Shown here: positions 1 through 64,000 of the stretch, piece after piece
Numbering within the stretch: the first letter of the stretch is position 1
Layout: the number at the start of each line of letters is the position of its first letter
DNA from: Pagrus major
Taxonomy: Eukaryota; Chordata; Actinopteri; Spariformes; Sparidae
DNA length: 64,000 nucleotides
Assembly: GCF_040436345.1 (NCBI RefSeq)
Contig: NC_133234.1
Location: forward strand, 8,308,446 to 8,372,445
Direction of reading: 5' to 3'
Made by a program: the position numbers and the translations under genes
Notes under the pieces: model-generated
Databases searched by the model: none
Seen by the model: the letters and a program-made list of their open reading frames with translations, nothing else
What the model was told of the DNA's origin: nothing

Positions 1-1205
1 GTTCTCAGTGTGAAAGCTTTAGGGTTGAAAAGACAGGAAAGATTAAAAAATGACACATTTCTAGTCACCTGCTCACTTCTGCCTGCCAAGTCAACCAGCC
101 ACCCCCACCTAATCAAACCAGCTCTGCTCACCTGGTCTCACAGCTGCTCCCGATCACCTGTTAACCCAGTATATATACCCCAGCCTCACTGATACTCTGT
201 TCCTTGTTTCCATGTTTCCTTATTGCGCTTGTGTTTTTGCTAACGGGACTTTTATTTCTCCTATGTACCCGCCAACCATCCACCACGTGAGCTCTTATGA
301 AATCATCACTAAGCTATCCTGCTGTCTCACCTTTTCTTCTGCATTTGGGTCCAACCCCTGTTGCTCACTTACCAGACGTTACACCAAGTGCCAAACGAGC
401 TGCTCTATTTTGAGCAACCTGCAGCTTTTTCTGGTCGGATTTTGAAGCTGATGACCAGATTACAGGGCGGTATTCTAGGTGAGACAGGATCGGTCAATGA
501 ATGAGTGATTTGATTATTGTGGGAGGGATGATTCCTCTTCCCATCTTAATGACTACATTATTTATATATTCAGACCAGGATAGTGAGCTATCAGGAGTTA
601 CACCCGGAAGTTTTAATGTGTTTACTTGTTTAATATTATTGGTGCCTATTGCCAGTTTTCTAAACCCACTTGTATACTGTATGTCTCTCAGGGCTTTAGC
701 TGGAGAACCAGTTAAATCTTGGTCCGATATTGTGGCACTGTACGAAGTGGAGTCATCAGCATACATTGATGTTTTTTGCGTACACTGGCAGGTCATTGGT
801 GAAGATGGAATATAACAAAGTCCCCAGGCAGCTGCCTTGTGGAGTCCCACGTAGCATCAGATCTTAGTTTGCCTCAAAGGTCATAGGTTAAATATCGTAA
901 TATCACAAGCTACTCCAAAATGCAAAGAAATATAAAAGCTTTCTTCAATGTTTTACAATACAAAATTAAAACTTCCTGTTCCTAAAATATTAACTTTTCG
1001 GAATAAGAGATACAACTTTGTTTTCATTGCTGATGAGTGTATTATTCAATTTCTATACAATACAATTAATAGATTCTCCTAATCATTTAAGTTACACATC
1101 AAGGACTCTAAAAGTCATATTACTCATTAACACACTTTGTACAAGGAGGAAAGGCAGCATGGTTAAAAACCCACATGTCGGGCCACAGCGAATGGAGAAA
1201 AGCAT
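1..1205 (-). pseudogene. Unit A1 chemokine gene remnant lacking exon 2
   Basis: Exon 1 is at 1136-1205 (70 nt, phase 1 end). It encodes a 23-residue signal peptide starting MLFSIRCGPTCGF and ending LVQ; its last exonic base is A where other units have G, before GTGTGT. The 5' end of exon 3 is at 1-16, after a CCCTAAAG acceptor. Between them, where exon 2 should lie, a LINE 3' fragment (to about 850) is joined directly to intron 1 sequence. The CC core is therefore missing, and exon 1 joined to exon 3 would be out of frame (phase 1 to phase 2). I call it a pseudogene, although the exon 3 could serve the exon 2 of unit B1 upstream. Confidence 0.7.
60..850 (-). mobile_element. LINE 3' fragment (reverse transcriptase to 3' end), unit A1
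   Basis: Minus-strand frame 494-850 encodes reverse-transcriptase palm sequence with the catalytic YADD (SMYADDSTSY), then the thumb region (KLPGVTPDSSLSW). Downstream sequence to about 60 is shared with the longer copy in B'. The protein matches the CR1/L2/Rex-like non-LTR elements common in fish. It is cut at its 5' side at about 850, where it abuts chemokine intron 1; that cut removed exon 2. Confidence 0.75.
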
Positions 1206-1279
1206 CCTGGGTCCAAATATGACAGTGAGTGAATAATTAATAACGTTATTCTGAACACTCACTGGTCCAACTCTTGGTG

Positions 1280-1382
1280 TGAACAGTGATGCTCTGTTGT
1301 AAAAGAAGAAACTTCCTTGATATAAATGAGATGAGCATGAGGGAAAGAGTGCACCATCATTCCAGAGAAAGAGGAACAAGAG
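1280..1382 (-). promoter_or_regulatory. A1 promoter copy
   Basis: TATAAA at 1321-1326 (context tgatataaatga), ETS-like motif at about 1366-1380. It sits before the A1 signal-peptide exon, which has no exon 2 to join. Equivalent copies are at 21920-22022 (A2) and 41672-41775 (A3). Confidence 0.4.
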
Positions 1383-1703
1383 TGTGGCCTGAAAGCAACC
1401 GAGGTAGTAGCTTCAGTTCCACGTTCAAAAACGTCTGAAGGCAAGATAAAAGAGTGAACATGTCTCACACCTTTTGTGTAAAAAAAAAGTCTTGAAGTCA
1501 TGAAAAGTATTGCGTTTATATTTTTGTTGAGCACATTGCTTCGGCTCAGACACCAGTACTCTGACTGCTTCTACAAACTGGGTGGGTGCCGACTGCTATC
1601 AACTGTAGGTAATGCATTCACTGTGACCCTACTTCAAAAAACCTGAACTAACCCTTGCAGCAAATGGTGAACCAACATAAACAGAATTTTTTGAGTAGTG
1701 TAT

Positions 1704-1882
1704 CACTGCTCAAAAAATTAAGGGAACACTTAATCATCACAGTATCACACTAAGTCAGTTAACTTCAGGGATGTGAATCAATTTCACCTGCTTTGGTACA
1801 AATGAAAGTGACAACAAGTGCAATGGAGAGGCAAAAGCAAGACAACCTCCACAAAGGGAATAGTTTTGCATATGTGTCTCTG
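1704..1882. mobile_element. Second Tc1/mariner-like terminus, unit A1
   Basis: Begins CACTGCTCAAAAAATTAAGG after a TAT and continues with sequence typical of a different fish Tc1-family end. An inverted copy of the terminus (AATTTTTTGAGTAGTG, 1685-1700) abuts it head to head. Counterparts are at 22344-22516 (A2) and 42098-42270 (A3). Confidence 0.6.
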
Positions 1883-2001
1883 TAAACACTTGCAGTAAAC
1901 AGTGATGCTCTGACTTGCAAGAAGAAACTTCCTTGGTTACAAACGAGGTCAACTTGAAGGGACAAACACACACTCATTTCAGAGAAAGAGGAACAAGACA
2001 A
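1880..2001 (-). promoter_or_regulatory. Decayed second promoter block, unit A1
   Basis: Repeats the core promoter (GCAAGTCAGAGCATCACTG, spacer, then ETS-like AAAGAGGAAC) about 0.6 kb upstream of the first copy, but the TATA position reads GTTTGTAACC and no signal-peptide exon follows. The A2 and A3 equivalents are at 22568-22692 and 42320-42446. Confidence 0.35.
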
Positions 2002-2199
2002 ACACTTTTATTTTTTGGGTGACTACTCAATTATTTTGTGATTATATTTTCTCCCTATAGGGATAAAACATATATCTGTAGGTAGATATATTGTCTCTAG
2101 TGATTGTGTGATGTGTTGAAGTCACTGAGAGACACTGTTTTAAAGGGTTGGTTTGGATTCACCAAAGTCACACAATCACACAAACAAACAGGTTGAGGC

Positions 2200-2394
2200 C
2201 GCCACAGAGCAGCAACTCCCATGTCCTGCTGAGACAAAATGACTGTTTTTTGCAATGGAGTCTGGTGGCTTTAAAGAAAGCGACACAATGACTACAGTTC
2301 CACATTTGGAAAGGTCTGATGGCAAGACAGAAGAGTGAAAATATGTCACACCTTTTGTGTTCAAGTCATGAAAAGTGTTGCGTTTGGAGACCAT
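2200..2394 (+). repeat. Shared upstream block with Tc1 terminus, unit A1
   Basis: Holds the recurrent mini-frame MESGGFKESDTMTTVPHLER (ATG at 2255) followed by a shortened Tc1 terminus (cacaccttttgtgttcaagt). The block exists in one or two versions per unit: 5066-5140, 10600-10680, 14825-14908, 22950-23030, 30190-30272, 34416-34499, 42700-42788, 45724-45810, 53990-54077 and 58247-58330. Confidence 0.4.
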
Positions 2395-2769
2395 GTGGAG
2401 AAGATAATGCCAATAAATGCCATGTTGTTTGGGAATGACCCTCTATTATACCTTACTCGATTTTGTCGAGTAATAATACTGTATCCTATAAATCCCTTGG
2501 TTCTCGCTACAGACTTTAAATTGTTCATTTGTTCACATGATCATAAGTGTTTGGATGTCCTCCATTAGGAGGAAAAGGACTCTGATAACTGGAAAAAAGA
2601 AAACAAACCTGGACTTGTCTTCGAGTATTCCTGCTGTATGACTATAAATGAGATCACATAGGGTTTGCATCTGTGGTACGGAGTTCTTGGACTGCATTGT
2701 ATGTCTAGAAGACATTATACAGGATGTAATTTGTGGAAGGAATTATGTATTTTGATATCATACCCATAC
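2395..2769. other. B-specific segment without recognised gene
   Basis: Starts at gagaccatgtggag where the shared upstream block ends and runs to the LINE break. It contains a perfect hairpin TACTCGA-ttttg-TCGAGTA (about 2455-2473). It is repeated at about 23090-23468 and 42840-43223. I see no exon, promoter or transposon signature. Confidence 0.4.
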
Positions 2770-3450
2770 ATATTGCCAGTTTTCTCAACCCACTCATATG
2801 CTGTATGTCTCTCAGGGCTTTAGCTGGAGAACCAGTTAAATCTTGGCCTGATATTGTGGCACTGTATGAAGTGATGTCATCAGCATACATTGATATTTTT
2901 TGCACACACTGGCAGGTCATTGGTGAAAATGGAGTATAACAAAGTTCCCAGGCAGCTGCCTTGTGGAATCCTAAAGTCAGTGACAGTCCAGTATGAGAAG
3001 CTGGTATTAAAAAAGACTTTCTCCCTAAGAGATCATTTTTGAACCATGAATTTACATTGGATGTAAAACCATAACAGTGTAACGTGCCAATAAGCAAGGT
3101 TGGTTCTATCAGGTTGAATGCCGCACTAAAATCCAACATTACAGCTCCCACTTGTTATCCATGCTTGTTAGCCAATATGACGTTGTTACCTCCTTTCAGG
3201 ATTTTGGTCTTCCTTGACAAAGCAATCAAATTATAATCACGTAATCCAACTGGGCTACTAGGGAGACAGTTTGAGAACAGTATTCCCAAGAGTTGTTTAA
3301 AACAAGGTCTAGACATGTAGAAGTAGCTATTTCCCCACTGCTACCAATCTTTATGCAAAGCATCACCTCCTGACTTAGCAAACAAACATTACCTAGCAAA
3401 TAAGCTAGCCTAACTAAATTTCTTCCATCATAAGCCACATATTTAGCACA
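2770..3450 (-). mobile_element. LINE fragment (endonuclease end plus RT), unit B1
   Basis: Reads from the C-terminal endonuclease segment (SSPVGLRDYN, then SRKTKILKGG) into RT motif AVMLDFSAAFNLIEP, GFHKAAAWELC and YADDITSY. It breaks at LRKLAI (about 2770), where unrelated sequence begins. The region between endonuclease and RT palm is missing, so this is an internally deleted relic. Confidence 0.75.
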
Positions 3451-4397
3451 CATACACTAAAGTGGTATTGATCTTCTCATCTAACTCTGAAAGAAATCCA
3501 AGAAGTGTCTTTCCCAGCATGTCAACTATCACTGTTGTGCCAAAGTTGCTTTCATTCATATCATTCTTTGTTGTCTGCTCATGATCAGCTGTGCCGACTA
3601 GGTGACACTGCCTAACACACCATGAGATAATGGACACAAGATGCAGCTTTTGTGAATGTAATCTACTACCCTATACTTACACATAAGCATGTACACCACA
3701 ACCCCAAATTGTGTTCTCCTTTTGTTCAAAGCAGGCAGTTCGTTCGTTTGAGGCTGCCATACAGCAGTCAGGAGCAGGTCCTAGAGGTGCCTCCTGATTC
3801 ACGATGAGCACAGGAATCACTGCAATGCACAGAACAACAGTGAATACTATTATTAAATGTATGTATAGGAAAATATTCTTTCAGGACAGCTTTTTTATTA
3901 AGAGCAACAATCTGTTAAATGTTTGTAGGTTGATTCCCCGCCAAAAGTTACATTTTTAGTATTTACAAAGAAATAGAAATTACTTAAATAGCACTTCTGA
4001 TACAGATATATCCTGTTAATTAGTGAGTTGTACGGACATAAGTGGAGTTTGCTGAACCAAACCTAACTAACAATCTTTTAAGGCAATTGTGGGACCAGAA
4101 CACCCACACCCAGTGCCTCGACAGAAAAACTTAGCCTAGCCTACATCTGTTCTCACCCGTTAACTAGTACAGTGCTAAATCATAGGCTTGATATCGTAAT
4201 ATCACCAGCTACTCCAAAATGCAAAGAAATAAAAAAAACTTTCTTCATTACTATACAATACAAAATTAAATAAAATTTGCGGAATACGAGATACAAATTT
4301 CTTTTCATCACTGATGAGTGTATTATTCAATTTCTATGCAATATATTTCAATAGATTCTCCTAATCATAATCAACGTATTTCCCTCCAAACTATTTC

Positions 4398-4678
4398 TTT
4401 AAATGGGCTCTATGTAACAATTTGTAGCACATAGTACATGTATTAATCACTTTCTTATTGCCCATATGTGAGTGTATTGCAACATGACATGAAAAATGAG
4501 ACCTTCCCAGCCCGTGGACGATACGTTAGAGTTATTTAAATGCTGCTGGACTGTCTCTGTCCCTTTGTAAGGTTTTCAGTTTTCAGTTTCCTTACTTTAT
4601 GCAAATTCTCTCACATGCCTCCCTGCTAACATAAACTAACGACCAGCACAACACGGACATTTCACAGAGCCCCTTTAA
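4398..4678. mobile_element. MITE-like element with terminal inverted repeats, unit B1
   Basis: The left end TTTAAATGGGCTCTATGTAA is complementary, with mismatches, to the right end (ttcacagagcccctttaa). Length is about 281 bp, with no coding potential. Counterparts are at about 25105-25379 and 48903-49177. Ends of this kind are common in fish non-autonomous DNA transposons. Confidence 0.5.
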
Positions 4679-5210
4679 CTGGAACGTACAGGTGATTTAG
4701 ACTGGAACATGATTCTGAACCAGCTTTGCATCATTACCATGTTGGCAGTATCATGCAAATGAAACTACTTTGCCTTCACCCAGAACCCTCCACTCTTTTG
4801 CCAGCAAAAATCCTCCAAAAAAAAGTCAAAACGCATCATCTGGAGGAATTTATGGCTGTTGTAAGTGCTATTATGGTTAAACAAGTATTTTTTAAGTATC
4901 TTTTCTCCCTATGGGGATTTAAAAAAAATGTCTGTAGCTGGATGCATTGTCTTCAGTACTTGTGTGATGGGATGAAGTCACTGAGAGACACATTAATCGA
5001 AGTCACAAGCAAACTAACAGATCGAGGCAGTGGCTCCCGCGTGCCGCTGAGATAAAATTAGTCAATGGAGTCTGGCAGCTTATAGAAAGCAATATAATGG
5101 TTTCAGTTCCCCATCAGAAGGGTGTAATGGCTGGGTAAAGCAGTGACAATATTCTAAATAAAGTGTACACTTAAGCTGATTTTGATTTGATTAATTACAC
5201 AAATTGAAGT

Positions 5211-5932
5211 TAAACATCTAAGACTTTCCGTGCTCAGAAAAGGCTTATTATGCTCACATTTTTAGCAGAAATATATATTAAAATCTGTGTAAGTGAGCAC
5301 TTCTTTATAAGTTAATCCATCCATGTAGCATATAAAGATTCTGACTGAACAACACGATTATTATAATGTCCAAAATTGAATGAAATATTCATTTGACTAC
5401 CATACGCCATAACTGTCTCAACTGTTGTTTCTGAGAATTTGGCGGTACATCCAACTGGCCTCACATCTGGCTTCTTCACTTGCAAGATCGTCTGAGACAA
5501 GCCACCCAGAGAGCTGTAGCAACAGTTGGATTGCAAAACTAAAGAATACATGCACGACTGGCTCAGGCGAAGCCCATCTGCGTCATCCACACCAGGGTCT
5601 TGACCTGACTGCTGTTCATTACTGGAACCGACTTGAGTGGGCAAACGCTCACCTTGAAGGCGTCGGGCTCTTTGGAGAAGCATTCGCTTGTCAGAGGAAT
5701 CCTGGTTTTCACTGTACCAGGCTGACAGCAGATACCATGAAGAGATCCAGAGGCCCATTGGTCTGCATTTCATCCTCCGTCATCAGCTTGTGTTGCATTA
5801 TTATGCACGGCCCCATGTAGCAAGGATCCCCAACCCCCGGACCAGCCTTTTATTGTGACCAGTCCAAAGCCCACCTGTGTAATAATCGTGCTGTTCAATC
5901 AGCATCTTGATATGCCACACTGTAGGCTTGCA
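5211..5932 (+). mobile_element. Tc1/mariner-like relic, unit B1
   Basis: The left part resembles the subterminal region of common fish Tc1 elements (gtaagtgagcacttct, then aatccatcc), and the right part the opposite end (cagcatcttgatatgccaca). Between are decayed transposase pieces on the plus strand: RYIQLASH-like N-terminal region, NRLEWANAHL, a run ending RNPGF where DESRF-type sequence is expected, and, frameshifted, LVLHYYARPHVA for the HDNARPH block. Frameshifts and deletions make it inactive. Confidence 0.75.
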
Positions 5933-6339
5933 TGATCATCTGCTTTTGATTTGCCCAAAACAAAACATAACATACTGAGCACTCCTTTTTGGACTGTATT
6001 ACCCTTTTTATTTTGTATATGATTACGTCATATGATCTTCTTAATAATTTAAATTTAGTGAATTTAAAATAACCAAAGGTTTTCAGATGACAGTGAAATA
6101 GCTGCAATGATGAACACTGTACTTTTTCAAATTCAGTTTACTTTTCTCAGCTGTCCTTAAATAACTCTAGAGGTCGCTAGTAGTGAAAGTTACACTCACC
6201 TTGTTCAGGGAGGATCAGCAGTATAGTCAAATACATGAGACGCACTCCAAACCAAACGGAGAAAGGCATGCTGGGCACAGTTATGATAACGAAGAGCCGG
6301 TCCTGGAAACTCTCTGAACAAGCTTTTGTTGAATCATGT

Positions 6340-6385
6340 ATATGAAGACAGTTGTAAAGGCGGAGTGTTTGTTATAGAGGGAATG
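6340..6385 (-). promoter_or_regulatory. Possible separate promoter for exon 1B
   Basis: Minus-strand CTCTATAAC at about 6372-6380 lies about 105 nt upstream of the exon 1B start codon. The flanking sequence shows no match to the shared A/C/D/E promoter block, so exon 1B would have its own control. A single weak box only. Confidence 0.25.
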
Positions 6386-6752
6386 TGTGCTCGGGGAGAT
6401 GAGATAAGATGATCTGCAGGGAGCCACAGCGCAGCTGCAGAGAGGGGAAAACATCTTGCTTGGCAGTCCAAGGCACTAAAGCTAATTCAAAATAATATAA
6501 ATAAATAGATCTGATGGGAAGGTGTTCTGTAGCCTGACATCTATTAGAGACAGATATGAGATCATTTGTCTCATAATCAGACACAATACATTGTATCAAA
6601 TACTTGGTTGATGAAGTGCTGGAGTGACATAACCAGACGTGTTTTGTAAATACAATGGTATCATCCAAGTCTCCAGAACATGGCAGCCCGAAATTTATTT
6701 GAAAATAAGTTATTTACACCCTTTTAGGTGAAACCTTCACTGTAATGACTAA

Positions 6753-6801
6753 TCTATCTGTCTGTCTGTCCGTCCGTCCGTCCGTCCGTCTATCTATCTA
6801 T
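6753..6801. repeat. Tetranucleotide microsatellite (TCTA/TCTG/TCCG)
   Basis: Runs of tctg, then tccg, then tcta units. It lies in the block 1-specific segment upstream of exon 1B and has no counterpart in the other blocks. Confidence 0.9.
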
Positions 6802-6892
6802 GACTGAAATGTGCTTGATGTGGAAGCATTTCGAGATGTGATTGACTTTAGCTTACTAATTGCATTAGTTGTGCACTATTAGATGAATCCCC

Positions 6893-7075
6893 TGCTTCAC
6901 TGCTCCCCCGCACCAGTAGTGAGAGCTGAGGTCCAGAGGTGAAGATTTGGGCCTGTTCTGGTTTATTGGGCTCGCTCATGGCTGACATGTGGTCATAGTA
7001 TAGGTGGTCATGGTATGGGTCATAGCTGGGTGTTTTGGGACACTGCGACCAAAAAGCAGACATGGCCATTATGAA
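6893..7075. repeat. Dispersed GGCCCAxACCAGACAG repeat, C1 3' flank
   Basis: Block with ttattgggctcgctcatggc and tggtcatggtatgg, found 100-250 bp beyond the poly(A) signals of most units: 11571-11720, 16431-16640, 19912-20070, 31161-31315, 36155-36365, 39661-39825, 54962-55115, 59985-60180 and 63450-63610. Frames inside it (for example RIGPVLIYWVRSWLT) are not conserved in reading frame between copies, so it is taken as non-coding. Confidence 0.5.
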
Positions 7076-7472
7076 AATGATGTAAAGGCTTGATTAAATT
7101 TTAATTACTATCATTGAATCCTATTTTAATTTGACTATCAAAACATTTTAAATTAATTCTAAAAGTAATTTTATAATTGAACCAGGTATCAAGATATTAT
7201 GTGCTCCAGACATTAAGGATATTTTATTCGTTTTTTTTTCACTTACTGTAAATACATATACAATACAGAGACAACAGTGGTCAAAACTCTTTATTAGGTT
7301 AGAAGACAATAAAAATCCATACAAAGATATTATTACCATATCTAAACGAACCTATAAGCAGAAAAAGTTGATAATTTGCTCTAAATTATTAGAAAACAAG
7401 AGAAAAACAGTGTCAAGATTTCTGCGTAGAGAGTCGTGATGCATTATCTTCAGTGTGGCCGTTGAACACCCG

Positions 7473-9523
7473 TCAGAGGATTTGGCAATGTATTCCTCTC
7501 TGGGGGAGAAGAATTTAAGGTAAAAGTCCCATATTGTAGGAATTAAAATGTTGTTTATGCTGTATCTGATTTGAAGTCAAAAGCTTGAGTTCCTAAATTC
7601 TTATTAAGAAGTGAGACAAACAAAACTCACAACAGACTGTATTACCACATGAACTCACTAAGCATTCTTAGAGAGAACTGATAGAAATTAAGGAGGAAAA
7701 AACAAAATATAAAAATGAAAACAAATATTGTGATATCATGAACAGGTTGTGAAATTGGACTTACTTGTTCTAATCTCTTGAGTCTTTGGGGGAGCCACAA
7801 GGCTTCTGGGTCCACACACAAATCCTTTGTCTCAGTGCGAAACCTTTAGGGTTGAAAAGACAGGAAAGAATAAAAAATCAAGCAAAACAAAAACAGTATG
7901 TAGACCTATAGCAAGAACAGAAAAGACTTCTTTTTTTTATCAAATATGATCAATTGCCCTAAACAAAAATATCTACAGTAACAAAATGGTGAATTTAGGC
8001 CTGTGAAAGTAGATGTCACAAATGTCTGTACTAATTTAAGGATCCCCATTAGAAGCACATGGATGTGAATCTTGTCTTCCTGGGGTCCCGAACATGAAAA
8101 TACAATATTGACATGCAATTACAAAGTACAAAGTGTTTAAACAATGCAGCTCCCACTTGTTATCCATGCTTGTAAGCCAATATGACGTTGTTACCTCCTT
8201 TCAGGATTTTGGTCTTTCTCGACTAAGCAACCAAATTATGATCACGTAATCCAACTGGGCTACTAGGGAGACCAGAACAGTGTTCCCAAGAGATGTTGAA
8301 AACAAGGTCTATACATGTAGAAGAAGTAGCTATTTCCCCACTGCTACCAATCTTTATGATAAGCATCACCTCCAGACTTAGCAAACAAACATTACCTAGC
8401 AAATAAGCTAGCCCAGCTAAATTTCTTCCATCATAAGCCACACATTTAGCACACATACGAAAGTGGTATTGATCTTCTCATCTAACTCTCTGAAATAAAG
8501 CCAGTAAGTGTATATCCCAGCATGTCAAACTATCACTGTTGTGCCAAAGTTTCTCTTTCATTCATATTATTCTTTGTTGTCTGCTCATGATCAGCTGTGT
8601 TGGCTAGGTGTCGCCGCCTAACACACCATGAGATAATGGACACAAGATGAAGCTTTTGTGAATGTAATCTACAACCCTATACTTACATATAAGCATGTAC
8701 TCTACAACCCCGAATTGAGTTCTCCTTTTGTTCAAAGCAGGCGGTGACAGGTTCGTTAAAGGCGCCCTTTGAGGCTGCCATACAGCAGTCGGGAACAGGT
8801 CCTGGTTCTCCGTGCGCGCCCTTGTTAGAAATCACTGCAATGCACAGAACAACAGCCATACTATTATAAAGTCTAGGAATAGGAAAATATTCTTTCATGA
8901 CAGCTTTTTATTAAGAGCGAAAATCTGTTAAGTGTTGCTAGTTTGATTCCCTGCCAAAGTTAAATTTTAGTATTTATGAAGAAAAACAAACAAACAAAAT
9001 GTGAGAGTGGTTTTGATCTTCTCATATAACTCTCAGCAATAAAGTCAATTAACATATTTCCCAAAATGCTGAACAAACCTTTACTGACAATCTTTTAAAG
9101 CAATTATGGGACCAGAACACCAACACCCAGTGCCTCGACAGAAAAACTTAGCCTAGCCTACATCTGTTCTCACCTGTTAACTAGTACAGTGTGAAATCAT
9201 AGGCTTGATATCGTAATATCACAGACTACTCTGAAATGCAAAGGAATAAAAAACTTTCTCCATTTATTATACAATACAAAATTAAAACTTGCTTTTCCTA
9301 AAATATTAACATTTCAGAATAAGAGATACAACTTTCTTTTCATCACTGATGAGTGTATTATTCAATTTCTATACAATACAATTCAATAGATTCTCCTAAT
9401 CATTTAAGTTACACATCAAGGACTCTAAAAGTCATTAGTAGCCATTAACACACCTTGTGCATGGAGGAAAGGCAGCATGGTCAAACACAAAAGTGTCGGT
9501 CCACAGCGAATGGAGAAAGGCAT
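7473..9523 (-). CDS. CC chemokine, six-cysteine type (unit C1), 4 exons, 107 aa
   Basis: Exons 9454-9523, 8687-8834, 7765-7843 and 7473-7499 (coding), phases 1/2/0, all introns GT-AG, 324 nt in total. Residues 1-23 form a signal peptide (MPFSIRCGPTLLC to HAQ), so the product should be secreted and act on a G-protein-coupled chemokine receptor. The adjacent CC pair is residues 40-41, the third and fourth canonical Cys are 67 (RGCRVHAY) and 82 (LCVDPEALW), and Trp89 precedes a basic C-terminal helix. Extra cysteines are 56 (TACFEQ) and 104 (RGIHCQIL, stop). ATG has A at -3. AATAAA lies at 7290-7295; the promoter is near 9640. Intron 2 holds a LINE endonuclease scrap. CC spacing (14 residues to the extra Cys, 24 to the next) recalls CCL1, but orthology is not assigned. 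Confidence 0.85.
8148..8460 (-). mobile_element. LINE endonuclease scrap in intron 2 of C1
   Basis: Frame 8223-8456 encodes the endonuclease C-terminus (TCIDLVFNISWEHCSG, then SSPVGLRDHN, the degenerate SDH motif). The RT part is absent, leaving a tail cut at about 8148. Confidence 0.6.
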
Positions 9524-9596
9524 CCTGGGTCCCAATATGACAGTGAGTCAATAATTAATAGCGTTATTCTGAACACTCACTGGTCCAACCCTTGGT

Positions 9597-9695
9597 GTGA
9601 ACAGTGATGCTCTGTCTTGCAAGAAGAAACCTCCTTGGTATAAATGAGGTGAAAGAGTGCACTGTCACTCCAGAGAAAGAGGAACAAGAGTGTGT
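9597..9695 (-). promoter_or_regulatory. C1 core promoter and 5' UTR start
   Basis: On the minus strand: an ETS/PU.1-like AAAGAGGAAC run inside 9671-9690, then CATTTATACC (TATA-like, 9639-9644), then about 30 nt later GCAAGACAGAGCATCACTG, a plausible start region. The same arrangement recurs before every signal-peptide exon of types A and C-E. The start site is inferred from spacing only. Confidence 0.5.
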
Positions 9696-9754
9696 GAGTC
9701 ACTGAGAGACACTGGGCAATGATCCCAAAGGTCACAAAGCGATCACCAAGATCG

Positions 9755-9770
9755 TTTTTTTTTTTTTTTT
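9755..9770. repeat. Poly-T tract after a short hairpin, unit C1
   Basis: CGATC-accaa-GATCG followed by 16 T. The C2 and C3 counterparts (about 29347 and 53117) differ in T number, as expected for a slipping homopolymer. Confidence 0.7.
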
Positions 9771-9774
9771 ACAA

Positions 9775-10223
9775 ATTTCTGCTCAGAATAATAATAATAT
9801 ATAAGGGGATAAGTTGCATTTATATTTTTATAGAGTATATGTTTTGCTGCTGACCGTTAGCTTCCTTCTGCTTTTATTTCTGCTGCTTCTCCAAACTGGA
9901 GGTGTGCTGACTGCCAACTACTGTAGGCGTTACATTGACCATGGATAAGCACCTGATATGACCCCACTTCAAAAACCCAACTAACCTTTTAAGTAACAGG
10001 TGAATCATATATTTTCGTAAAATGTATAACTGTTAATCTCTCACACTGCAGACACTTGTAAACTCATTAAAGAGTAAAATATCAACTGAAATGTAAATGT
10101 CACTTGAGGTCAAAAGGTAATGACAGGTAATTAGTGTGTAATTAGCTGGTAGTTAATGCTTGTCACTGTATCAACTAATATTAATAGCATATATTGTTAA
10201 CAGTTAATTAACTGTTATTCTAG
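9775..10223. other. C1 upstream intergenic block, no gene seen
   Basis: A/T-rich DNA holding a diverged Tc1 terminus (tgcatttatatttttatag), a T/C-rich stretch (9870-9900) and a run of TTAA-rich sequence (10110-10215). Counterparts are at 29360-29815 and 53140-53625. No exon or promoter beyond those listed separately. Confidence 0.4.
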
Positions 10224-10350
10224 ACTCTCACTGGTAAACACTTGCAGTAAACAGTGATGCTCTGACTTGCAAGAAGAAACTTCCTTTGTTACAAACGAGG
10301 TGAGTTTGAAGGGTCAAACACACACTCATTCCAGAGAAAGAGGAACAACA
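10224..10350 (-). promoter_or_regulatory. Decayed second promoter block, unit C1
   Basis: Same block with the TATA position changed to TTTGTAAC, about 0.6 kb upstream of the working copy. C2 and C3 equivalents are at 29815-29940 and 53625-53750. Confidence 0.35.
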
Positions 10351-10679
10351 CAAACACTTTTTTTGTTTTTTTGAGAGGCTACCCAATTATTTTGTGATGT
10401 TTTCTCCTCATAAGGATAAAAAATATATCTGTCGGTAGATATATCGTCTTCAGTAATTGCGCGATGTGTTGAAGTCACTGAAAGACACTGTTTTGGTTTG
10501 GATTTACCAAAGTCACACAATCACACAAACAAACAGGTCAAGGCCGCGGCAGAGCAGCAACTCCAATGTCCGGCTGAGATAAAATTATTGTTTTTGTCAA
10601 AGGAGTCTGGTGGGCTGAAAGCAGCCGACATAATGGCTTCAGTTCCACGTTCAGAAAGGTCTGAAGGCAAGATAAAAGA

Positions 10680-10884
10680 GTGAACATGTCTCACACCTTT
10701 TGTGTAAGAAAAAACAAAAGTCTTGAAGTCATGAAAAGTATTGCGTTTATATTTTTGTTGAGCACATTGCTTCGGCTCCGACACCAGTACTCTGACTGTT
10801 TCTACAAACTGGGTGGGTGCCGACTGCTATCAACTGAAGGTAATACATTGACTGTAGATATGACCCCACTTCAAAAAACCTGAA
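10680..10884 (+). mobile_element. Tc1 terminal repeat and flank, unit C1 upstream region
   Basis: Caccttttgtgtaag through gcgtttatatttttgttgag matches the inverted terminal repeat of a common fish Tc1 element. The open frame across it looks like a signal peptide (MKSIAFIFLLSTLL) but is a by-product of the T-rich terminus. Copies: 1462-1545, 14918-14990, 22105-22170, 30273-30350, 34505-34585, 41855-41930, 45816-45895, 54080-54150 and 58333-58410. A longer 3' end survives in B' at about 44565-44690. Confidence 0.55.
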
Positions 10885-11383
10885 CTAACCCTTGAGGCAA
10901 ATGGTGTTTTAAATGTATAGCTGAGGAATACCTGATTCTCTCACACTGCAGTAAACTCATTAAAGAGTAAAATATTAACTGAAATGTAAATGTCACTCGA
11001 GGTCAAAAACAGCAAAGAAGGATGACAGAGAGCAGAGACCTGAGAGCCCAACACCCAAACCCACAAAGATCTAGATGGGCCGGCTCGCCACAAATATTAT
11101 GAAGGTGAAGCCGCCAAGGTAAACAGCATTTTTATTCACATTACTTTTTTTTATGTTGGCATTACATGTATGGAGGAACATCACAACATGTTAGGTGTAT
11201 TTAACACAATTACAAGTAACAGACAAACAGTCAGGCACAGCACAGAACTTTTTTCAGTTTTGTGAGTAGATTATTTGTAGTACAGTTTTTGCTGCTTTTT
11301 CTCAAATATCTTAAAATAATAGTGCAAGATTATGACATGGTGTCAGACCCTACTGCTGAGATAAAAATAAATTACTGTATTTG

Positions 11384-11560
11384 TCAATGGAGTCTGGTGG
11401 CTTTGAAGAAAGCAGCATAATGGCTTCAGTTCCCTGCCAGAAAGGCCTGACTGCAAGGTAAAATAAGTGAAAATATTAGAAATAGTCACTTTAACTGATG
11501 GCTAAGATTCACTCAACAAAAACACTTTTTTGCTCCCATTTCTCATTCAACCCAATATTC
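11384..11560 (+). other. Conserved mini-frame ending at a donor-like site, then Tc1 terminus
   Basis: ATGGAGTCTGGTGGC opens MESGGFEESSIMASVPCQKG, then LTAR, ending at AAG|GTAAAA. A Tc1-type terminus (actcaacaaaaacactttt) follows about 60 bp on. The same arrangement is at 15469-15640, 19733-19890, 30974-31143, 35084-35250, 39474-39640, 54778-54945, 58898-59062 and 63267-63435. It could be a relic first exon of a plus-strand gene. No continuation was found, so coding status is doubtful. Confidence 0.25.
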
Positions 11561-11933
11561 AAATGATGTGATCCGGCCCACACCAGACAGACTGGCCCAA
11601 ATTCAGAATTGGGCCAGTTCTGATGTATTGGGTTCGCTCTTGGCTGATGTGGTCATGTTATGGCTCAGATTTGGAAAACAGGAGTGGAGCCACCCAAATA
11701 CCATCATTCCATGCGGTATGTGTATGTGTGTATGTGCTATTTCATTCAGTATTTTCTTCACTGTGAATACATTATCAGCACAGAGAAAACAATGGTCAAA
11801 ACTCTTTATTAGTTTAGAAGACAATAACGATTCATGCATAGATATTATTGACATATCTAACATGTTTGACATGTCAACATTTCTTCGTAGAAGGTCGTGA
11901 TGCATTATCTTCAGTGTGGCTGTTGAACACCTG

Positions 11934-13546
11934 TCAGACGATTTGGCAACGTATTCCTCTCTGGGGGAGAAGAATTTTAGTTAAAAGTCCCATATTGTAG
12001 GAATTAAAATGTCTTTATTTGTGCTGTATCTGATTTGAAGTCAAAACCTGGACTTACTTCCTCTAATCTGTTGAGTCTTCGGGGGATCCACCAGGCTCCT
12101 GGGTCCACACACCAATCCTTTGTCTCAGTGCGAAAGCTTTAGGGTTGAAAAGACAGGAAAGAGTAAAAAACAAGCAAAACAAAAACAGTATGTAGGCCTA
12201 TAGCAAGAACAGAAAAAAGAAAGAAATGATCAAATATGATCAATATGACATAAACAAATATCTACAGTAGCAAAATGGTGAATTTAGGCCCACAAAGTAG
12301 ATGATACAGATGTTTATGTTTATTTAAGGATCCCCATCAGAAGCACATGGATGAGCACATTTAGCAAATGTACAAGAAAGTGGTATTGATCTTCTCATCT
12401 AACTCTCTGAAATAAAGCCAATAAGTGTCTTTCCCAGCATGTCAAACTATCACTGTTGTGCCAAAGTTTCTCTTTCGCTCATATTATTCTTTGTTGTCTG
12501 CTCATGATCAGCTGTGTCGGCTAGGTGACACCGTCTAACACACCATGAGATAATGGACACAAGATGAAGCTTTTGTGAATGGAATCTACTACCCTATACT
12601 TACATATAAGCATGTACTCTACAGCCCGGAATTGTGTTGTCCTTTTGTTCAAAGCAGGCAGTGACAGGTTTGTTAATGGTGCCTTTTGAGACTTCCACAC
12701 AGCAGGGGGGACCAAGTATTGGGATTATGCCCAGACTCTTGGAAACCCGAGGGACCACTGCAATGCACAGAACAACAGAGAATACTATTATTAAGTCTAG
12801 GAATAGGAACAAATTCTTTCGGGACAGCTTTATTTTTAAGAGTAAAAATCTGTTAAATGATGCTAGTTTGATTGAATTTGAAGTTAAATTTGAGTATTTA
12901 CGAAGAAAAACAAATATAAGGCTTAAATAGCACTTCTGATACAGATATAACCTGTTAATAAGTGAGTTGTACAGACATGAGAGTGTCTCAGCAACTCTCA
13001 GCAATAAGTGAATAAACATATTTCCCAAAATGCTGAACAAACCCTAACTAACAATCTTTTAAAGCAATTGTGGGACCAGAACACCCACACCCAGTGCCTC
13101 GACAGAAAAACTTAGCCTAGCCTACATCTGTTCTTGACCCTTAACTAGTACAGTGCAGCTGAAAGCCTGTAGAAGACCAAATATCCTACAGCAGCATCAG
13201 ATCTTTATTTGCCTCAAAGGTCATAGGTTAAATATCGTAATATCACAAGCTACTCCAAAATGCAAAGAAATATAAAAGCTTAGTCCATTATTATACAATA
13301 CAAAATTAAAACTTCCTGTGCCTAAAATATTAACTCTTCAGAATAAGAGATACAACTTTGTTTTCATCACTGATGAGTGTATTATTCAATTTCTATGCAA
13401 TACAATTCAATAGATTCTCCTAATCATTTAAGTTACACATCAAGGACTCTAAAAGTCATATTAGTCATTAACACACCTTGTGCATGGAGGAAAGGCAGCA
13501 GGGTCAAACACAAAAGTGTCGGGCCACAGCGAATGGAGAAAGGCAT
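11934..13546 (-). CDS. CC chemokine, six-cysteine type (unit D1), 4 exons, 109 aa
   Basis: Exons 13477-13546, 12604-12757 (154 nt), 12058-12136 and 11934-11960. The signal peptide is MPFSIRCGPTLLC...LLPFLHAQ. The mature N-terminus is quite unlike C and E: VVPRVSKSLGIIPILGPPCC, hydrophobic up to the CC pair at residues 42-43, followed by VEVSKGTINKPVTAC. Other Cys are 58, 69 (IPGCRVHAY), 84 (DWCVDPGAWW) and 106 (RGIRCQIV, TGA). Exon 3 ends NRLEE before GTAAGT, a D-type signature. Intron 2 is short because the LINE endonuclease scrap of the C and E units is missing (junction near 12350). AATAAA is at 11805-11810; TATA is at 13662-13667. The upstream flank contains a Tc1 relic (about 13840-14215). 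Confidence 0.85.
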
Positions 13547-13616
13547 CCTGGGTCCCAATATGACAGTGAGTGAATAATTAATAGCGTTATTCTGAACACT
13601 CACTGGTCCAACCCTT

Positions 13617-13718
13617 GGTGTTAACAGTGATGCTCTGTCTTGCAGGCAGAAACCTCCTTGGTATAAATGAGGTGAGCATGAGGGAAAGAGTGCACCGTCA
13701 GAGAAAGAGGAACAAGAG
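13617..13718 (-). promoter_or_regulatory. D1 core promoter
   Basis: TATA-like box 13662-13667, ETS-like motif in 13701-13716, and GACAGAGCATCACTG start region at about 13626-13641. D1 has a private gcaggcag change where most copies have gcaagaag between box and start. Confidence 0.48.
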
Positions 13719-13839
13719 TGTGTGATGTGTTGAAGTCACTGAGAGACACATTCATCGAAGTCACTGAATAACACAAACAAACTAACAGATCGAGGCTCCT
13801 GTGTCTGGTGGGTATGAATTTGACAGGTGGTCAATTCAT

Positions 13840-14215
13840 ACATATTGCACCATTTAAAATGACAATGAGTTTTTTTAGGTGGCTAAAATACACTCAAAAA
13901 AATATAGACAACCAGTTTGTACTGCAGATAGTGTGTATGGTCTTGTGTTGGCGAGTGGTTTGCTAATTTCAATGTTGATGATGGGCATAACAGGGTTCCC
14001 ATGGTGGTCATCAGGTTATGTTACAGGCAGGCAGAAGCTATGGAGAACAAACACAGGAGCATCTTATTGATGTCAATGTGAATTCACAGATGAGGCCCAT
14101 TGTTGTGCATTTCATCTGCCACCATCACCTCATGTTGCATCATAATGCACGGCCCCATATCGCAATGATACCAAAGGTCCTAACGTGTTCACCAACATCG
14201 AGTTTGACAAATTTC
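13840..14215 (+). mobile_element. Tc1/mariner-like transposase relic, unit D1
   Basis: Plus-strand remnants include AGRSYGEQTQEHLID, MRPIVVHFI and LMLHHNARPHIA, matching the well-known Tc1 RPIV...HDNARPH region. Only the C-terminal half of the transposase is left. Confidence 0.72.
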
Positions 14216-14445
14216 TTCTGCTTTTACTTCTGCTTCTCCTCCAAACTGGGGGCGTGCTGACTGCAATCTACTGTAGGCGTTACATTGACCATGGATAAGT
14301 ACCTGATTTAACCCCACTTTAAAAGACCCGAACTAACCCTTTAAGCAACAGGTGAATCATTTATTTTCAGAAAATTTATAACTGATAATCTCTCACATTG
14401 CAGTATCTGGTTATTGTGAATAATTAAGAGCCTTATTCTAGACTC

Positions 14446-14575
14446 TCACTGGTAAACACTTGCAGTAAACAGTGATGCTCTGACTTGCAAGAAGAAACTT
14501 CCTTTATTACAAATGAGGTGAGCTTGAAGGGTCAAACACACACTCATTCCAGAGAAAGAGGAACAAGACAAACAC
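14446..14575 (-). promoter_or_regulatory. Decayed second promoter block, unit D1
   Basis: Same block; the TATA position reads TTTGTAATAA here. D2 and D3 equivalents are at 34035-34160 and 57845-57965, and one in unit B' at 45345-45472. Confidence 0.35.
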
Positions 14576-15642
14576 TTTTATTTTTTGGGTGACTACTCAA
14601 TTATTTTGTGATTATCTTTTCTCCCTATAGGGATAAAACATATATCTGTAGGTAGATATATTGTCTCTAGTGATTGTGTGATGTGTTGAAGTCACTGAGA
14701 GACACTGTTTTAAAGGGTTGGTTTGGATTCACCAAAGTCACACAATCACACAAACAAACAGGTCGAGGCCACAGCAGAGCAGCAACTCCCATGTCCTGCT
14801 GAGATAAAATCATCGTTTTTTGCAATGGAGCCTGGTGGCTTTAAAGAAAGCAACACAATGACTGCAGTTCCACATTTGAAAAGGTCTGATGGCAAGACAG
14901 AAGAGTGAAAATATGTCACACCTTCTGTGTGAACAAAAAAAGTCTCAGATCTTTAACTTCAAGTCATGAAAAGTGTTGCATTTATATATTTTTGCTTTGG
15001 CTCCTACACCAGTACTCCTGCCGCTTCTACAAACTTGGTGGGTGCTGCTATCCGACTGCTATCAACTGTAGATAAAACATTGACTGTAGATATGGACCCA
15101 CTTCCAAAAACCTGAACTAACCCTTGAGGCAAATGGTGTTTTAAATGTATGGCTGAGGAATATCTGATTCTCTCACACTGCAGTAAACTCATTAAAGAGT
15201 AAAATAATAACTGAAATGTAAATGTCACTCGAGGTCATAATCAGCAAAGGATGACAGAGAGCAGAGACCTAAGAGCCCAACACCCAAACCCACAAAGCTC
15301 TGGATTTGGGCCGGCTCGCCAGAAATGTTATGAAGGTGAAGCCGTGAAGAAACATCACAACATGTTAGGTGTTTTTGCTGCTTTTTCTCAAATATCTTAA
15401 AATAATAGTGCAAGATTATGACATGGTGTCAGACCCTGCTGAGATAAAAAAAAGAATGACTGTTTTTGTCAATGGAGTCTGGTGGCTTTGAAGAAAGCAG
15501 CTTAATGGCTTCAGTTCTCTGCCAGAAAGGCCTGACTGCAAGGTAAGGCAGTGAAAATATTAAAAAAGGTCACTTTATCTGATGGCTAAGATTTACTCAA
15601 CAAAAACACTTTTTTGCTCCCATTTGTCACTCAAACCAAAAT

Positions 15643-16425
15643 CTGGCGTACGTCTAACAATGCGCAATTTCCTTTTATAAATCCCAAATCAACCTGGAAA
15701 TGTGCACACATGGATCTGCCTCCTATACCGCCCTCTCCACACCCACATTCAACCATAAATGGTCAATGCAAAGTGCCTCATGAATGTTAATGCCTGGAAA
15801 TGAGCCGCTGATCGATGGTTCTTTACAGTGAATCATGGGCACGGCGAGAGAAAGACGAAGAAAATACATATTTCTGGCACAGAGAACGAGGTGTATACCA
15901 CAGTATTCATGTGTACAGTGATCAGACTGACTGTTCCACTTGACAAAATGATCAGTGTTATCCCCAACCCCCACCCAATGATAATTTGGTCATCGAACAG
16001 TCCGGGCTTCTCTGCTGCACTCCAGGGGAGGGAATGTGATGGTGAGAGAGGCCTGAGGAAATATGATTTCAGATTTGAGTTGGCTTATATCTTTTACAAT
16101 TTAGTTTCTGGTTGCTGGTTTGGTTTATGATAATGTGGATCATTAAATAACATTTGCTATGAAGTGAAATCAATTGTGAGATGTATTATTATGCACAGAA
16201 TGCCTCTCACGTTTAATTTCTACTTTCTGCTTCAATTCAGCACCTCACCATTCGTGTCGCCAATTCCCCTCGCCTCCAAAATGTTCGTAGGCATGGGTCA
16301 GAGTTTGCTTACAGCGTGCATTCTCCCATCAAGTTTGTTTCTATAGATCACAACATTTGTGTGGGAAGTGGCGCACGCCTCTTTCAAGCCCAATTCTGTG
16401 CGTAGGCAAGCTTTATAAATGAGAG
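15643..16425. mobile_element. Putative non-autonomous DNA element upstream of unit E1 3' flank
   Basis: Block flanked by gcgtacgtctaacaatgcgc on the left and gtgcgtaggcaagctttata on the right, imperfectly inverted. Inside are a conserved c-rich stretch and open frames on both strands that I cannot assign. This copy lacks over 100 bp found in the counterparts at 35255-36150 (E2) and 59072-59971 (E3), where gtgttcgttggtgaggtggagg follows the shared gaacgag. It may be a host sequence rather than a transposon. Confidence 0.35.
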
Positions 16426-17032
16426 CCCTGATCTGGCCCACACCAGACAGATTCAGAAGATTCAGATTCAAATTTGGACCATTTCTGGTTTATTCGGTTC
16501 ACTCTTGGCTGACATGTGGTCATGGTATGGCTCAGATTTTGGAAAACAGGAGTGGGCCGCCCAAGTGCCATCATTCCATGCGGTATGTGGGCTGCATTAT
16601 CTGGGACATTGCTACCAAGAAGCAGACATGGCCATTATGAAAATGATGTAAAGACTTGTTTAATGACATTTTCATTACTATCATGGAGTCCTATTTTAAT
16701 TTACCAATTAAACATTTAAATGTATTTAAGTAATTTTAAAACTGTACCAGGTGTCAAGATATTATGTGCTCCAGACATTAAAGATATTTTATTCATGTAT
16801 ACTGTAAATACATTAATACACAGCACAGAGACAACAATGGTCAAAAATCTTTATTAGCTTGGAAGACAATAAAAATCCATACAAAGATATTATTACCATA
16901 TCTAAATGTATCTATAAGCAGAGAAAGTTGATAATTCGCTCTAAATTATTAGAAAACAAGAGGAAAAAAGTGTCAACATTTCTGCGTAGATGGTCATAAT
17001 GCATTATCTTCAGTGTGGCTGTTGAACACCCG

Positions 17033-19047
17033 TCAGATGATATGGCAACGTAGTCCTCTCTGTGGGAGAAGAATTTAAGGTAAAAGTCCCATATTGTAGG
17101 GAGGAAATTTTCTTTATTTATGCTGTATCTGATTTGAAGTCAAAACCTGGACTTACTTGCTCTAATCTCTTGAGTCTTCGGGGGATCCACCAGGCTCCTG
17201 GGTCCACACACCAATCGTTTGTCTCAGTGCGAAAGCTTCAGGGTTGAAAAGACAGGAAAGAGTAAAAAAACAAGCAAAACAAAAACAGTATATAGGCCTA
17301 TAGCAAGAACAGAAAAAAGGAAAACATGTATCAAATATGATCAATGTGCCTTAAACACAAAAATATCTACAGTAACAAAATGGTGAATTTAGGCCCACAA
17401 AGTAGATGATACAGATGTTTATGTTTATTTAAGGATCCCCATTAGAAGCACAAGGCTGTGCCTCTTGTCTTCCTGGGGTCCCAAACATAAAAATACAATA
17501 CCGACATGCAATAAGAAAGCACAAAGTCTATTTAAATATCACAGCTCCCACTTGTTATCGATGCTTGTTAGTCAAGATGACGTTGTTACCTCCTTTCAAG
17601 ATTTTGGTCTTCCTCGACAAACCAACCGAATCATGATCACGTAATCCAACTGGGCTACTAGGGAGACCAGAACAGTGTTCCCAAGAGTTGTTGAAAACAA
17701 GGTCTAGACATATACGAGAAGTAGCTATTTCCCCACTGCTACCAATCTTCATGCTATGCATCACCTCCTGACTTAGCAAACAAACATTACCTAGCAAAAA
17801 AGCTAGCCCAGCTAACCTTCTCCTGGCTTTAGTCACACATTTAGCACACATACACAAAAGTGGTATTGATATTCTCATCTAACTCTCTGAAATAAAGCCA
17901 ATAAGTGTCTTTCCAAGCATGTCAAACTATCACTGTTGTGCCAAAGATTCTCTTTCGTTCACATTATTCTTTGTTGTCTGCTCATGATCAGATGTGTTGG
18001 CTAGGTGACACCGCCTAACACACCATGAGATAATGGACACAACATGAAGCTTTTGTGAGTGTAATCTACTACACTATACTTACATATAAGCATGTACTCT
18101 ACAGCCCGGAATTGAGCTCTCCTTTTGTTCAAAGCAGGCGGTGACAGGTTCGTTAAAGACGCCCTTTGAGGCTGCCATACAGCAGTCGGGAGCAGATCCT
18201 GTTCGTCCATACTTGCCCTGGGCACATGGAGAAATCACTGCAATGCACAGAACAACATCAATACTATTATTAAATCTAGGAATAGGAAAAAGTTCTTTCA
18301 GGACAGCTTTACTTATAAGAGTAAAAATCTGTTAAATGTTCCTAGTTTGATTCCCCGCCAAAGTTAAATTTGAGTATTTACGAAGAAAAACAAAGAGAAG
18401 GCTTAAATAGCACTTCTGATACAGATATAACCTGTTAATTAGTGAGTTGTACAGACATGAGAGTGGTTTTGATCTTCTCATATAACTCTCAGCAATAAGT
18501 GAATAAACATAGTTCCCAAAATGCTGAACAAACCCTAACCATCAATCTTTAAAAGCAATTGTGGGAGCAGAACACCCACACCCAGTGCCTCGACAGAAAA
18601 ACTTAGCCTAGCCTACATCTGTTCTCACCCGTTAACTAGTACAGTTGATACTACAGCTAATAGCCTGTAGAAGACCAAATATCCTACAGCAGCATCAGAT
18701 CTTCATTTGCCTCAAAGGTCATAGGCTAAAAATTGTGATATCACAAGCTACTCCAAAATGCAAATAAATATAAAAACGTTCTCTATTATTATACAATACA
18801 AAATTGAAACTTCCTGTGCCTAAAATATTAACTTTTTTCGGAATAAGAGATACAACTTTCTTTTCATCACTGATGAGTGTATTATTCAATTTCTATACAA
18901 TGCAACTCAATAGATTCTCCTAATCATTTAAGTTACATATCAAGGACTCTAAAAGTCATTATTAGTCATTAACACACCTTGTACAAGGAGCAAAGGCAGC
19001 ATGGTTAAACACCCACGTGTCGGGCCACAGCGAATGGAGAAAGGCAT
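17033..19047 (-). CDS. CC chemokine, six-cysteine type (unit E1), 4 exons, 109 aa
   Basis: Exons 18978-19047, 18084-18237 (154 nt), 17157-17235 and 17033-17059. The signal peptide starts MPFSIRCGPTRGC and ends LLLVQ. The mature N-terminus is ISPCAQGKYGRTGSAPD before CC (residues 42-43), so this type has a seventh mature cysteine at residue 28. Then come KGVFNEPVTAC, FEQKESSIPGC and exon 3 IFRTETNDWCVDPGAWW. The C-terminus is RGLRCHII, TGA. Just upstream of the ATG the 5' UTR is 7 nt shorter than in most units (shared with E3, not E2). AATAAA is at 16850-16855; TATA is at 19156-19161. Intron 2 carries the LINE endonuclease scrap. Confidence 0.85.
17541..17860 (-). mobile_element. LINE endonuclease scrap in intron 2 of E1
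   Basis: Same insertion as in C units: SRKTKILKGG, GLRDHDSV and CLDLVFNNSWEHCSG are legible in frame 17555-17878. Confidence 0.6.
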
Positions 19048-19109
19048 CCTGGGTCCTGGGTGAGTGAATAATTAATACTGTTCTTCTGAACACTCACTGG
19101 TCCAACCCT

Positions 19110-19212
19110 TGGCGTAAACAGTGATGCTCTGTCTTGCAAGAAGAAACCTCCTTGGTATAAATGAGGTGAGAGAGTGCACTGTCACTCCAGAGAAAGAGGA
19201 ACAAGAGTGTGT
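19110..19212 (-). promoter_or_regulatory. E1 core promoter
   Basis: TATA-like box 19156-19161, ETS-like AAAGAGGAAC in 19193-19203, and start region near 19125. E units have this single promoter block and no decayed second copy upstream. Confidence 0.48.
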
Positions 19213-19298
19213 GATGTGTTGAAATCACTGAGAGACACATTCAGCGAAGTCACTGAACAACACAAACAAACTAATTGATCAAGGCAGTGGCCTTTTTA

Positions 19299-19388
19299 GG
19301 CAGGCATAAACTATGGACATCAAACCCAGGATTTTTTTGATGTCAATGTGAATTCACAGATGAGGCCCATTGTCGTGCATTTCATCCG
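19299..19388 (+). mobile_element. Short Tc1 scrap, unit E1
   Basis: About 90 bp matching the D-unit relic (gatgaggcccattgtcgtgc). E2 and E3 copies are at 39041-39130 and 62832-62922. Confidence 0.5.
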
Positions 19389-19554
19389 CTGCAATAATAA
19401 ACATTAACTAACATTTAATTGACAGTACTCTGACTGCTTCTTCCAAACTGGGTGGGTGCTGACTGCTTTAAACTGTATGTAATAAATTGACTGTAGATAT
19501 GACCCCACTTCAAAGAACCTGAACTAACCCTTGCAGCAAATGGTGAACCATGTA

Positions 19555-19728
19555 CACTGCTCAAAAATTATCACAGCATAACACCTAGTCAGTTAAACTT
19601 CAGGGATTTCAATCTGCCCATTTAGGAAGCACAAGTGATTGTGAATCAATTTCACCTGCTTTGGTGCAAATGAAAGTGACAACAGGTGCCATGGAGAGGC
19701 AAAAGCAAGACAACCCCCAAAAAGGGAA
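19555..19728. mobile_element. Tc1/mariner-like terminus, unit E1
   Basis: The same terminus family as in A units, preceded by TA and without the head-to-head partner. It retains a longer internal part (cccatttaggaagcacaag). E2 and E3 counterparts are at 39297-39472 and 63088-63266. Confidence 0.6.
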
Positions 19729-20271
19729 TAGTCAATGGAGTCTGGTGGCTTTGAAGAAAGGCTTCAGTTCCCTGCCAGAAAGGCCTGACTGCAAGGTAAA
19801 ATAAGTGAAAATATTAGAAATAGTCACTTTAACTGATGGCTAAGATTTACTCAACAAAAACACTTTTTTGCACACATTTCTCATTCAACCCAATATTTAA
19901 ATGACATGATCCGGCCCACACCAGACAGATTCAGCAGATTTAAAATTTAGAATGGGGCCAGTTCTGATTTATTGGGTTCGCTTTTGGCTGACGTGGTCAT
20001 GTTAGGGCTCAGATTTGGAAAACAGGAGTGGAGCCACCCAAATACCATCATTCCATGCAGTATGTGTGTATGTGGTATTTCATTCAGTATTTTCTTCACT
20101 GTGAATACATTATCAGCACAGAGAAAACAATGGTCAAAACTCTTTATTAGTTTAGAAGACAGTAACGATTCATGCATAGATATTATTGACATATCTAACA
20201 TGTTTGACATGTCAACATTTCTGCGTAGAAGGTCGTGATGCATTATCTTCAGTGTGGCTGTTGAACACCCA

Positions 20272-21846
20272 TCAGATGATTTGGCAACGTATTCCTCTCT
20301 GTGTGAGAAGAATTTTAGTTAAAAGTCCCATATTGTAGGAATTAAAATGTCTTTATTTGTGCTGTATCTGATTTCAGTCAAAACCTTGAGTTCCTCAATA
20401 TTTACTAAGAAGTGAGAGAAAAAAACTCCCAACAGACTGTATTATGGCATAAACTCATCAAGAGGATTTGTTAGAGAGAAATGATAGAGATTAAGGAGGA
20501 AAAATTGAAATGTAAAAATGAAAACAAGTATTGTGATATCATGAACAAGTTGTGAAATTGGACTTACTTGTTCTAATCTCTTGAGTCTTCGGGGGATCCA
20601 CCAGGCTCCTGGGTCCACACACAGTTCATTGTTGTTCTCAGTGTGAAAGCTTTAGGGTTGAAAAGACAGGAAAGATTAAAAAATGACACATTTCTGCATT
20701 TCTAGTCACCTGCTCACTTCTGCCTGCCAAGTCAACCAGCCACCCCCACCTAATCAAACCAGCTCTGCTCACCTGGTCTCACAGCTGCTCCTGATCACCT
20801 GTTAACCCAGTATATATACCCCAGCCCCACTGATACTCTGTTCCTTGTTTCCATGTTTACATATTGCGCTTGTGTTTTTGCTAACCGGACTTTTATTTCT
20901 CCTATGTACCTGCCAACCGACCACCACTTGAGCTCTTATGAAATCATCACTAAGCTATCCTGCTGTCTCACCTTTTCTTCTGCGTTTGGGTCCAACCCCT
21001 GTTGCTCACTTACCAGACGTTACACCAAGTGCCAAACGAGCTGCTCTATTTTGAGCAACCTGCAGCTTTTTCAGGTCGGATTTTGAAGCTGATGACCAGA
21101 TTACAGGGCGGTATTCTAGGTGAGACAGGATCGGTCAATGAATGAGTGATTTGATTATTGTGGGAGGGATGATTCCTCTTCCCATCTTAATGACTACATT
21201 ATTTATGTATTCAGACCAGGATAGTGAGCTATCAGGAGTTACACCCGGAAGTTTTAATGTGTTTACTTGTTTAATATTATTGGTGCCTATTGCCAGCTTT
21301 CTAAACCCACTTGTATACTGTATGTCTCTCAGGGCTTTAGCTGGAGAACCAGTTAAATCTTGGTCCGATATTGTGGCACTGTACGAAGTGGAGTCATCAG
21401 CATACATTGATGTTTTTTGCGTACACTGGCAGGTCATTGGTGAAGATGGAATATAACAAAGTCCCCAGGCAGCTGCCTTGTGGAGTCCCACGTAGCATCA
21501 GATCTTAGTTTGCCTCAAAGGTCATAGGTTAAATATCGTAATATCACAAGCTACTCCAAAATGCAAAGAAATATAAAAGCTTTCTTCAATGTTTTACAAT
21601 ACAAAATTAAAACTTAATGTTCCTAAAATATTAACTTTTCGGAATAAGAGATACAACTTTGTTTTCATTGCTAATGAGTGTATTATTCAATTTCTATACA
21701 ATACAATTAATAGATTCTCCTAATCATTTAAGTTACACATCAAGGACTCTAAAAGTCATATTACTCATTAACACACCTTGTACAAGGAGGAAAGGCAGCA
21801 TGGTTAAAAACCCACATGTCGGGCCACAGCGAATGGAGAAAGGCAT
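20272..21846 (-). pseudogene. Unit A2 chemokine gene remnant lacking exon 2
   Basis: Exon 1 21777-21846 encodes MPFSIRCGPTCGF...LVQ. Exon 3 20568-20649 (82 nt) encodes IFHTENNNELCVDPGAWW then a basic helix ending RLEQ before GTAAGT. Exon 4 coding part 20272-20298 encodes RGIRCQII and TGA; the acceptor reads TTCTCACACAG. The AATAAA poly(A) signal lies in the 3' UTR near 20144. No exon 2 exists between exons 1 and 3: LINE sequence (to 21491) abuts intron 1 at agcatcagatcttag. All remaining exons are open with good splice sites, so loss of exon 2 is the only visible lesion. Exon 3 has one more codon than the C, D and E types. Confidence 0.75.
20700..21491 (-). mobile_element. LINE 3' fragment, unit A2
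   Basis: Nearly identical to 60-850, including YADD in frame 21135-21491 and the same 5' break against intron 1. Confidence 0.75.
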
Positions 21847-23468
21847 CCTGGGTCCAAATATGACAGTGAGTGAATAATTAATAACGTTATTCTGAACACT
21901 CACTGGTCCAACTCTTGGTGTGAACAGTGATGCTCTGTTGTAAAAGAAGAAACTTCCTTGATATAAATGAGATGAGCATGAGGGAAAGAGTGCACCATCA
22001 TTCCAGAGAAAGAGGAACAGGAGTGTGGCCTGAAAGCAACCAAGGTAGTAGCTTCAGTTCCACGTTCAAAAACGTCTGAAGGCAAGATAAAAGAGTGAAC
22101 ATGTCTCATACCTTTTGTGTAAAAAAAAAGTCTTGAAGTCATGAAAAGTATTGCGTTTATATTTTTGTTGAGCACATTGCTTCGGCTCCGACACCAGTAC
22201 TCTGACTGCTTCTACAAACTGGGTGGGTGCCGACTGCTATCAACTGTAGGTAATGCATTCACTGTGACCCTACTTCAAAAAACCTGAACTTACCCTTGCA
22301 GCAAATGGTGAACCAACATAAACAGAATTTTTTGAGTAGTGTATCACTGCTCAAAAAATTAAGGGAACACTTAATCATCACAGTATCACACTAAGTCAGT
22401 TAACTTCAGGGATGTGAATCAATTTCACCTGCTTTGGTACAAATGAAAGTGACAACAGGTGCAATGGAGAGGCAAAAGCAAGACAACCTCCACAAAGGGA
22501 ATAGTTTTGCATATGTGTCTCTGTACAGTATCTGGTTATTGTGTATAGTAAAGAGCCTTATTCTAGACTCTCACTGGTAAACACTTGCAGTAAACAGTGA
22601 TGCTCTGACTTGCAAGAAGAAACTTCCTTGGTTACAAACAAGGTCAACTCGAAGGGACAAACACACTCATTTCAGAGAAAGAGGAACAAGACGAACGCTT
22701 TTATTTCTTGGGTGACTACTCAATTATTTTGTGATTATATTTTCTCCCTATAGGGATAAAACATATATATGTAGGTAGATATTGTTTCTTTAGTGATTGT
22801 GTGATGTGTTGAAGTCACTGAGAGACACTGTTTTAAAGGGTTGGTTTGGATTCACCAAAGTCACACAATCACACAAACAAACAGGTTGAGGCCGCCACAG
22901 AGCAGCAACTCCCATGTCCTGCTGAGACAAAATGACTGTTTTTTGCAATGGAGTCTGGTGGCTTTAAAGAAAGCGACACAATGACTACAGTTCCACATTT
23001 GGAAAGGTCTGATGGCAAGACAGAAGAGTGAAAATATGTCAAACCTTTTGTGTTCAAGTCATGAAAAGTGTTGCGTTTGGAGACCATGTGGAGAAGATAA
23101 TGCCAATAAATGCCATGTTGTTTGGGAATGACCCTCTATTATACCTTACTCGATTTTGTCGAGTAATAATACTGTATCCTATAAATCCCTTGGTTCTCGC
23201 TACAGACTTTAAATTGTTCATTTGTTCACATGATTATAAGTGTTTGGATGTCCTCCATTAGGAGGAAAAGGACTCTGTCAAATAACTGGAAAAAAGAAAA
23301 CAAACCTGGACTTGTCTTCGAGTATTCCTGCTGTATGACTATAAATGAGATCACATAGGGTTTGCATCTGTGGTACGGAGTTCTTGTACTGCATTGTATG
23401 TCTAGAAGACATTATACAGGATGTAATTTGTGGAAGGAATTATGTATTTTGATATCATACCCATACCT

Positions 23469-24150
23469 ATTGCCAGTTTTCTCAACCCACTCATATGCTG
23501 TATGTCTCTCAGGGCTTTAGCTGGAGAACCAGTTAAATCTTGGCCTGATATTGTGGCACTGTACGAAGTGATGTCATCAGCATACATTGATGTTTTTTGC
23601 GCACACTGGCAGGTCATTGGTGAAGATGGAGTATAACAAAGTTCCCAGGCAGCTGCCTTGTGGAATCCCAGTCAGTGACAGTCCAGTATGAGAAGCTGGT
23701 ATTAAAAAAGACTTTCTCCCTAAGAGATCATTTTTGAACCATGAATTTACATTGGATGTAAAACCATAACAGTGTAACGTGCCAATAAGCAAGGTTGGTT
23801 CTATCAGATTGAATGCCGCACTAAAATCCAACATTACAGCTCCCACTTGTTATCCATGCTTGTTAGCCAATATGACGTTGTTACCTCCTTTCAGGAGTTT
23901 GGTCTTCCTTGACAAAGCAATCAAATTATAATCACGTAATCCAACTGGGCTACTAGGGAGACAGTTTGAGAACAGTATTCCCAAGAGTTGTTTAAAACAA
24001 GGTCTAGACATGTAGAAGTAGCTATTTCCCCACTGCGACCAATCTTTATGCAAAGCATCACCTCCTGACTTAGCAAACAAACATTACCTAGCAAATAAGC
24101 TAGCCTAACTAAATTTCTTCCATCATAAGCCACATATTTAGCACACATAC
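23469..24150 (-). mobile_element. LINE fragment, unit B2
   Basis: Counterpart of the B1 fragment. It retains GIPQGSCLGTLLYSIFTNDL-type RT sequence in frame 23577-23846, a better preserved reading of the same region that is frameshifted in B1. Confidence 0.75.
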
Positions 24151-24375
24151 ACTAAAGTGGTATTGATCTTCTCATCTAACTCTGAAAGAAATCCAAGAAG
24201 TGTCTTTCCCAGCATGTCAACTATCACTGTTGTGCCAAAGTTGCTTTCATTCATATTATTCTTTGTTGTCTGCTCATGATCAGCTGTGCCGGCTAGGTGA
24301 CACTGCCTAACACACCATGAGATAATGGACACAAGATGCAGCTTTTGTGAATGTAATCTACTACCCTATACTTAC

Positions 24376-24526
24376 ACATAAGCATGTACTCCACAACCCA
24401 GAAATTTGTTCTTTTGTTCAAAGCAGGCAGTGACAGGTTCGTTGAAGGTGCCTTTTGAGGCTGCCATACAGCAGTTGGGAGCAGGTCCTAGAGGTGCCTC
24501 CTGATTCACGATGAGTACAGGAATCA
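24376..24526 (-). pseudogene. Unit B2 isolated chemokine exon 2
   Basis: A 151-nt exon 2 with acceptor TGCATTGCAG and donor GTAAGT, open in the gene frame: APNCCMAASKGTFNEPVTAC, then FEQKNKFLGCGVHAYV. It is one codon shorter than the 154-nt form, next to the third canonical Cys. Upstream intron 1 leads into the MITE and the Tc1 relic with no signal-peptide exon, unlike B1. Downstream is a LINE fragment (about 23469-24150) without exons 3 or 4 of its own. The nearest exon 3 on the strand is that of A2 (20568-20649). As it stands there is no start codon exon, so a pseudogene is most likely. Confidence 0.6.
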
Positions 24527-25913
24527 CTGCAATGCACAGAACAACAGCGAATACTATTATTAAATGTATGTATAGGAAAATATTCTTTCAGGACAGCTTT
24601 TTTATTAAGAGCAACAATCTGTTAAATGTTTGTAGGTTGATTCCACGCCAAAAGTTACATTTTTAGTATTTACAAAGAAATAGAAATTACTTAAATAGCA
24701 CTTCTGATACAGATATATCCTGTTAATTAGTGAGTTGTACAGACATATGTGGAGTTTGCTGAACCAAACCTAACTAACAATCTTTTAAGGCAATTGTGGG
24801 ACCAGAACACCCACACCCAGTGCCTCGACAGAAAAACTTAGCCTAGCCTACATCTGTTCTCACCCGTTAACTAGTACAGTGCTAAATCATAGGCTTGATA
24901 TCGTAATATCACCAGCTACTCCAAAATGCAAAGAAATAAAAAAAACTTTCTTCATTATTTTACAATACAAAATTAAATAAAATTTGCGGAATAAGAGATA
25001 CACATTTCTTTTCATCACTGATGGGTGTATTATTCAATTTCTCTGCAATATATTTCAATAGATTCTCCTAATCATAATCAACGTATTTCCCTCCAAACTA
25101 TTTCTTTAAATGGGCTCTATGTAACAATTTGTAGCACATAGTACATGTATTAATCACTTTCTTATTGCCCATATGTGAGTGTATTGCAATATGACATGAA
25201 AAATGAGACCTTCCCAGCCTGTGGACGATACGTTAGAGTTATTTAAATGCTGCTGGACTGTCCCTTTGTAAGGTTTTCAGTTTTCAGTTTCCTTACTTTA
25301 TGCAAATTCTCTCACATGCCTCCCTGCTAAAATAAACTAACGACCAGCACAACACGGACGTATGACAGAGCCCCTTTAACTGCAACGTACAGGTGATTTA
25401 GACTGGAACATGATTCTGAACCAGCTTTGCATCATTACCATGTTGGCAGTATCATGCAAATGAAACTACTTTGCCTTCACCCAGAACCCTCCACTCTTTA
25501 GCCAGCAAAAATCCTCCAAAAAAAAGGCAAAACGCATCATCTGGAGGAATTTATGACTGTTGTAAGTGCTGTTATGGTTAACCAATTATTTTTTAAGTAT
25601 CTTTTCTCCCTATGGGGATTTAAAAAAAATGTCTGTAGCTGGATGTATTGTCTTCAGTACTTGTGTGATGGGATGAAGTCACTGAGAGACACATTAATCG
25701 AAAGCAAACTAACAGATCGAGGCAGCGGCTCCCGCGTGCCGCTGAGATAAAATTAGTCAATGGAGTCTGGCAGCTTTAAAGAAAGCAATATAATGGTTTC
25801 AGTTCCCCATCAGAAGGGTGTAATGGCTGGGTAAAGCAGTGACAATATTCTAAATAAAGTGTACACTTAAGCTGATTTTGATTTGATTAATTACACAAAT
25901 TGAAGTTAAACAT

Positions 25914-26628
25914 CTAAGACTTTCCGTGCTCAGAAAAGGCTTATTATGCTCACATTTTTAGCAGAAATATATATTAAAATCTGTGTAAGTGAGCACTTCT
26001 TTATAAGTTAATCCATCCATGTAGCATATAAAGATTCTGACTGAACAACACGATTATTATAATGTCCAAAATTGAATTAAATATTCATTTGACTACCATA
26101 CGCCATAACTGTCTCAACTGTTGTTTCTGAGAATTTGGCGGTACATCCAACTGGCCTCACATCCGGCTTCTTCACTTGCAAGATTGTCTGAGACAAGCCA
26201 CCCAGAGAGCTGTAGCAACAGTTGGATTGCAACACTAAAGAATACATGCACGTCTGGCTCAGGCGAAGCCCATCTGCGTCATCCGCACCAGGGTCTTGAC
26301 CTGACTGCTGTTCATTACTGGAACCGACTTGAGTGGGCAAACGCTCACCTTGAAGGCGTCGGGCTCTTTGGAGAAGCATTCGCTTGTCAGAGGAATCCTG
26401 GTTTTCACTGTACCAGGCTGACAGCAGATACCATGAAGAGATCCAGAGGCCCATTGGTCTGCATTTCATCCTCCGTCATCAGCTTGTGTTGCATTATTAT
26501 GCACGGCCCCATGTAACAAGGATCCCCAACCCCCGGACCAGCCTTCTATTGTGACCAGTCCGAAGCCCACCTGTGTAATAATCATGCTGTTCAATCAGCA
26601 TCTTGATATGCCACACTGTAGGCTTGCA
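25914..26628 (+). mobile_element. Tc1/mariner-like relic, unit B2
   Basis: Counterpart of 5211-5932 with the same decay pattern (NRLEWANAHL, ARPHV region), so inserted before the blocks were copied. Confidence 0.72.
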
Positions 26629-27052
26629 TCATCATCTGCTTTTGATTTGCCCAAAACAAAACATAACATACTGAGCACTCCTTTTTGGACTGTATTACCC
26701 TTTTTATTTTGTATATGATTATGTCATATGATCTTCTTAATAATTTAAATTTAGTGTATTTAAAATGACCAAAGGTTTTCAGATAACAGTGATATAGCTG
26801 CAATGATTCGGTTTTTTTTCACTTACTGTAAATACATATACAATACAGAGACAACAGTGGTCAAAACTCTTTATTAGGTTAGAAGACAGTAAAAATCCAT
26901 ACAAAGATATTATTACCATATCTAAATGAACCTATAAGCAGAGAAAGTTGATAATTTGCTCTAAATTATTAGAAAACAAGAGGAAAACATTGTCAAGATT
27001 TCTGCGTAGAAGGTCGTGATGCATTATCTTCAGTGTGGCTGTTGAACACCCG

Positions 27053-29115
27053 TCAGAGGATTTGGCACTGTATTCCTCTCTGGGGGAGAAGAATTTAAGG
27101 TGAAAGTCCCATATTGTAGGAATTAAAATGTTTATTTATACTGTATCTGATTTGAAGTCAAAAGCTTGAGTTCCTAAATACTGACTAAGAAGTGAGATAA
27201 ACAAAACTCACAACAGACTGTATTACCACATAAACTCATCAAGAGCATTTCTTAGAGAGAACTGATAGAAATTAAGGAGGAAAAAACAAAATATAAAAAT
27301 GAAAACAAATATTGTGATATCATGAACAGGTTGTGAAATTGGACTTACTTGTTCTAATCTCTTGAGTCTTTGGGGGATCCACAAGGCTTCTGGGTCCACA
27401 CACAAATCCTTTGTCTCAGTGCGAAGCCTTTAGGGTTGAAAAGACAGGAAAGAATAAAAAATCAAACAAACAAAAACAGCATGTAGACCTATAGCAAGAA
27501 CAGAAAAGACATTTTTTTTTTAATCAAATATGATCAATGTGCCCTAAACAAAATTATCTACAGTAACAAAATGGTGAATTTAGGCCTGTGAAAGTAGATG
27601 TCACAAATGTCTGTGCTAATTTAAGGATCCCCATTAGAAGCACATGGATGTGACTCTTGTCTTCCTGGGGTCCCGAACATGAAAATACAATATTGACATG
27701 CAATTACAAAGTACAAAGTATCTAAACATCACAGCTCCCACTTGTTATCAGTGCTTGTTAGCCAATATGACATTTACCTCCTTTCAGGATTTTGGTCTTT
27801 CTCGACAAAGCAACCAAATTATGATCACGTAATCCAACTGGGCTACTAGGGAGACCAGAACAGTGTTCCCAAGAGATGTTGAAAACAAGGTCTAGACATG
27901 TAGAAGAAGTAGCTATTTGCTTTTTTTCCCCACTGCTACCAATCTTCATGAGAAGCGTCACCTCCAGACTTAGCAAACAAACATTACCTAGCAAATAAGC
28001 TAGCCCAGCTAAATTTCTTCCATCATAAGCCACACATTTAGCACACATACGAAAGTGGTATTGATCTTCTCATCTAACTCTCTGAAATAATGCCAGTAAG
28101 TGTCTTTCCCAGCATGTCAAACTATCACTGTTGTGCCAAACTTTCTCTTTCGTTCATATTATTCTTTGTTGTCTGCTCATGATCAGCTGTGTCGGCTAAG
28201 TGATGCCGCCTAACACACCATGAGATAATGGACACAAGATGAAGCTTTTGTGAGTGTAATCTACGACCCTATACTTACATATAAGCATGTACTCTACAGC
28301 CCGGAATTGAGTTCTCCTTTTGTTCAAAGCAGGCGGTGACAGGTTCGTTAAAGGTGCCCTTTGAGGCTGCCATACAGCAGTTGGGAACAGGTCCTGGGGG
28401 TCCACGCCCGAGCTTCTTAGGAATCACTGCAATGCACAGAACAACAGCCATACTATTATAAAGTCTAGGAATAGGAAAATATTCTTTCATGACAGCTTTT
28501 TATTAAGAGCGAAAATCTGTTAAGTGTTGCTAGTTTGATTCCCTGCCAAAGTTAAATTTTAGTATTTATGAAGAAAAACAAACAAACAAAACGTGAGAGT
28601 GGTTTTGATCTTCTCATATAACTCTCAGCAATAAGGTGAATAAACATATTTCCCAAAATGCTGAACAAACCTTTACTGACAGTCTTTTAAAGCAATTATG
28701 GGACCAGAACACCCACACCCAGTGCCTCGACAGAAAAACTTAGCCTAGCCTACATCTGTTCTCACCTGTTAACTAGTACAGTGCTAAATCATAGGCTTGA
28801 TATTGTAATATCACAGACTACTCTGAAATGCAAAGGAATAAAAAACTTTCTCCATTTATTATACAATACAAAATTAAAACTTGCTTTTCCTAAAATATTA
28901 ACATTTCAGAATAAGAGATACAACTTTCTTTTCATCACTGATGAGTGTTTTATTCAATTTCTATACAATACAATTCAATAGATTCTCCTAATCATTTACG
29001 TTACACATCAAGGACTCTAAAAGTCATTAGTAGTCATTAACACACCTTGTGCATGGAGGAAAGGCAGCATGGTCAAACACAAAAGTGTCGGTCCACAGTG
29101 AATGGAGAAAGGCAT
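27053..29115 (-). CDS. CC chemokine, six-cysteine type (unit C2), 4 exons, 107 aa
   Basis: Exons 29046-29115, 28279-28426 (148 nt), 27349-27427 and 27053-27079; 324 nt, open. The signal peptide is MPFSIHCGPTLLC...HAQ (Arg-to-His against C1). The pre-CC segment IPKKLGRGPPGPVPN differs from C1 at many residues although the flanking introns are almost identical. The core is CCMAASKGTFNEPVTAC, FEQKENSIPGCRVHAY. Exon 3 starts MLRTETKDLCVDPEALW and ends RLEQ; exon 4 is RGIQCQIL, TGA. AATAAA is at 26870-26875. Intron 2's LINE scrap carries an A/T-rich insertion (ttgctttttt) near 27916. The 3' flank joins directly to the B2 Tc1 relic near 26810. Confidence 0.85.
27733..28050 (-). mobile_element. LINE endonuclease scrap in intron 2 of C2
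   Basis: GLRDHNLVALSRKTKILKGG is legible in frame 27758-28048. A small A-rich insertion adds KKQ within the frame. Confidence 0.6.
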
Positions 29116-29186
29116 CCTGGGTCCCAATATGACAGTGAGTCAATAATTAATAGCGTTATTCTGAACACTCACTGGTCCAACCCTTG

Positions 29187-29283
29187 GTGTGAACAGTGAT
29201 GCTCTGTCTTGCAAGAAGAAACCTCCTTGGTATAAATGAGGTGAAAGAGTGCACTGTCACTCCAGAGAAAGAGGAACAAGAGT
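29187..29283 (-). promoter_or_regulatory. C2 core promoter
   Basis: TATA-like box 29231-29236, ETS-like motif at about 29265-29278, and start region near 29200. Confidence 0.48.
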
Positions 29284-31524
29284 GTGTGAGTCACTGAGAG
29301 ACACTGGGCAATGATCCCAAAGGTCACAAAGCGATCACCAAGATCGTTTTTTTTTTTTTTACAAATTTCTGCTCAGAATAATAATAATATATAAGGGGAT
29401 AAGTTGCATTTATATTTTTATAGAGTATATGTTTTGCTGCTGACCGTTAGCTTCCTTCTGCTTTTATTTCTGCTGCTTCTCCAAACTGGGGGCGTGCTGA
29501 CTGCCAACTACTGTAGGCGTTACATTGACCATGGATAAGCACCTGATATGACCCCACTTCAAAAACCCAACTAACCTTTTAAGTAACAGGTGAATCATAT
29601 ATTTTCGTAAAATGTATAACTGTTAATCTCTCACACTGCAGACACTTGTAAACTCATTAAAGAGTAAAATATCAACTGAAATGTAAATGTCACTTGAGGT
29701 CAAAAGGTAATGACAGGTAATTAGTGTGTAATTAGCTGTTAGTTAATGCTTGTCACTGTATCAACTAATATTAATAGCATATATTGTTAACAGTTAATTA
29801 ACTGTTATTCTAGACTCTCACTGGTAAACACTTGCAGTAAACAGTGATGCTCTGACTTGCAAGAAGAAACTTCCTTTGTTACAAACGAGGTGAGTTTGAA
29901 GGGTCAAACACACACTCATTCCAGAGAAAGAGGAACAACACAAACACTTTTTTTGTTTTTTTGAGAGGCTACCCAATTATTTTGTGATGTTTTCTCCTCA
30001 TAAGGATAAAAAATATATCTGTCGGTAGATATATCGTCTTCAGTAATTGCGCGATGTGTTGAAGTCACTGAAAGACACTGTTTTGGTTTGGATTTACTAA
30101 AGTCACACAATCACACAAACAAACAGGTCAAGGCCGCGGCAGGGCAGCAACTCCAATGTCCGGCTGAGATAAAATTATTGTTTTTGTCAAAGGAGTCTGG
30201 TGGCCTGAAAGCAGCCGACATAATGGCTTCAGTTCCACGTTCAGAAAGGTCTGAAGGCAAGATAAAAGAGTGAACATGTCTCACACCTTTTGTGTAAGAA
30301 AAAACAAAAGTCTTGAAGTCATGAAAAGTATTGCGTTTATATTTTTGTTGAGTACATTGCTTCGGCTCCGACACCAGTACTCTGACTGTTTCTACAAACT
30401 GGGTGGGTGCCAACTGCTATCAACTGAAGGTAATACATTGACTGTAGATATGACCCCACTTCAAAAAACCTGAACTAACCCTTGAGACAAATGTAGTTTT
30501 AAATGTATAGCTGAGGAATACCTGATTCTTTCACACTGCAGTAAACTCATTAAAGAGTAAAATATTAACTTAAATGTAAATGTCACTTGAGGTCAAAAAC
30601 AGCAAAGAAGGATGACAGAGAGCAGAGACCTGAGAGCCCAACACCCAAACCTACAAAGGTCTAGATGGGCCGGCTCGCCAGAAAAATTACGAAGGTGAAG
30701 CCGCCAAGGTAAACAGCATTTTTATTCACATTACTTTTTTTGTGTGTTGGCATTACATGTATGGAGGAACATCACAACATGTTAGGTGTATTTAACACAA
30801 TTACAAGTAATAGACAAACAGTCAGGCACAGCACAGAACTTTTTTCAGTTTTGTGAGTAGATTATTTGTAGTACAGTTTTTGCTGCTTTTTCTCAAATAT
30901 CTTAAAATAATAGTGCAAGATTATGACATGGTGTCAGACCCTACTGCTGAGATAAAAATAAATTACTGTATTTGTCAATGGAGTCTGGTGGCTTTGAAGA
31001 AAGCAGCATAATGGCTTCAGTTCCCTGCCAGAAAGGCCTGACTGCAAGGTAAAATAAGTGAAAATATTAGAAATAGTCACTTTAACTGATGGCTAAGATT
31101 CACTCAACAAAAACACTTTTTTGCTCCCATTTCTCATTCAACCCAATATTCAAATGATGTGATCCGGCCCACACCAGACAGACTGGCCCAAATTCAGAAT
31201 TGGGCCAGTTCTGATGTATTGGGTTCGCTCTTGGCTGACGTGGTCATGTTATGGCTCAGATTTGGAAAACAGGAGTGGAGCCACCCAAATACCATCATTC
31301 CATGCGGTATGTGTATGTGTGTATGTGCTATTTCATTCAGTATTTTCTTCACTGTGAATACATTATCAGCACAGAGAAAACAATGGTCAAAACTCTTTAT
31401 TAGTTTAGAAGACAATAACGATTCATGCAAAGATATTATTGACATATCTAACATGTTTGACATGTCAACATTTCTGCGTAGAAGGTCGTGATGCATTATC
31501 TTCAGTGTGGCTGTTGAACACCTG

Positions 31525-33137
31525 TCAGACGATTTGGCAACGTATTCCTCTCTGGGGGAGAAGAATTTTAGTTAAAAGTCCCATATTGTAGGAATTAAAA
31601 TGTCTTTATTTGTGCTGTATCTGATTTGAAGTCAAAACCTGGACTTACTTCCTCTAATCTGTTGAGTCTTCGGGGGATCCACCAGGCTCCTGGGTCCACA
31701 CACCAATCCTTTGTCTCAGTGCGAAAGCTTTAGGGTTGAAAAGACAGGAAAGAGTAAAAAACAAGCAAAACAAAAACAGTATGTAGGCCTATAGCAAGAA
31801 CAGAAAAAAGAAAGAAATGATCAAATATGATCAATATGACATAAACAAATATCTACAGTAGCAAAATGGTGAATTTAGGCCCACAAAGTAGATGATACAG
31901 ATGTTTATGTTTATTTAAGGATCCCCATCAGAAGCACATGGATGAGCACATTTAGCAAATGTACAAGAAAGTGGTATTGATCTTCTCATCTAACTCTCTG
32001 AAATAAAGCCAATAAGTGTCTTTCCCAGCATGTCAAACTATCACTGTTGTGCCAAAGTTTCTCTTTCGCTCATATTATTCTTTGTTGTCTGCTCATGATC
32101 AGCTGTGTCGGCTAGGTGACACCGTCTAACACACCATGAGATAATGGACACAAGATGAAGCTTTTGTGAATGGAATCTACTACCCTATACTTACATATAA
32201 GCATGTACTCTACAGCCTGGAATTGTGTTGTCCTTTTGTTCAAAGCAGGCAGTGACAGGTTTGTTAATGGTGCCTTTTGAGACTTCCACACAGCAGGGGG
32301 GACCAAGTATTGGGATTATGCCCAGACTCTTGGAAACCTGAGGGACCACTGCAATGCACAGAACAACAGAGAATACTATTATTAAGTCTAGGAATAGGAA
32401 CAAATTCTTTCGGGACAGCTTTATTTTTAAGAGTAAAAATCTGTTAAATGTTGCTAGTTTGATTGAATTTGAAGTTAAATTTGAGTATTTACGAAGAAAA
32501 ACAAATATAAGGCTTAAATAGCACTTCTGATACAGATATAACCTGTTAATAAGTGAGTTGTACAGACATGAGAGTGTCTCAGCAACTCTCAGCAATAAGT
32601 GAATAAACATATTTCCCAAAATGCTGAACAAACCCTAACTAACAATCTTTTAAAGCAATTGTGGGACCAGAACACCCACACCCAGTGCCTCGACAGAAAA
32701 ACTTAGCCTAGCCTACATCTGTTCTTGACCCTTAACTAGTACAGTGCAGCTGAAAGCCTGTAGAAGACCAAATATCCTACAGCAGCATCAGATCTTTATT
32801 TGCCTCAAAGGTCATAGGTTAAATATCGTAATATCACAAGCTACTCCAAAATGCAAAGAAATATAAAAGCTTAGTCCATTATTATACAATACAAAATTAA
32901 AACTTCCTGTGCCTAAAATATTAACTCTTCAGAATAAGAGATACAACTTTGTTTTCATCACTGATGAGTGTATTATTCAATTTCTATGCAATACAATTCA
33001 ATAGATTCTCCTAATCATTTAAGTTACACATCAAGGACTCTAAAAGTCATATTAGTCATTAACACACCTTGTGCATGGAGGAAAGGCAGCAGGGTCAAAC
33101 ACAAAAGTGTCGGGCCACAGCGAATGGAGAAAGGCAT
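31525..33137 (-). CDS. CC chemokine, six-cysteine type (unit D2), 4 exons, 109 aa
   Basis: Exons 33068-33137, 32195-32348, 31649-31727 and 31525-31551. It is almost a copy of D1: the same signal peptide, the same pre-CC segment except Gln for Arg in VPQVSKSLG, and the same core, NRLEE exon 3 end and RGIRCQIV terminus. The few differences in the whole unit suggest very recent duplication or conversion between D1 and D2. AATAAA is at 31396-31401, TATA at 33253-33258. As in D1, the LINE scrap is absent from intron 2 and a Tc1 relic lies upstream (about 33430-33805). Confidence 0.85.
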
Positions 33138-33206
33138 CCTGGGTCCCAATATGACAGTGAGTGAATAATTAATAGCGTTATTCTGAACACTCACTGGTCC
33201 AACCCT

Positions 33207-33310
33207 TGGTGTTAACAGTGATGCTCTGTCTTGCAAGCAGAAACCTCCTTGGTATAAATGAGGTGAGCATGAGGGAAAGAGTGCACCGTCAGAGAAAGAG
33301 GAACAAGAGT
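33207..33310 (-). promoter_or_regulatory. D2 core promoter
   Basis: TATA-like box 33253-33258, ETS-like motif at about 33292-33306, same layout as D1. Confidence 0.48.
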
Positions 33311-33429
33311 GTGTGATGTGTTGAAGTCACTGAGAGACACATTCATCGAAGTCACTGAATAACACAAACAAACTAACAGATCGAGGCTCCTGTGTCTGGT
33401 GGGTATGAATTTGACAGGTGGTCAATTCA

Positions 33430-33805
33430 TACATATTGCACCATTTAAAATGACAATGAGTTTTTTTAGGTGGCTAAAATACACTCAAAAAAATATAGAC
33501 AACCAGTTTGTACTGCAGATAGTGTGTATGGTCTTGTGTTGGCGAGTGGTTTGCTAATTTCAATGTTGATGATGGGCATAACAGGGTGCCCACGGTGGTC
33601 ATCAGGTTATGTTACAGGCAGGCAGAAGCTATGGAGAACAAACACAGGAGCATCTTATTGATGTCAATGTGAATTCACAGATGAGGCCCATTGTTGTGCA
33701 TTTCATCTGCCACCATCACCTCATGTTGCATCATAATGCACGGCCCCATATCGCAATGATACCAAAGGTCCTAACGTGTTCACCAACATCGAGTTTGACA
33801 AATTT
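33430..33805 (+). mobile_element. Tc1/mariner-like transposase relic, unit D2
   Basis: Counterpart of 13840-14215, nearly identical. Confidence 0.72.
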
Positions 33806-36757
33806 CTTCTGCTTTTACTTCTGCTTCTCCTCCAAACTGGGGGCGTGCTGACTGCAATCTACTGTAGGCGTTACATTGACCATGGATAAGTACCTGATTT
33901 AACCCCACTTTAAAAGACCCGAACTAACCCTTTAAGCAACAGGTGAATCATTTATTTTCAGAAAATTTATAACTGATAATCTCTCACATTGCAGTATCTG
34001 GTTATTGTGAATAATTAAGAGCCTTATTCTAGACTCTCACTGGTAAACACTTGCAGTAAACAGTGATGCTCTGACTTGCAAGAAGAAACTTCCTTTATTA
34101 CAAATGAGGTGAGCTTGAAGGGTCAAACACACACTCATTCCAGAGAAAGAGGAACAAGACAAACACTTTTATTTTTTGGGTGACTACTCAATTATTTTGT
34201 GATTATCTTTTCTCCCTATAGGGATAAAACATATATCTGTAGGTAGATATATTGTCTCTAGTGATTGTGTGATGTGTTGAAGTCACTGAGAGACACTGTT
34301 TTAAAGGGTTGGTTTGGATTCACCAAAGTCACACAATCACACAAACAAACAGGTCGAGGCCACAGCAGAGCAGCAACTCCCATGTCATGCTGAGATAAAA
34401 TCATCGTTTTTTGCAATGGAGCCTGGTGGCTTTAAAGAAAGCAACACAATGACTGCAGTTCCACATTTGAAAAGGTCTGATGGCAAGACAGAAGAGTGAA
34501 AATATGTCACACCTTCTGTGTGAACAAAAAAAGTCCCAGATCTTTAACTTCGAGTCATGAAAAGTGTTGCATTTATATATTTTTGCTTTGGCTCCTACAC
34601 CAGTACTCCTGCTGCTTCTACAAACTGGGTGGGTGCTGCTATCCGACTGCTATCAACTGTAGGTAATACATTGACTGTAGATATGAACCCACTTCAAAAA
34701 ACCTGAACTAACCCTTGAGGCAAATGGTAAAACACCATTTGCCTCAAGGGTTAGTGTATGTATAGCTGAGGAATATCTGATTCTCTCACACTGCAGTAAA
34801 CTCATTAAAGAGTAAAATAATAACTGAAATGTAAATGTCACTCAAGGTCATAATCAGCAAAGGATGACAGAGAGTGGAGACCTAAGAGCCAAACACCCAA
34901 ACCTACAAAGCTCTGGATGGGCCGGCTCGCCAGAAATATTATGAAGGTGAAGCTGTCAAGAAACATCACAACATCTTAGGTGTTTTTGTTGCTTTTTCTC
35001 AAATATCTTAAAATAATAGCGCAAGATTATGACATGGTGTCAGATCCTACTGCTGAGATAAAAAAAAGAATGACTGTTTTTGTCAATGGAGTCTAGTGGC
35101 TTTGAAGAAAGCAGCTTAATGGCTCAGTTCCCTGCCAGAAAGGCCTGACTGCAAGGTAAGGCAGTGAAAATATTAAAAATGGTCACTTTAACTGATGGCT
35201 AAGATTTACTCAACAAAAACACTTTTTTGCTCCCATTTCTCACTCAAGCCAAAATCTGGCATACGTCTAACAATGCGCAATTTCCTTTTATAAATTTCCA
35301 AATCAACCTGGAAATGTGCGCACATGGATCCGCCTCCTATACCGCCCTCTCCACACCCACATTCAACCATAAATGGTCAATGCAAAGTGCCTCATGAATG
35401 TTAATGCCTGGAAATGAGCCGCTGATCGATGGTTCTTTACAGTGAATCATGGCCACAACGAGAGAAAGACAAAGAAAATACATATTTCTGGCACAGAGAA
35501 CGAGGTGTTCGTTGGTGAGGTGGAGGTTACAAAACACATTTTGTATACGTTCATTCAAGTCATCCTCTAGCAGTGTGAGGACAGTGACAGTCCGCGCAGT
35601 CCATGCAGCGTTACACATGAGGGGCACCACAGTATTCATGTGTACAGCGATCAGACTGACTGTTCCACTTGACAAAATGATCAGTGTTATCCCCAACCCC
35701 CACCCGATGATAATTTCATCATCGAACAGTCCGGGCTTCTCTGCTGCGCTCCGGGGGGAGGGAATGTGATGGTGAGAGAGGCCTGAGGAAATATGATTTC
35801 AGATTTGAGTTGGCTTATATCTTTTACAATTTATTTTCTGGTTGCTATGATAATGTGGATCTATAAGTAACGTTTGCTATGAAGTGAAATCAATTGTGAG
35901 ATGTATTATTATGCACAGAATGCCTCTCACGTTTAATTTCTACTATCTGCTTCAATTCAGCACCTCACCATTCGTGTCACCAATTCCCCTCGCCTCCAAA
36001 ATGTTTGTAGGCATGGGTCAAAGTTTGCTTACAGGTGCGTGCATTCTCCCATCAAGTTTGTTTCTATAGATCACAACATTTGTGTGGGAAGTGGCGCACG
36101 CCTCTTTCAAGCCCAATTTTGTGCGTAGGCAAGCTTTATAAATGAGAGCCCTGATCTGGCCCGCACCAGACAGATTCAGAAGATTCAGATTCAGATTTGG
36201 ACCTGTTCTGGTTTATTGGGTTCACTCTTGGCTGACATTTGGTCATGGTATGGCTCAGATTTTGGACAACAGGAGTGGGCCACCCAAAAGCTGTCATTCC
36301 ATGCGGTATGTGGGCTGGATGATCTGGGACATTGCTACCAAGAAGCAGATATGGCCATTATGAAAATGATGTAAAGACTTTTTTAATGACATTTTCATTA
36401 CTATCATGGAGTCCTATTTTAATTTACCAATTAAACATTTAAATGTATTCATAAGTAATTTTAAAACTGTACCAGGTGTCAAGATATTATGTGCTCCAGA
36501 CATTAAAGATATTTTATTCATGTATACTGTAAATACATTAATACACAGCACAGAGACAACGATGGTCAAAAATCTTTATTAGCTTGGAAGACAATAAAAA
36601 TCCATACAAAGATATTATTACCATATCTAAATGTACCTATAAGCAGAGAAAGTTGATAATTTGCTCTAAATTATTAGAAAACAAGAGGAAAAAAGTGTCA
36701 ACATTTCTGCGTAGATGGTCATAATGCATTATCTTCAGTGTGGCTGTTGAACACCCG

Positions 36758-38772
36758 TCAGATGATATGGCAACGTACTCCTCTCTGTGGGAGAAGAATT
36801 TAAGGTAAAAGTCCCATATTGTAGGAAGGAAATTTTCTTTATTTATGCTGTATCTGATTTGAAGTCAAAACCTGGACTTACTTGCTCTAATCTCTTGAGT
36901 CTTCGGGTGATCCACCAGGCTCCTGGGTCCACACACCAATCCTTTGTCTCAGTGCGAAAGCTTCAGGGTTGAAAAGACAGGAAAGAGTAAAAAAACAAGC
37001 AAAACAAAAACAGTATATAGGCCTATAGCAAGAACAGAAAAAAGGAAAACATGTATCAAATATGATCAATGTGCCTTAAACACAAAAATATCTACAGTAA
37101 CAAAATGGTGAATTTAGGCCCACAAAGTAGATGATACAGATGTTTATGTTTATTTAAGGATCCCCATCAGAAGCACAAGGCTGTGCCTCTTGTCTTCCTG
37201 GGGTCCCAAACATAAAAATACAATACCGACATGCAATAAGAAAGCACAAAGTCTATTTAAATATCACAGCTCCCACTTGTTATCGATGCTTGTTAGTCAA
37301 GATGACGTTGTTACCTCCTTTCAGGATTTTGTTCTTCCTCGACAAAGCAACCGAATCATGATCACGTAATCCAACTGGGCTACTAGGGAGACCAGAACAG
37401 TGTTCCCAAGAGTTGTTGAAAACAAGGTCTAGACATATACGAGAAGTAGCTATTTCCCCACTGCTACCAATCTTCATGCTATGCATCACCTCCTGACTTA
37501 GCAAACAAACATTACCTAGCAAATAAGCTAGCCCAGCTAACATTCTCCTGGCTTTAGTCACACATTTAGCACACATACACAAAAGTGATATTGATATTCT
37601 CATCTAACTCTCTGAAATAAAGCCAATAAGTGTCTTTCCAAGCATGTCAAACTATCACTGTTGTGCCAAAGATTCTCTTTCGTTCACATTATTCTTTGTT
37701 GTCTGCTCATGATCAGCTGTGTTGGCTAGGTGACACCGCCTAACACACCATGAGATAATGGACACAACATGAAGCTTTTGTGAGTGTAATCTACTACCCT
37801 ATACTTACATATAAGCATGTACTCTACAGCCCGGAATTGTGTTCTCCTTTTGTTCAAAGCAGGCGATGACGGGTTTGTTAAAGGCCCCTTTTGAGGCTGC
37901 CATACAGCAGTCGGGAGCAGATCCTGTTCGTCCATACTTGCCCTGGGCACATGGAGAAATCACTGCAATGCACAGAACAACATCAATACTATTATTAAAT
38001 CTAGGAATAGGAAAAAGTTCTTTCAGGACAGCTTTACTTATAAGAGTAAAAATCTGTTAAATGTTCCTAGTTTGATTCCCCGCCAAAGTTAAATTTGAGT
38101 ATTTACGAAGAAAAACAAAGAGAAGGCTTAAATAGCACTTCTGATACAGATATAACCTGTTAATTAGTGAGTTGTACAGACATGAGAGTGGTTTTGATCT
38201 TCTCATATAACTCTCAGCAATAAGTGAATAAACATATTTCCCAAAGTGCTGAACAAACCCTAACTAACAATCTTTTAAAGCAATTGTGGGAGCAGAACAC
38301 CCACACCCAGTGCCTCGACAGAAAAACTTAGCCTAGCCTACATCTGTTCTCACCTGTTAACTAGTACAGTTGATACTACAGCTAATAGCCTGTAGAAGAC
38401 CAAATATCCTACAGCAGCATCAGATCTTCATTTGCCTCAAAGGTCATAGGCTAAAAATTGTGATATCACAAGCTACTCCAAAATGCAAATAAATATAAAA
38501 ACGTTCTATATTATTATACAATACAAAATTGAAACTTCCTGTGCCTAAAATATTAACTTTTTTCGGAATAAGAGATACAACTTTCTTTTCATCACTGATG
38601 AGTGTATTATTCAATTTCTATACAATGCAACTCAATAGATTCTCCTAACCATTTAAGTTACATATCAAGGACTCTAAAAGTCATTATTAGTCATTAACAC
38701 ACCTTGTACAAGGAGCAAAGGCAGCATGGTTAAACACCCACGTGTCGGGCCACAGCGAATGGAGAAAGGCAT
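36758..38772 (-). CDS. CC chemokine, six-cysteine type (unit E2), 4 exons, 109 aa
   Basis: Exons 38703-38772, 37809-37962, 36882-36960 and 36758-36784. The pre-CC segment ISPCAQGKYGRTGSAPD keeps the E-type extra Cys at residue 28. The core is KGAFNKPVIAC, FEQKENTIPGCRVHAY. Exon 3 has WWITRRLKRLEQ, with Thr replacing the usual Pro after WWI, a change shared with unit C3. Exon 4 is RGVRCHII, TGA. The 5' UTR beside the ATG has the common long form, unlike E1 and E3. AATAAA is at 36575-36580, TATA at 38888-38893. The mixture of E-type and other-type marks points to conversion between units. Confidence 0.84.
37268..37585 (-). mobile_element. LINE endonuclease scrap in intron 2 of E2
   Basis: Counterpart of 17541-17860, frame 37280-37603. 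Confidence 0.6.
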
Positions 38773-38845
38773 CCTGGGTCCCAATATGACAGTGAGTGAA
38801 TAATTAATAGCGTTATTCTGAACACTCACTGGTCCAACCCTTGGC

Positions 38846-38950
38846 GTAAACAGTGATGCTCTGTCTTGCAAGAAGAAACCTCCTTGGTATAAATGAGGTG
38901 AGCATGAGGGAAAGAGTGCACCGTCACTCCAGAGAAAGAGGAACAAGAGT
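38846..38950 (-). promoter_or_regulatory. E2 core promoter
   Basis: TATA-like box 38888-38893, ETS-like motif at about 38932-38946. Between them E2 keeps the longer spacer (gagcatgaggg) found in D units, which E1 and E3 lack. Confidence 0.48.
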
Positions 38951-40024
38951 GTGTGATGTGTTGAAGTCACTGAGAGACACATTCAGCGAAGTCACTGAAT
39001 AACACAAACAAACTAATTGATCAAGGCAGTGGCCTTTTTAGGCAGGCATAAACTATGGACATCAAACCCAGGATTTTTTTGATGTCAATGTGAATTCACA
39101 GATGAGGCCCATTGTCGTGCATTTCATCCGCTGCAATAATAAACATTAACTAACATTTAATTGACAGTACTCTGACTGCTTCTTCCAAACTGGGTGGGTG
39201 CTGACTGCTTTAAACTGTATGTAATACATTGACTGTAGATATGACCCCACTTCAAAGAACCTGAACTAACCCTTGCAGCAAATGGTGAACCATGTACACT
39301 GCTCAAAAAATTATCACAGCATAACACCTAGTCAGTTAAACTTCAGGGATTTCAATCTGCCCATTTAGGAAGCACAAGTGATTGTGAATCAATTTCACCT
39401 GCTTTGGTGCAAATGAAAGTGACAACAGGTGCAATGGAGAGGCAAAAGCAAGACAACCCCCAAAAAGGGAATGGTCAATGGAGTCTGGTGGCTTTGAAGA
39501 AAGCAGCATAAAGGCTTCAGTTCCCTGCCAGAAAGGCCTGACTGCAAGGTATAATAAGTGAAAATATTAGAAATAGTCACTTTAACTGATGGCTAAGATT
39601 TACTCAACAAAAACACTTTTTTGCTCCCATTTCTCATTCAACCCAATATTTAAATGACATGATCCGGCCCACACCAGACAGATTCAGCAGATTTAAAATT
39701 TAGAATGGGGCCAGTTCTGATTTATTGGGTTCGCTCTTGGCTGACGTGGTCATGTTATGGCTCAGATTTGGAAAACAGGAGTGGAGCCACCCAAATACCA
39801 TCATTCTATGCAGTATGTGTGTATGTGCTATTTCATTCAGTATTTTCTTCACTATAAATACATTATCAGCACAGAGAAAACAATGGTCAAAACTCTTTAT
39901 TAGTTTAGAAGACAGTAACGATTCATGCATAGATATTATTGACATATCTAACATGTTTGACATGTCAACATTTCTGCGTAGAAGGTCGTGATGCATTATC
40001 TTCAGTGTGGCTGTTGAACACCCA

Positions 40025-41599
40025 TCAGATGATTTGGCAACGTATTCCTCTCTGTGGGAGAAGAATTTTAGTTAAAAGTCCCATATTGTAGGAATTAAAA
40101 TGTCTTTATTTGTGCTGTATCTGATTTCAGTCAAAACCTTGAGTTCCTCAATATTTACTAAGAAGTGAGAGAAAAAAACTCTCAACAGACTGTATTATGG
40201 CATAAACTCATCAAGAGGATTTGTTAGAGAGAACTGATAGAAATTAAGGAGGAAAAATTGAAATGTAAAAATGAAAACAAGTATTGTGATATCATGAACA
40301 AGTTGTGAAATTGGACTTACTTGTTCTAATCTCTTGAGTCTTCGGGGGATCCACCAGGCTCCTGGGTCCACACACAATTCATTGTTGTTCTCAGTGTGAA
40401 AGCTTTAGGGTTGAAAAGACAGGAAAGATTAAAAAATGACACATTTCTGCATTTCTAGTCACCTGCTCACTTCTGCCTGCCAAGTCAACCAGCCACCCCC
40501 ACCTAATCAAACCAGCTCTGCTCACCTGGTCTCACAGCTGCTCCTGATCACCTGTTAACCCAGTATATATACCCCAGCCTCACTGATACTCTGTTCCTTG
40601 TTTCCATGTTTCCTTATTGCGCTTGTGTTTTTGCTAACCGGACTTTTATTTCTCCTATGTACCTGCCAACCGTCCACCACTTGAGCTCTTATGAAATCAT
40701 CACTAAGCTATCCTGCTGTCTCGCCTTTTCTTCTGCGTTTGGGTCCAACCCCTGTTGCTCACTTACCAGACGTTACACCAAGTGCCAAACGAGCTGCTCT
40801 ATTTTGAGCAACCTGCAGCTTTTTCAGGTCGGATTTTGAAGCTGATGACCAGATTACAGGGCGGTATTCTAGGTGAGACAGGATCGGTCAATGAATGAGT
40901 GATTTGATTATTGTGGGAGGGATGATTCCTCTTCCCATCTTAATGACTACATTATTTATGTATTCAGACCAGGATAGTGAGCTATCAGGAGTTACACCCG
41001 GAAGTTTTAATGTGTTTACTTGTTTAATATTATTGGTGCCTATTGCCAGTTTTCTAAACCCACTTGTATGCTGTATGTCTCTCAGGGCTTTAGCTGGAGA
41101 ACCAGTTAAATCTTGGTCCGATATTGTGGCACTGTACGAAGTGGAGTCATCAGCATACATTGATGTTTTTTGCGTACACTGGCAGGTCATTGGTGAAGAT
41201 GGAACATAACAAAGTCCCCAGGCAGCTGCCTTGTGGAGTCCCACGTAGCATCAGATCTTAGTTTGCCTCAAAGGTCATAGGTTAAATATCGTAATATCAC
41301 AAGCTACTCCAAAATGCAAAGAAATATAAAAGCTTTCTTAAATGTTTTACAATACAAAATTAAAACTTAATGTTCCTAAAATATTAACTTTTCGGAATAA
41401 GAGATACAACTTTGTTTTCATTGCTAATGAGTGTATTATTCAATTTCTATACAATACAATTAATAGATTCTCCTAATCATTTAAGTTACACATCAAGGAC
41501 TCTAAAAGTCATATTACTCATTAACACACCTTGTACAAGGAGGAAAGGCAGCATGGTTAAAAACCCACATGTCGAGCCACAGCGAATGGAGAAAAGCAT
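40025..41599 (-). pseudogene. Unit A3 chemokine gene remnant lacking exon 2
   Basis: Exon 1 41530-41599 begins MLFSIRCGSTCGF, with the M-L start shared with A1 and a private Pro-to-Ser change. Exon 3 is 40321-40402 (82 nt, NNNELCVDP type) and exon 4 coding part is 40025-40051 (RGIRCQII, TGA). The same exon 2 deletion junction as in A1 and A2 is seen at about 41245, where LINE sequence meets intron 1. Sharing one junction shows that the deletion predates block amplification. Exon 4's acceptor (CTCCCACAG) and the downstream AATAAA near 39897 are intact. Confidence 0.75.
40450..41245 (-). mobile_element. LINE 3' fragment, unit A3
   Basis: Counterpart of 60-850 with YADD in frame 40888-41244 and the same junction with intron 1. 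Confidence 0.75.
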
Positions 41600-43223
41600 C
41601 CTGGGTTCAAATATGACAGTGAGTGAATAATTAATAACGTTATTCTGAACACTCACTGGTCCAACTCTTGGTGTGAACAGTGATGCTCTGTTGTAAAAGA
41701 AGAAACTTCCTTGATATAAATGAGATGAGCATGAGGGAAAGAGTGCACCATCATTCCAGAGAAAGAGGAACAAGAGTGTGGCCTGAAAGCAACCGAGGTA
41801 GTAGCTTCAGTTCCACGTTCAAAAACGTCTGAAGGCAAGATAAAAGAGTGAACATGTCTCACACCTTTTGTGTAAAAAAAAAAGTCTTGAAGTCATGAAA
41901 AGTATTGCGTTTATATTTTTGTTGAGCACATTGCTTCGGCTCAGACACCAGTACTCTGACTGCTTCTACAAACTGGGTGGGTGCCGACTGCTATCAACTG
42001 TAGGTAATGCATTCACTGTGACCCTACTTCAAAAAACCTGAACTAACCCTTGCAGCAAATGGTGAACCAACATAAACAGAATTTTTTGAGTAGTGTATCA
42101 CTGCTCAAAAAATTAAGGGAACACTTAATCATCACAGTATCACACTAAGTCAGTTAACTTCAGGGATGTGAATCAATTTCACCTGCTTTGGTACAAATGA
42201 AAGTGACAACAAGTGCAATGGAGAGGCAAAAGCAAGACAACCTCCACAAAGGGAATAGTTTTGCATATGTGTCTCTGTACAGTATCTGGTTATTGTGTAT
42301 AGTAAAGAGCCTTATTCTAGACTCTCACTGGTAAACACTTGCAGTAAACAGTGATGCTCTGACTTGCAAGAAGAAACTTCCTTGGTTACAAACGAGGTCA
42401 ACTTGAAGGGACAAACACACACTCATTTCAGAGAAAGAGGAACAAGACAAACACTTTTATTTTTTGGGTGACTACTCAATTATTTTGTGATTATATTTTC
42501 TCCCTATAAGGATAAAACATATATCTGTAGGTAGATATATTGTCTTTAGTGATTGTGTGATGTGTTGAAGTCACTGAGAGACACTGTTTTAAAGGGTTGG
42601 TTTGGATTCACCAAAGTCACACAATCACACAAACAAACAGGTTGAGGCCGCCACAGAGCAGCAACTCCCATGTCCTGCTGAGACAAAATGACTGTTTTTT
42701 GCAATGGAGTCTGGTGGCTTTAAAGAACGCGACACAATGACTACAGTTCCACATTTGGAAAGGTCTGATGGCAAGACAGAAGAGTGAAAATATGTCAAAC
42801 CTTTTGTGTTCAAGTCATGAAAAGTGTTGCGTTTGGAGACCATGTGGAGAAGATAATGCCAATAAATGCCATGTTGTTTGGGAATGACCCTCTATTATAC
42901 CTTACTCGATTTTGTCGAGTAATAATACTGTATCCTATAAATCCCTTGGTTCTCGCTACAGACTTTAAATTGTTCATTTGTTCACATGATTATAAGTGTT
43001 TGGATGTCCTCCATTAGGAGGAAAAGGACTCTGTCAAATAACTGGAAAAAAGAAAACAAACCTGGACTTGTCTTCGAGTATTCCTGCTGTATGACTATAA
43101 ATGAGATCACATAGGGTTTGCATCTGTGGTACGGAGTTCTTGTACTGCATTGTATGTCTAGAAGACATTATACAGGATGTAATTTGTGGAAGGAATTATG
43201 TATTTTGATATCATACCCATACG

Positions 43224-43912
43224 TATTGCCAGTTTTCTCAACCCACTCATATGCTGTATGTCTCTCAGGGCTTTAGCTGGAGAACCAGTTAAATCTTGGC
43301 CTGATATTGTGGCACTGTACAAAGTGATGTCATCAGCATACATTGATGTTTTTTGCGCACACTGGCAGGTCATTGGTGAAGATGGAGTATAACAAAGTTC
43401 CCAGGCAGCTGCCTTGTGGAATCCCACAGTCAGTGACAATCCAGTATGAGAAGCTGGTATTAAAAAAGACTTTCTCCCTAAGAGATCATTTTTGAACCAT
43501 GAATTTGCATTGGATGTAAAACCATAACAGTGTAACGTGCCAATAAGCAAGGTTGGTTCTATCAGGTTGAATGCTGCACTAAAATCCAACATTACAGCTC
43601 CCACTTGTTATCCATGCTTGTTAGCCAATATGACGTTGTTACCTCCTTTCAGGAGTTTGGTCTTCCTTGACAAAGCAATCAAATTATAATCACGTAATCC
43701 AACTGGGCTACTAGGGAGACAGTTTGAGAACAGTATTCCCAAGAGTTGTTTAAAACAAGGTCTTGACATGTAGAAGAAGTAGCTATTTCCCCACTGCTAC
43801 CAATCTTTATGCAAAGCATCACCTCCTGACTTAGCAAACAAACATTACCTAGCAAATAAGCTAGCCTAACTAAATTTCTTCCATCATAAGCCACATATTT
43901 AGCACACATACA
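43224..43912 (-). mobile_element. LINE fragment, unit B3
   Basis: Counterpart of the B1 fragment; frame 43158-43604 reads AVMLDFSAAFNLIEP and YADDITLY, then breaks at LRKLAI. Confidence 0.75.
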
Positions 43913-44136
43913 CTAAAGTGGTATTGATCTTCTCATCTAACTCTGAAAGAAATCCAAGAAGTGTCTTTCCCAGCATGTCAACTATCACTGTTGTGCCAAA
44001 GTTGCTTTCATTCATATCATTCTTTGTTGTCTGCTCATGATCAGCTGTGTTGGCTAGGTGACACTGCCTAACACACCATGAGATAATGGACACAAGATGC
44101 AGCTTTTGTGAATGTAATCTACTACCCTATACTTAC

Positions 44137-44287
44137 ACATAAGCATGTACACCACAACCCAGAAATGTGTTCTTTTGTTCAAAGCAGGCAGTGACAGGTT
44201 CGTTGAAGGTGCCTTTTGAGGCTGCCATACAGCAGTCGGGAGCAGGTCCTAGAGGTGCCTCCTGATTCACGATGAGCACAGGAATCA
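44137..44287 (-). pseudogene. Unit B3 isolated chemokine exon 2
   Basis: A 151-nt exon 2, open, with intact acceptor and donor, encoding APDCCMAASKGTFNEPVTAC and, after the extra Cys, FEQKNTFLGCGVHAYV. The unit is interrupted 270 bp upstream (44556/44557) by the start of the inserted unit B', so neither MITE, Tc1 relic nor exon 1 follows directly. Downstream is the LINE EN-RT fragment (about 43224-43912), which ends before any exon 3. Confidence 0.6.
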
Positions 44288-44999
44288 CTGCAATGCACAG
44301 AACAACAGCGAATACTATTATTAAATGTATGTATAGGAAAATATTCTTTCAGGACAGCTTTTTTATTAAGAGCAACAATCTGTTAAATGTTTGTAGGTTG
44401 ATTCCCCGCCAAACATTACATTTTCAGTATTTACAAAGAAATAGATATTACTTAAATAGCACTTCTGATACAGATATAACCTGTTAATTAGTGAGTTGTA
44501 CAGACATAAGTGGAGTTTGCTGAACCAAACCTAACTAACAATCTTTTAAGGCAATTTCTGCTCAGAATTTGAGAGAAATAAACCTTTTTGTTTCACACTT
44601 TTATTTCATAGAAAAAGTCTGAGATGTTTTACTTCACCTCAACCAATAAGGGGATAAGTTGCATTTATATTTTTATAGAGTATATGTTTTGCTGCTGCCG
44701 TTAGCTTCCTTCTGCTTTTACTCCTGCTGCTTCTCCAAATTAGGGGCGTGCTGACTGCCATCTATTGTAGGTGTTACATTGACCATGGATAAGTACCTGA
44801 TATGACCCCACTTCAAAAACACAACTAACCCCTTAAGCAACAGGTGAATCATATATTTTCGTAAAATGTATAACTGTTAATCTCTCACACTGCAGACACT
44901 TGTAAACTCATTAAAGAGTAAAGTATCAACTGAAATGTAAATGTTGCTTTGGGTCAAAATCAGCAAAGAAGGATGACAGAGACCAGAGACCTAGGAGTC

Positions 45000-45344
45000 C
45001 AACATCCAAACCCACAAAGGTCTATCTGGACCGGCTGACCAAAACACGATATCAAGGTGATTATTTAAAGGCAAAAGGCAACACATGTAACAGAGCCCCA
45101 AACATATTTCCATTATTGGGAAACATTTCATAAGTTACTGCAATAATAAACATGAACTAACATTTAATTAATAGGCAATTAATGTGTAATTAGCTGTTAG
45201 TTAATTCTTCTTACTGTATCAACTAATATTAATAGCATCTTTATAGTTTTATTAATAATGTCTAAATTAATGCCTCAGTTAACATGAACACTATTAGTAA
45301 ATCATGCTAGACACTTTAGTTAACTGTTGATTAACCGTTTTTCT
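45000..45344. other. B'-specific upstream sequence, no gene seen
   Basis: Contains gtaacagagccccaaac, resembling a single MITE end, and long TTAA-rich stretches. It has no close counterpart in the other units, although short parts (aactaatattaatagcat) match the C-unit intergenic block. No coding signal. Confidence 0.4.
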
Positions 45345-46143
45345 AGACTCTCACTGGTTAACACTTGCAGTAAACAGTGATGCTCTGACTTGCAAGAAGA
45401 AACTTCCTTGGTTACAAATGAGGTGAGCTTAAAGGGACAAACACACACTCATTCCAGAGAAAGAGGAACAAAACAAACACTTTTATTTTTTGGGTGACTA
45501 CTTAATTATTTTGTGATTATATTTTCTCCCTATAGGGATAAAACATATATCTGTAGGTAGATATATTGTCTCTAGTGATTGTGTGATGTGTTGAAGTCAC
45601 TGAGAGACACTGTTTTAAAGGGTTGGTTTGGATTCACCAAAGTCACACAATCACACAAACAGGTTGAGGCCGCAGCAGAGCAGCAACTCCCATGTCCTGC
45701 TGAGACAAAATGACTGTTTTTTGCAATGGAGTCTGGTGGCTTTAAAGAAAGTGACACAATGACTACAGTTCCACATTTGGAAACGTCTGATGGCAAGACA
45801 GAAGAGTGAAAATATGTCACACCTTTTGTGTGAACAAAGAAAGTCTTAGATCTTTAACTTCAAGTCATGAAAAGTGTTGTGTTTATATATTTTTGCTTTG
45901 GCTCCTACACCAGTACTCCTGCTGCTTCTACAAACTGGGTGGGTGCTGCTATCGACTGCTATCAACTGTAGGTAATACATTGACTGTAGATATGACCCCA
46001 CTTCAAAAAACCTGAACTAACCCTTGAGGAAAATGGTGTTTTAAATGTATAGCTGAGGAATACCTGATTCTCTCACACTGCAGTAAACTCATTAAAGAGT
46101 AAAATATTAACTGAAATGTAAATGTCACTCGAGGTCAAAATCA

Positions 46144-46326
46144 GTGACAAAGGATGACAGGGAGCAGAGACCTAAGAGCCCAACACCCAAACCCACAAAG
46201 GTCTACATGGGCCGGCTCGCCAGAAATATTATGAAGGTGAAGCCGCCAAGGAACCAGAAATTTTTATTCACATTACTTTTTTTTATGTTGGCATTACATG
46301 TATGGAGGAACATCACAACATGTTAA
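46144..46326 (+). other. 60-codon frame with a possible membrane segment, unit B'
   Basis: Encodes a basic, proline-rich N-terminal half (KSPTPKPTKVYMGRLARNIM) followed by a hydrophobic run (FLFTLLFFMLALHV), a type II membrane-protein look. Counterparts in other units are broken: C1 (about 11000-11190) has a stop early and a KPPR|GTAAAC site in place of KPPRNQK, and the D/E versions have a deletion. Family not recognised; it may be chance or a relic exon. Confidence 0.2.
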
Positions 46327-46547
46327 GTGTAATTAACACAATTACAAGTAATAGACAAACAGTCAGGCACAGCACAGAACTTTTATCAGTTTTGTGAGTA
46401 GATTATTTGTAGTACAGTTTTTGCTGCTTTTTCTCAAATATCTTAAAATAATAGTGCAAGATTATGACATGGTGTCAGACCCAACTGCTGAGATAAAAAT
46501 AAATTACTCTAGTATTGTGATATCATGAACAAGTTGTGAAATTGGAC

Positions 46548-48324
46548 TTGTTGTAATCTCTTGAGTCTTCGGGGGATCCACCAGGCTCCTGGATCCACAC
46601 ACAGTTCATTGTTGCTCATAGTACGAAAGCTTTAGGGTTGAAAAGACAGGAAAGATTAAAAAATGACACATTTCTGCATTTCTAGTCACCTGCTCACTTC
46701 TGCCTGCCAAGTCAACCAGCCACCCCCACCAAATTAAACCAGCTCCGCTCACCTGGTCTCACAGCTGCTCCTGATCACCTGTTAACCCAGTATATATACC
46801 CCAGCCCCACTGATACTCTGTTCCTTGTTTCCATGTTTCCTTATTGCGCTTGTGTTTTTGCTAACCGGACTTTTATTTTTCCTATGTACCTGTCCACCAC
46901 GTGAGCTCTCATGAAATCATCACTAAGCTATCCTGCTGTCTCGCCTTTTCTTCTGCGTTTGGGTCCAACCCCTGTTGCTCACTTACCAGACGTTACACCA
47001 AGTGCCAAACGAGCTGCTCTATTTTGAGCAACCTGCAGCTTTTTCAGGTCGGATTTTGAAGCTGATGACCAGATTACAGGGTGGTATTCTAGATGAGACA
47101 GGATCAGACAATGAATGAGTGATTTGATTATTGTGGGATGGATGATTCCTCTTCCTATCTTAATGACTACATTATATATGTATTCAGACCAGGATAGTGA
47201 GCTATCAGGAGTTACACCCAGAAGTTTTAATGTGTTTACTTGTTTAATATTATTGGTGCCTATTGCCAGTTTTCTCAACCCACTCATATGCTGTATGTCT
47301 CTCAGGGCTTTAGCTGGAGAACCAGTTAAATCTTGGCCCGATATTGTGGCACTGTACGAAGTGATGTCATCAGCATACATTGATGTTTTTTGCGCACACT
47401 GGCAGGTCATTGGTGAAGATGGAGTATAACAAAGTTCCCAGGCAGCTGCCTTGTGGAATCCCACAGTCAGTGACAGTCCAGTATGACAAGCTGGTATTAA
47501 AAAAGATTTTCTCCCTAAGAGATCATTTTTGAACCATGAAATTACATTGGATGTAAAACCATAACAGTGTAACGTGCCAATAAGCAAGGTTGGTTCTATC
47601 AGGTTGAATGCTGCACTAAAATCCAACATTACAGCTCCCACTTGTTATCCATGCTTGTTAGCCAATATGACGTTGTTACCTCCTTTCAGGAGTTTGGTCT
47701 TCCTTGACAAAGCAATCAAATTATAATCACGTAATCCAACTGGGCTACTAGGGAGACAGTTTGAGAACAGTATTCCCAAGAGTTGTTTAAAACAAGGTCT
47801 AGACATGTAGAAGTAGCTATTTCCCCACTGCTACCAATCTTTATGCAAAGCATCACCTCCTGACTTAGCAAACAAACATTACCTAGCAAATAAGCTAGCC
47901 TAACTAAATTTCTTCCATCATAAGCCACATATTTAGCACACATACACTAAAGTGGTATTGATCTTCTCATCTAACTCTGAAAGAAATCCAAGAAGTGTCT
48001 TTCCCAGCATGTCAACTATCACTGTTGTGCCAAAGTTGCTTTCATTCATATTATTCTTTGTTGTCTGCTCATGATCAGCTGTGCCGGCTAGGTGACACCG
48101 CCTAACACACCATGAGATAATGGACACAAGATGCAGCTTTTGTGAATGTAATCTACTACCCTATACTTACACATAAGCATGTACACCACAACCCCAAATT
48201 GTGTTCTCCTTTTGTTCAAAGCAGGCAGTGACAGGTTCGTTGAAGATGCCTTTTGAGGCTGCCATACAGCAGTCGGGAGCAGGTCCTAGAGGTGCCTCCT
48301 GATTCACGATGAGCACAGGAATCA
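46548..48324 (-). pseudogene. Unit B' partial chemokine gene: exons 2 and 3 with full LINE fragment between
   Basis: Exon 2 is 48171-48324 (154 nt): APDCCMAASKGIFNEPVTAC, FEQKENTIWGCGVHAYV. Exon 3 is 46548-46629 (82 nt): IFRTMSNNELCVDPGAWWIP, RRLKRLQQ. The exon 3 donor is damaged: where other units read CAAGTAAGTCC this one reads CAAGTCC, a 4-nt loss. Exon 4 is absent: about 45 bp below exon 3, at about 46509, the sequence joins upstream-type DNA. No exon 1 occurs up to C3. It preserves the ancestral order exon 3 - LINE - exon 2 from which the A and B truncations can be derived. Confidence 0.65.
46680..47945 (-). mobile_element. Longest LINE fragment (endonuclease end, RT and 3' part), unit B'
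   Basis: A 220-codon open frame (46979-47641) runs from AVMLDFSAAFNLIEP through YADD to the thumb (SHLEYHPVIWSSASKSDLKK, then LQVAQNRAARLALG). The endonuclease scrap follows upstream in 47716-47943. This copy lacks the breaks found in A and B units and shows how their pieces once joined. It still lacks most of the endonuclease and the endonuclease-RT linker, so it cannot be active. Confidence 0.8.
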
Positions 48325-49702
48325 CTGCAATGCACAGAACAACAGTGAATACTATTATTAAATGTATGTATAGGAAAATATTCTTTCAGGACAGCTTTTT
48401 TATTAAGAGCAACAATCTGTTAAATGTTTGTAGGTTGATTCCACGCCAAAAGTTACATTTTTAGTATTTACAAAGAAATAGAAATTACTTAAATAGCACT
48501 TCTGATACAGATATAACCTGTTAATTAGTGAGTTGTACAGACATATGTGGAGTTTGCTGAACCAAACCTAACTAACAATCTTTTAAGGCAATTGTGGGAC
48601 CAGAACACCCACACCCAGTGCCTCGACAGAAAAACTTATCCTAGCCTACATCTGTTCTCACCAGTTAACTAGTACAGTGCTAAATCATAGGCTTGATATC
48701 GTAATATCACCAGCTACTCCAAAATGCAAAGAAATAAAAAAAACTTTCTTCATTATTATACAATACAAAATTAAATAAAATTTGCGGAATAAGAGATACA
48801 AATTTCTTTTCATCACTGATGAGTGTATTATTCAATTTCTATGCAATATATTTCAATAGATTCTCCTAATCATAATCAACGTATTTCCCTCCAAACTATT
48901 TCTTTAAATGGGCTCTATGTAACAATTTGTAGCACATAGTACATGTATTAATCACTTTCTTATTGCCCATATGTGAGTGTATTGCAACATGACATGAAAA
49001 ATGAGACCTTCCCAGCCTGTGGACGATACGTTAGAGTTATTTAAATGCTGCTGGACTGTCCCTTTGTAAGGTTTTCAGTTTTCAGTTTCCTTACTTTATG
49101 CAAATTCTCTCACATGCCTCCCTGCTAACATAAACTAACGACCAGCACAACACGGACGTATGACAGAGCCCCTTTAACTGCAACGTACAGGTGATTTAGA
49201 CTGGAACATGATTCTGAACCAGCTTTGCATCATTACCATGTTGGCAGTATCATGCAAATGAAACTACTTTGCCTTCACCCAGAACCCTCCACTCTTTTGC
49301 CAGCAAAAATCCTCCAAAAAAAAGGCAAAACGCATCATCTGGAGGAATTTATGACTGTTGTAAGTGCTGTTATGGTTAACCAATTATTTTTTAAGTATCT
49401 TTTCTCCCTATGGGGATTTAAAAAAAATGTCTGTAGCTGGATGTATTGTCTTCAGTACTTGTGTGATGGGATGAAGTCACTGAGAGACACATTAATCGAA
49501 AGCAAACTAGCAGATCGAGGCAGCGGCTCCCGCGTGCCGCTGAGATAAAATTAGTCAATGGAGTCTGGCAGCTTTTAAGAAAGCAATATAATGGTTTCAG
49601 TTCCCCATCAGAAGGGTGTAATGGCTGAGTAAAGCAGTGACAATATTCTAAATAAAGTGTACACTTAAGCTGATTTTGATTTGATTAATTACACAAATTG
49701 AA

Positions 49703-50426
49703 GTTAAACATCTAAGACTTTCCGTGCTCAGAAAAGGCTTATTATGCTCACATTTTTAGCAGAAATATATATTAAAATCTGTGTAAGTGAGCACTTCTTT
49801 ATAAGTTAATCCATCCATGTAGCATATAAAGATTCTGACTGAACAACACGATTATTATAATGTCCAAAATTGAATTAAATATTCATTTGACTACCATACG
49901 CCATAACTGTCTCAACTGTTGTTTCTGAGAATTTGGCGGTACATCCAACTGGCCTCACATCCGGCTTCTTCACTTGCAAGATTGTCTGAGACAAGCCACC
50001 CAGAGAGCTGTAGCAACAGTTGGATTGCAACACTAAAGAATACATGCACGACTGGCTCAGGCGAAGCCCATCTGCATCATCCTCACCAGGGTCTTGACTT
50101 GACTGCTGTTCATTACTGGAACCGACTTGAGTGGGCAAACGCTCACCTTGAAGGCGTCGGGCTCTTTGGAGAAGCATTCGCTTGTCAGAGGAATCCTGGT
50201 TTTCACTGTACCAGGCTGACAGCAGATACCATGAAGAGATCCAGAGGCCCATTGGTCTGCATTTCATCCTCCGTCATCAGCTTGTGTTGCATTATTATGC
50301 ACGGCCCCATGTAACAAGGATCCCCAACCCCCGGACCAGCCTTTTATTGTGACCAGTCCGAAGCCCACCTGTGTAATAATCATGCTGTTCAATCAGCATC
50401 TTGATATGCCACACTGTAGGCTTGCA
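49703..50426 (+). mobile_element. Tc1/mariner-like relic, unit B'/C3 boundary
   Basis: Third counterpart of 5211-5932. Together with the MITE and exon 2 it shows that the right side of the inserted unit is ordinary B sequence. Confidence 0.72.
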
Positions 50427-50850
50427 TCATCATCTGCTTTTGATTTGCCCAAAACAAAACAATAACATACTGAGCACTCCTTTTTGGACTGTATTACCCT
50501 TTTTATTTTGTATATGATTATGTCATATGATCTTCTTAATAATTTAAATTTAGTGAATTTAAAATGACCAAAGGTTTTCAGATGACAGTGATATAGCTGC
50601 AATGATTCGTTTTTTTTCACTTACTGTAAATACATATACAATACAGAGACAACAGTGGTCAAAACTCTTTATTAGGTTAGAAGACAGTAAAAATCCATAC
50701 AAAGATATTATTACCATATCTAAATGAACCTATAAGCAGAGAAAGTTGATAATTTGCTCTAAATTATTAGAAAACAAGAGGAAAACAGTGTCAAGATTTC
50801 TGCGTAGAAGGTTGTGATGCATTATCTTCAGTGTGGCTGTTGAACACCCG

Positions 50851-52886
50851 TCAGAGGATTTGGCACTGTATTCCTCTCTGGGGGAGAAGAATTTAAGGTG
50901 AAAGTCCCATATTGTAGGAATAAAAATGTTTATTTATGCTGTATCTGATTTGAAGTCAAAAGCTTGAGTTCCTAAATACTTACTAAGAAGTGAGATAAAC
51001 AAAACTCCCAACAGACTGTATTACCACATAAACTCATCAAGAGCATTTCTTAGAGAGAACTGATAGAAATTATGGAAGAAAAAACAAAATATAAAAATGA
51101 AAACAAATATTGTGATATCATGAACAGGTTGTGAAATTGGACTTACTTGCTCTAATCTCTTGAGTCTTCGGGTGATCCACCAGGCTCCTGGGTCCACACA
51201 CAGTTCATTGTTGTTCTCAGTGTGAAAGCTTTAGGGTTGAAAAGACAGGAAAGAGTAAAAAAATCAAGTAAAACAAAAACAGTATGTAGGACTATAGCAA
51301 GAACAGAAAAGAAAAAAAATGTATCAAATATGATCAATGTGCCTTAAACAAAAATATCTACAGTAACAAAATGGTGAATTTAGGCCTGTGAAAGTAGATG
51401 TCACAAATGTCTGTGCTAATTTAAGGATCCCCATTAGAAGCACATGGATGTGACTCTTGTCTTCCTGGGGTCCCGAACATGAAAATACAATATTGACATG
51501 CAATTACAAAGTACAAAGTATTTAAACATCACAGCTCCCACTTGTTATCCATGCTTGTTAGCCAATATGACGTTGTTACCTCCTTTCAGGATTTTGGTCT
51601 TTCTCGACAAAGCAACCTAATCATGATCAAGTAATCCAACTGGGCTACTAGGGAGACCAGAACAGTGTTCCCAAGAGTTGTTGAAAAAAAGGTCTAGACA
51701 TGTACGAGAAGTAGCTATTTCCCCACTGCTACCAATCTTCATGAGAAGCGTCACCTCCAGACTTAGCAAACAAACATTACCTAGCAAATAAGCTAGCCCA
51801 GCTAAATTTCTTCCATCATAAGCCACACATTTAGCACACATACACTAAAGTGGTATTGATCTTCTCATCTAACTCTCTGAAAGATAGCCAGTAAGTGTAT
51901 ATTTGAGCATGTCACACGGCCATAGTGGTGCCAAAGTTTCTCTTTCGTTCATGTTATTCTTTGTTGTCTGCTCATGATCAGCTGTGTCGGCTAGGTGACG
52001 CCGCCTAACACACCATGAGATAATGGACACAAGATGAAGCTTTTGTGAGTGTAATCTACTACCCTATACTTACATATAAGCATGTACTCCACAACCCCGA
52101 ATTGTGTTCTGCTTTTGTTCAAAGCAGGCGGTGACAGGTTCGTTAAAGACGCCCTTTGAGGCTGCCATACAGCAGGTGGCAGCAGGTCCTGGGAGTCCTT
52201 GCGCGACCTTGTTAGAAATCACTGCAATGCACAGAACAACAGCCATACTATTATAAAGTCTAGGAATAGGAAAATATTCTTTCATGACAGCTTTTTATTA
52301 AGAGCGAAAATCTGTTAAGTGTTGCTAGTTTGATTCCCTGCCAAAGTTAAATTTTAGTATTTATGAAGAAAAACAAACAAACAAAACGTGAGAGTAGTTT
52401 TGATCTTCTCATATAACTCTCAGCAATAAAGTGAATAAACATATTTCCCAAAATGCTGAACAAACCTTTACTGACAATCTTTTAAAGCAATTGTGGGAGC
52501 AGAACACCCACACCCAGTGCCTCGACAGAAAAACTTAGCCTAGCCTACATCTGTTCTCATCTGTTAACTAGTACAGTGTGAAATCATAGGCTTGATATCG
52601 TAATATCACAGACTACTCTGAAATGCAAAGGAATAAAAAACTTTCTAAAATTTGCTTTTCCTAAAATATTAACTCTTCAGAATAAGAGATACAACTTTCT
52701 TTTCATCACTGATGAGTGTATTATTCAATTTCTATACAATACAATTCAATAGATTCTCCTAATCATTTAAATTACACATCAAGGACTCTAAAAGTCATTA
52801 GTAGTCATTAACACACCTTGTGCATGGAGGAAAGGCAGCATGGTTAAACACAAAAGTGCTGGTCCACAGCGAATGGAGAAATGCAT
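50851..52886 (-). CDS. CC chemokine, six-cysteine type (unit C3), 4 exons, 108 aa
   Basis: Exons 52817-52886, 52074-52221 (148 nt), 51147-51228 (82 nt) and 50851-50877; 327 nt, open. The signal peptide is MHFSIRCGPALLC...HAQ. The pre-CC segment is ISNKVAQGLPGPAAT, then CCMAASKGVFNEPVTAC and FEQKQNTIRGCGVHAY. Exon 3 is not C-type: it reads IFHTENNNELCVDPGAWW, as in the exon-2-less A units, followed by the ITRRLKRLEQ of E2. Exon 4 (RGIQCQIL) is C-type again. It is therefore a mosaic gene that is still fully open. AATAAA is at 50668-50673; TATA is at 53000-53005. Confidence 0.85.
51535..51845 (-). mobile_element. LINE endonuclease scrap in intron 2 of C3
   Basis: CLDLFFNNSWEHCSG and SSPVGLLDHD are legible in frame 51617-51841. 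Confidence 0.6.
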
Positions 52887-52954
52887 CCTGGGTCCCAATA
52901 TGACAGTGAGTGAATAATAATTAGCGTTATTCTGAACACACTGGTCCAACCCTT

Positions 52955-53055
52955 GGCGTAAACAGTGATGCTCTGTCTTGCAAGAAGAAACCTCCTTGGT
53001 ATAAATGAGGTGAAAGAGTGCACTGTCACTCCAAAGAAAGAGGAACAAGAGTGTG
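52955..53055 (-). promoter_or_regulatory. C3 core promoter
   Basis: TATA-like box 53000-53005 and ETS-like motif at about 53035-53048. The motif context is ccaaagaaag rather than ccagagaaag. Confidence 0.47.
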
Positions 53056-55327
53056 TGAGTCACTGAGAGACACTGGGCAATGATCCCAAAGGTCACAAAG
53101 CGATCACCAGGATCGTTTTTTTTTTTTTTTTTTTACAAATTTCTGCTCAGAATAATAATAATATATAAGGGGATAAGTTGCATTTATATTTTTATAGAGT
53201 ATATGTTTTGCTGATGCCCGTTAGCTTCCTTCTGCTTTTATTTCTGCTGCTTCTCCAAACTGGGGGCGTGCTGACTGCCATCTATTGTAGGCGTTACATT
53301 GACCATGGATAAGTACCTGATATGACCCCACTTCAAAAACCCAACTAACCTCTTAAGCAACAGGTGAATCATATATTTTCGTAAAATGTATAACTGTTAA
53401 TCTCTCACACTGCAGACACTTGTAAACTCATTAAAGAGTAAAATATCAACTGAAATGTAAATGTCACTTTGGGTCAAAAGGTAATGACAGGTAATTAGTG
53501 TGTAATGAGCTGTTAGTTAATGCTTATCACTGTATCAACTAATATTAATGGCATATATTGTTAACAGTTAATTAACTCTGTACAGTATCTGGTTATTGTG
53601 TATAGTAAAGAGCCTTTTTCTAGACTCTCACTGGTAAACACTTGCAGTAAACAGTGATGCTCTGACTTGCAAGAAGAAACTTCCTTGGTTACAAACGAGG
53701 TGAGTTTGAAGGGTCAAACACACACTCACTCCAGAGAAAGAGGAACAACACAAACACTTTTTTTGATTGTGGCTACCCAATTATTTTGTGATGTTTTCTC
53801 CCTATAAGGATAAAAAATATAACTGAAGGTAGATATATTGTCTTCAGTAATTGCGCGATGTGTTGAAGTCACTGAAAGAAACTGTTTTGGTTTGGATTTA
53901 CCAAAGTCACACAATCACACAAACAAACAGGTCAAGGCCGCGGCAGAGCAGCAACTCCAATGTCCGGCTGAGATAAAATTATTGTTTTTGTCAAAGGAGT
54001 CTTGTGGCCTGAAAACAGCTGACATAATGTCTTCAGTTCCACGTTCAGAAAGGTCTGAAGGCAAGATAAAAGAGTGAACATGTCTCACACCTTTTGTGTA
54101 AGAAAAAACAAAAGTCTTGAAGTCATGAAAAGTATTGCGTTTATATTTTTGTTGAGCACATTGCTTCGGCTCCGACACCAGTACTCTGACTGTTTCTACA
54201 AACTGGGTGGGTGCCGACTGCTATCAACTGTAGGTGATACATTGACTGTAGATATGACCCCACTTCAAAAAACCTGAACTAACCCTTGAGGCAAATGGTG
54301 TTTTAAATGTATAGCTGAGGAATACCTGATTCTCTCACACTGCAGTAAACTCATTAAAGAGTAAAATATTAACTGAAATGTAAATGTCACTCGAGGTCAA
54401 AAACAGCAAAGAAGGATGACAGAGAGCAGAGACCTAAGAGCCCAACACCCAAACCCACAAAGGTCTAGATGGGCCGGCTCGCCACAAATATTATGAAGGT
54501 GAAGCCGCCAAGGTAAACAGCATTTTTATTCACATTACTTTTTTTTATGTTGGCATTACATGTATGGAGGAACATCACAACATGTTAGGTGTATTTAACA
54601 CAATTACAGGTAACAGACAAACAGTCAGGCACAGCACAGAACTGTTTTCAGTTTTGTGAGTAGATTATTTGTAGTGCAGTTTTTGCTGCTTTTTCTCAAA
54701 TATCTTAAAATAATAGTGCAAGATTATGACATGGTGTCAGACCCTACTACTGAGATAAAAATAAATTACTCTATTTGTCAATGGAGTCTGGTGGCTTTGA
54801 AGAAAGCAGCATAAAGGCTTCAGTTCCCTGCCAGAAAGGCCTGACTGCAAGGTAAAATAAGTGAAAATATTAGAAATAGTCACTTTAACTGATGGCTGAG
54901 ATTTACTCAACAAAAACACTTTTTTGCTCCCATTTCTCATTCAACCCAATATTCAAATGACGTGATCCGGCCCACACCAGACAGACTGGCCCAAATTCAG
55001 AATTGGGCCAGTTCTGATTTATTGGGTTCGCTCTTGGCTGATGTGGTCATGTTATGGCTCAGATTTGGAAAATAGGAGTGGAGCCACCCAAATACCATCA
55101 TTCCATGAGGTATGTGTATGTGTGTATGTGCTATTTCATTCAGTATTTTCTTCACTGTGAATACATTATCAGCACAGAGAAAACAATGATCAAAACTCTT
55201 TATTAGTTTAGAAGACAGTAACGATTCATGCAAAGATATTATTGACATATCTAACATGTTTGGCATGCCAACATTTCTGCGTAGAAGGTCCTGATGCATT
55301 ATCTTCAGTGTGGCTGTTAAACACCCG

Positions 55328-56952
55328 TTAGACGATTTGGCAACGTATTCCTCTCTGGGGGAGAAGAATTTTAGTTAAAAGTCCCATATTGTAGGAATTA
55401 AAATGTCTTTATTTGTGCTGTATCTGATTTGAAGTCAAAACCTGGACTTACTTCCTCTAATCTGTTGAGTCTTTGGGGGATCCACCAGGCTCCTGGGTCC
55501 ACACACCAATCCTTTGTCTCAGTGCGAAAGCTTCAGGGTTGAAAAGACAGGAAAGAGTAAAAAACAAGCAAAATAAAAAAAGTATGTAGGCCTATAGCAA
55601 GAACAGAAAAAAGAAAGAAATGATCAAATATGATCAATATGACTTAAACAAATATCTACAGTAGCAAAATGGTGAATTTAGGCGCACAAAGTAGATGATA
55701 CAGATGTTTATGTTTATTTAAGGATCCCCATCAGAAGCACATGGATGAGCACATTTAGCAAACGTACAAGAAAGTGGTATTGATCTTCTCATCTAACTCT
55801 GAAAGAAAGCCAATAAGTGTCTTTCCCAGCATGTCAAACTATCACTGTTGTGCCAAAGTTTCTCTTTCGCTCATATTATTCTTTGTTGTCTGCTCATGAT
55901 CAGCTGTGTCGGCTAGGTGACACCGCCTAACACACCGTGAGATAATGGACACAAGATGAAGCTTGTGTGAATGTAATCTACTACCCTATACTTACATATA
56001 AGCATGTATTTTACAGCCTGGAAATGTGTTGTCCTTTTGTTCAAAGCAGGCAGTGACAGGTTTGTTAATGGTGCCTTTTGAGACTTCCACACAGCAGGGG
56101 GGACCAGGTATTGGGATTCTGCCCAGACTCCTGGAAACCTGAGGGACCACTGCAATGCACAGAACAACAGAGAATACTATTATTAAGTCTAGGAATAGGA
56201 ACAAATTCTTTCGGGACAGCTTTATTTTTAAGAGTAAAAATCTGTTAAATGTTGCTAGTTTGATTGAATTTGAAGTTAAATTTGAGTATTTACGAAGAAA
56301 AACAAAGAGAAGGCTTAAATAGCACTTCTGATACAGATATAACCTGTTAATAAGTGAGTTGTACAGACATGAGAGTGGTTTTGATCTTCTCATATAACTC
56401 TCAGCAATAAGTGAATCAACATATTTCCCAAAATGCTGAACAAACCCTAACTAACAATCTTTTAAAGCAATTGTGGGAGCAGAACATCCACACCCAGTAC
56501 CTCGACAGAAAAACTTAGCCTAGCCTACATCTGTTCTCACCCGTTAACTAGTACAGTGCAGCTGAAAGCCTTTAGAAGACCAAATATCCTACAGCAGCAT
56601 CAGATCTTCATTTGCCTCAAAGGTCATAGGTTAAATATCGTAATATCACAAGCTACTCCAAAATGCAAAGAAATATAAAAGCTTAGTCCATTATTATACA
56701 ATACAAAATTAAACTAACTTCCTGTTCCTAAAATATTAACTTTTCGGAATAAGAGATACAACTTTGTTTTCATTGCTGATGAGTGTATTATTCAATTTCT
56801 ATACAAAACAATTCAATAGATTCTCCTAATCATTTAAGTTACACATCAAGGACTCTAAAAGTCATATTAGTCATTAACACACCTTGTGCATGGAGGAAAG
56901 GCAGCATGGTCAAACACAAAAGTGTCGGGCCACAGCGAATGGAGAAAGGCAT
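55328..56952 (-). CDS. CC chemokine, six-cysteine type (unit D3), 4 exons, 109 aa
   Basis: Exons 56883-56952, 55996-56149, 55452-55530 and 55328-55354. The pre-CC segment is VVPQVSRSLGRIPIPGPP, with three changes from D2. The core is KGTINKPVTAC, FEQKDNTFPGCKIHAY, so the conserved Arg-Val after the third Cys is Lys-Ile here. Exon 3 is DWCVDPGAWWIPQRLNRLEE and the terminus RGIRCQIV ends in TAA instead of TGA. AATAAA is at 55199-55204, TATA at 57066-57071. D3 is visibly more diverged from D1 and D2 than those are from each other. Confidence 0.85.
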
Positions 56953-57019
56953 CCTGGGTCCAAATATGACAGTGAGTGAATAATTTATACCGTTATTCTG
57001 AACACACTGGTCCAACCCT

Positions 57020-57120
57020 TGGCGTAAACAGTGATGCTCTGTCTTGCAAGAAGAAACCTCCTTGGTATAAATGAGGTGAAAGAGTGCACTGTCACTCCAG
57101 AGAAAGAGGAACAAGAGTGT
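57020..57120 (-). promoter_or_regulatory. D3 core promoter
   Basis: TATA-like box 57066-57071, ETS-like motif at about 57102-57114. The spacer is the short C-type form, unlike D1 and D2. Confidence 0.47.
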
Positions 57121-57229
57121 GTGATGTGTTGAAATCACTGAGAGACACATTCATCGAAGTCACTGAATAACACAAACAAACTAACAGATCGAGGCTCCTG
57201 TGTCTGGTGGGTATGAATTTGACAGGTGG

Positions 57230-57605
57230 TCAATTCATACATATTGCACCATTTAAAATGACAATGAGTTTTTTTAGGTGGCTAAAATACACTCAAAAAA
57301 ATATAGACACAACCAGTTTGTACTGCAGATATTGTGTATGGTCTTGTGTTGGCGAGTGGTTTGCTAATTTCAATGTTGATGATGGGCATAACAGGGTGCC
57401 CATGGTGGTCATCAGGTTATGTTACAGGCAGGCAGAAGCTATGGAGAACAAACACAGGAGCATCTTATTGATGTCAGTGTGAATTCACAGATGAGGCCCA
57501 TTGTCATGCATTTCATCCGCCACCATCACCTCATGTTGCATCATAATGCACGGCCCCATGTCGCAATTATACCAAAGGTCCTAAGGTGTTCACCAACATC
57601 GAGTT
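57230..57605 (+). mobile_element. Tc1/mariner-like transposase relic, unit D3
   Basis: Counterpart of 13840-14215; LMLHHNARPHVA is preserved, and a 2-nt insertion near 57308 changes the upstream frame. Confidence 0.72.
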
Positions 57606-57980
57606 TGACAAATTTCTTCTGCTTTTACTTCTGCTTCTCCAAACTGGGGGCGTGCTGACTGCAATCTACTGTAGGCGTTACATTGACCATGGATAAGTAC
57701 CTGATTTAACCCCACTTTAAAAGACCCGAACTAACCCTTTAAGCAACAGGTGAATCATTTATTTTCAGAAAATGTATAACTGATAATCTCTCACACTGCA
57801 GTATCTGGTTATTGTGAATAATTAAGAGCCTTATTCTAGACTCTCACTGGTAAACACTTGCAGTAAACAGTGATGCTCTGACTTGCAAGAAGAAACTTCC
57901 TTGGTTACAAATGAGGTGAGCTTGAAGGGACAAACACACACTCATTCCAGAGAAAGAGGAACAAGACAAACACTTTTTTT

Positions 57981-58009
57981 GGGGGGGGTGGGGGTGGGGG
58001 GGGGGGGGG
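57981..58009. repeat. Poly-G tract
   Basis: A nearly pure G run with two single T interruptions, in the D3 second promoter region. The D1 and D2 equivalents read attttttgggtgactac, so the tract is a private expansion of a ttttttggg seed or a sequencing/assembly artefact. Confidence 0.85.
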
Positions 58010-60561
58010 TGACGACTACTCAATTATTTTGTGATAATCTTTTCTCCCTATAGGGATAAAACATATATCTGTAGGTAGATATATTGTCTCCAGTGATTGT
58101 GTGATGTGTTGAAGTCACTGAGAGACACTGTTTTAAAGGGTTGGTTTGGATTCACCGAAGTCACCGAATAACACAAACAAGCAGGTCGAGGCCGCCGCAG
58201 AGCAGCAACTCCCATGTCATGCTGAGATAAAATCATAATTTTTTGCAATGGAGCCTGGTGGCTTTAAAGAAAGCAACACAATGACTGCGGTTCCACATTT
58301 GAAAAGGTCTGATGGCAAGACAGAAGAGTGAAAATATGTCACACCTTCTGTGTGAACAAAAAAAGTCTCAGATCTTTAACTTCAAGTCATGAAAAGTGTT
58401 GCATTTATATATTTTTGCTTTGGCTCCTACACCAGTACTCCTGCTGCTTCTACAAACTTGGTGGGTGCTGCTATCCGACTGCTATCAACTGTAGATAAAA
58501 CATTGACTGTAGATATGAACCCACTTCAAAAAACCTGAACTAACCCTTGAGGCAAATGGTGTTTTAAATGTATAGCTGAGGAATACCTGATTCGCTCACA
58601 CTGCAGTAAACTCATTAAAGAGTAAAATAATAACTGAAATATAAATGTCACTCAAGGTCATAATCAGCAAAGGATGACAGAGAGCAGAGACCTAAGAGCC
58701 AAACACCCAAACCCACAAAGCTCTGGATGGGCTGGCTCACCAGAAATATTATGAAGGTGAAGCCATCAAGAAACATCACAACATGTTAGGTGTTTTTGCT
58801 GCTTTTTCTCAAATATCTTAACATAATAGTGCAAGATTATGACATGGTGTCAGACCCTACTGCTGAGATAAAAAAAAAAAAAAGAATGACTGGTTTTGTC
58901 AATGGAGTCTGGTGGCTTTGAAGAAAGCAGCTTAATGGCTTCAGTTCCCTGCCAGAAAGGCCTGACTGCAAGGTAAAGCAGTGAACATATTAAAAATTGT
59001 CACTTTAACTGATGGCTAAGATTTACTCAACAAAAACACTTTTTTGCTCCCATTTGTCACTCAAACCAAAATCTGTCGTACGTCTAACAATGTGCAATTT
59101 CCTTTTATAAATCCCAAATCAACCTGGAAATGTGCGCACATGGATCCGCCTCCTATACCGCCCTCTCCACACCCACATTCAACCATAAATGGTCAATGCA
59201 AAGTGCCTCATGAATGTTAATGCCTGGAAATTAGCTGCTGATTGATGGTTCTTTACAGTGAATCATGGCCACAACGAGAGAAAGACGAAGAAAATACATA
59301 CTTCTGGCACAGAGAACGAGGTGTTCGTTGGTGAGGTGGAGGTTACAAAACACATTTTCTATACGTTCATTCAAGTTGTCCTCTAGCAGTGTGAGGACAG
59401 TGACAGTCCGCGCAGTCCATGCAGCATTACGCACGAGGGGCACCACAGTATTCATGTGTACAGCGATCAGACTGACTGTTCCACTTGACAAAATGATCAG
59501 TGTTATCCCCAACCCCCACCCGATGATAATTTTGTCATCGAACAGTCCGGGCTTCTCTGCTGCACTCCAGGGGAGGGAATGTGATGGTGAGAGAGGCCTG
59601 AGGAAATATGATTTCAGATTTGAGTTGGCTTATATCTTTTACAATTTATTTTCTGGTTGCTGGTTTGGTTTATGATAATGTGGATCATTAAATAACATTT
59701 GCTATGAAGTGAAATCAATTGTGAGATGTATTATTATGCACAGAATGCCTCTCACGTTTAATTTCTACTATCTGCTTCAATTCAGCACCTCACCATTCGT
59801 GTCACCAATTCCCCTCGCCTCCAAAATGTTCGTAGGCATGGGTCAGAGTTTGCTTACAGGTGCGTGCATTCTCCCATCAAGTTTGTTTCTATAGATCACA
59901 ACATTTGCGTGGGAAGTGGCGCACACCTCTTTCAAGCCCAATTTTGTGCGTAGGCAAGCTTTATAAATGAGAGCCCTGATCTGGCCCGCACCAGACAGAT
60001 TCAGAAGATTCAGATTCAGATTTGGACCTGTTCTGGTTTATTCGGTTCGCTCTTGGCTGACATGTGGTCATGGTATGGCTCAGATACCAAACAGGAGTGG
60101 GCCACCCAAGTGCCGTCATTCCATGCGGTATGTGGGCTGGATGATCTGGGACATTGCTACCAAGAAGCAGACATGGCAATACTTTTTTAATGACATTTTC
60201 ATTACTATCATGGAGTCCTATTTTAATTTACCAATTAAAGATTTAAATGTATTCATAAGTAATTTTAAAACTGTACCAGGTATCAAGATATTATGTGCCC
60301 CAGACATTAAAGATATTTTATTCATGTATACTGTAAATACATTAATACACAGCACAGAGACAACGATGGTCAAAAATCTTTATTAGCTTGGAAGACAATA
60401 AAAATCCATACAAAGATATTATTACCATATCTAAATGTACCTATAAGCAGAGAAAGTTGATAATTTGCTCTAAATTATTAGAAAACAAGACGGAAACAGT
60501 GTCAACATTTCTGCGTAGATGGTCATAATGCATTATCTTCAGTGTGGCTGTTGAACATCCG

Positions 60562-62580
60562 TCAGAGGGTACGGCAACGTAGTCCTCTCTGTGGGAGAAG
60601 AATTTAAGGTAAAAGTCCCATATTGTAGGAAGGAAATTTTCTTTATTTATGCTGCATTTGATTTGAAGTCAAAACCTGGACTTACTTGTTCTAATCTCTT
60701 GAGTCTTCGGGGGATCCACCAGGCTCCTGGGTCCACACACCAATCCTTTGTCTCAGTGCGAAAGCTTCAGGGTTGAAAAGACAGGAAAGAGTAAAAAAAC
60801 AAGCAAAACAAAAACAGTATGTAGGCCTATAGCAAGAACAGAAAAAAGGAAAACATGTATCAAATATGATCAATGTGCCTTAAACAAAAATATCTACAGT
60901 AGCAAAATGGTGAATTTAGGCCCACAAAGTAGATGATACAGATGTTTATGTTTATTTAAGGATCCCCATCAGAAGCACAAGGCTGTGACTCTTGTCTTCC
61001 TGGGGTCCCGAACATAAAAATACAATACCGACATGCAATAAGAAAGCACTAAGTCTATTTAAACATCACAGCTCTCACTTGTTATCCATGCTTGTTAGCC
61101 AAGATGACGTTGTTACCTCCTTTCAGGATTTTGTTCTTCCTCGACAAAGCAACCGAATCATGATCAAGTAATCCAACTGGGCTACTAGGGAGACCAGAAC
61201 AGTGTTCCCAAGAGTTGTTGAAAACAAGGTCTAGACATGTACGAGAAGTAGCTATTTCCCCACTGCTACCAATCTTCATGCTATGCATCACCTCCTGACT
61301 TACAAACTTACAAACATTACCTAGCAAATAAACTAGCCCAGCTAACATTCTCCTGGCTTTAGTCACACATTTAGCACACATACACGAAAGTGGTATTGAT
61401 ATTCTCATCTAACTCTCTGAAATAAAGCCAATAAGTGTCTTTCCCAGCATGTCAAACTATCACTGTTGTGCCAAAGTTTCTCTCTCTTGTCATATTATTC
61501 TTTGTTGTCTGCTCATGATCAGCTGTGTCGACTAGGTGACACCGCCTAACACACCATGAAATAATGGACACAAGATGAAGCTTTTGTGAATGGAATCTAC
61601 TACCCTATACTTACATATAAGCATGTACTCTACAATGCTGAAATGTGTTTTCCTTTTGTTCAAAGCAGGCGATGACGGGTTTGTTAAAGGCCCCTTTTGA
61701 GGCTGCCATACAGCAGTCGGGAGCAGGTCCTGTTTGTCCATACTTGCCCTGGGCACGCGGAGAAATCACTGCAATGCACAGAACAACAGCAATACTATTA
61801 TTAAGTCTAGGAATAGGAAAAAGTTCTTTCAGGACAGCTTTATTTTTAAGAGTAAAAATCTGTTACATGTACCCAGTTTGATTCCCCGCCAAAGTTAAAT
61901 TTGAGTATTTACGAAGAAAAACAAAGAGAAGGCTTAAATAGCACTTCTGATACAGATATAACCTGTTAATAAGTGAGTTGTACAGACATGAGAGTGGTTT
62001 TGATCTTCTCATATAACTCTCAGCAATAAAGTGAATAAACATATTTCCCAAAATGCTGAACAAACCCTAACTAACAATCTTTTAAAGCAATTGTGGGACC
62101 AGAACACCCACACCCAGTGCCTCGGCAGAAAAACTTAGCCTAGCCTACATCTGTTCTCACCTGTTAACTAGTACAGTTGATACTACAGCTGATAGCCTGT
62201 AGAAGACCAAATATCCTACAGCAGCACCAGATCTTCATTTGCCTCAAAGGCCATAGGCTAAAATTTGTGATATCACAAGCTACTCCAAAATGCAAAGAAA
62301 TATAAAAACGTTCTCCATTATTATACAATACAAAATTGAAACTTCCTGTGCCTAAAATATTAACTTTTTTTCAGAATAAGAGATACAACTTTGTTTTCAT
62401 CACTGATGAGTGTATTATTCAATTTCTATACAGTACAATTCAATAGATTCTCCTAATCATTTAAGTTACATATCAAGGACTCTAAAAGTCATTATTAGTC
62501 ATTAACACACCTTGTACAAGGAGCAAAGGCAGCATGGTTAAACACCCACGTGTCGGGCCACAGCGAATGGAGAAAGGCAT
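60562..62580 (-). CDS. CC chemokine, six-cysteine type (unit E3), 4 exons, 109 aa
   Basis: Exons 62511-62580, 61615-61768, 60686-60764 and 60562-60588. The signal peptide is MPFSIRCGPTRGC...LLLVQ. The pre-CC segment is ISPRAQGKYGQTGPAPD: the E-type extra cysteine is replaced by Arg, restoring a six-Cys mature protein. The core is KGAFNKPVIAC, FEQKENTFQHCRVHAY, where the usual Pro-Gly before the third Cys is Gln-His. Exon 3 is DWCVDPGAWWIPRRLKRLEQ and exon 4 is RGLRCRTL, TGA. AATAAA is at 60379-60384, TATA at 62689-62694. The short 5' UTR form is shared with E1. Confidence 0.84.
61072..61385 (-). mobile_element. LINE endonuclease scrap in intron 2 of E3
   Basis: GLLDHDSVALSRKNKILKGG is legible in frame 61082-61408. 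A small local duplication (cttacaaacttacaaac) alters the start of the frame. Confidence 0.6.
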
Positions 62581-62644
62581 CCTGGGTCCTGGGTGAGTGA
62601 ATAACTAATACTGTTCTTCTGAACACTCACTGGTCCAACCCTTG

Positions 62645-62745
62645 GCGTAAACAGTGATGCTCTGTCTTGCAAGAAGAAACCTCCTTGGTATAAATGAGGT
62701 GAGAGAGTGCACTGTCACTCCAGAGAAAGAGGAACAAGAGTGTGT
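62645..62745 (-). promoter_or_regulatory. E3 core promoter
   Basis: TATA-like box 62689-62694, ETS-like motif at about 62724-62738, short spacer as in E1. Confidence 0.47.
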
Positions 62746-63820
62746 GATGTGTTGAAGTCACTGAGAGACACATTCAGCGAAGTCACTGAATAACACAAAC
62801 AAACTAATTGATCAAGGCAGTGGCTTTTATAGGCAGGCATAAACTATGGACATCAAACCCAGGATTTTTTTGATGTCAATGTGAATTCACAGATGAGGCC
62901 CATTGTCGTGCATTTCATCCGCTGCAATAATAAACATTAACTAACATTTAATTGACAGTACTCTGACTGCTTCTTCCAAACTGGGTGGGTGCCGACTGCT
63001 ATCAACTGTATGTAATACATTGACTGTAGATATGACCCCACTTCAAAGAACCTGAACTAACCCTTGCAGCAAATGGTGATCCATGTACACTGCTCAAAAA
63101 ATTATCACAGCATAACACCTAGTCAGTTAAACTTCAGGGATATCAATCTGTCCATTTAGGAAGCACAAGTGATTGTGAATCAATTTCACCTGCTTTGGTG
63201 CAAATGAAAGTGACAACAGGTGCAATGGAAAGGCAAAAGCAAGACAACCCCTAAAAAGGGAATAGTCAATGGAGTCTGGTGGCTTTGAAGAAAGCAGCAT
63301 AAAAGCTTCAGTTCCCAGCCAGAAAGGCCTGACTACAAGGTAAAATAAGTGAAAATATTAGAAATAGTCACTTTAACTGATGGCTAAGATTTACTCAACA
63401 AAAACACTTTTTTGCTCCCATTTCTCATTCAAACTAATATTCAAATGACGTGATCCGGCCCACACCAGACAGATTCAGCAGATTCAAATTCAGAATTGGG
63501 CCAGTTCTGATTTATTGGGTTCGCTCTTGGCTGACGTGGTCATGTTATGGCTCAGATTTGGAAAACAGGAGTGGAGCCACCCAAATACCATCATTCCATG
63601 AGGTATGTGTATGTGTGTATGTGCTATTTCATTCAGTATTTTCTTCACTGTGAATACATTATCAGCACAGAGAAAACAATGCTCAAAACTCTTTATTAGT
63701 TTAGAAGACAGTAACGATTCATGCAAAGATATTATTGACATATCTAACAGGTTTGACATGTCAACATTTCTGCGTAGAAGGTCGTGATGCATTATCTTCA
63801 GTGTGGCTGTTGAACACCCG

Positions 63821-63847
63821 TCAGACGATTTGGCAACGTATTCCTCT
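63821..63847 (-). CDS. Unit A4 chemokine exon 4 (partial gene at window end)
   Basis: The acceptor TTCTCCCCCAG is followed by the 27-nt terminal coding exon RGIRCQIV, TGA. AATAAA at 63692-63697 marks the 3' end. By position this is the next A unit, whose exon 3 should lie just past the window. Upstream exons are not visible, so whether it also lacks exon 2 cannot be told here. Confidence 0.7.
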   Translation of the reverse strand, partial: RGIRCQIV

Positions 63848-64000
63848 CTGGGGGAGAAGAATTTTAGTTAAAAGTCCCACATTGTAGGAATTAAAATGTC
63901 TTTATTTGTGCTGTATCTGATTTGAAGTCAAAAGCTTGAGTTCCTAAATACTTACTAAAAAGTGAGAGAAAAAAACTCCCAACAGACTGTATTATGGCAT

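Follow-up and report, generated by a model that had tools for sequence, protein, structure and literature searches.

A tandemly amplified block of CC chemokine genes in which exon 2 of two gene types has changed faster than the surrounding non-coding DNA

How does a chemokine gene cluster come to be built as a repeat of multi-gene blocks, and what becomes of its genes once several such blocks lie side by side? The locus considered here, a stretch of 64,000 nucleotides referred to below as the window, raises both questions. We regard it as probable that this vertebrate CC chemokine cluster arose as a row of monomers, that the block was then amplified, that exchange between blocks came later, and that the intact genes are coding. 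The most notable feature of the array is that exon 2 of two gene types, B and D, has evolved more rapidly than the neighbouring non-coding DNA. With blocks only a few percent apart standing next to one another, and with introns as a built-in yardstick, one can ask here whether it is selection or the exchange of exons that sets duplicated chemokines apart at the end facing the receptor.

Compared with itself, the window yields collinear direct repeats and is a higher-order tandem repeat, as the original prediction had stated: a unit of ~20 kb, holding five monomers, occurs three times head to tail and is followed by the edge of a fourth block. The monomer order, predicted as A-B-C-D-E, is E-A-B-C-D when read along the plus strand. 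Self-BLAST and sliding divergence place the blocks as follows, their phase being arbitrary and fixed by the start of the window.

1-20633, genes on the minus strand: block 1 (E1-A1-B1-C1-D1)
20634-40386, genes on the minus strand: block 2 (E2-A2-B2-C2-D2)
40387-64000, genes on the minus strand: block 3 (E3-A3-A4-B3-C3-D3), which continues beyond the window

Long segments of the blocks are 94.8-97.9% identical in the self-BLAST of the window, where all the following are direct repeats with an E-value of 0: 23466-40203 matches 47259-64000 at 95.6%, 15897-24795 matches 35626-44556 at 97.9%, 7226-15894 matches 26806-35508 at 97.7% and 50605-59324 at 94.8%, and 1-6111 matches 20634-26807 at 96.8%. 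Collinear matches of 4-17 kb rule out repetition by chance. The claimed repeat length of 20 kb is approximately right, but the spacing varies: exon 1 of E recurs after 20,641 and then 19,753 bases, and exon 1 of B after 19,592 and then 23,771 bases, because a second A copy makes block 3 longer by about 4 kb. The block-specific length differences are ~1.1 kb, 117 bases and 4 kb, the first being a segment at 6112-7225 of block 1 that is absent from blocks 2 and 3. The array extends past both ends of the window, also as anticipated, with exon 3 of E1 cut at the left edge and an exon 4 lacking the rest of its gene at the right.

Exon searches of the window recovered 13 copies of exon 1, 13 of exon 2, 12 complete copies of exon 3 plus one truncated at the left edge of the window, and 12 of exon 4, every one of them on the minus strand, so that all genes read toward lower coordinates on a single strand. 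The predicted count of nine intact four-exon genes and seven partial ones holds: types B, C and D are each present in three copies, all nine models keep a continuous frame with no internal stop and encode spliced proteins of 107-109 residues, and four A-type and three E-type fragments make up the remainder. The unit does not, however, contain five genes, since only three of its five monomers (B, C and D) are intact. The nine genes are listed with their exons and PF00048 scores, the first coordinate in each line being the first coding base.

9523-9454, 8834-8687, 7843-7765, 7499-7473, minus strand: gene B1, 107 aa, 24.3 bits
13546-13477, 12757-12604, 12136-12058, 11960-11934, minus strand: gene C1, 109 aa, 27.5 bits
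19047-18978, 18237-18084, 17235-17157, 17059-17033, minus strand: gene D1, 109 aa, 25.4 bits
29115-29046, 28426-28279, 27427-27349, 27079-27053, minus strand: gene B2, 107 aa, 22.4 bits
33137-33068, 32348-32195, 31727-31649, 31551-31525, minus strand: gene C2, 109 aa, 27.5 bits
38772-38703, 37962-37809, 36960-36882, 36784-36758, minus strand: gene D2, 109 aa, 29.2 bits
52886-52817, 52221-52074, 51228-51147, 50877-50851, minus strand: gene B3, 108 aa, exon 3 E-like, 33.4 bits
56952-56883, 56149-55996, 55530-55452, 55354-55328, minus strand: gene C3, 109 aa, 26.7 bits
62580-62511, 61768-61615, 60764-60686, 60588-60562, minus strand: gene D3, 109 aa, 27.1 bits

These models were settled by homology among exons, a motif scan for CC exons alone having returned many false matches on both strands. 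The donors GTGTGT and GTAAGT served as search keys, and for this reason the uniformity of donors is partly by construction. A TATA-like motif, CATTTATA, is present in all 12 upstream flanks of exon 1 of types B, C, D and E, and each of the 12 copies of exon 4 has the poly-A-like AATAAAG 150 or 204 bases beyond its start.

The assignment of the products to six-cysteine CC chemokines with four coding exons is borne out in all nine proteins. Each scores above the PF00048 gathering cut-off of 21.3 bits (range 22.4-33.4 bits), some clearing it by 1-4 bits only; each has the canonical cysteines C40, C41, C67 and C82, with the CC pair intact, together with two extra invariant cysteines, C56 (exon 2) and C104 (exon 4); and each ends three residues past its last cysteine. 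Exon 1 is hydrophobic in all gene models. This cysteine layout presumably resembles the spacing of human CCL1. The best sequence match in the PDB, both to D1 (E 3.6e-4) and to a profile of the nine proteins (E 2.6e-5), is CCL21, with CCL19 among the next matches to D1 (E 0.0011), and similarity is weak in both cases; CCL21 has a long C-terminal tail, which the array proteins lack, the CCL21 chain 2l4n comprising 113 residues while the D1 match stops at 69. PDB entry 4hcs, which we take to be a zebrafish CX chemokine, aligns to profile positions 69-107, with RLKEKGVTC facing RLEQRGIRC-like ends in the array proteins. The teleost setting that the prediction took for granted is plausible. The CX chemokines of zebrafish chromosome 24 and the CC genes neighbouring them share the extra cysteines with the array proteins (PMC2416438). 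The array proteins are nonetheless not of CX type, as their CC pair is intact whereas one of the N-terminal cysteines is missing from CX proteins; in addition, five coding exons make up the chromosome 24 CX genes and the five CC genes beside them, as compared with four here (PMC2416438).

The two remaining monomers are fragments, A retaining exon 2 and E retaining exons 1, 3 and 4. Beyond the nine genes and seven fragments, the exon searches also found a divergent exon 1 and a lone exon 4; the first coordinate in each line is again the start.

3819-3681, minus strand: A1, exon 2; relative to A4 it is missing 15 bases, and the reading frame is preserved
6269-6200, minus strand: divergent exon 1, placed upstream of A1 where its exon 1 would lie, within the block-1-only segment; donor GTGAGT, phase 1
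24526-24376, minus strand: A2, orphan exon 2
44287-44137, minus strand: A3, orphan exon 2
48324-48171 and 46629-46548, minus strand: A4, exon 2 followed by an E-like exon 3
1205-1136, minus strand: E1, exon 1; exon 3 truncated at the left edge of the window (positions 16-1)
21846-21777, 20649-20568, 20298-20272, minus strand: E2, exons 1, 3 and 4
41599-41530, 40402-40321, 40051-40025, minus strand: E3, exons 1, 3 and 4
63847-63821, minus strand: exon 4 of a fourth monomer, taken as E because it lies above D3; the array goes on rightward
23867-23607, minus strand: reverse-transcriptase-like fragment, truncated, on the downstream side of A2 exon 2; weak match (PF00078, 18.5 bits, cut-off 29.6)

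The divergent exon 1 at 6269 has no CATTTATA motif upstream, and the exon searches found no exon 2 in E2 or E3 and neither an exon 1 nor an exon 4 belonging to A4. The E-like exon 3 of A4 lacks the GTAAGT donor seen in other copies, and the A-like and E-like parts of this monomer share an overlap of ~206 bases within a repeat present in both. The repeat family covering the reverse-transcriptase-like fragment (D19) has copies in the A and E monomers. Mobile elements were sought with Pfam in 20634-30533, about half of one block, in six frames with stops read as residues; this gave one RVT_1 (PF00078) and one Baculo_p24 match, both weak and below cut-off, the latter presumably by chance.

A tree of the 13 exon-2 regions places each of A, B, C and D in a single clade across blocks, with support of 100/99 to 100/100. 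The A-D types therefore predate the blocks, and clades of this kind, by type across blocks, are what block amplification predicts. Divergence between blocks is patchy. Mean mismatch over five compared segments is 1.7-3.6%; blocks 1 and 2 differ by 3.4-4.2% in four 500-base steps from 7226 to 9225 and by 0.0-0.4% in all seven 500-base steps from 11226 to 14725. The near identity of these 3.5 kb shows recent exchange or duplication of that part; the recent, continuing change in copy number that had been predicted for the array is not supported in that form. Exchange on a smaller scale is suggested by a candidate gene-conversion tract over exon 3 of B3, apparent when copies are compared and E-like in the exon but B-like on either outer side.

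51328-51149, minus strand: patch over B3 exon 3, at most ~180 bases

Gene conversion may account for this patch, to judge from the sequences of the copies.

On the history that we favour, an E-A-B-C-D row would first have arisen by gene duplication with partial loss, and the entire 20-kb row would then have been amplified head to tail, most simply, we infer, by unequal crossing-over of misaligned blocks. Later exchange between blocks would have produced the patchy divergence and shifted exon-sized pieces among monomers, and the nine intact genes would encode small proteins that leave the cell and act on leukocytes by way of their chemokine receptors, secretion and signalling being predicted from sequence. 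Diploid assemblies are known to be prone to false tandem duplication, and an array of haplotypes or misassembled copies placed in tandem would fit it, as would the 3.5 kb over which blocks 1 and 2 are nearly identical; we nevertheless consider an assembly error very unlikely, as three blocks exceed two haplotypes, mean mismatches and block-specific length differences separate the blocks, and divergence is patchy rather than uniform. Nor does the array have the appearance of decaying pseudogenes with no functional product, a reading to which the incomplete A and E monomers, the missing exon 3 donor of A4 and the weak reverse-transcriptase-like fragments in A and E all lend something, but which becomes highly improbable in view of nine models free of internal stops, six mature cysteines invariant in all nine while other parts diverge, and retained TATA-like and poly-A-like signals.

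Successive tandem duplication is a described route for zebrafish chemokine clusters (PMC2416438) and must have produced the monomer types initially. That the blocks themselves grew by separate single-gene duplications, and are alike only through chance or homogenisation, is extremely hard to credit, given that the same type clusters across blocks with strong support and that intergenic DNA is collinear over 4-17 kb, as already seen in the spacers of the window.

Block amplification, which we favour, is not exceptional for such genes, contrary to what had been supposed. According to Nomiyama et al. (2008, PMC2416438), the CC chemokine cluster on zebrafish chromosome 25 carries a multi-gene block duplication ascribed to recent segmental duplication; its repeats are direct or inverted, whereas those described here are all head to tail and two of their five monomers are fragments. 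Human CCL3L and CCL4L likewise form a chemokine segment of several genes that occurs in multiple copies, lying in a segmental duplication with complex homologous recombination, and their number varies between people (PMC2628739), while the present array is known from one assembly; human CCL3L1, CCL3L3 and CCL4L2 have three exons, as opposed to four coding exons here (PMC2628739). With its collinear multi-gene repeats and its types clustering across blocks, the array is a further case of the chemokine block duplication already described on zebrafish chromosome 25 and at human CCL3L/CCL4L. A narrow literature search did not find a chemokine gene cluster described as a higher-order repeat.

Less usual are the variation in exon 2 and the E-like exon 3 patch within gene B3. 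Ahead of the CC motif, exon 2 of B diverges about ten times faster than the upstream intron, mostly through amino-acid changes: copies differ by 19-23% in this N-terminal part and by 1.7-2.3% in the 300 bases upstream, and 14 of 47 sites are variable as compared with 115 of 2143 in non-coding DNA (p=1.9e-7; Fisher, as for all 15 exon tests). Pairs of copies show 8.5-9.5 non-synonymous and 0.5-1.5 synonymous differences (pN 0.264, pS 0.063), the synonymous sites being few at 13-16 per comparison. Excess variation is also found in B exon 3 (14/79 sites, p=1.2e-4) and in the exon 2 core of D (14/101 vs 85/2116 non-coding, p=1e-4), where, from the CC onward, pS (0.088) exceeds pN (0.063) and no bias toward amino-acid change is seen. 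Should conversion have acted, all these Fisher values would be underestimates, as sites within one tract are not independent. The same tests gave no significant excess in any exon of C, in exon 1 of any type, or in the N-terminal part of D exon 2 (4/53, p=0.17), and 100-base divergence peaks in non-coding DNA reach the height of exon 2.

The pattern in the N-terminal part of B is that expected of diversifying selection, which may be its cause. The idea that orphan A exon 2 could serve as an unaffected reference against a mutational hotspot was given up, its core being over-variable (6/83 vs 16/717, p=0.02; p=0.0024 without A3). Because A lacks most exons in blocks 2 and 3, this excess points to conversion or a raised exon 2 mutation rate, or to A having been coding until lately; with fragment A raised, though more weakly than B and D, and type C showing no excess, selection is not isolated as the cause. 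It is accordingly possible, although we lean against it, that exon 2 of B and D owes its differences to conversion from copies outside the window or to a raised mutation rate, without selection. The B3 patch indicates that exon-sized pieces do move, the array continues past both edges so that donors outside the window exist, the over-variable A core and the unbiased D core point the same way, and the N-terminal part of B1 is nearer to D3 (21.3%) than to B2 (23.4%). Yet D3, at that distance, is the nearest N-terminal part of another type, leaving no close donor within the window; the B differences chiefly change amino acids; and the N-terminal part of fragment A is not clearly raised (3/53 vs 16/717, p=0.14 for four copies; p=0.043 without A3).

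Were exon 2 under diversifying selection, this would suggest an arms race over the ligand, for example with pathogen chemokine-binding proteins. A more far-reaching idea, which we think unlikely, is that the array would generate diversity in the germline, conversion copying exon pieces, including those of A and E, into intact genes, selection favouring new N-terminal arms, and partial monomers persisting as cassettes rather than junk. Pseudogene donors occur in other diversified gene families, and fragments serving as donors here would offer a parallel.

Rfam (at gathering scores) and tRNA scans returned nothing, and a tandem-repeat search found two short arrays.

In a self-comparison of the 64 kb, long direct matches bear out the original prediction that six-cysteine CC chemokine genes form a higher-order tandem array here: positions 23466-40203 and 47259-64000 are 95.6% identical, 15897-24795 and 35626-44556 97.9%, and 1-6111 and 20634-26807 96.8%, while 7226-15894 matches both 26806-35508 (97.7%) and 50605-59324 (94.8%). 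The window holds about three blocks (1..20633, 20634..40386 and 40387..64000), whose borders are arbitrary and fixed by the window start; on the plus strand each reads E-A-B-C-D, with B, C and D as intact genes and A and E as fragments, and copies are numbered by block. The spacers between genes contain repeat families D6 (ten copies, at 2021, 10366, 14591, 22714, 29956, 34182, 42470, 45496, 53760 and 58014) and D17, and one spacer carries interspersed repeat-like sequence (16301-16489) presumably resembling fish mobile-element remnants. Between the block 1 positions 15894 and 15897, about 117 bases are missing that are found in blocks 2 (35508-35626) and 3 (59324-59442), and a G-rich run in block 3 (57980-58011) is one of two rows returned by the tandem-repeat search.

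The cited literature describes multi-gene repeats, direct or inverted, for the CC cluster on chromosome 25 of zebrafish (Nomiyama et al. 2008, PMC2416438), the human CCL3L-CCL4L segment (PMC2628739), and lineage-specific or tandem duplication of fish chemokine or immune genes (PMC3464592, PMC4690017, PMC3568907); the array therefore represents a known type of cluster. Its notable aspect is the exon-level pattern.

The minus-strand exon search, with the hexamers GTGTGT and GTAAGT as keys for the exon models, recovered 13 copies each of exons 1 and 2, 12 of exon 4, and 12 complete copies of exon 3 plus one truncated by the window start. Nine complete gene models resulted, namely B, C and D once in each of the three blocks; GTGTGT follows exon 1, whose end is in phase 1, and GTAAGT directly follows exons 2 and 3. 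The proteins (107-109 residues, without internal stop) all pass PF00048 at 22.4 to 33.4 bits (cut-off 21.3), and C40, C41, C56, C67, C82 and C104, the mature cysteines, are invariant in all nine, the last being among eight residues contributed by exon 4; D1 and D2 have one additional cysteine in the N-terminal part. By sequence, the best solved relative is CCL21, both for D1 and for the nine-protein profile, with CCL19 a close second for D1. PDB 4hcs, a structure of zebrafish origin, matches at the C-terminal end, last cysteine included; this match, with the original prediction, would tentatively point to a teleost host. The motif CATTTATA recurs in the sequence preceding exon 1 in all 12 B, C, D and E copies, and AATAAAG lies 150 or 204 bases past the start of each of the 12 exon 4s; as sequence signals, these suggest that the transcription units are intact.

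Features belonging to the fragment monomers are as follows.

3819, 24526, 44287 and 48324, minus strand: A-type exon 2, from the exon search
1205, 21846 and 41599, minus strand: E-type exon 1, from the exon search
63847, minus strand: exon 4 of a fourth monomer, assigned to E by position
6269-6200, minus strand: divergent exon 1 upstream of A1, block 1
46548-48324, minus strand: A4, an extra unit in block 3 with an A-type exon 2 joined to an E-like exon 3

E-type monomers also keep exons 3 and 4 wherever these fall inside the window; a transcript that skipped exon 2 would be out of frame, because the phase 1 end of exon 1 does not fit exon 3, which begins at the third position of a codon. The exon 4 at 63847 is about equally close to C (2.0-4.0% different) and E (2.6%). 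About 1.1 kb around the divergent exon 1 (6112-7225) is present in block 1 only, blocks 2 and 3 sharing one junction without it. This exon, A1 and exons 3 and 4 of E1 could form a candidate tenth gene, whose exon 3 leaves the window. In-frame length changes occur among the A exon 2 copies (3681-3819, 24376-24526, 44137-44287 and 48171-48324).

In A4, the A-like part (47259-48700) is 98.3% identical to block 2 and the E-like part (46625-47464) shows 95.6% identity; the two overlap by about 206 bases in a repeat present in A and E, and recombination inside this repeat would leave such an overlapping structure. The A4 exon 3 is without a GTAAGT donor. The A/E repeat weakly resembles reverse transcriptase (fragment 23607-23867, 18.5 bits, below the cut-off of 29.6), and the seven listed copies of family D19 (647, 2771, 21288, 23468, 41041, 43224 and 47261) all lie within A or E monomers.

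In a tree built from exon 2 plus 300 flanking bases at each end (four A copies and three each of B, C and D), every type forms one clade with support of 100/99 to 100/100, and the types are therefore older than the blocks. Block-to-block divergence is patchy in 500-base steps: between blocks 1 and 2 it is 0.0-0.4% in each of the seven steps spanning 11226 to 14725, and 3.4-4.2% in the four that cover 7226 to 9225. In the tree, blocks 1 and 2 fall together for the C and D genes, while blocks 2 and 3 are alike in lacking 6112-7225 and in having the approximately 117 bases that block 1 misses. Exchange following duplication would be the simplest reading.

Within each type, variable sites across the three copies were counted per region, exon 2 being divided into the N-terminal part before the CC motif and the remaining core. 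Relative to non-coding sequence (115/2143 for B, 85/2116 for D), variability is raised in the N-terminal part of B exon 2 (14/47, p=1.9e-7), B exon 3 (14/79, p=1.2e-4), the D exon 2 core (14/101, p=1e-4) and D exon 4 (4/27, p=0.023); no type C exon is significantly over-variable against non-coding sequence (lowest p 0.092), and three of the 15 exon tests remain below 0.05 once multiplied by 15. The B copies differ by 19-23% in the N-terminal part, compared with 1.7-2.3% in the 300 bases upstream of exon 2 and 3.7-7.0% downstream. Scans of 100 bases place B or D exon 2 among the four highest peaks in all five segment comparisons, and non-coding peaks of comparable height exist.

The B N-terminal part has more non-synonymous than synonymous differences per site (pN 0.264 vs pS 0.063); from the CC motif onward D has a pS of 0.088 and a pN of 0.063, so its signal is not clearly selective. 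Receptor-selectivity determinants are placed in both structured and unstructured protein regions by PMC12435897. As a control, the same test was applied to A exon 2, which lies outside any complete gene in blocks 2 and 3. Against its flanks (16/717), the N-terminal part has 3/53 variable sites (p=0.14; without A3, 3/53 vs 9/720, p=0.043) and the core 6/83 (p=0.02; p=0.0024 without A3), and thus a milder exon 2 excess is present in a fragment also. This excess is compatible with conversion, with a higher mutation rate, or with A having stopped being a gene only recently, and it weakens the case for selection alone behind the B and D signals. Only B has the strong N-terminal signal.

Exon 3 of B3 differs by 2.4-3.7% from E2 and E3 and by 16.5% from B1 and B2, in a patch that spans no more than about 180 bases, is bordered on each side by B-like sequence and is a candidate gene-conversion tract. 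The stretch of this patch ahead of the exon differs from E2 and E3 at 42/60 sites and is about as distant from B as from C and D, which points to a former E, or to a copy beyond the window, as the donor.
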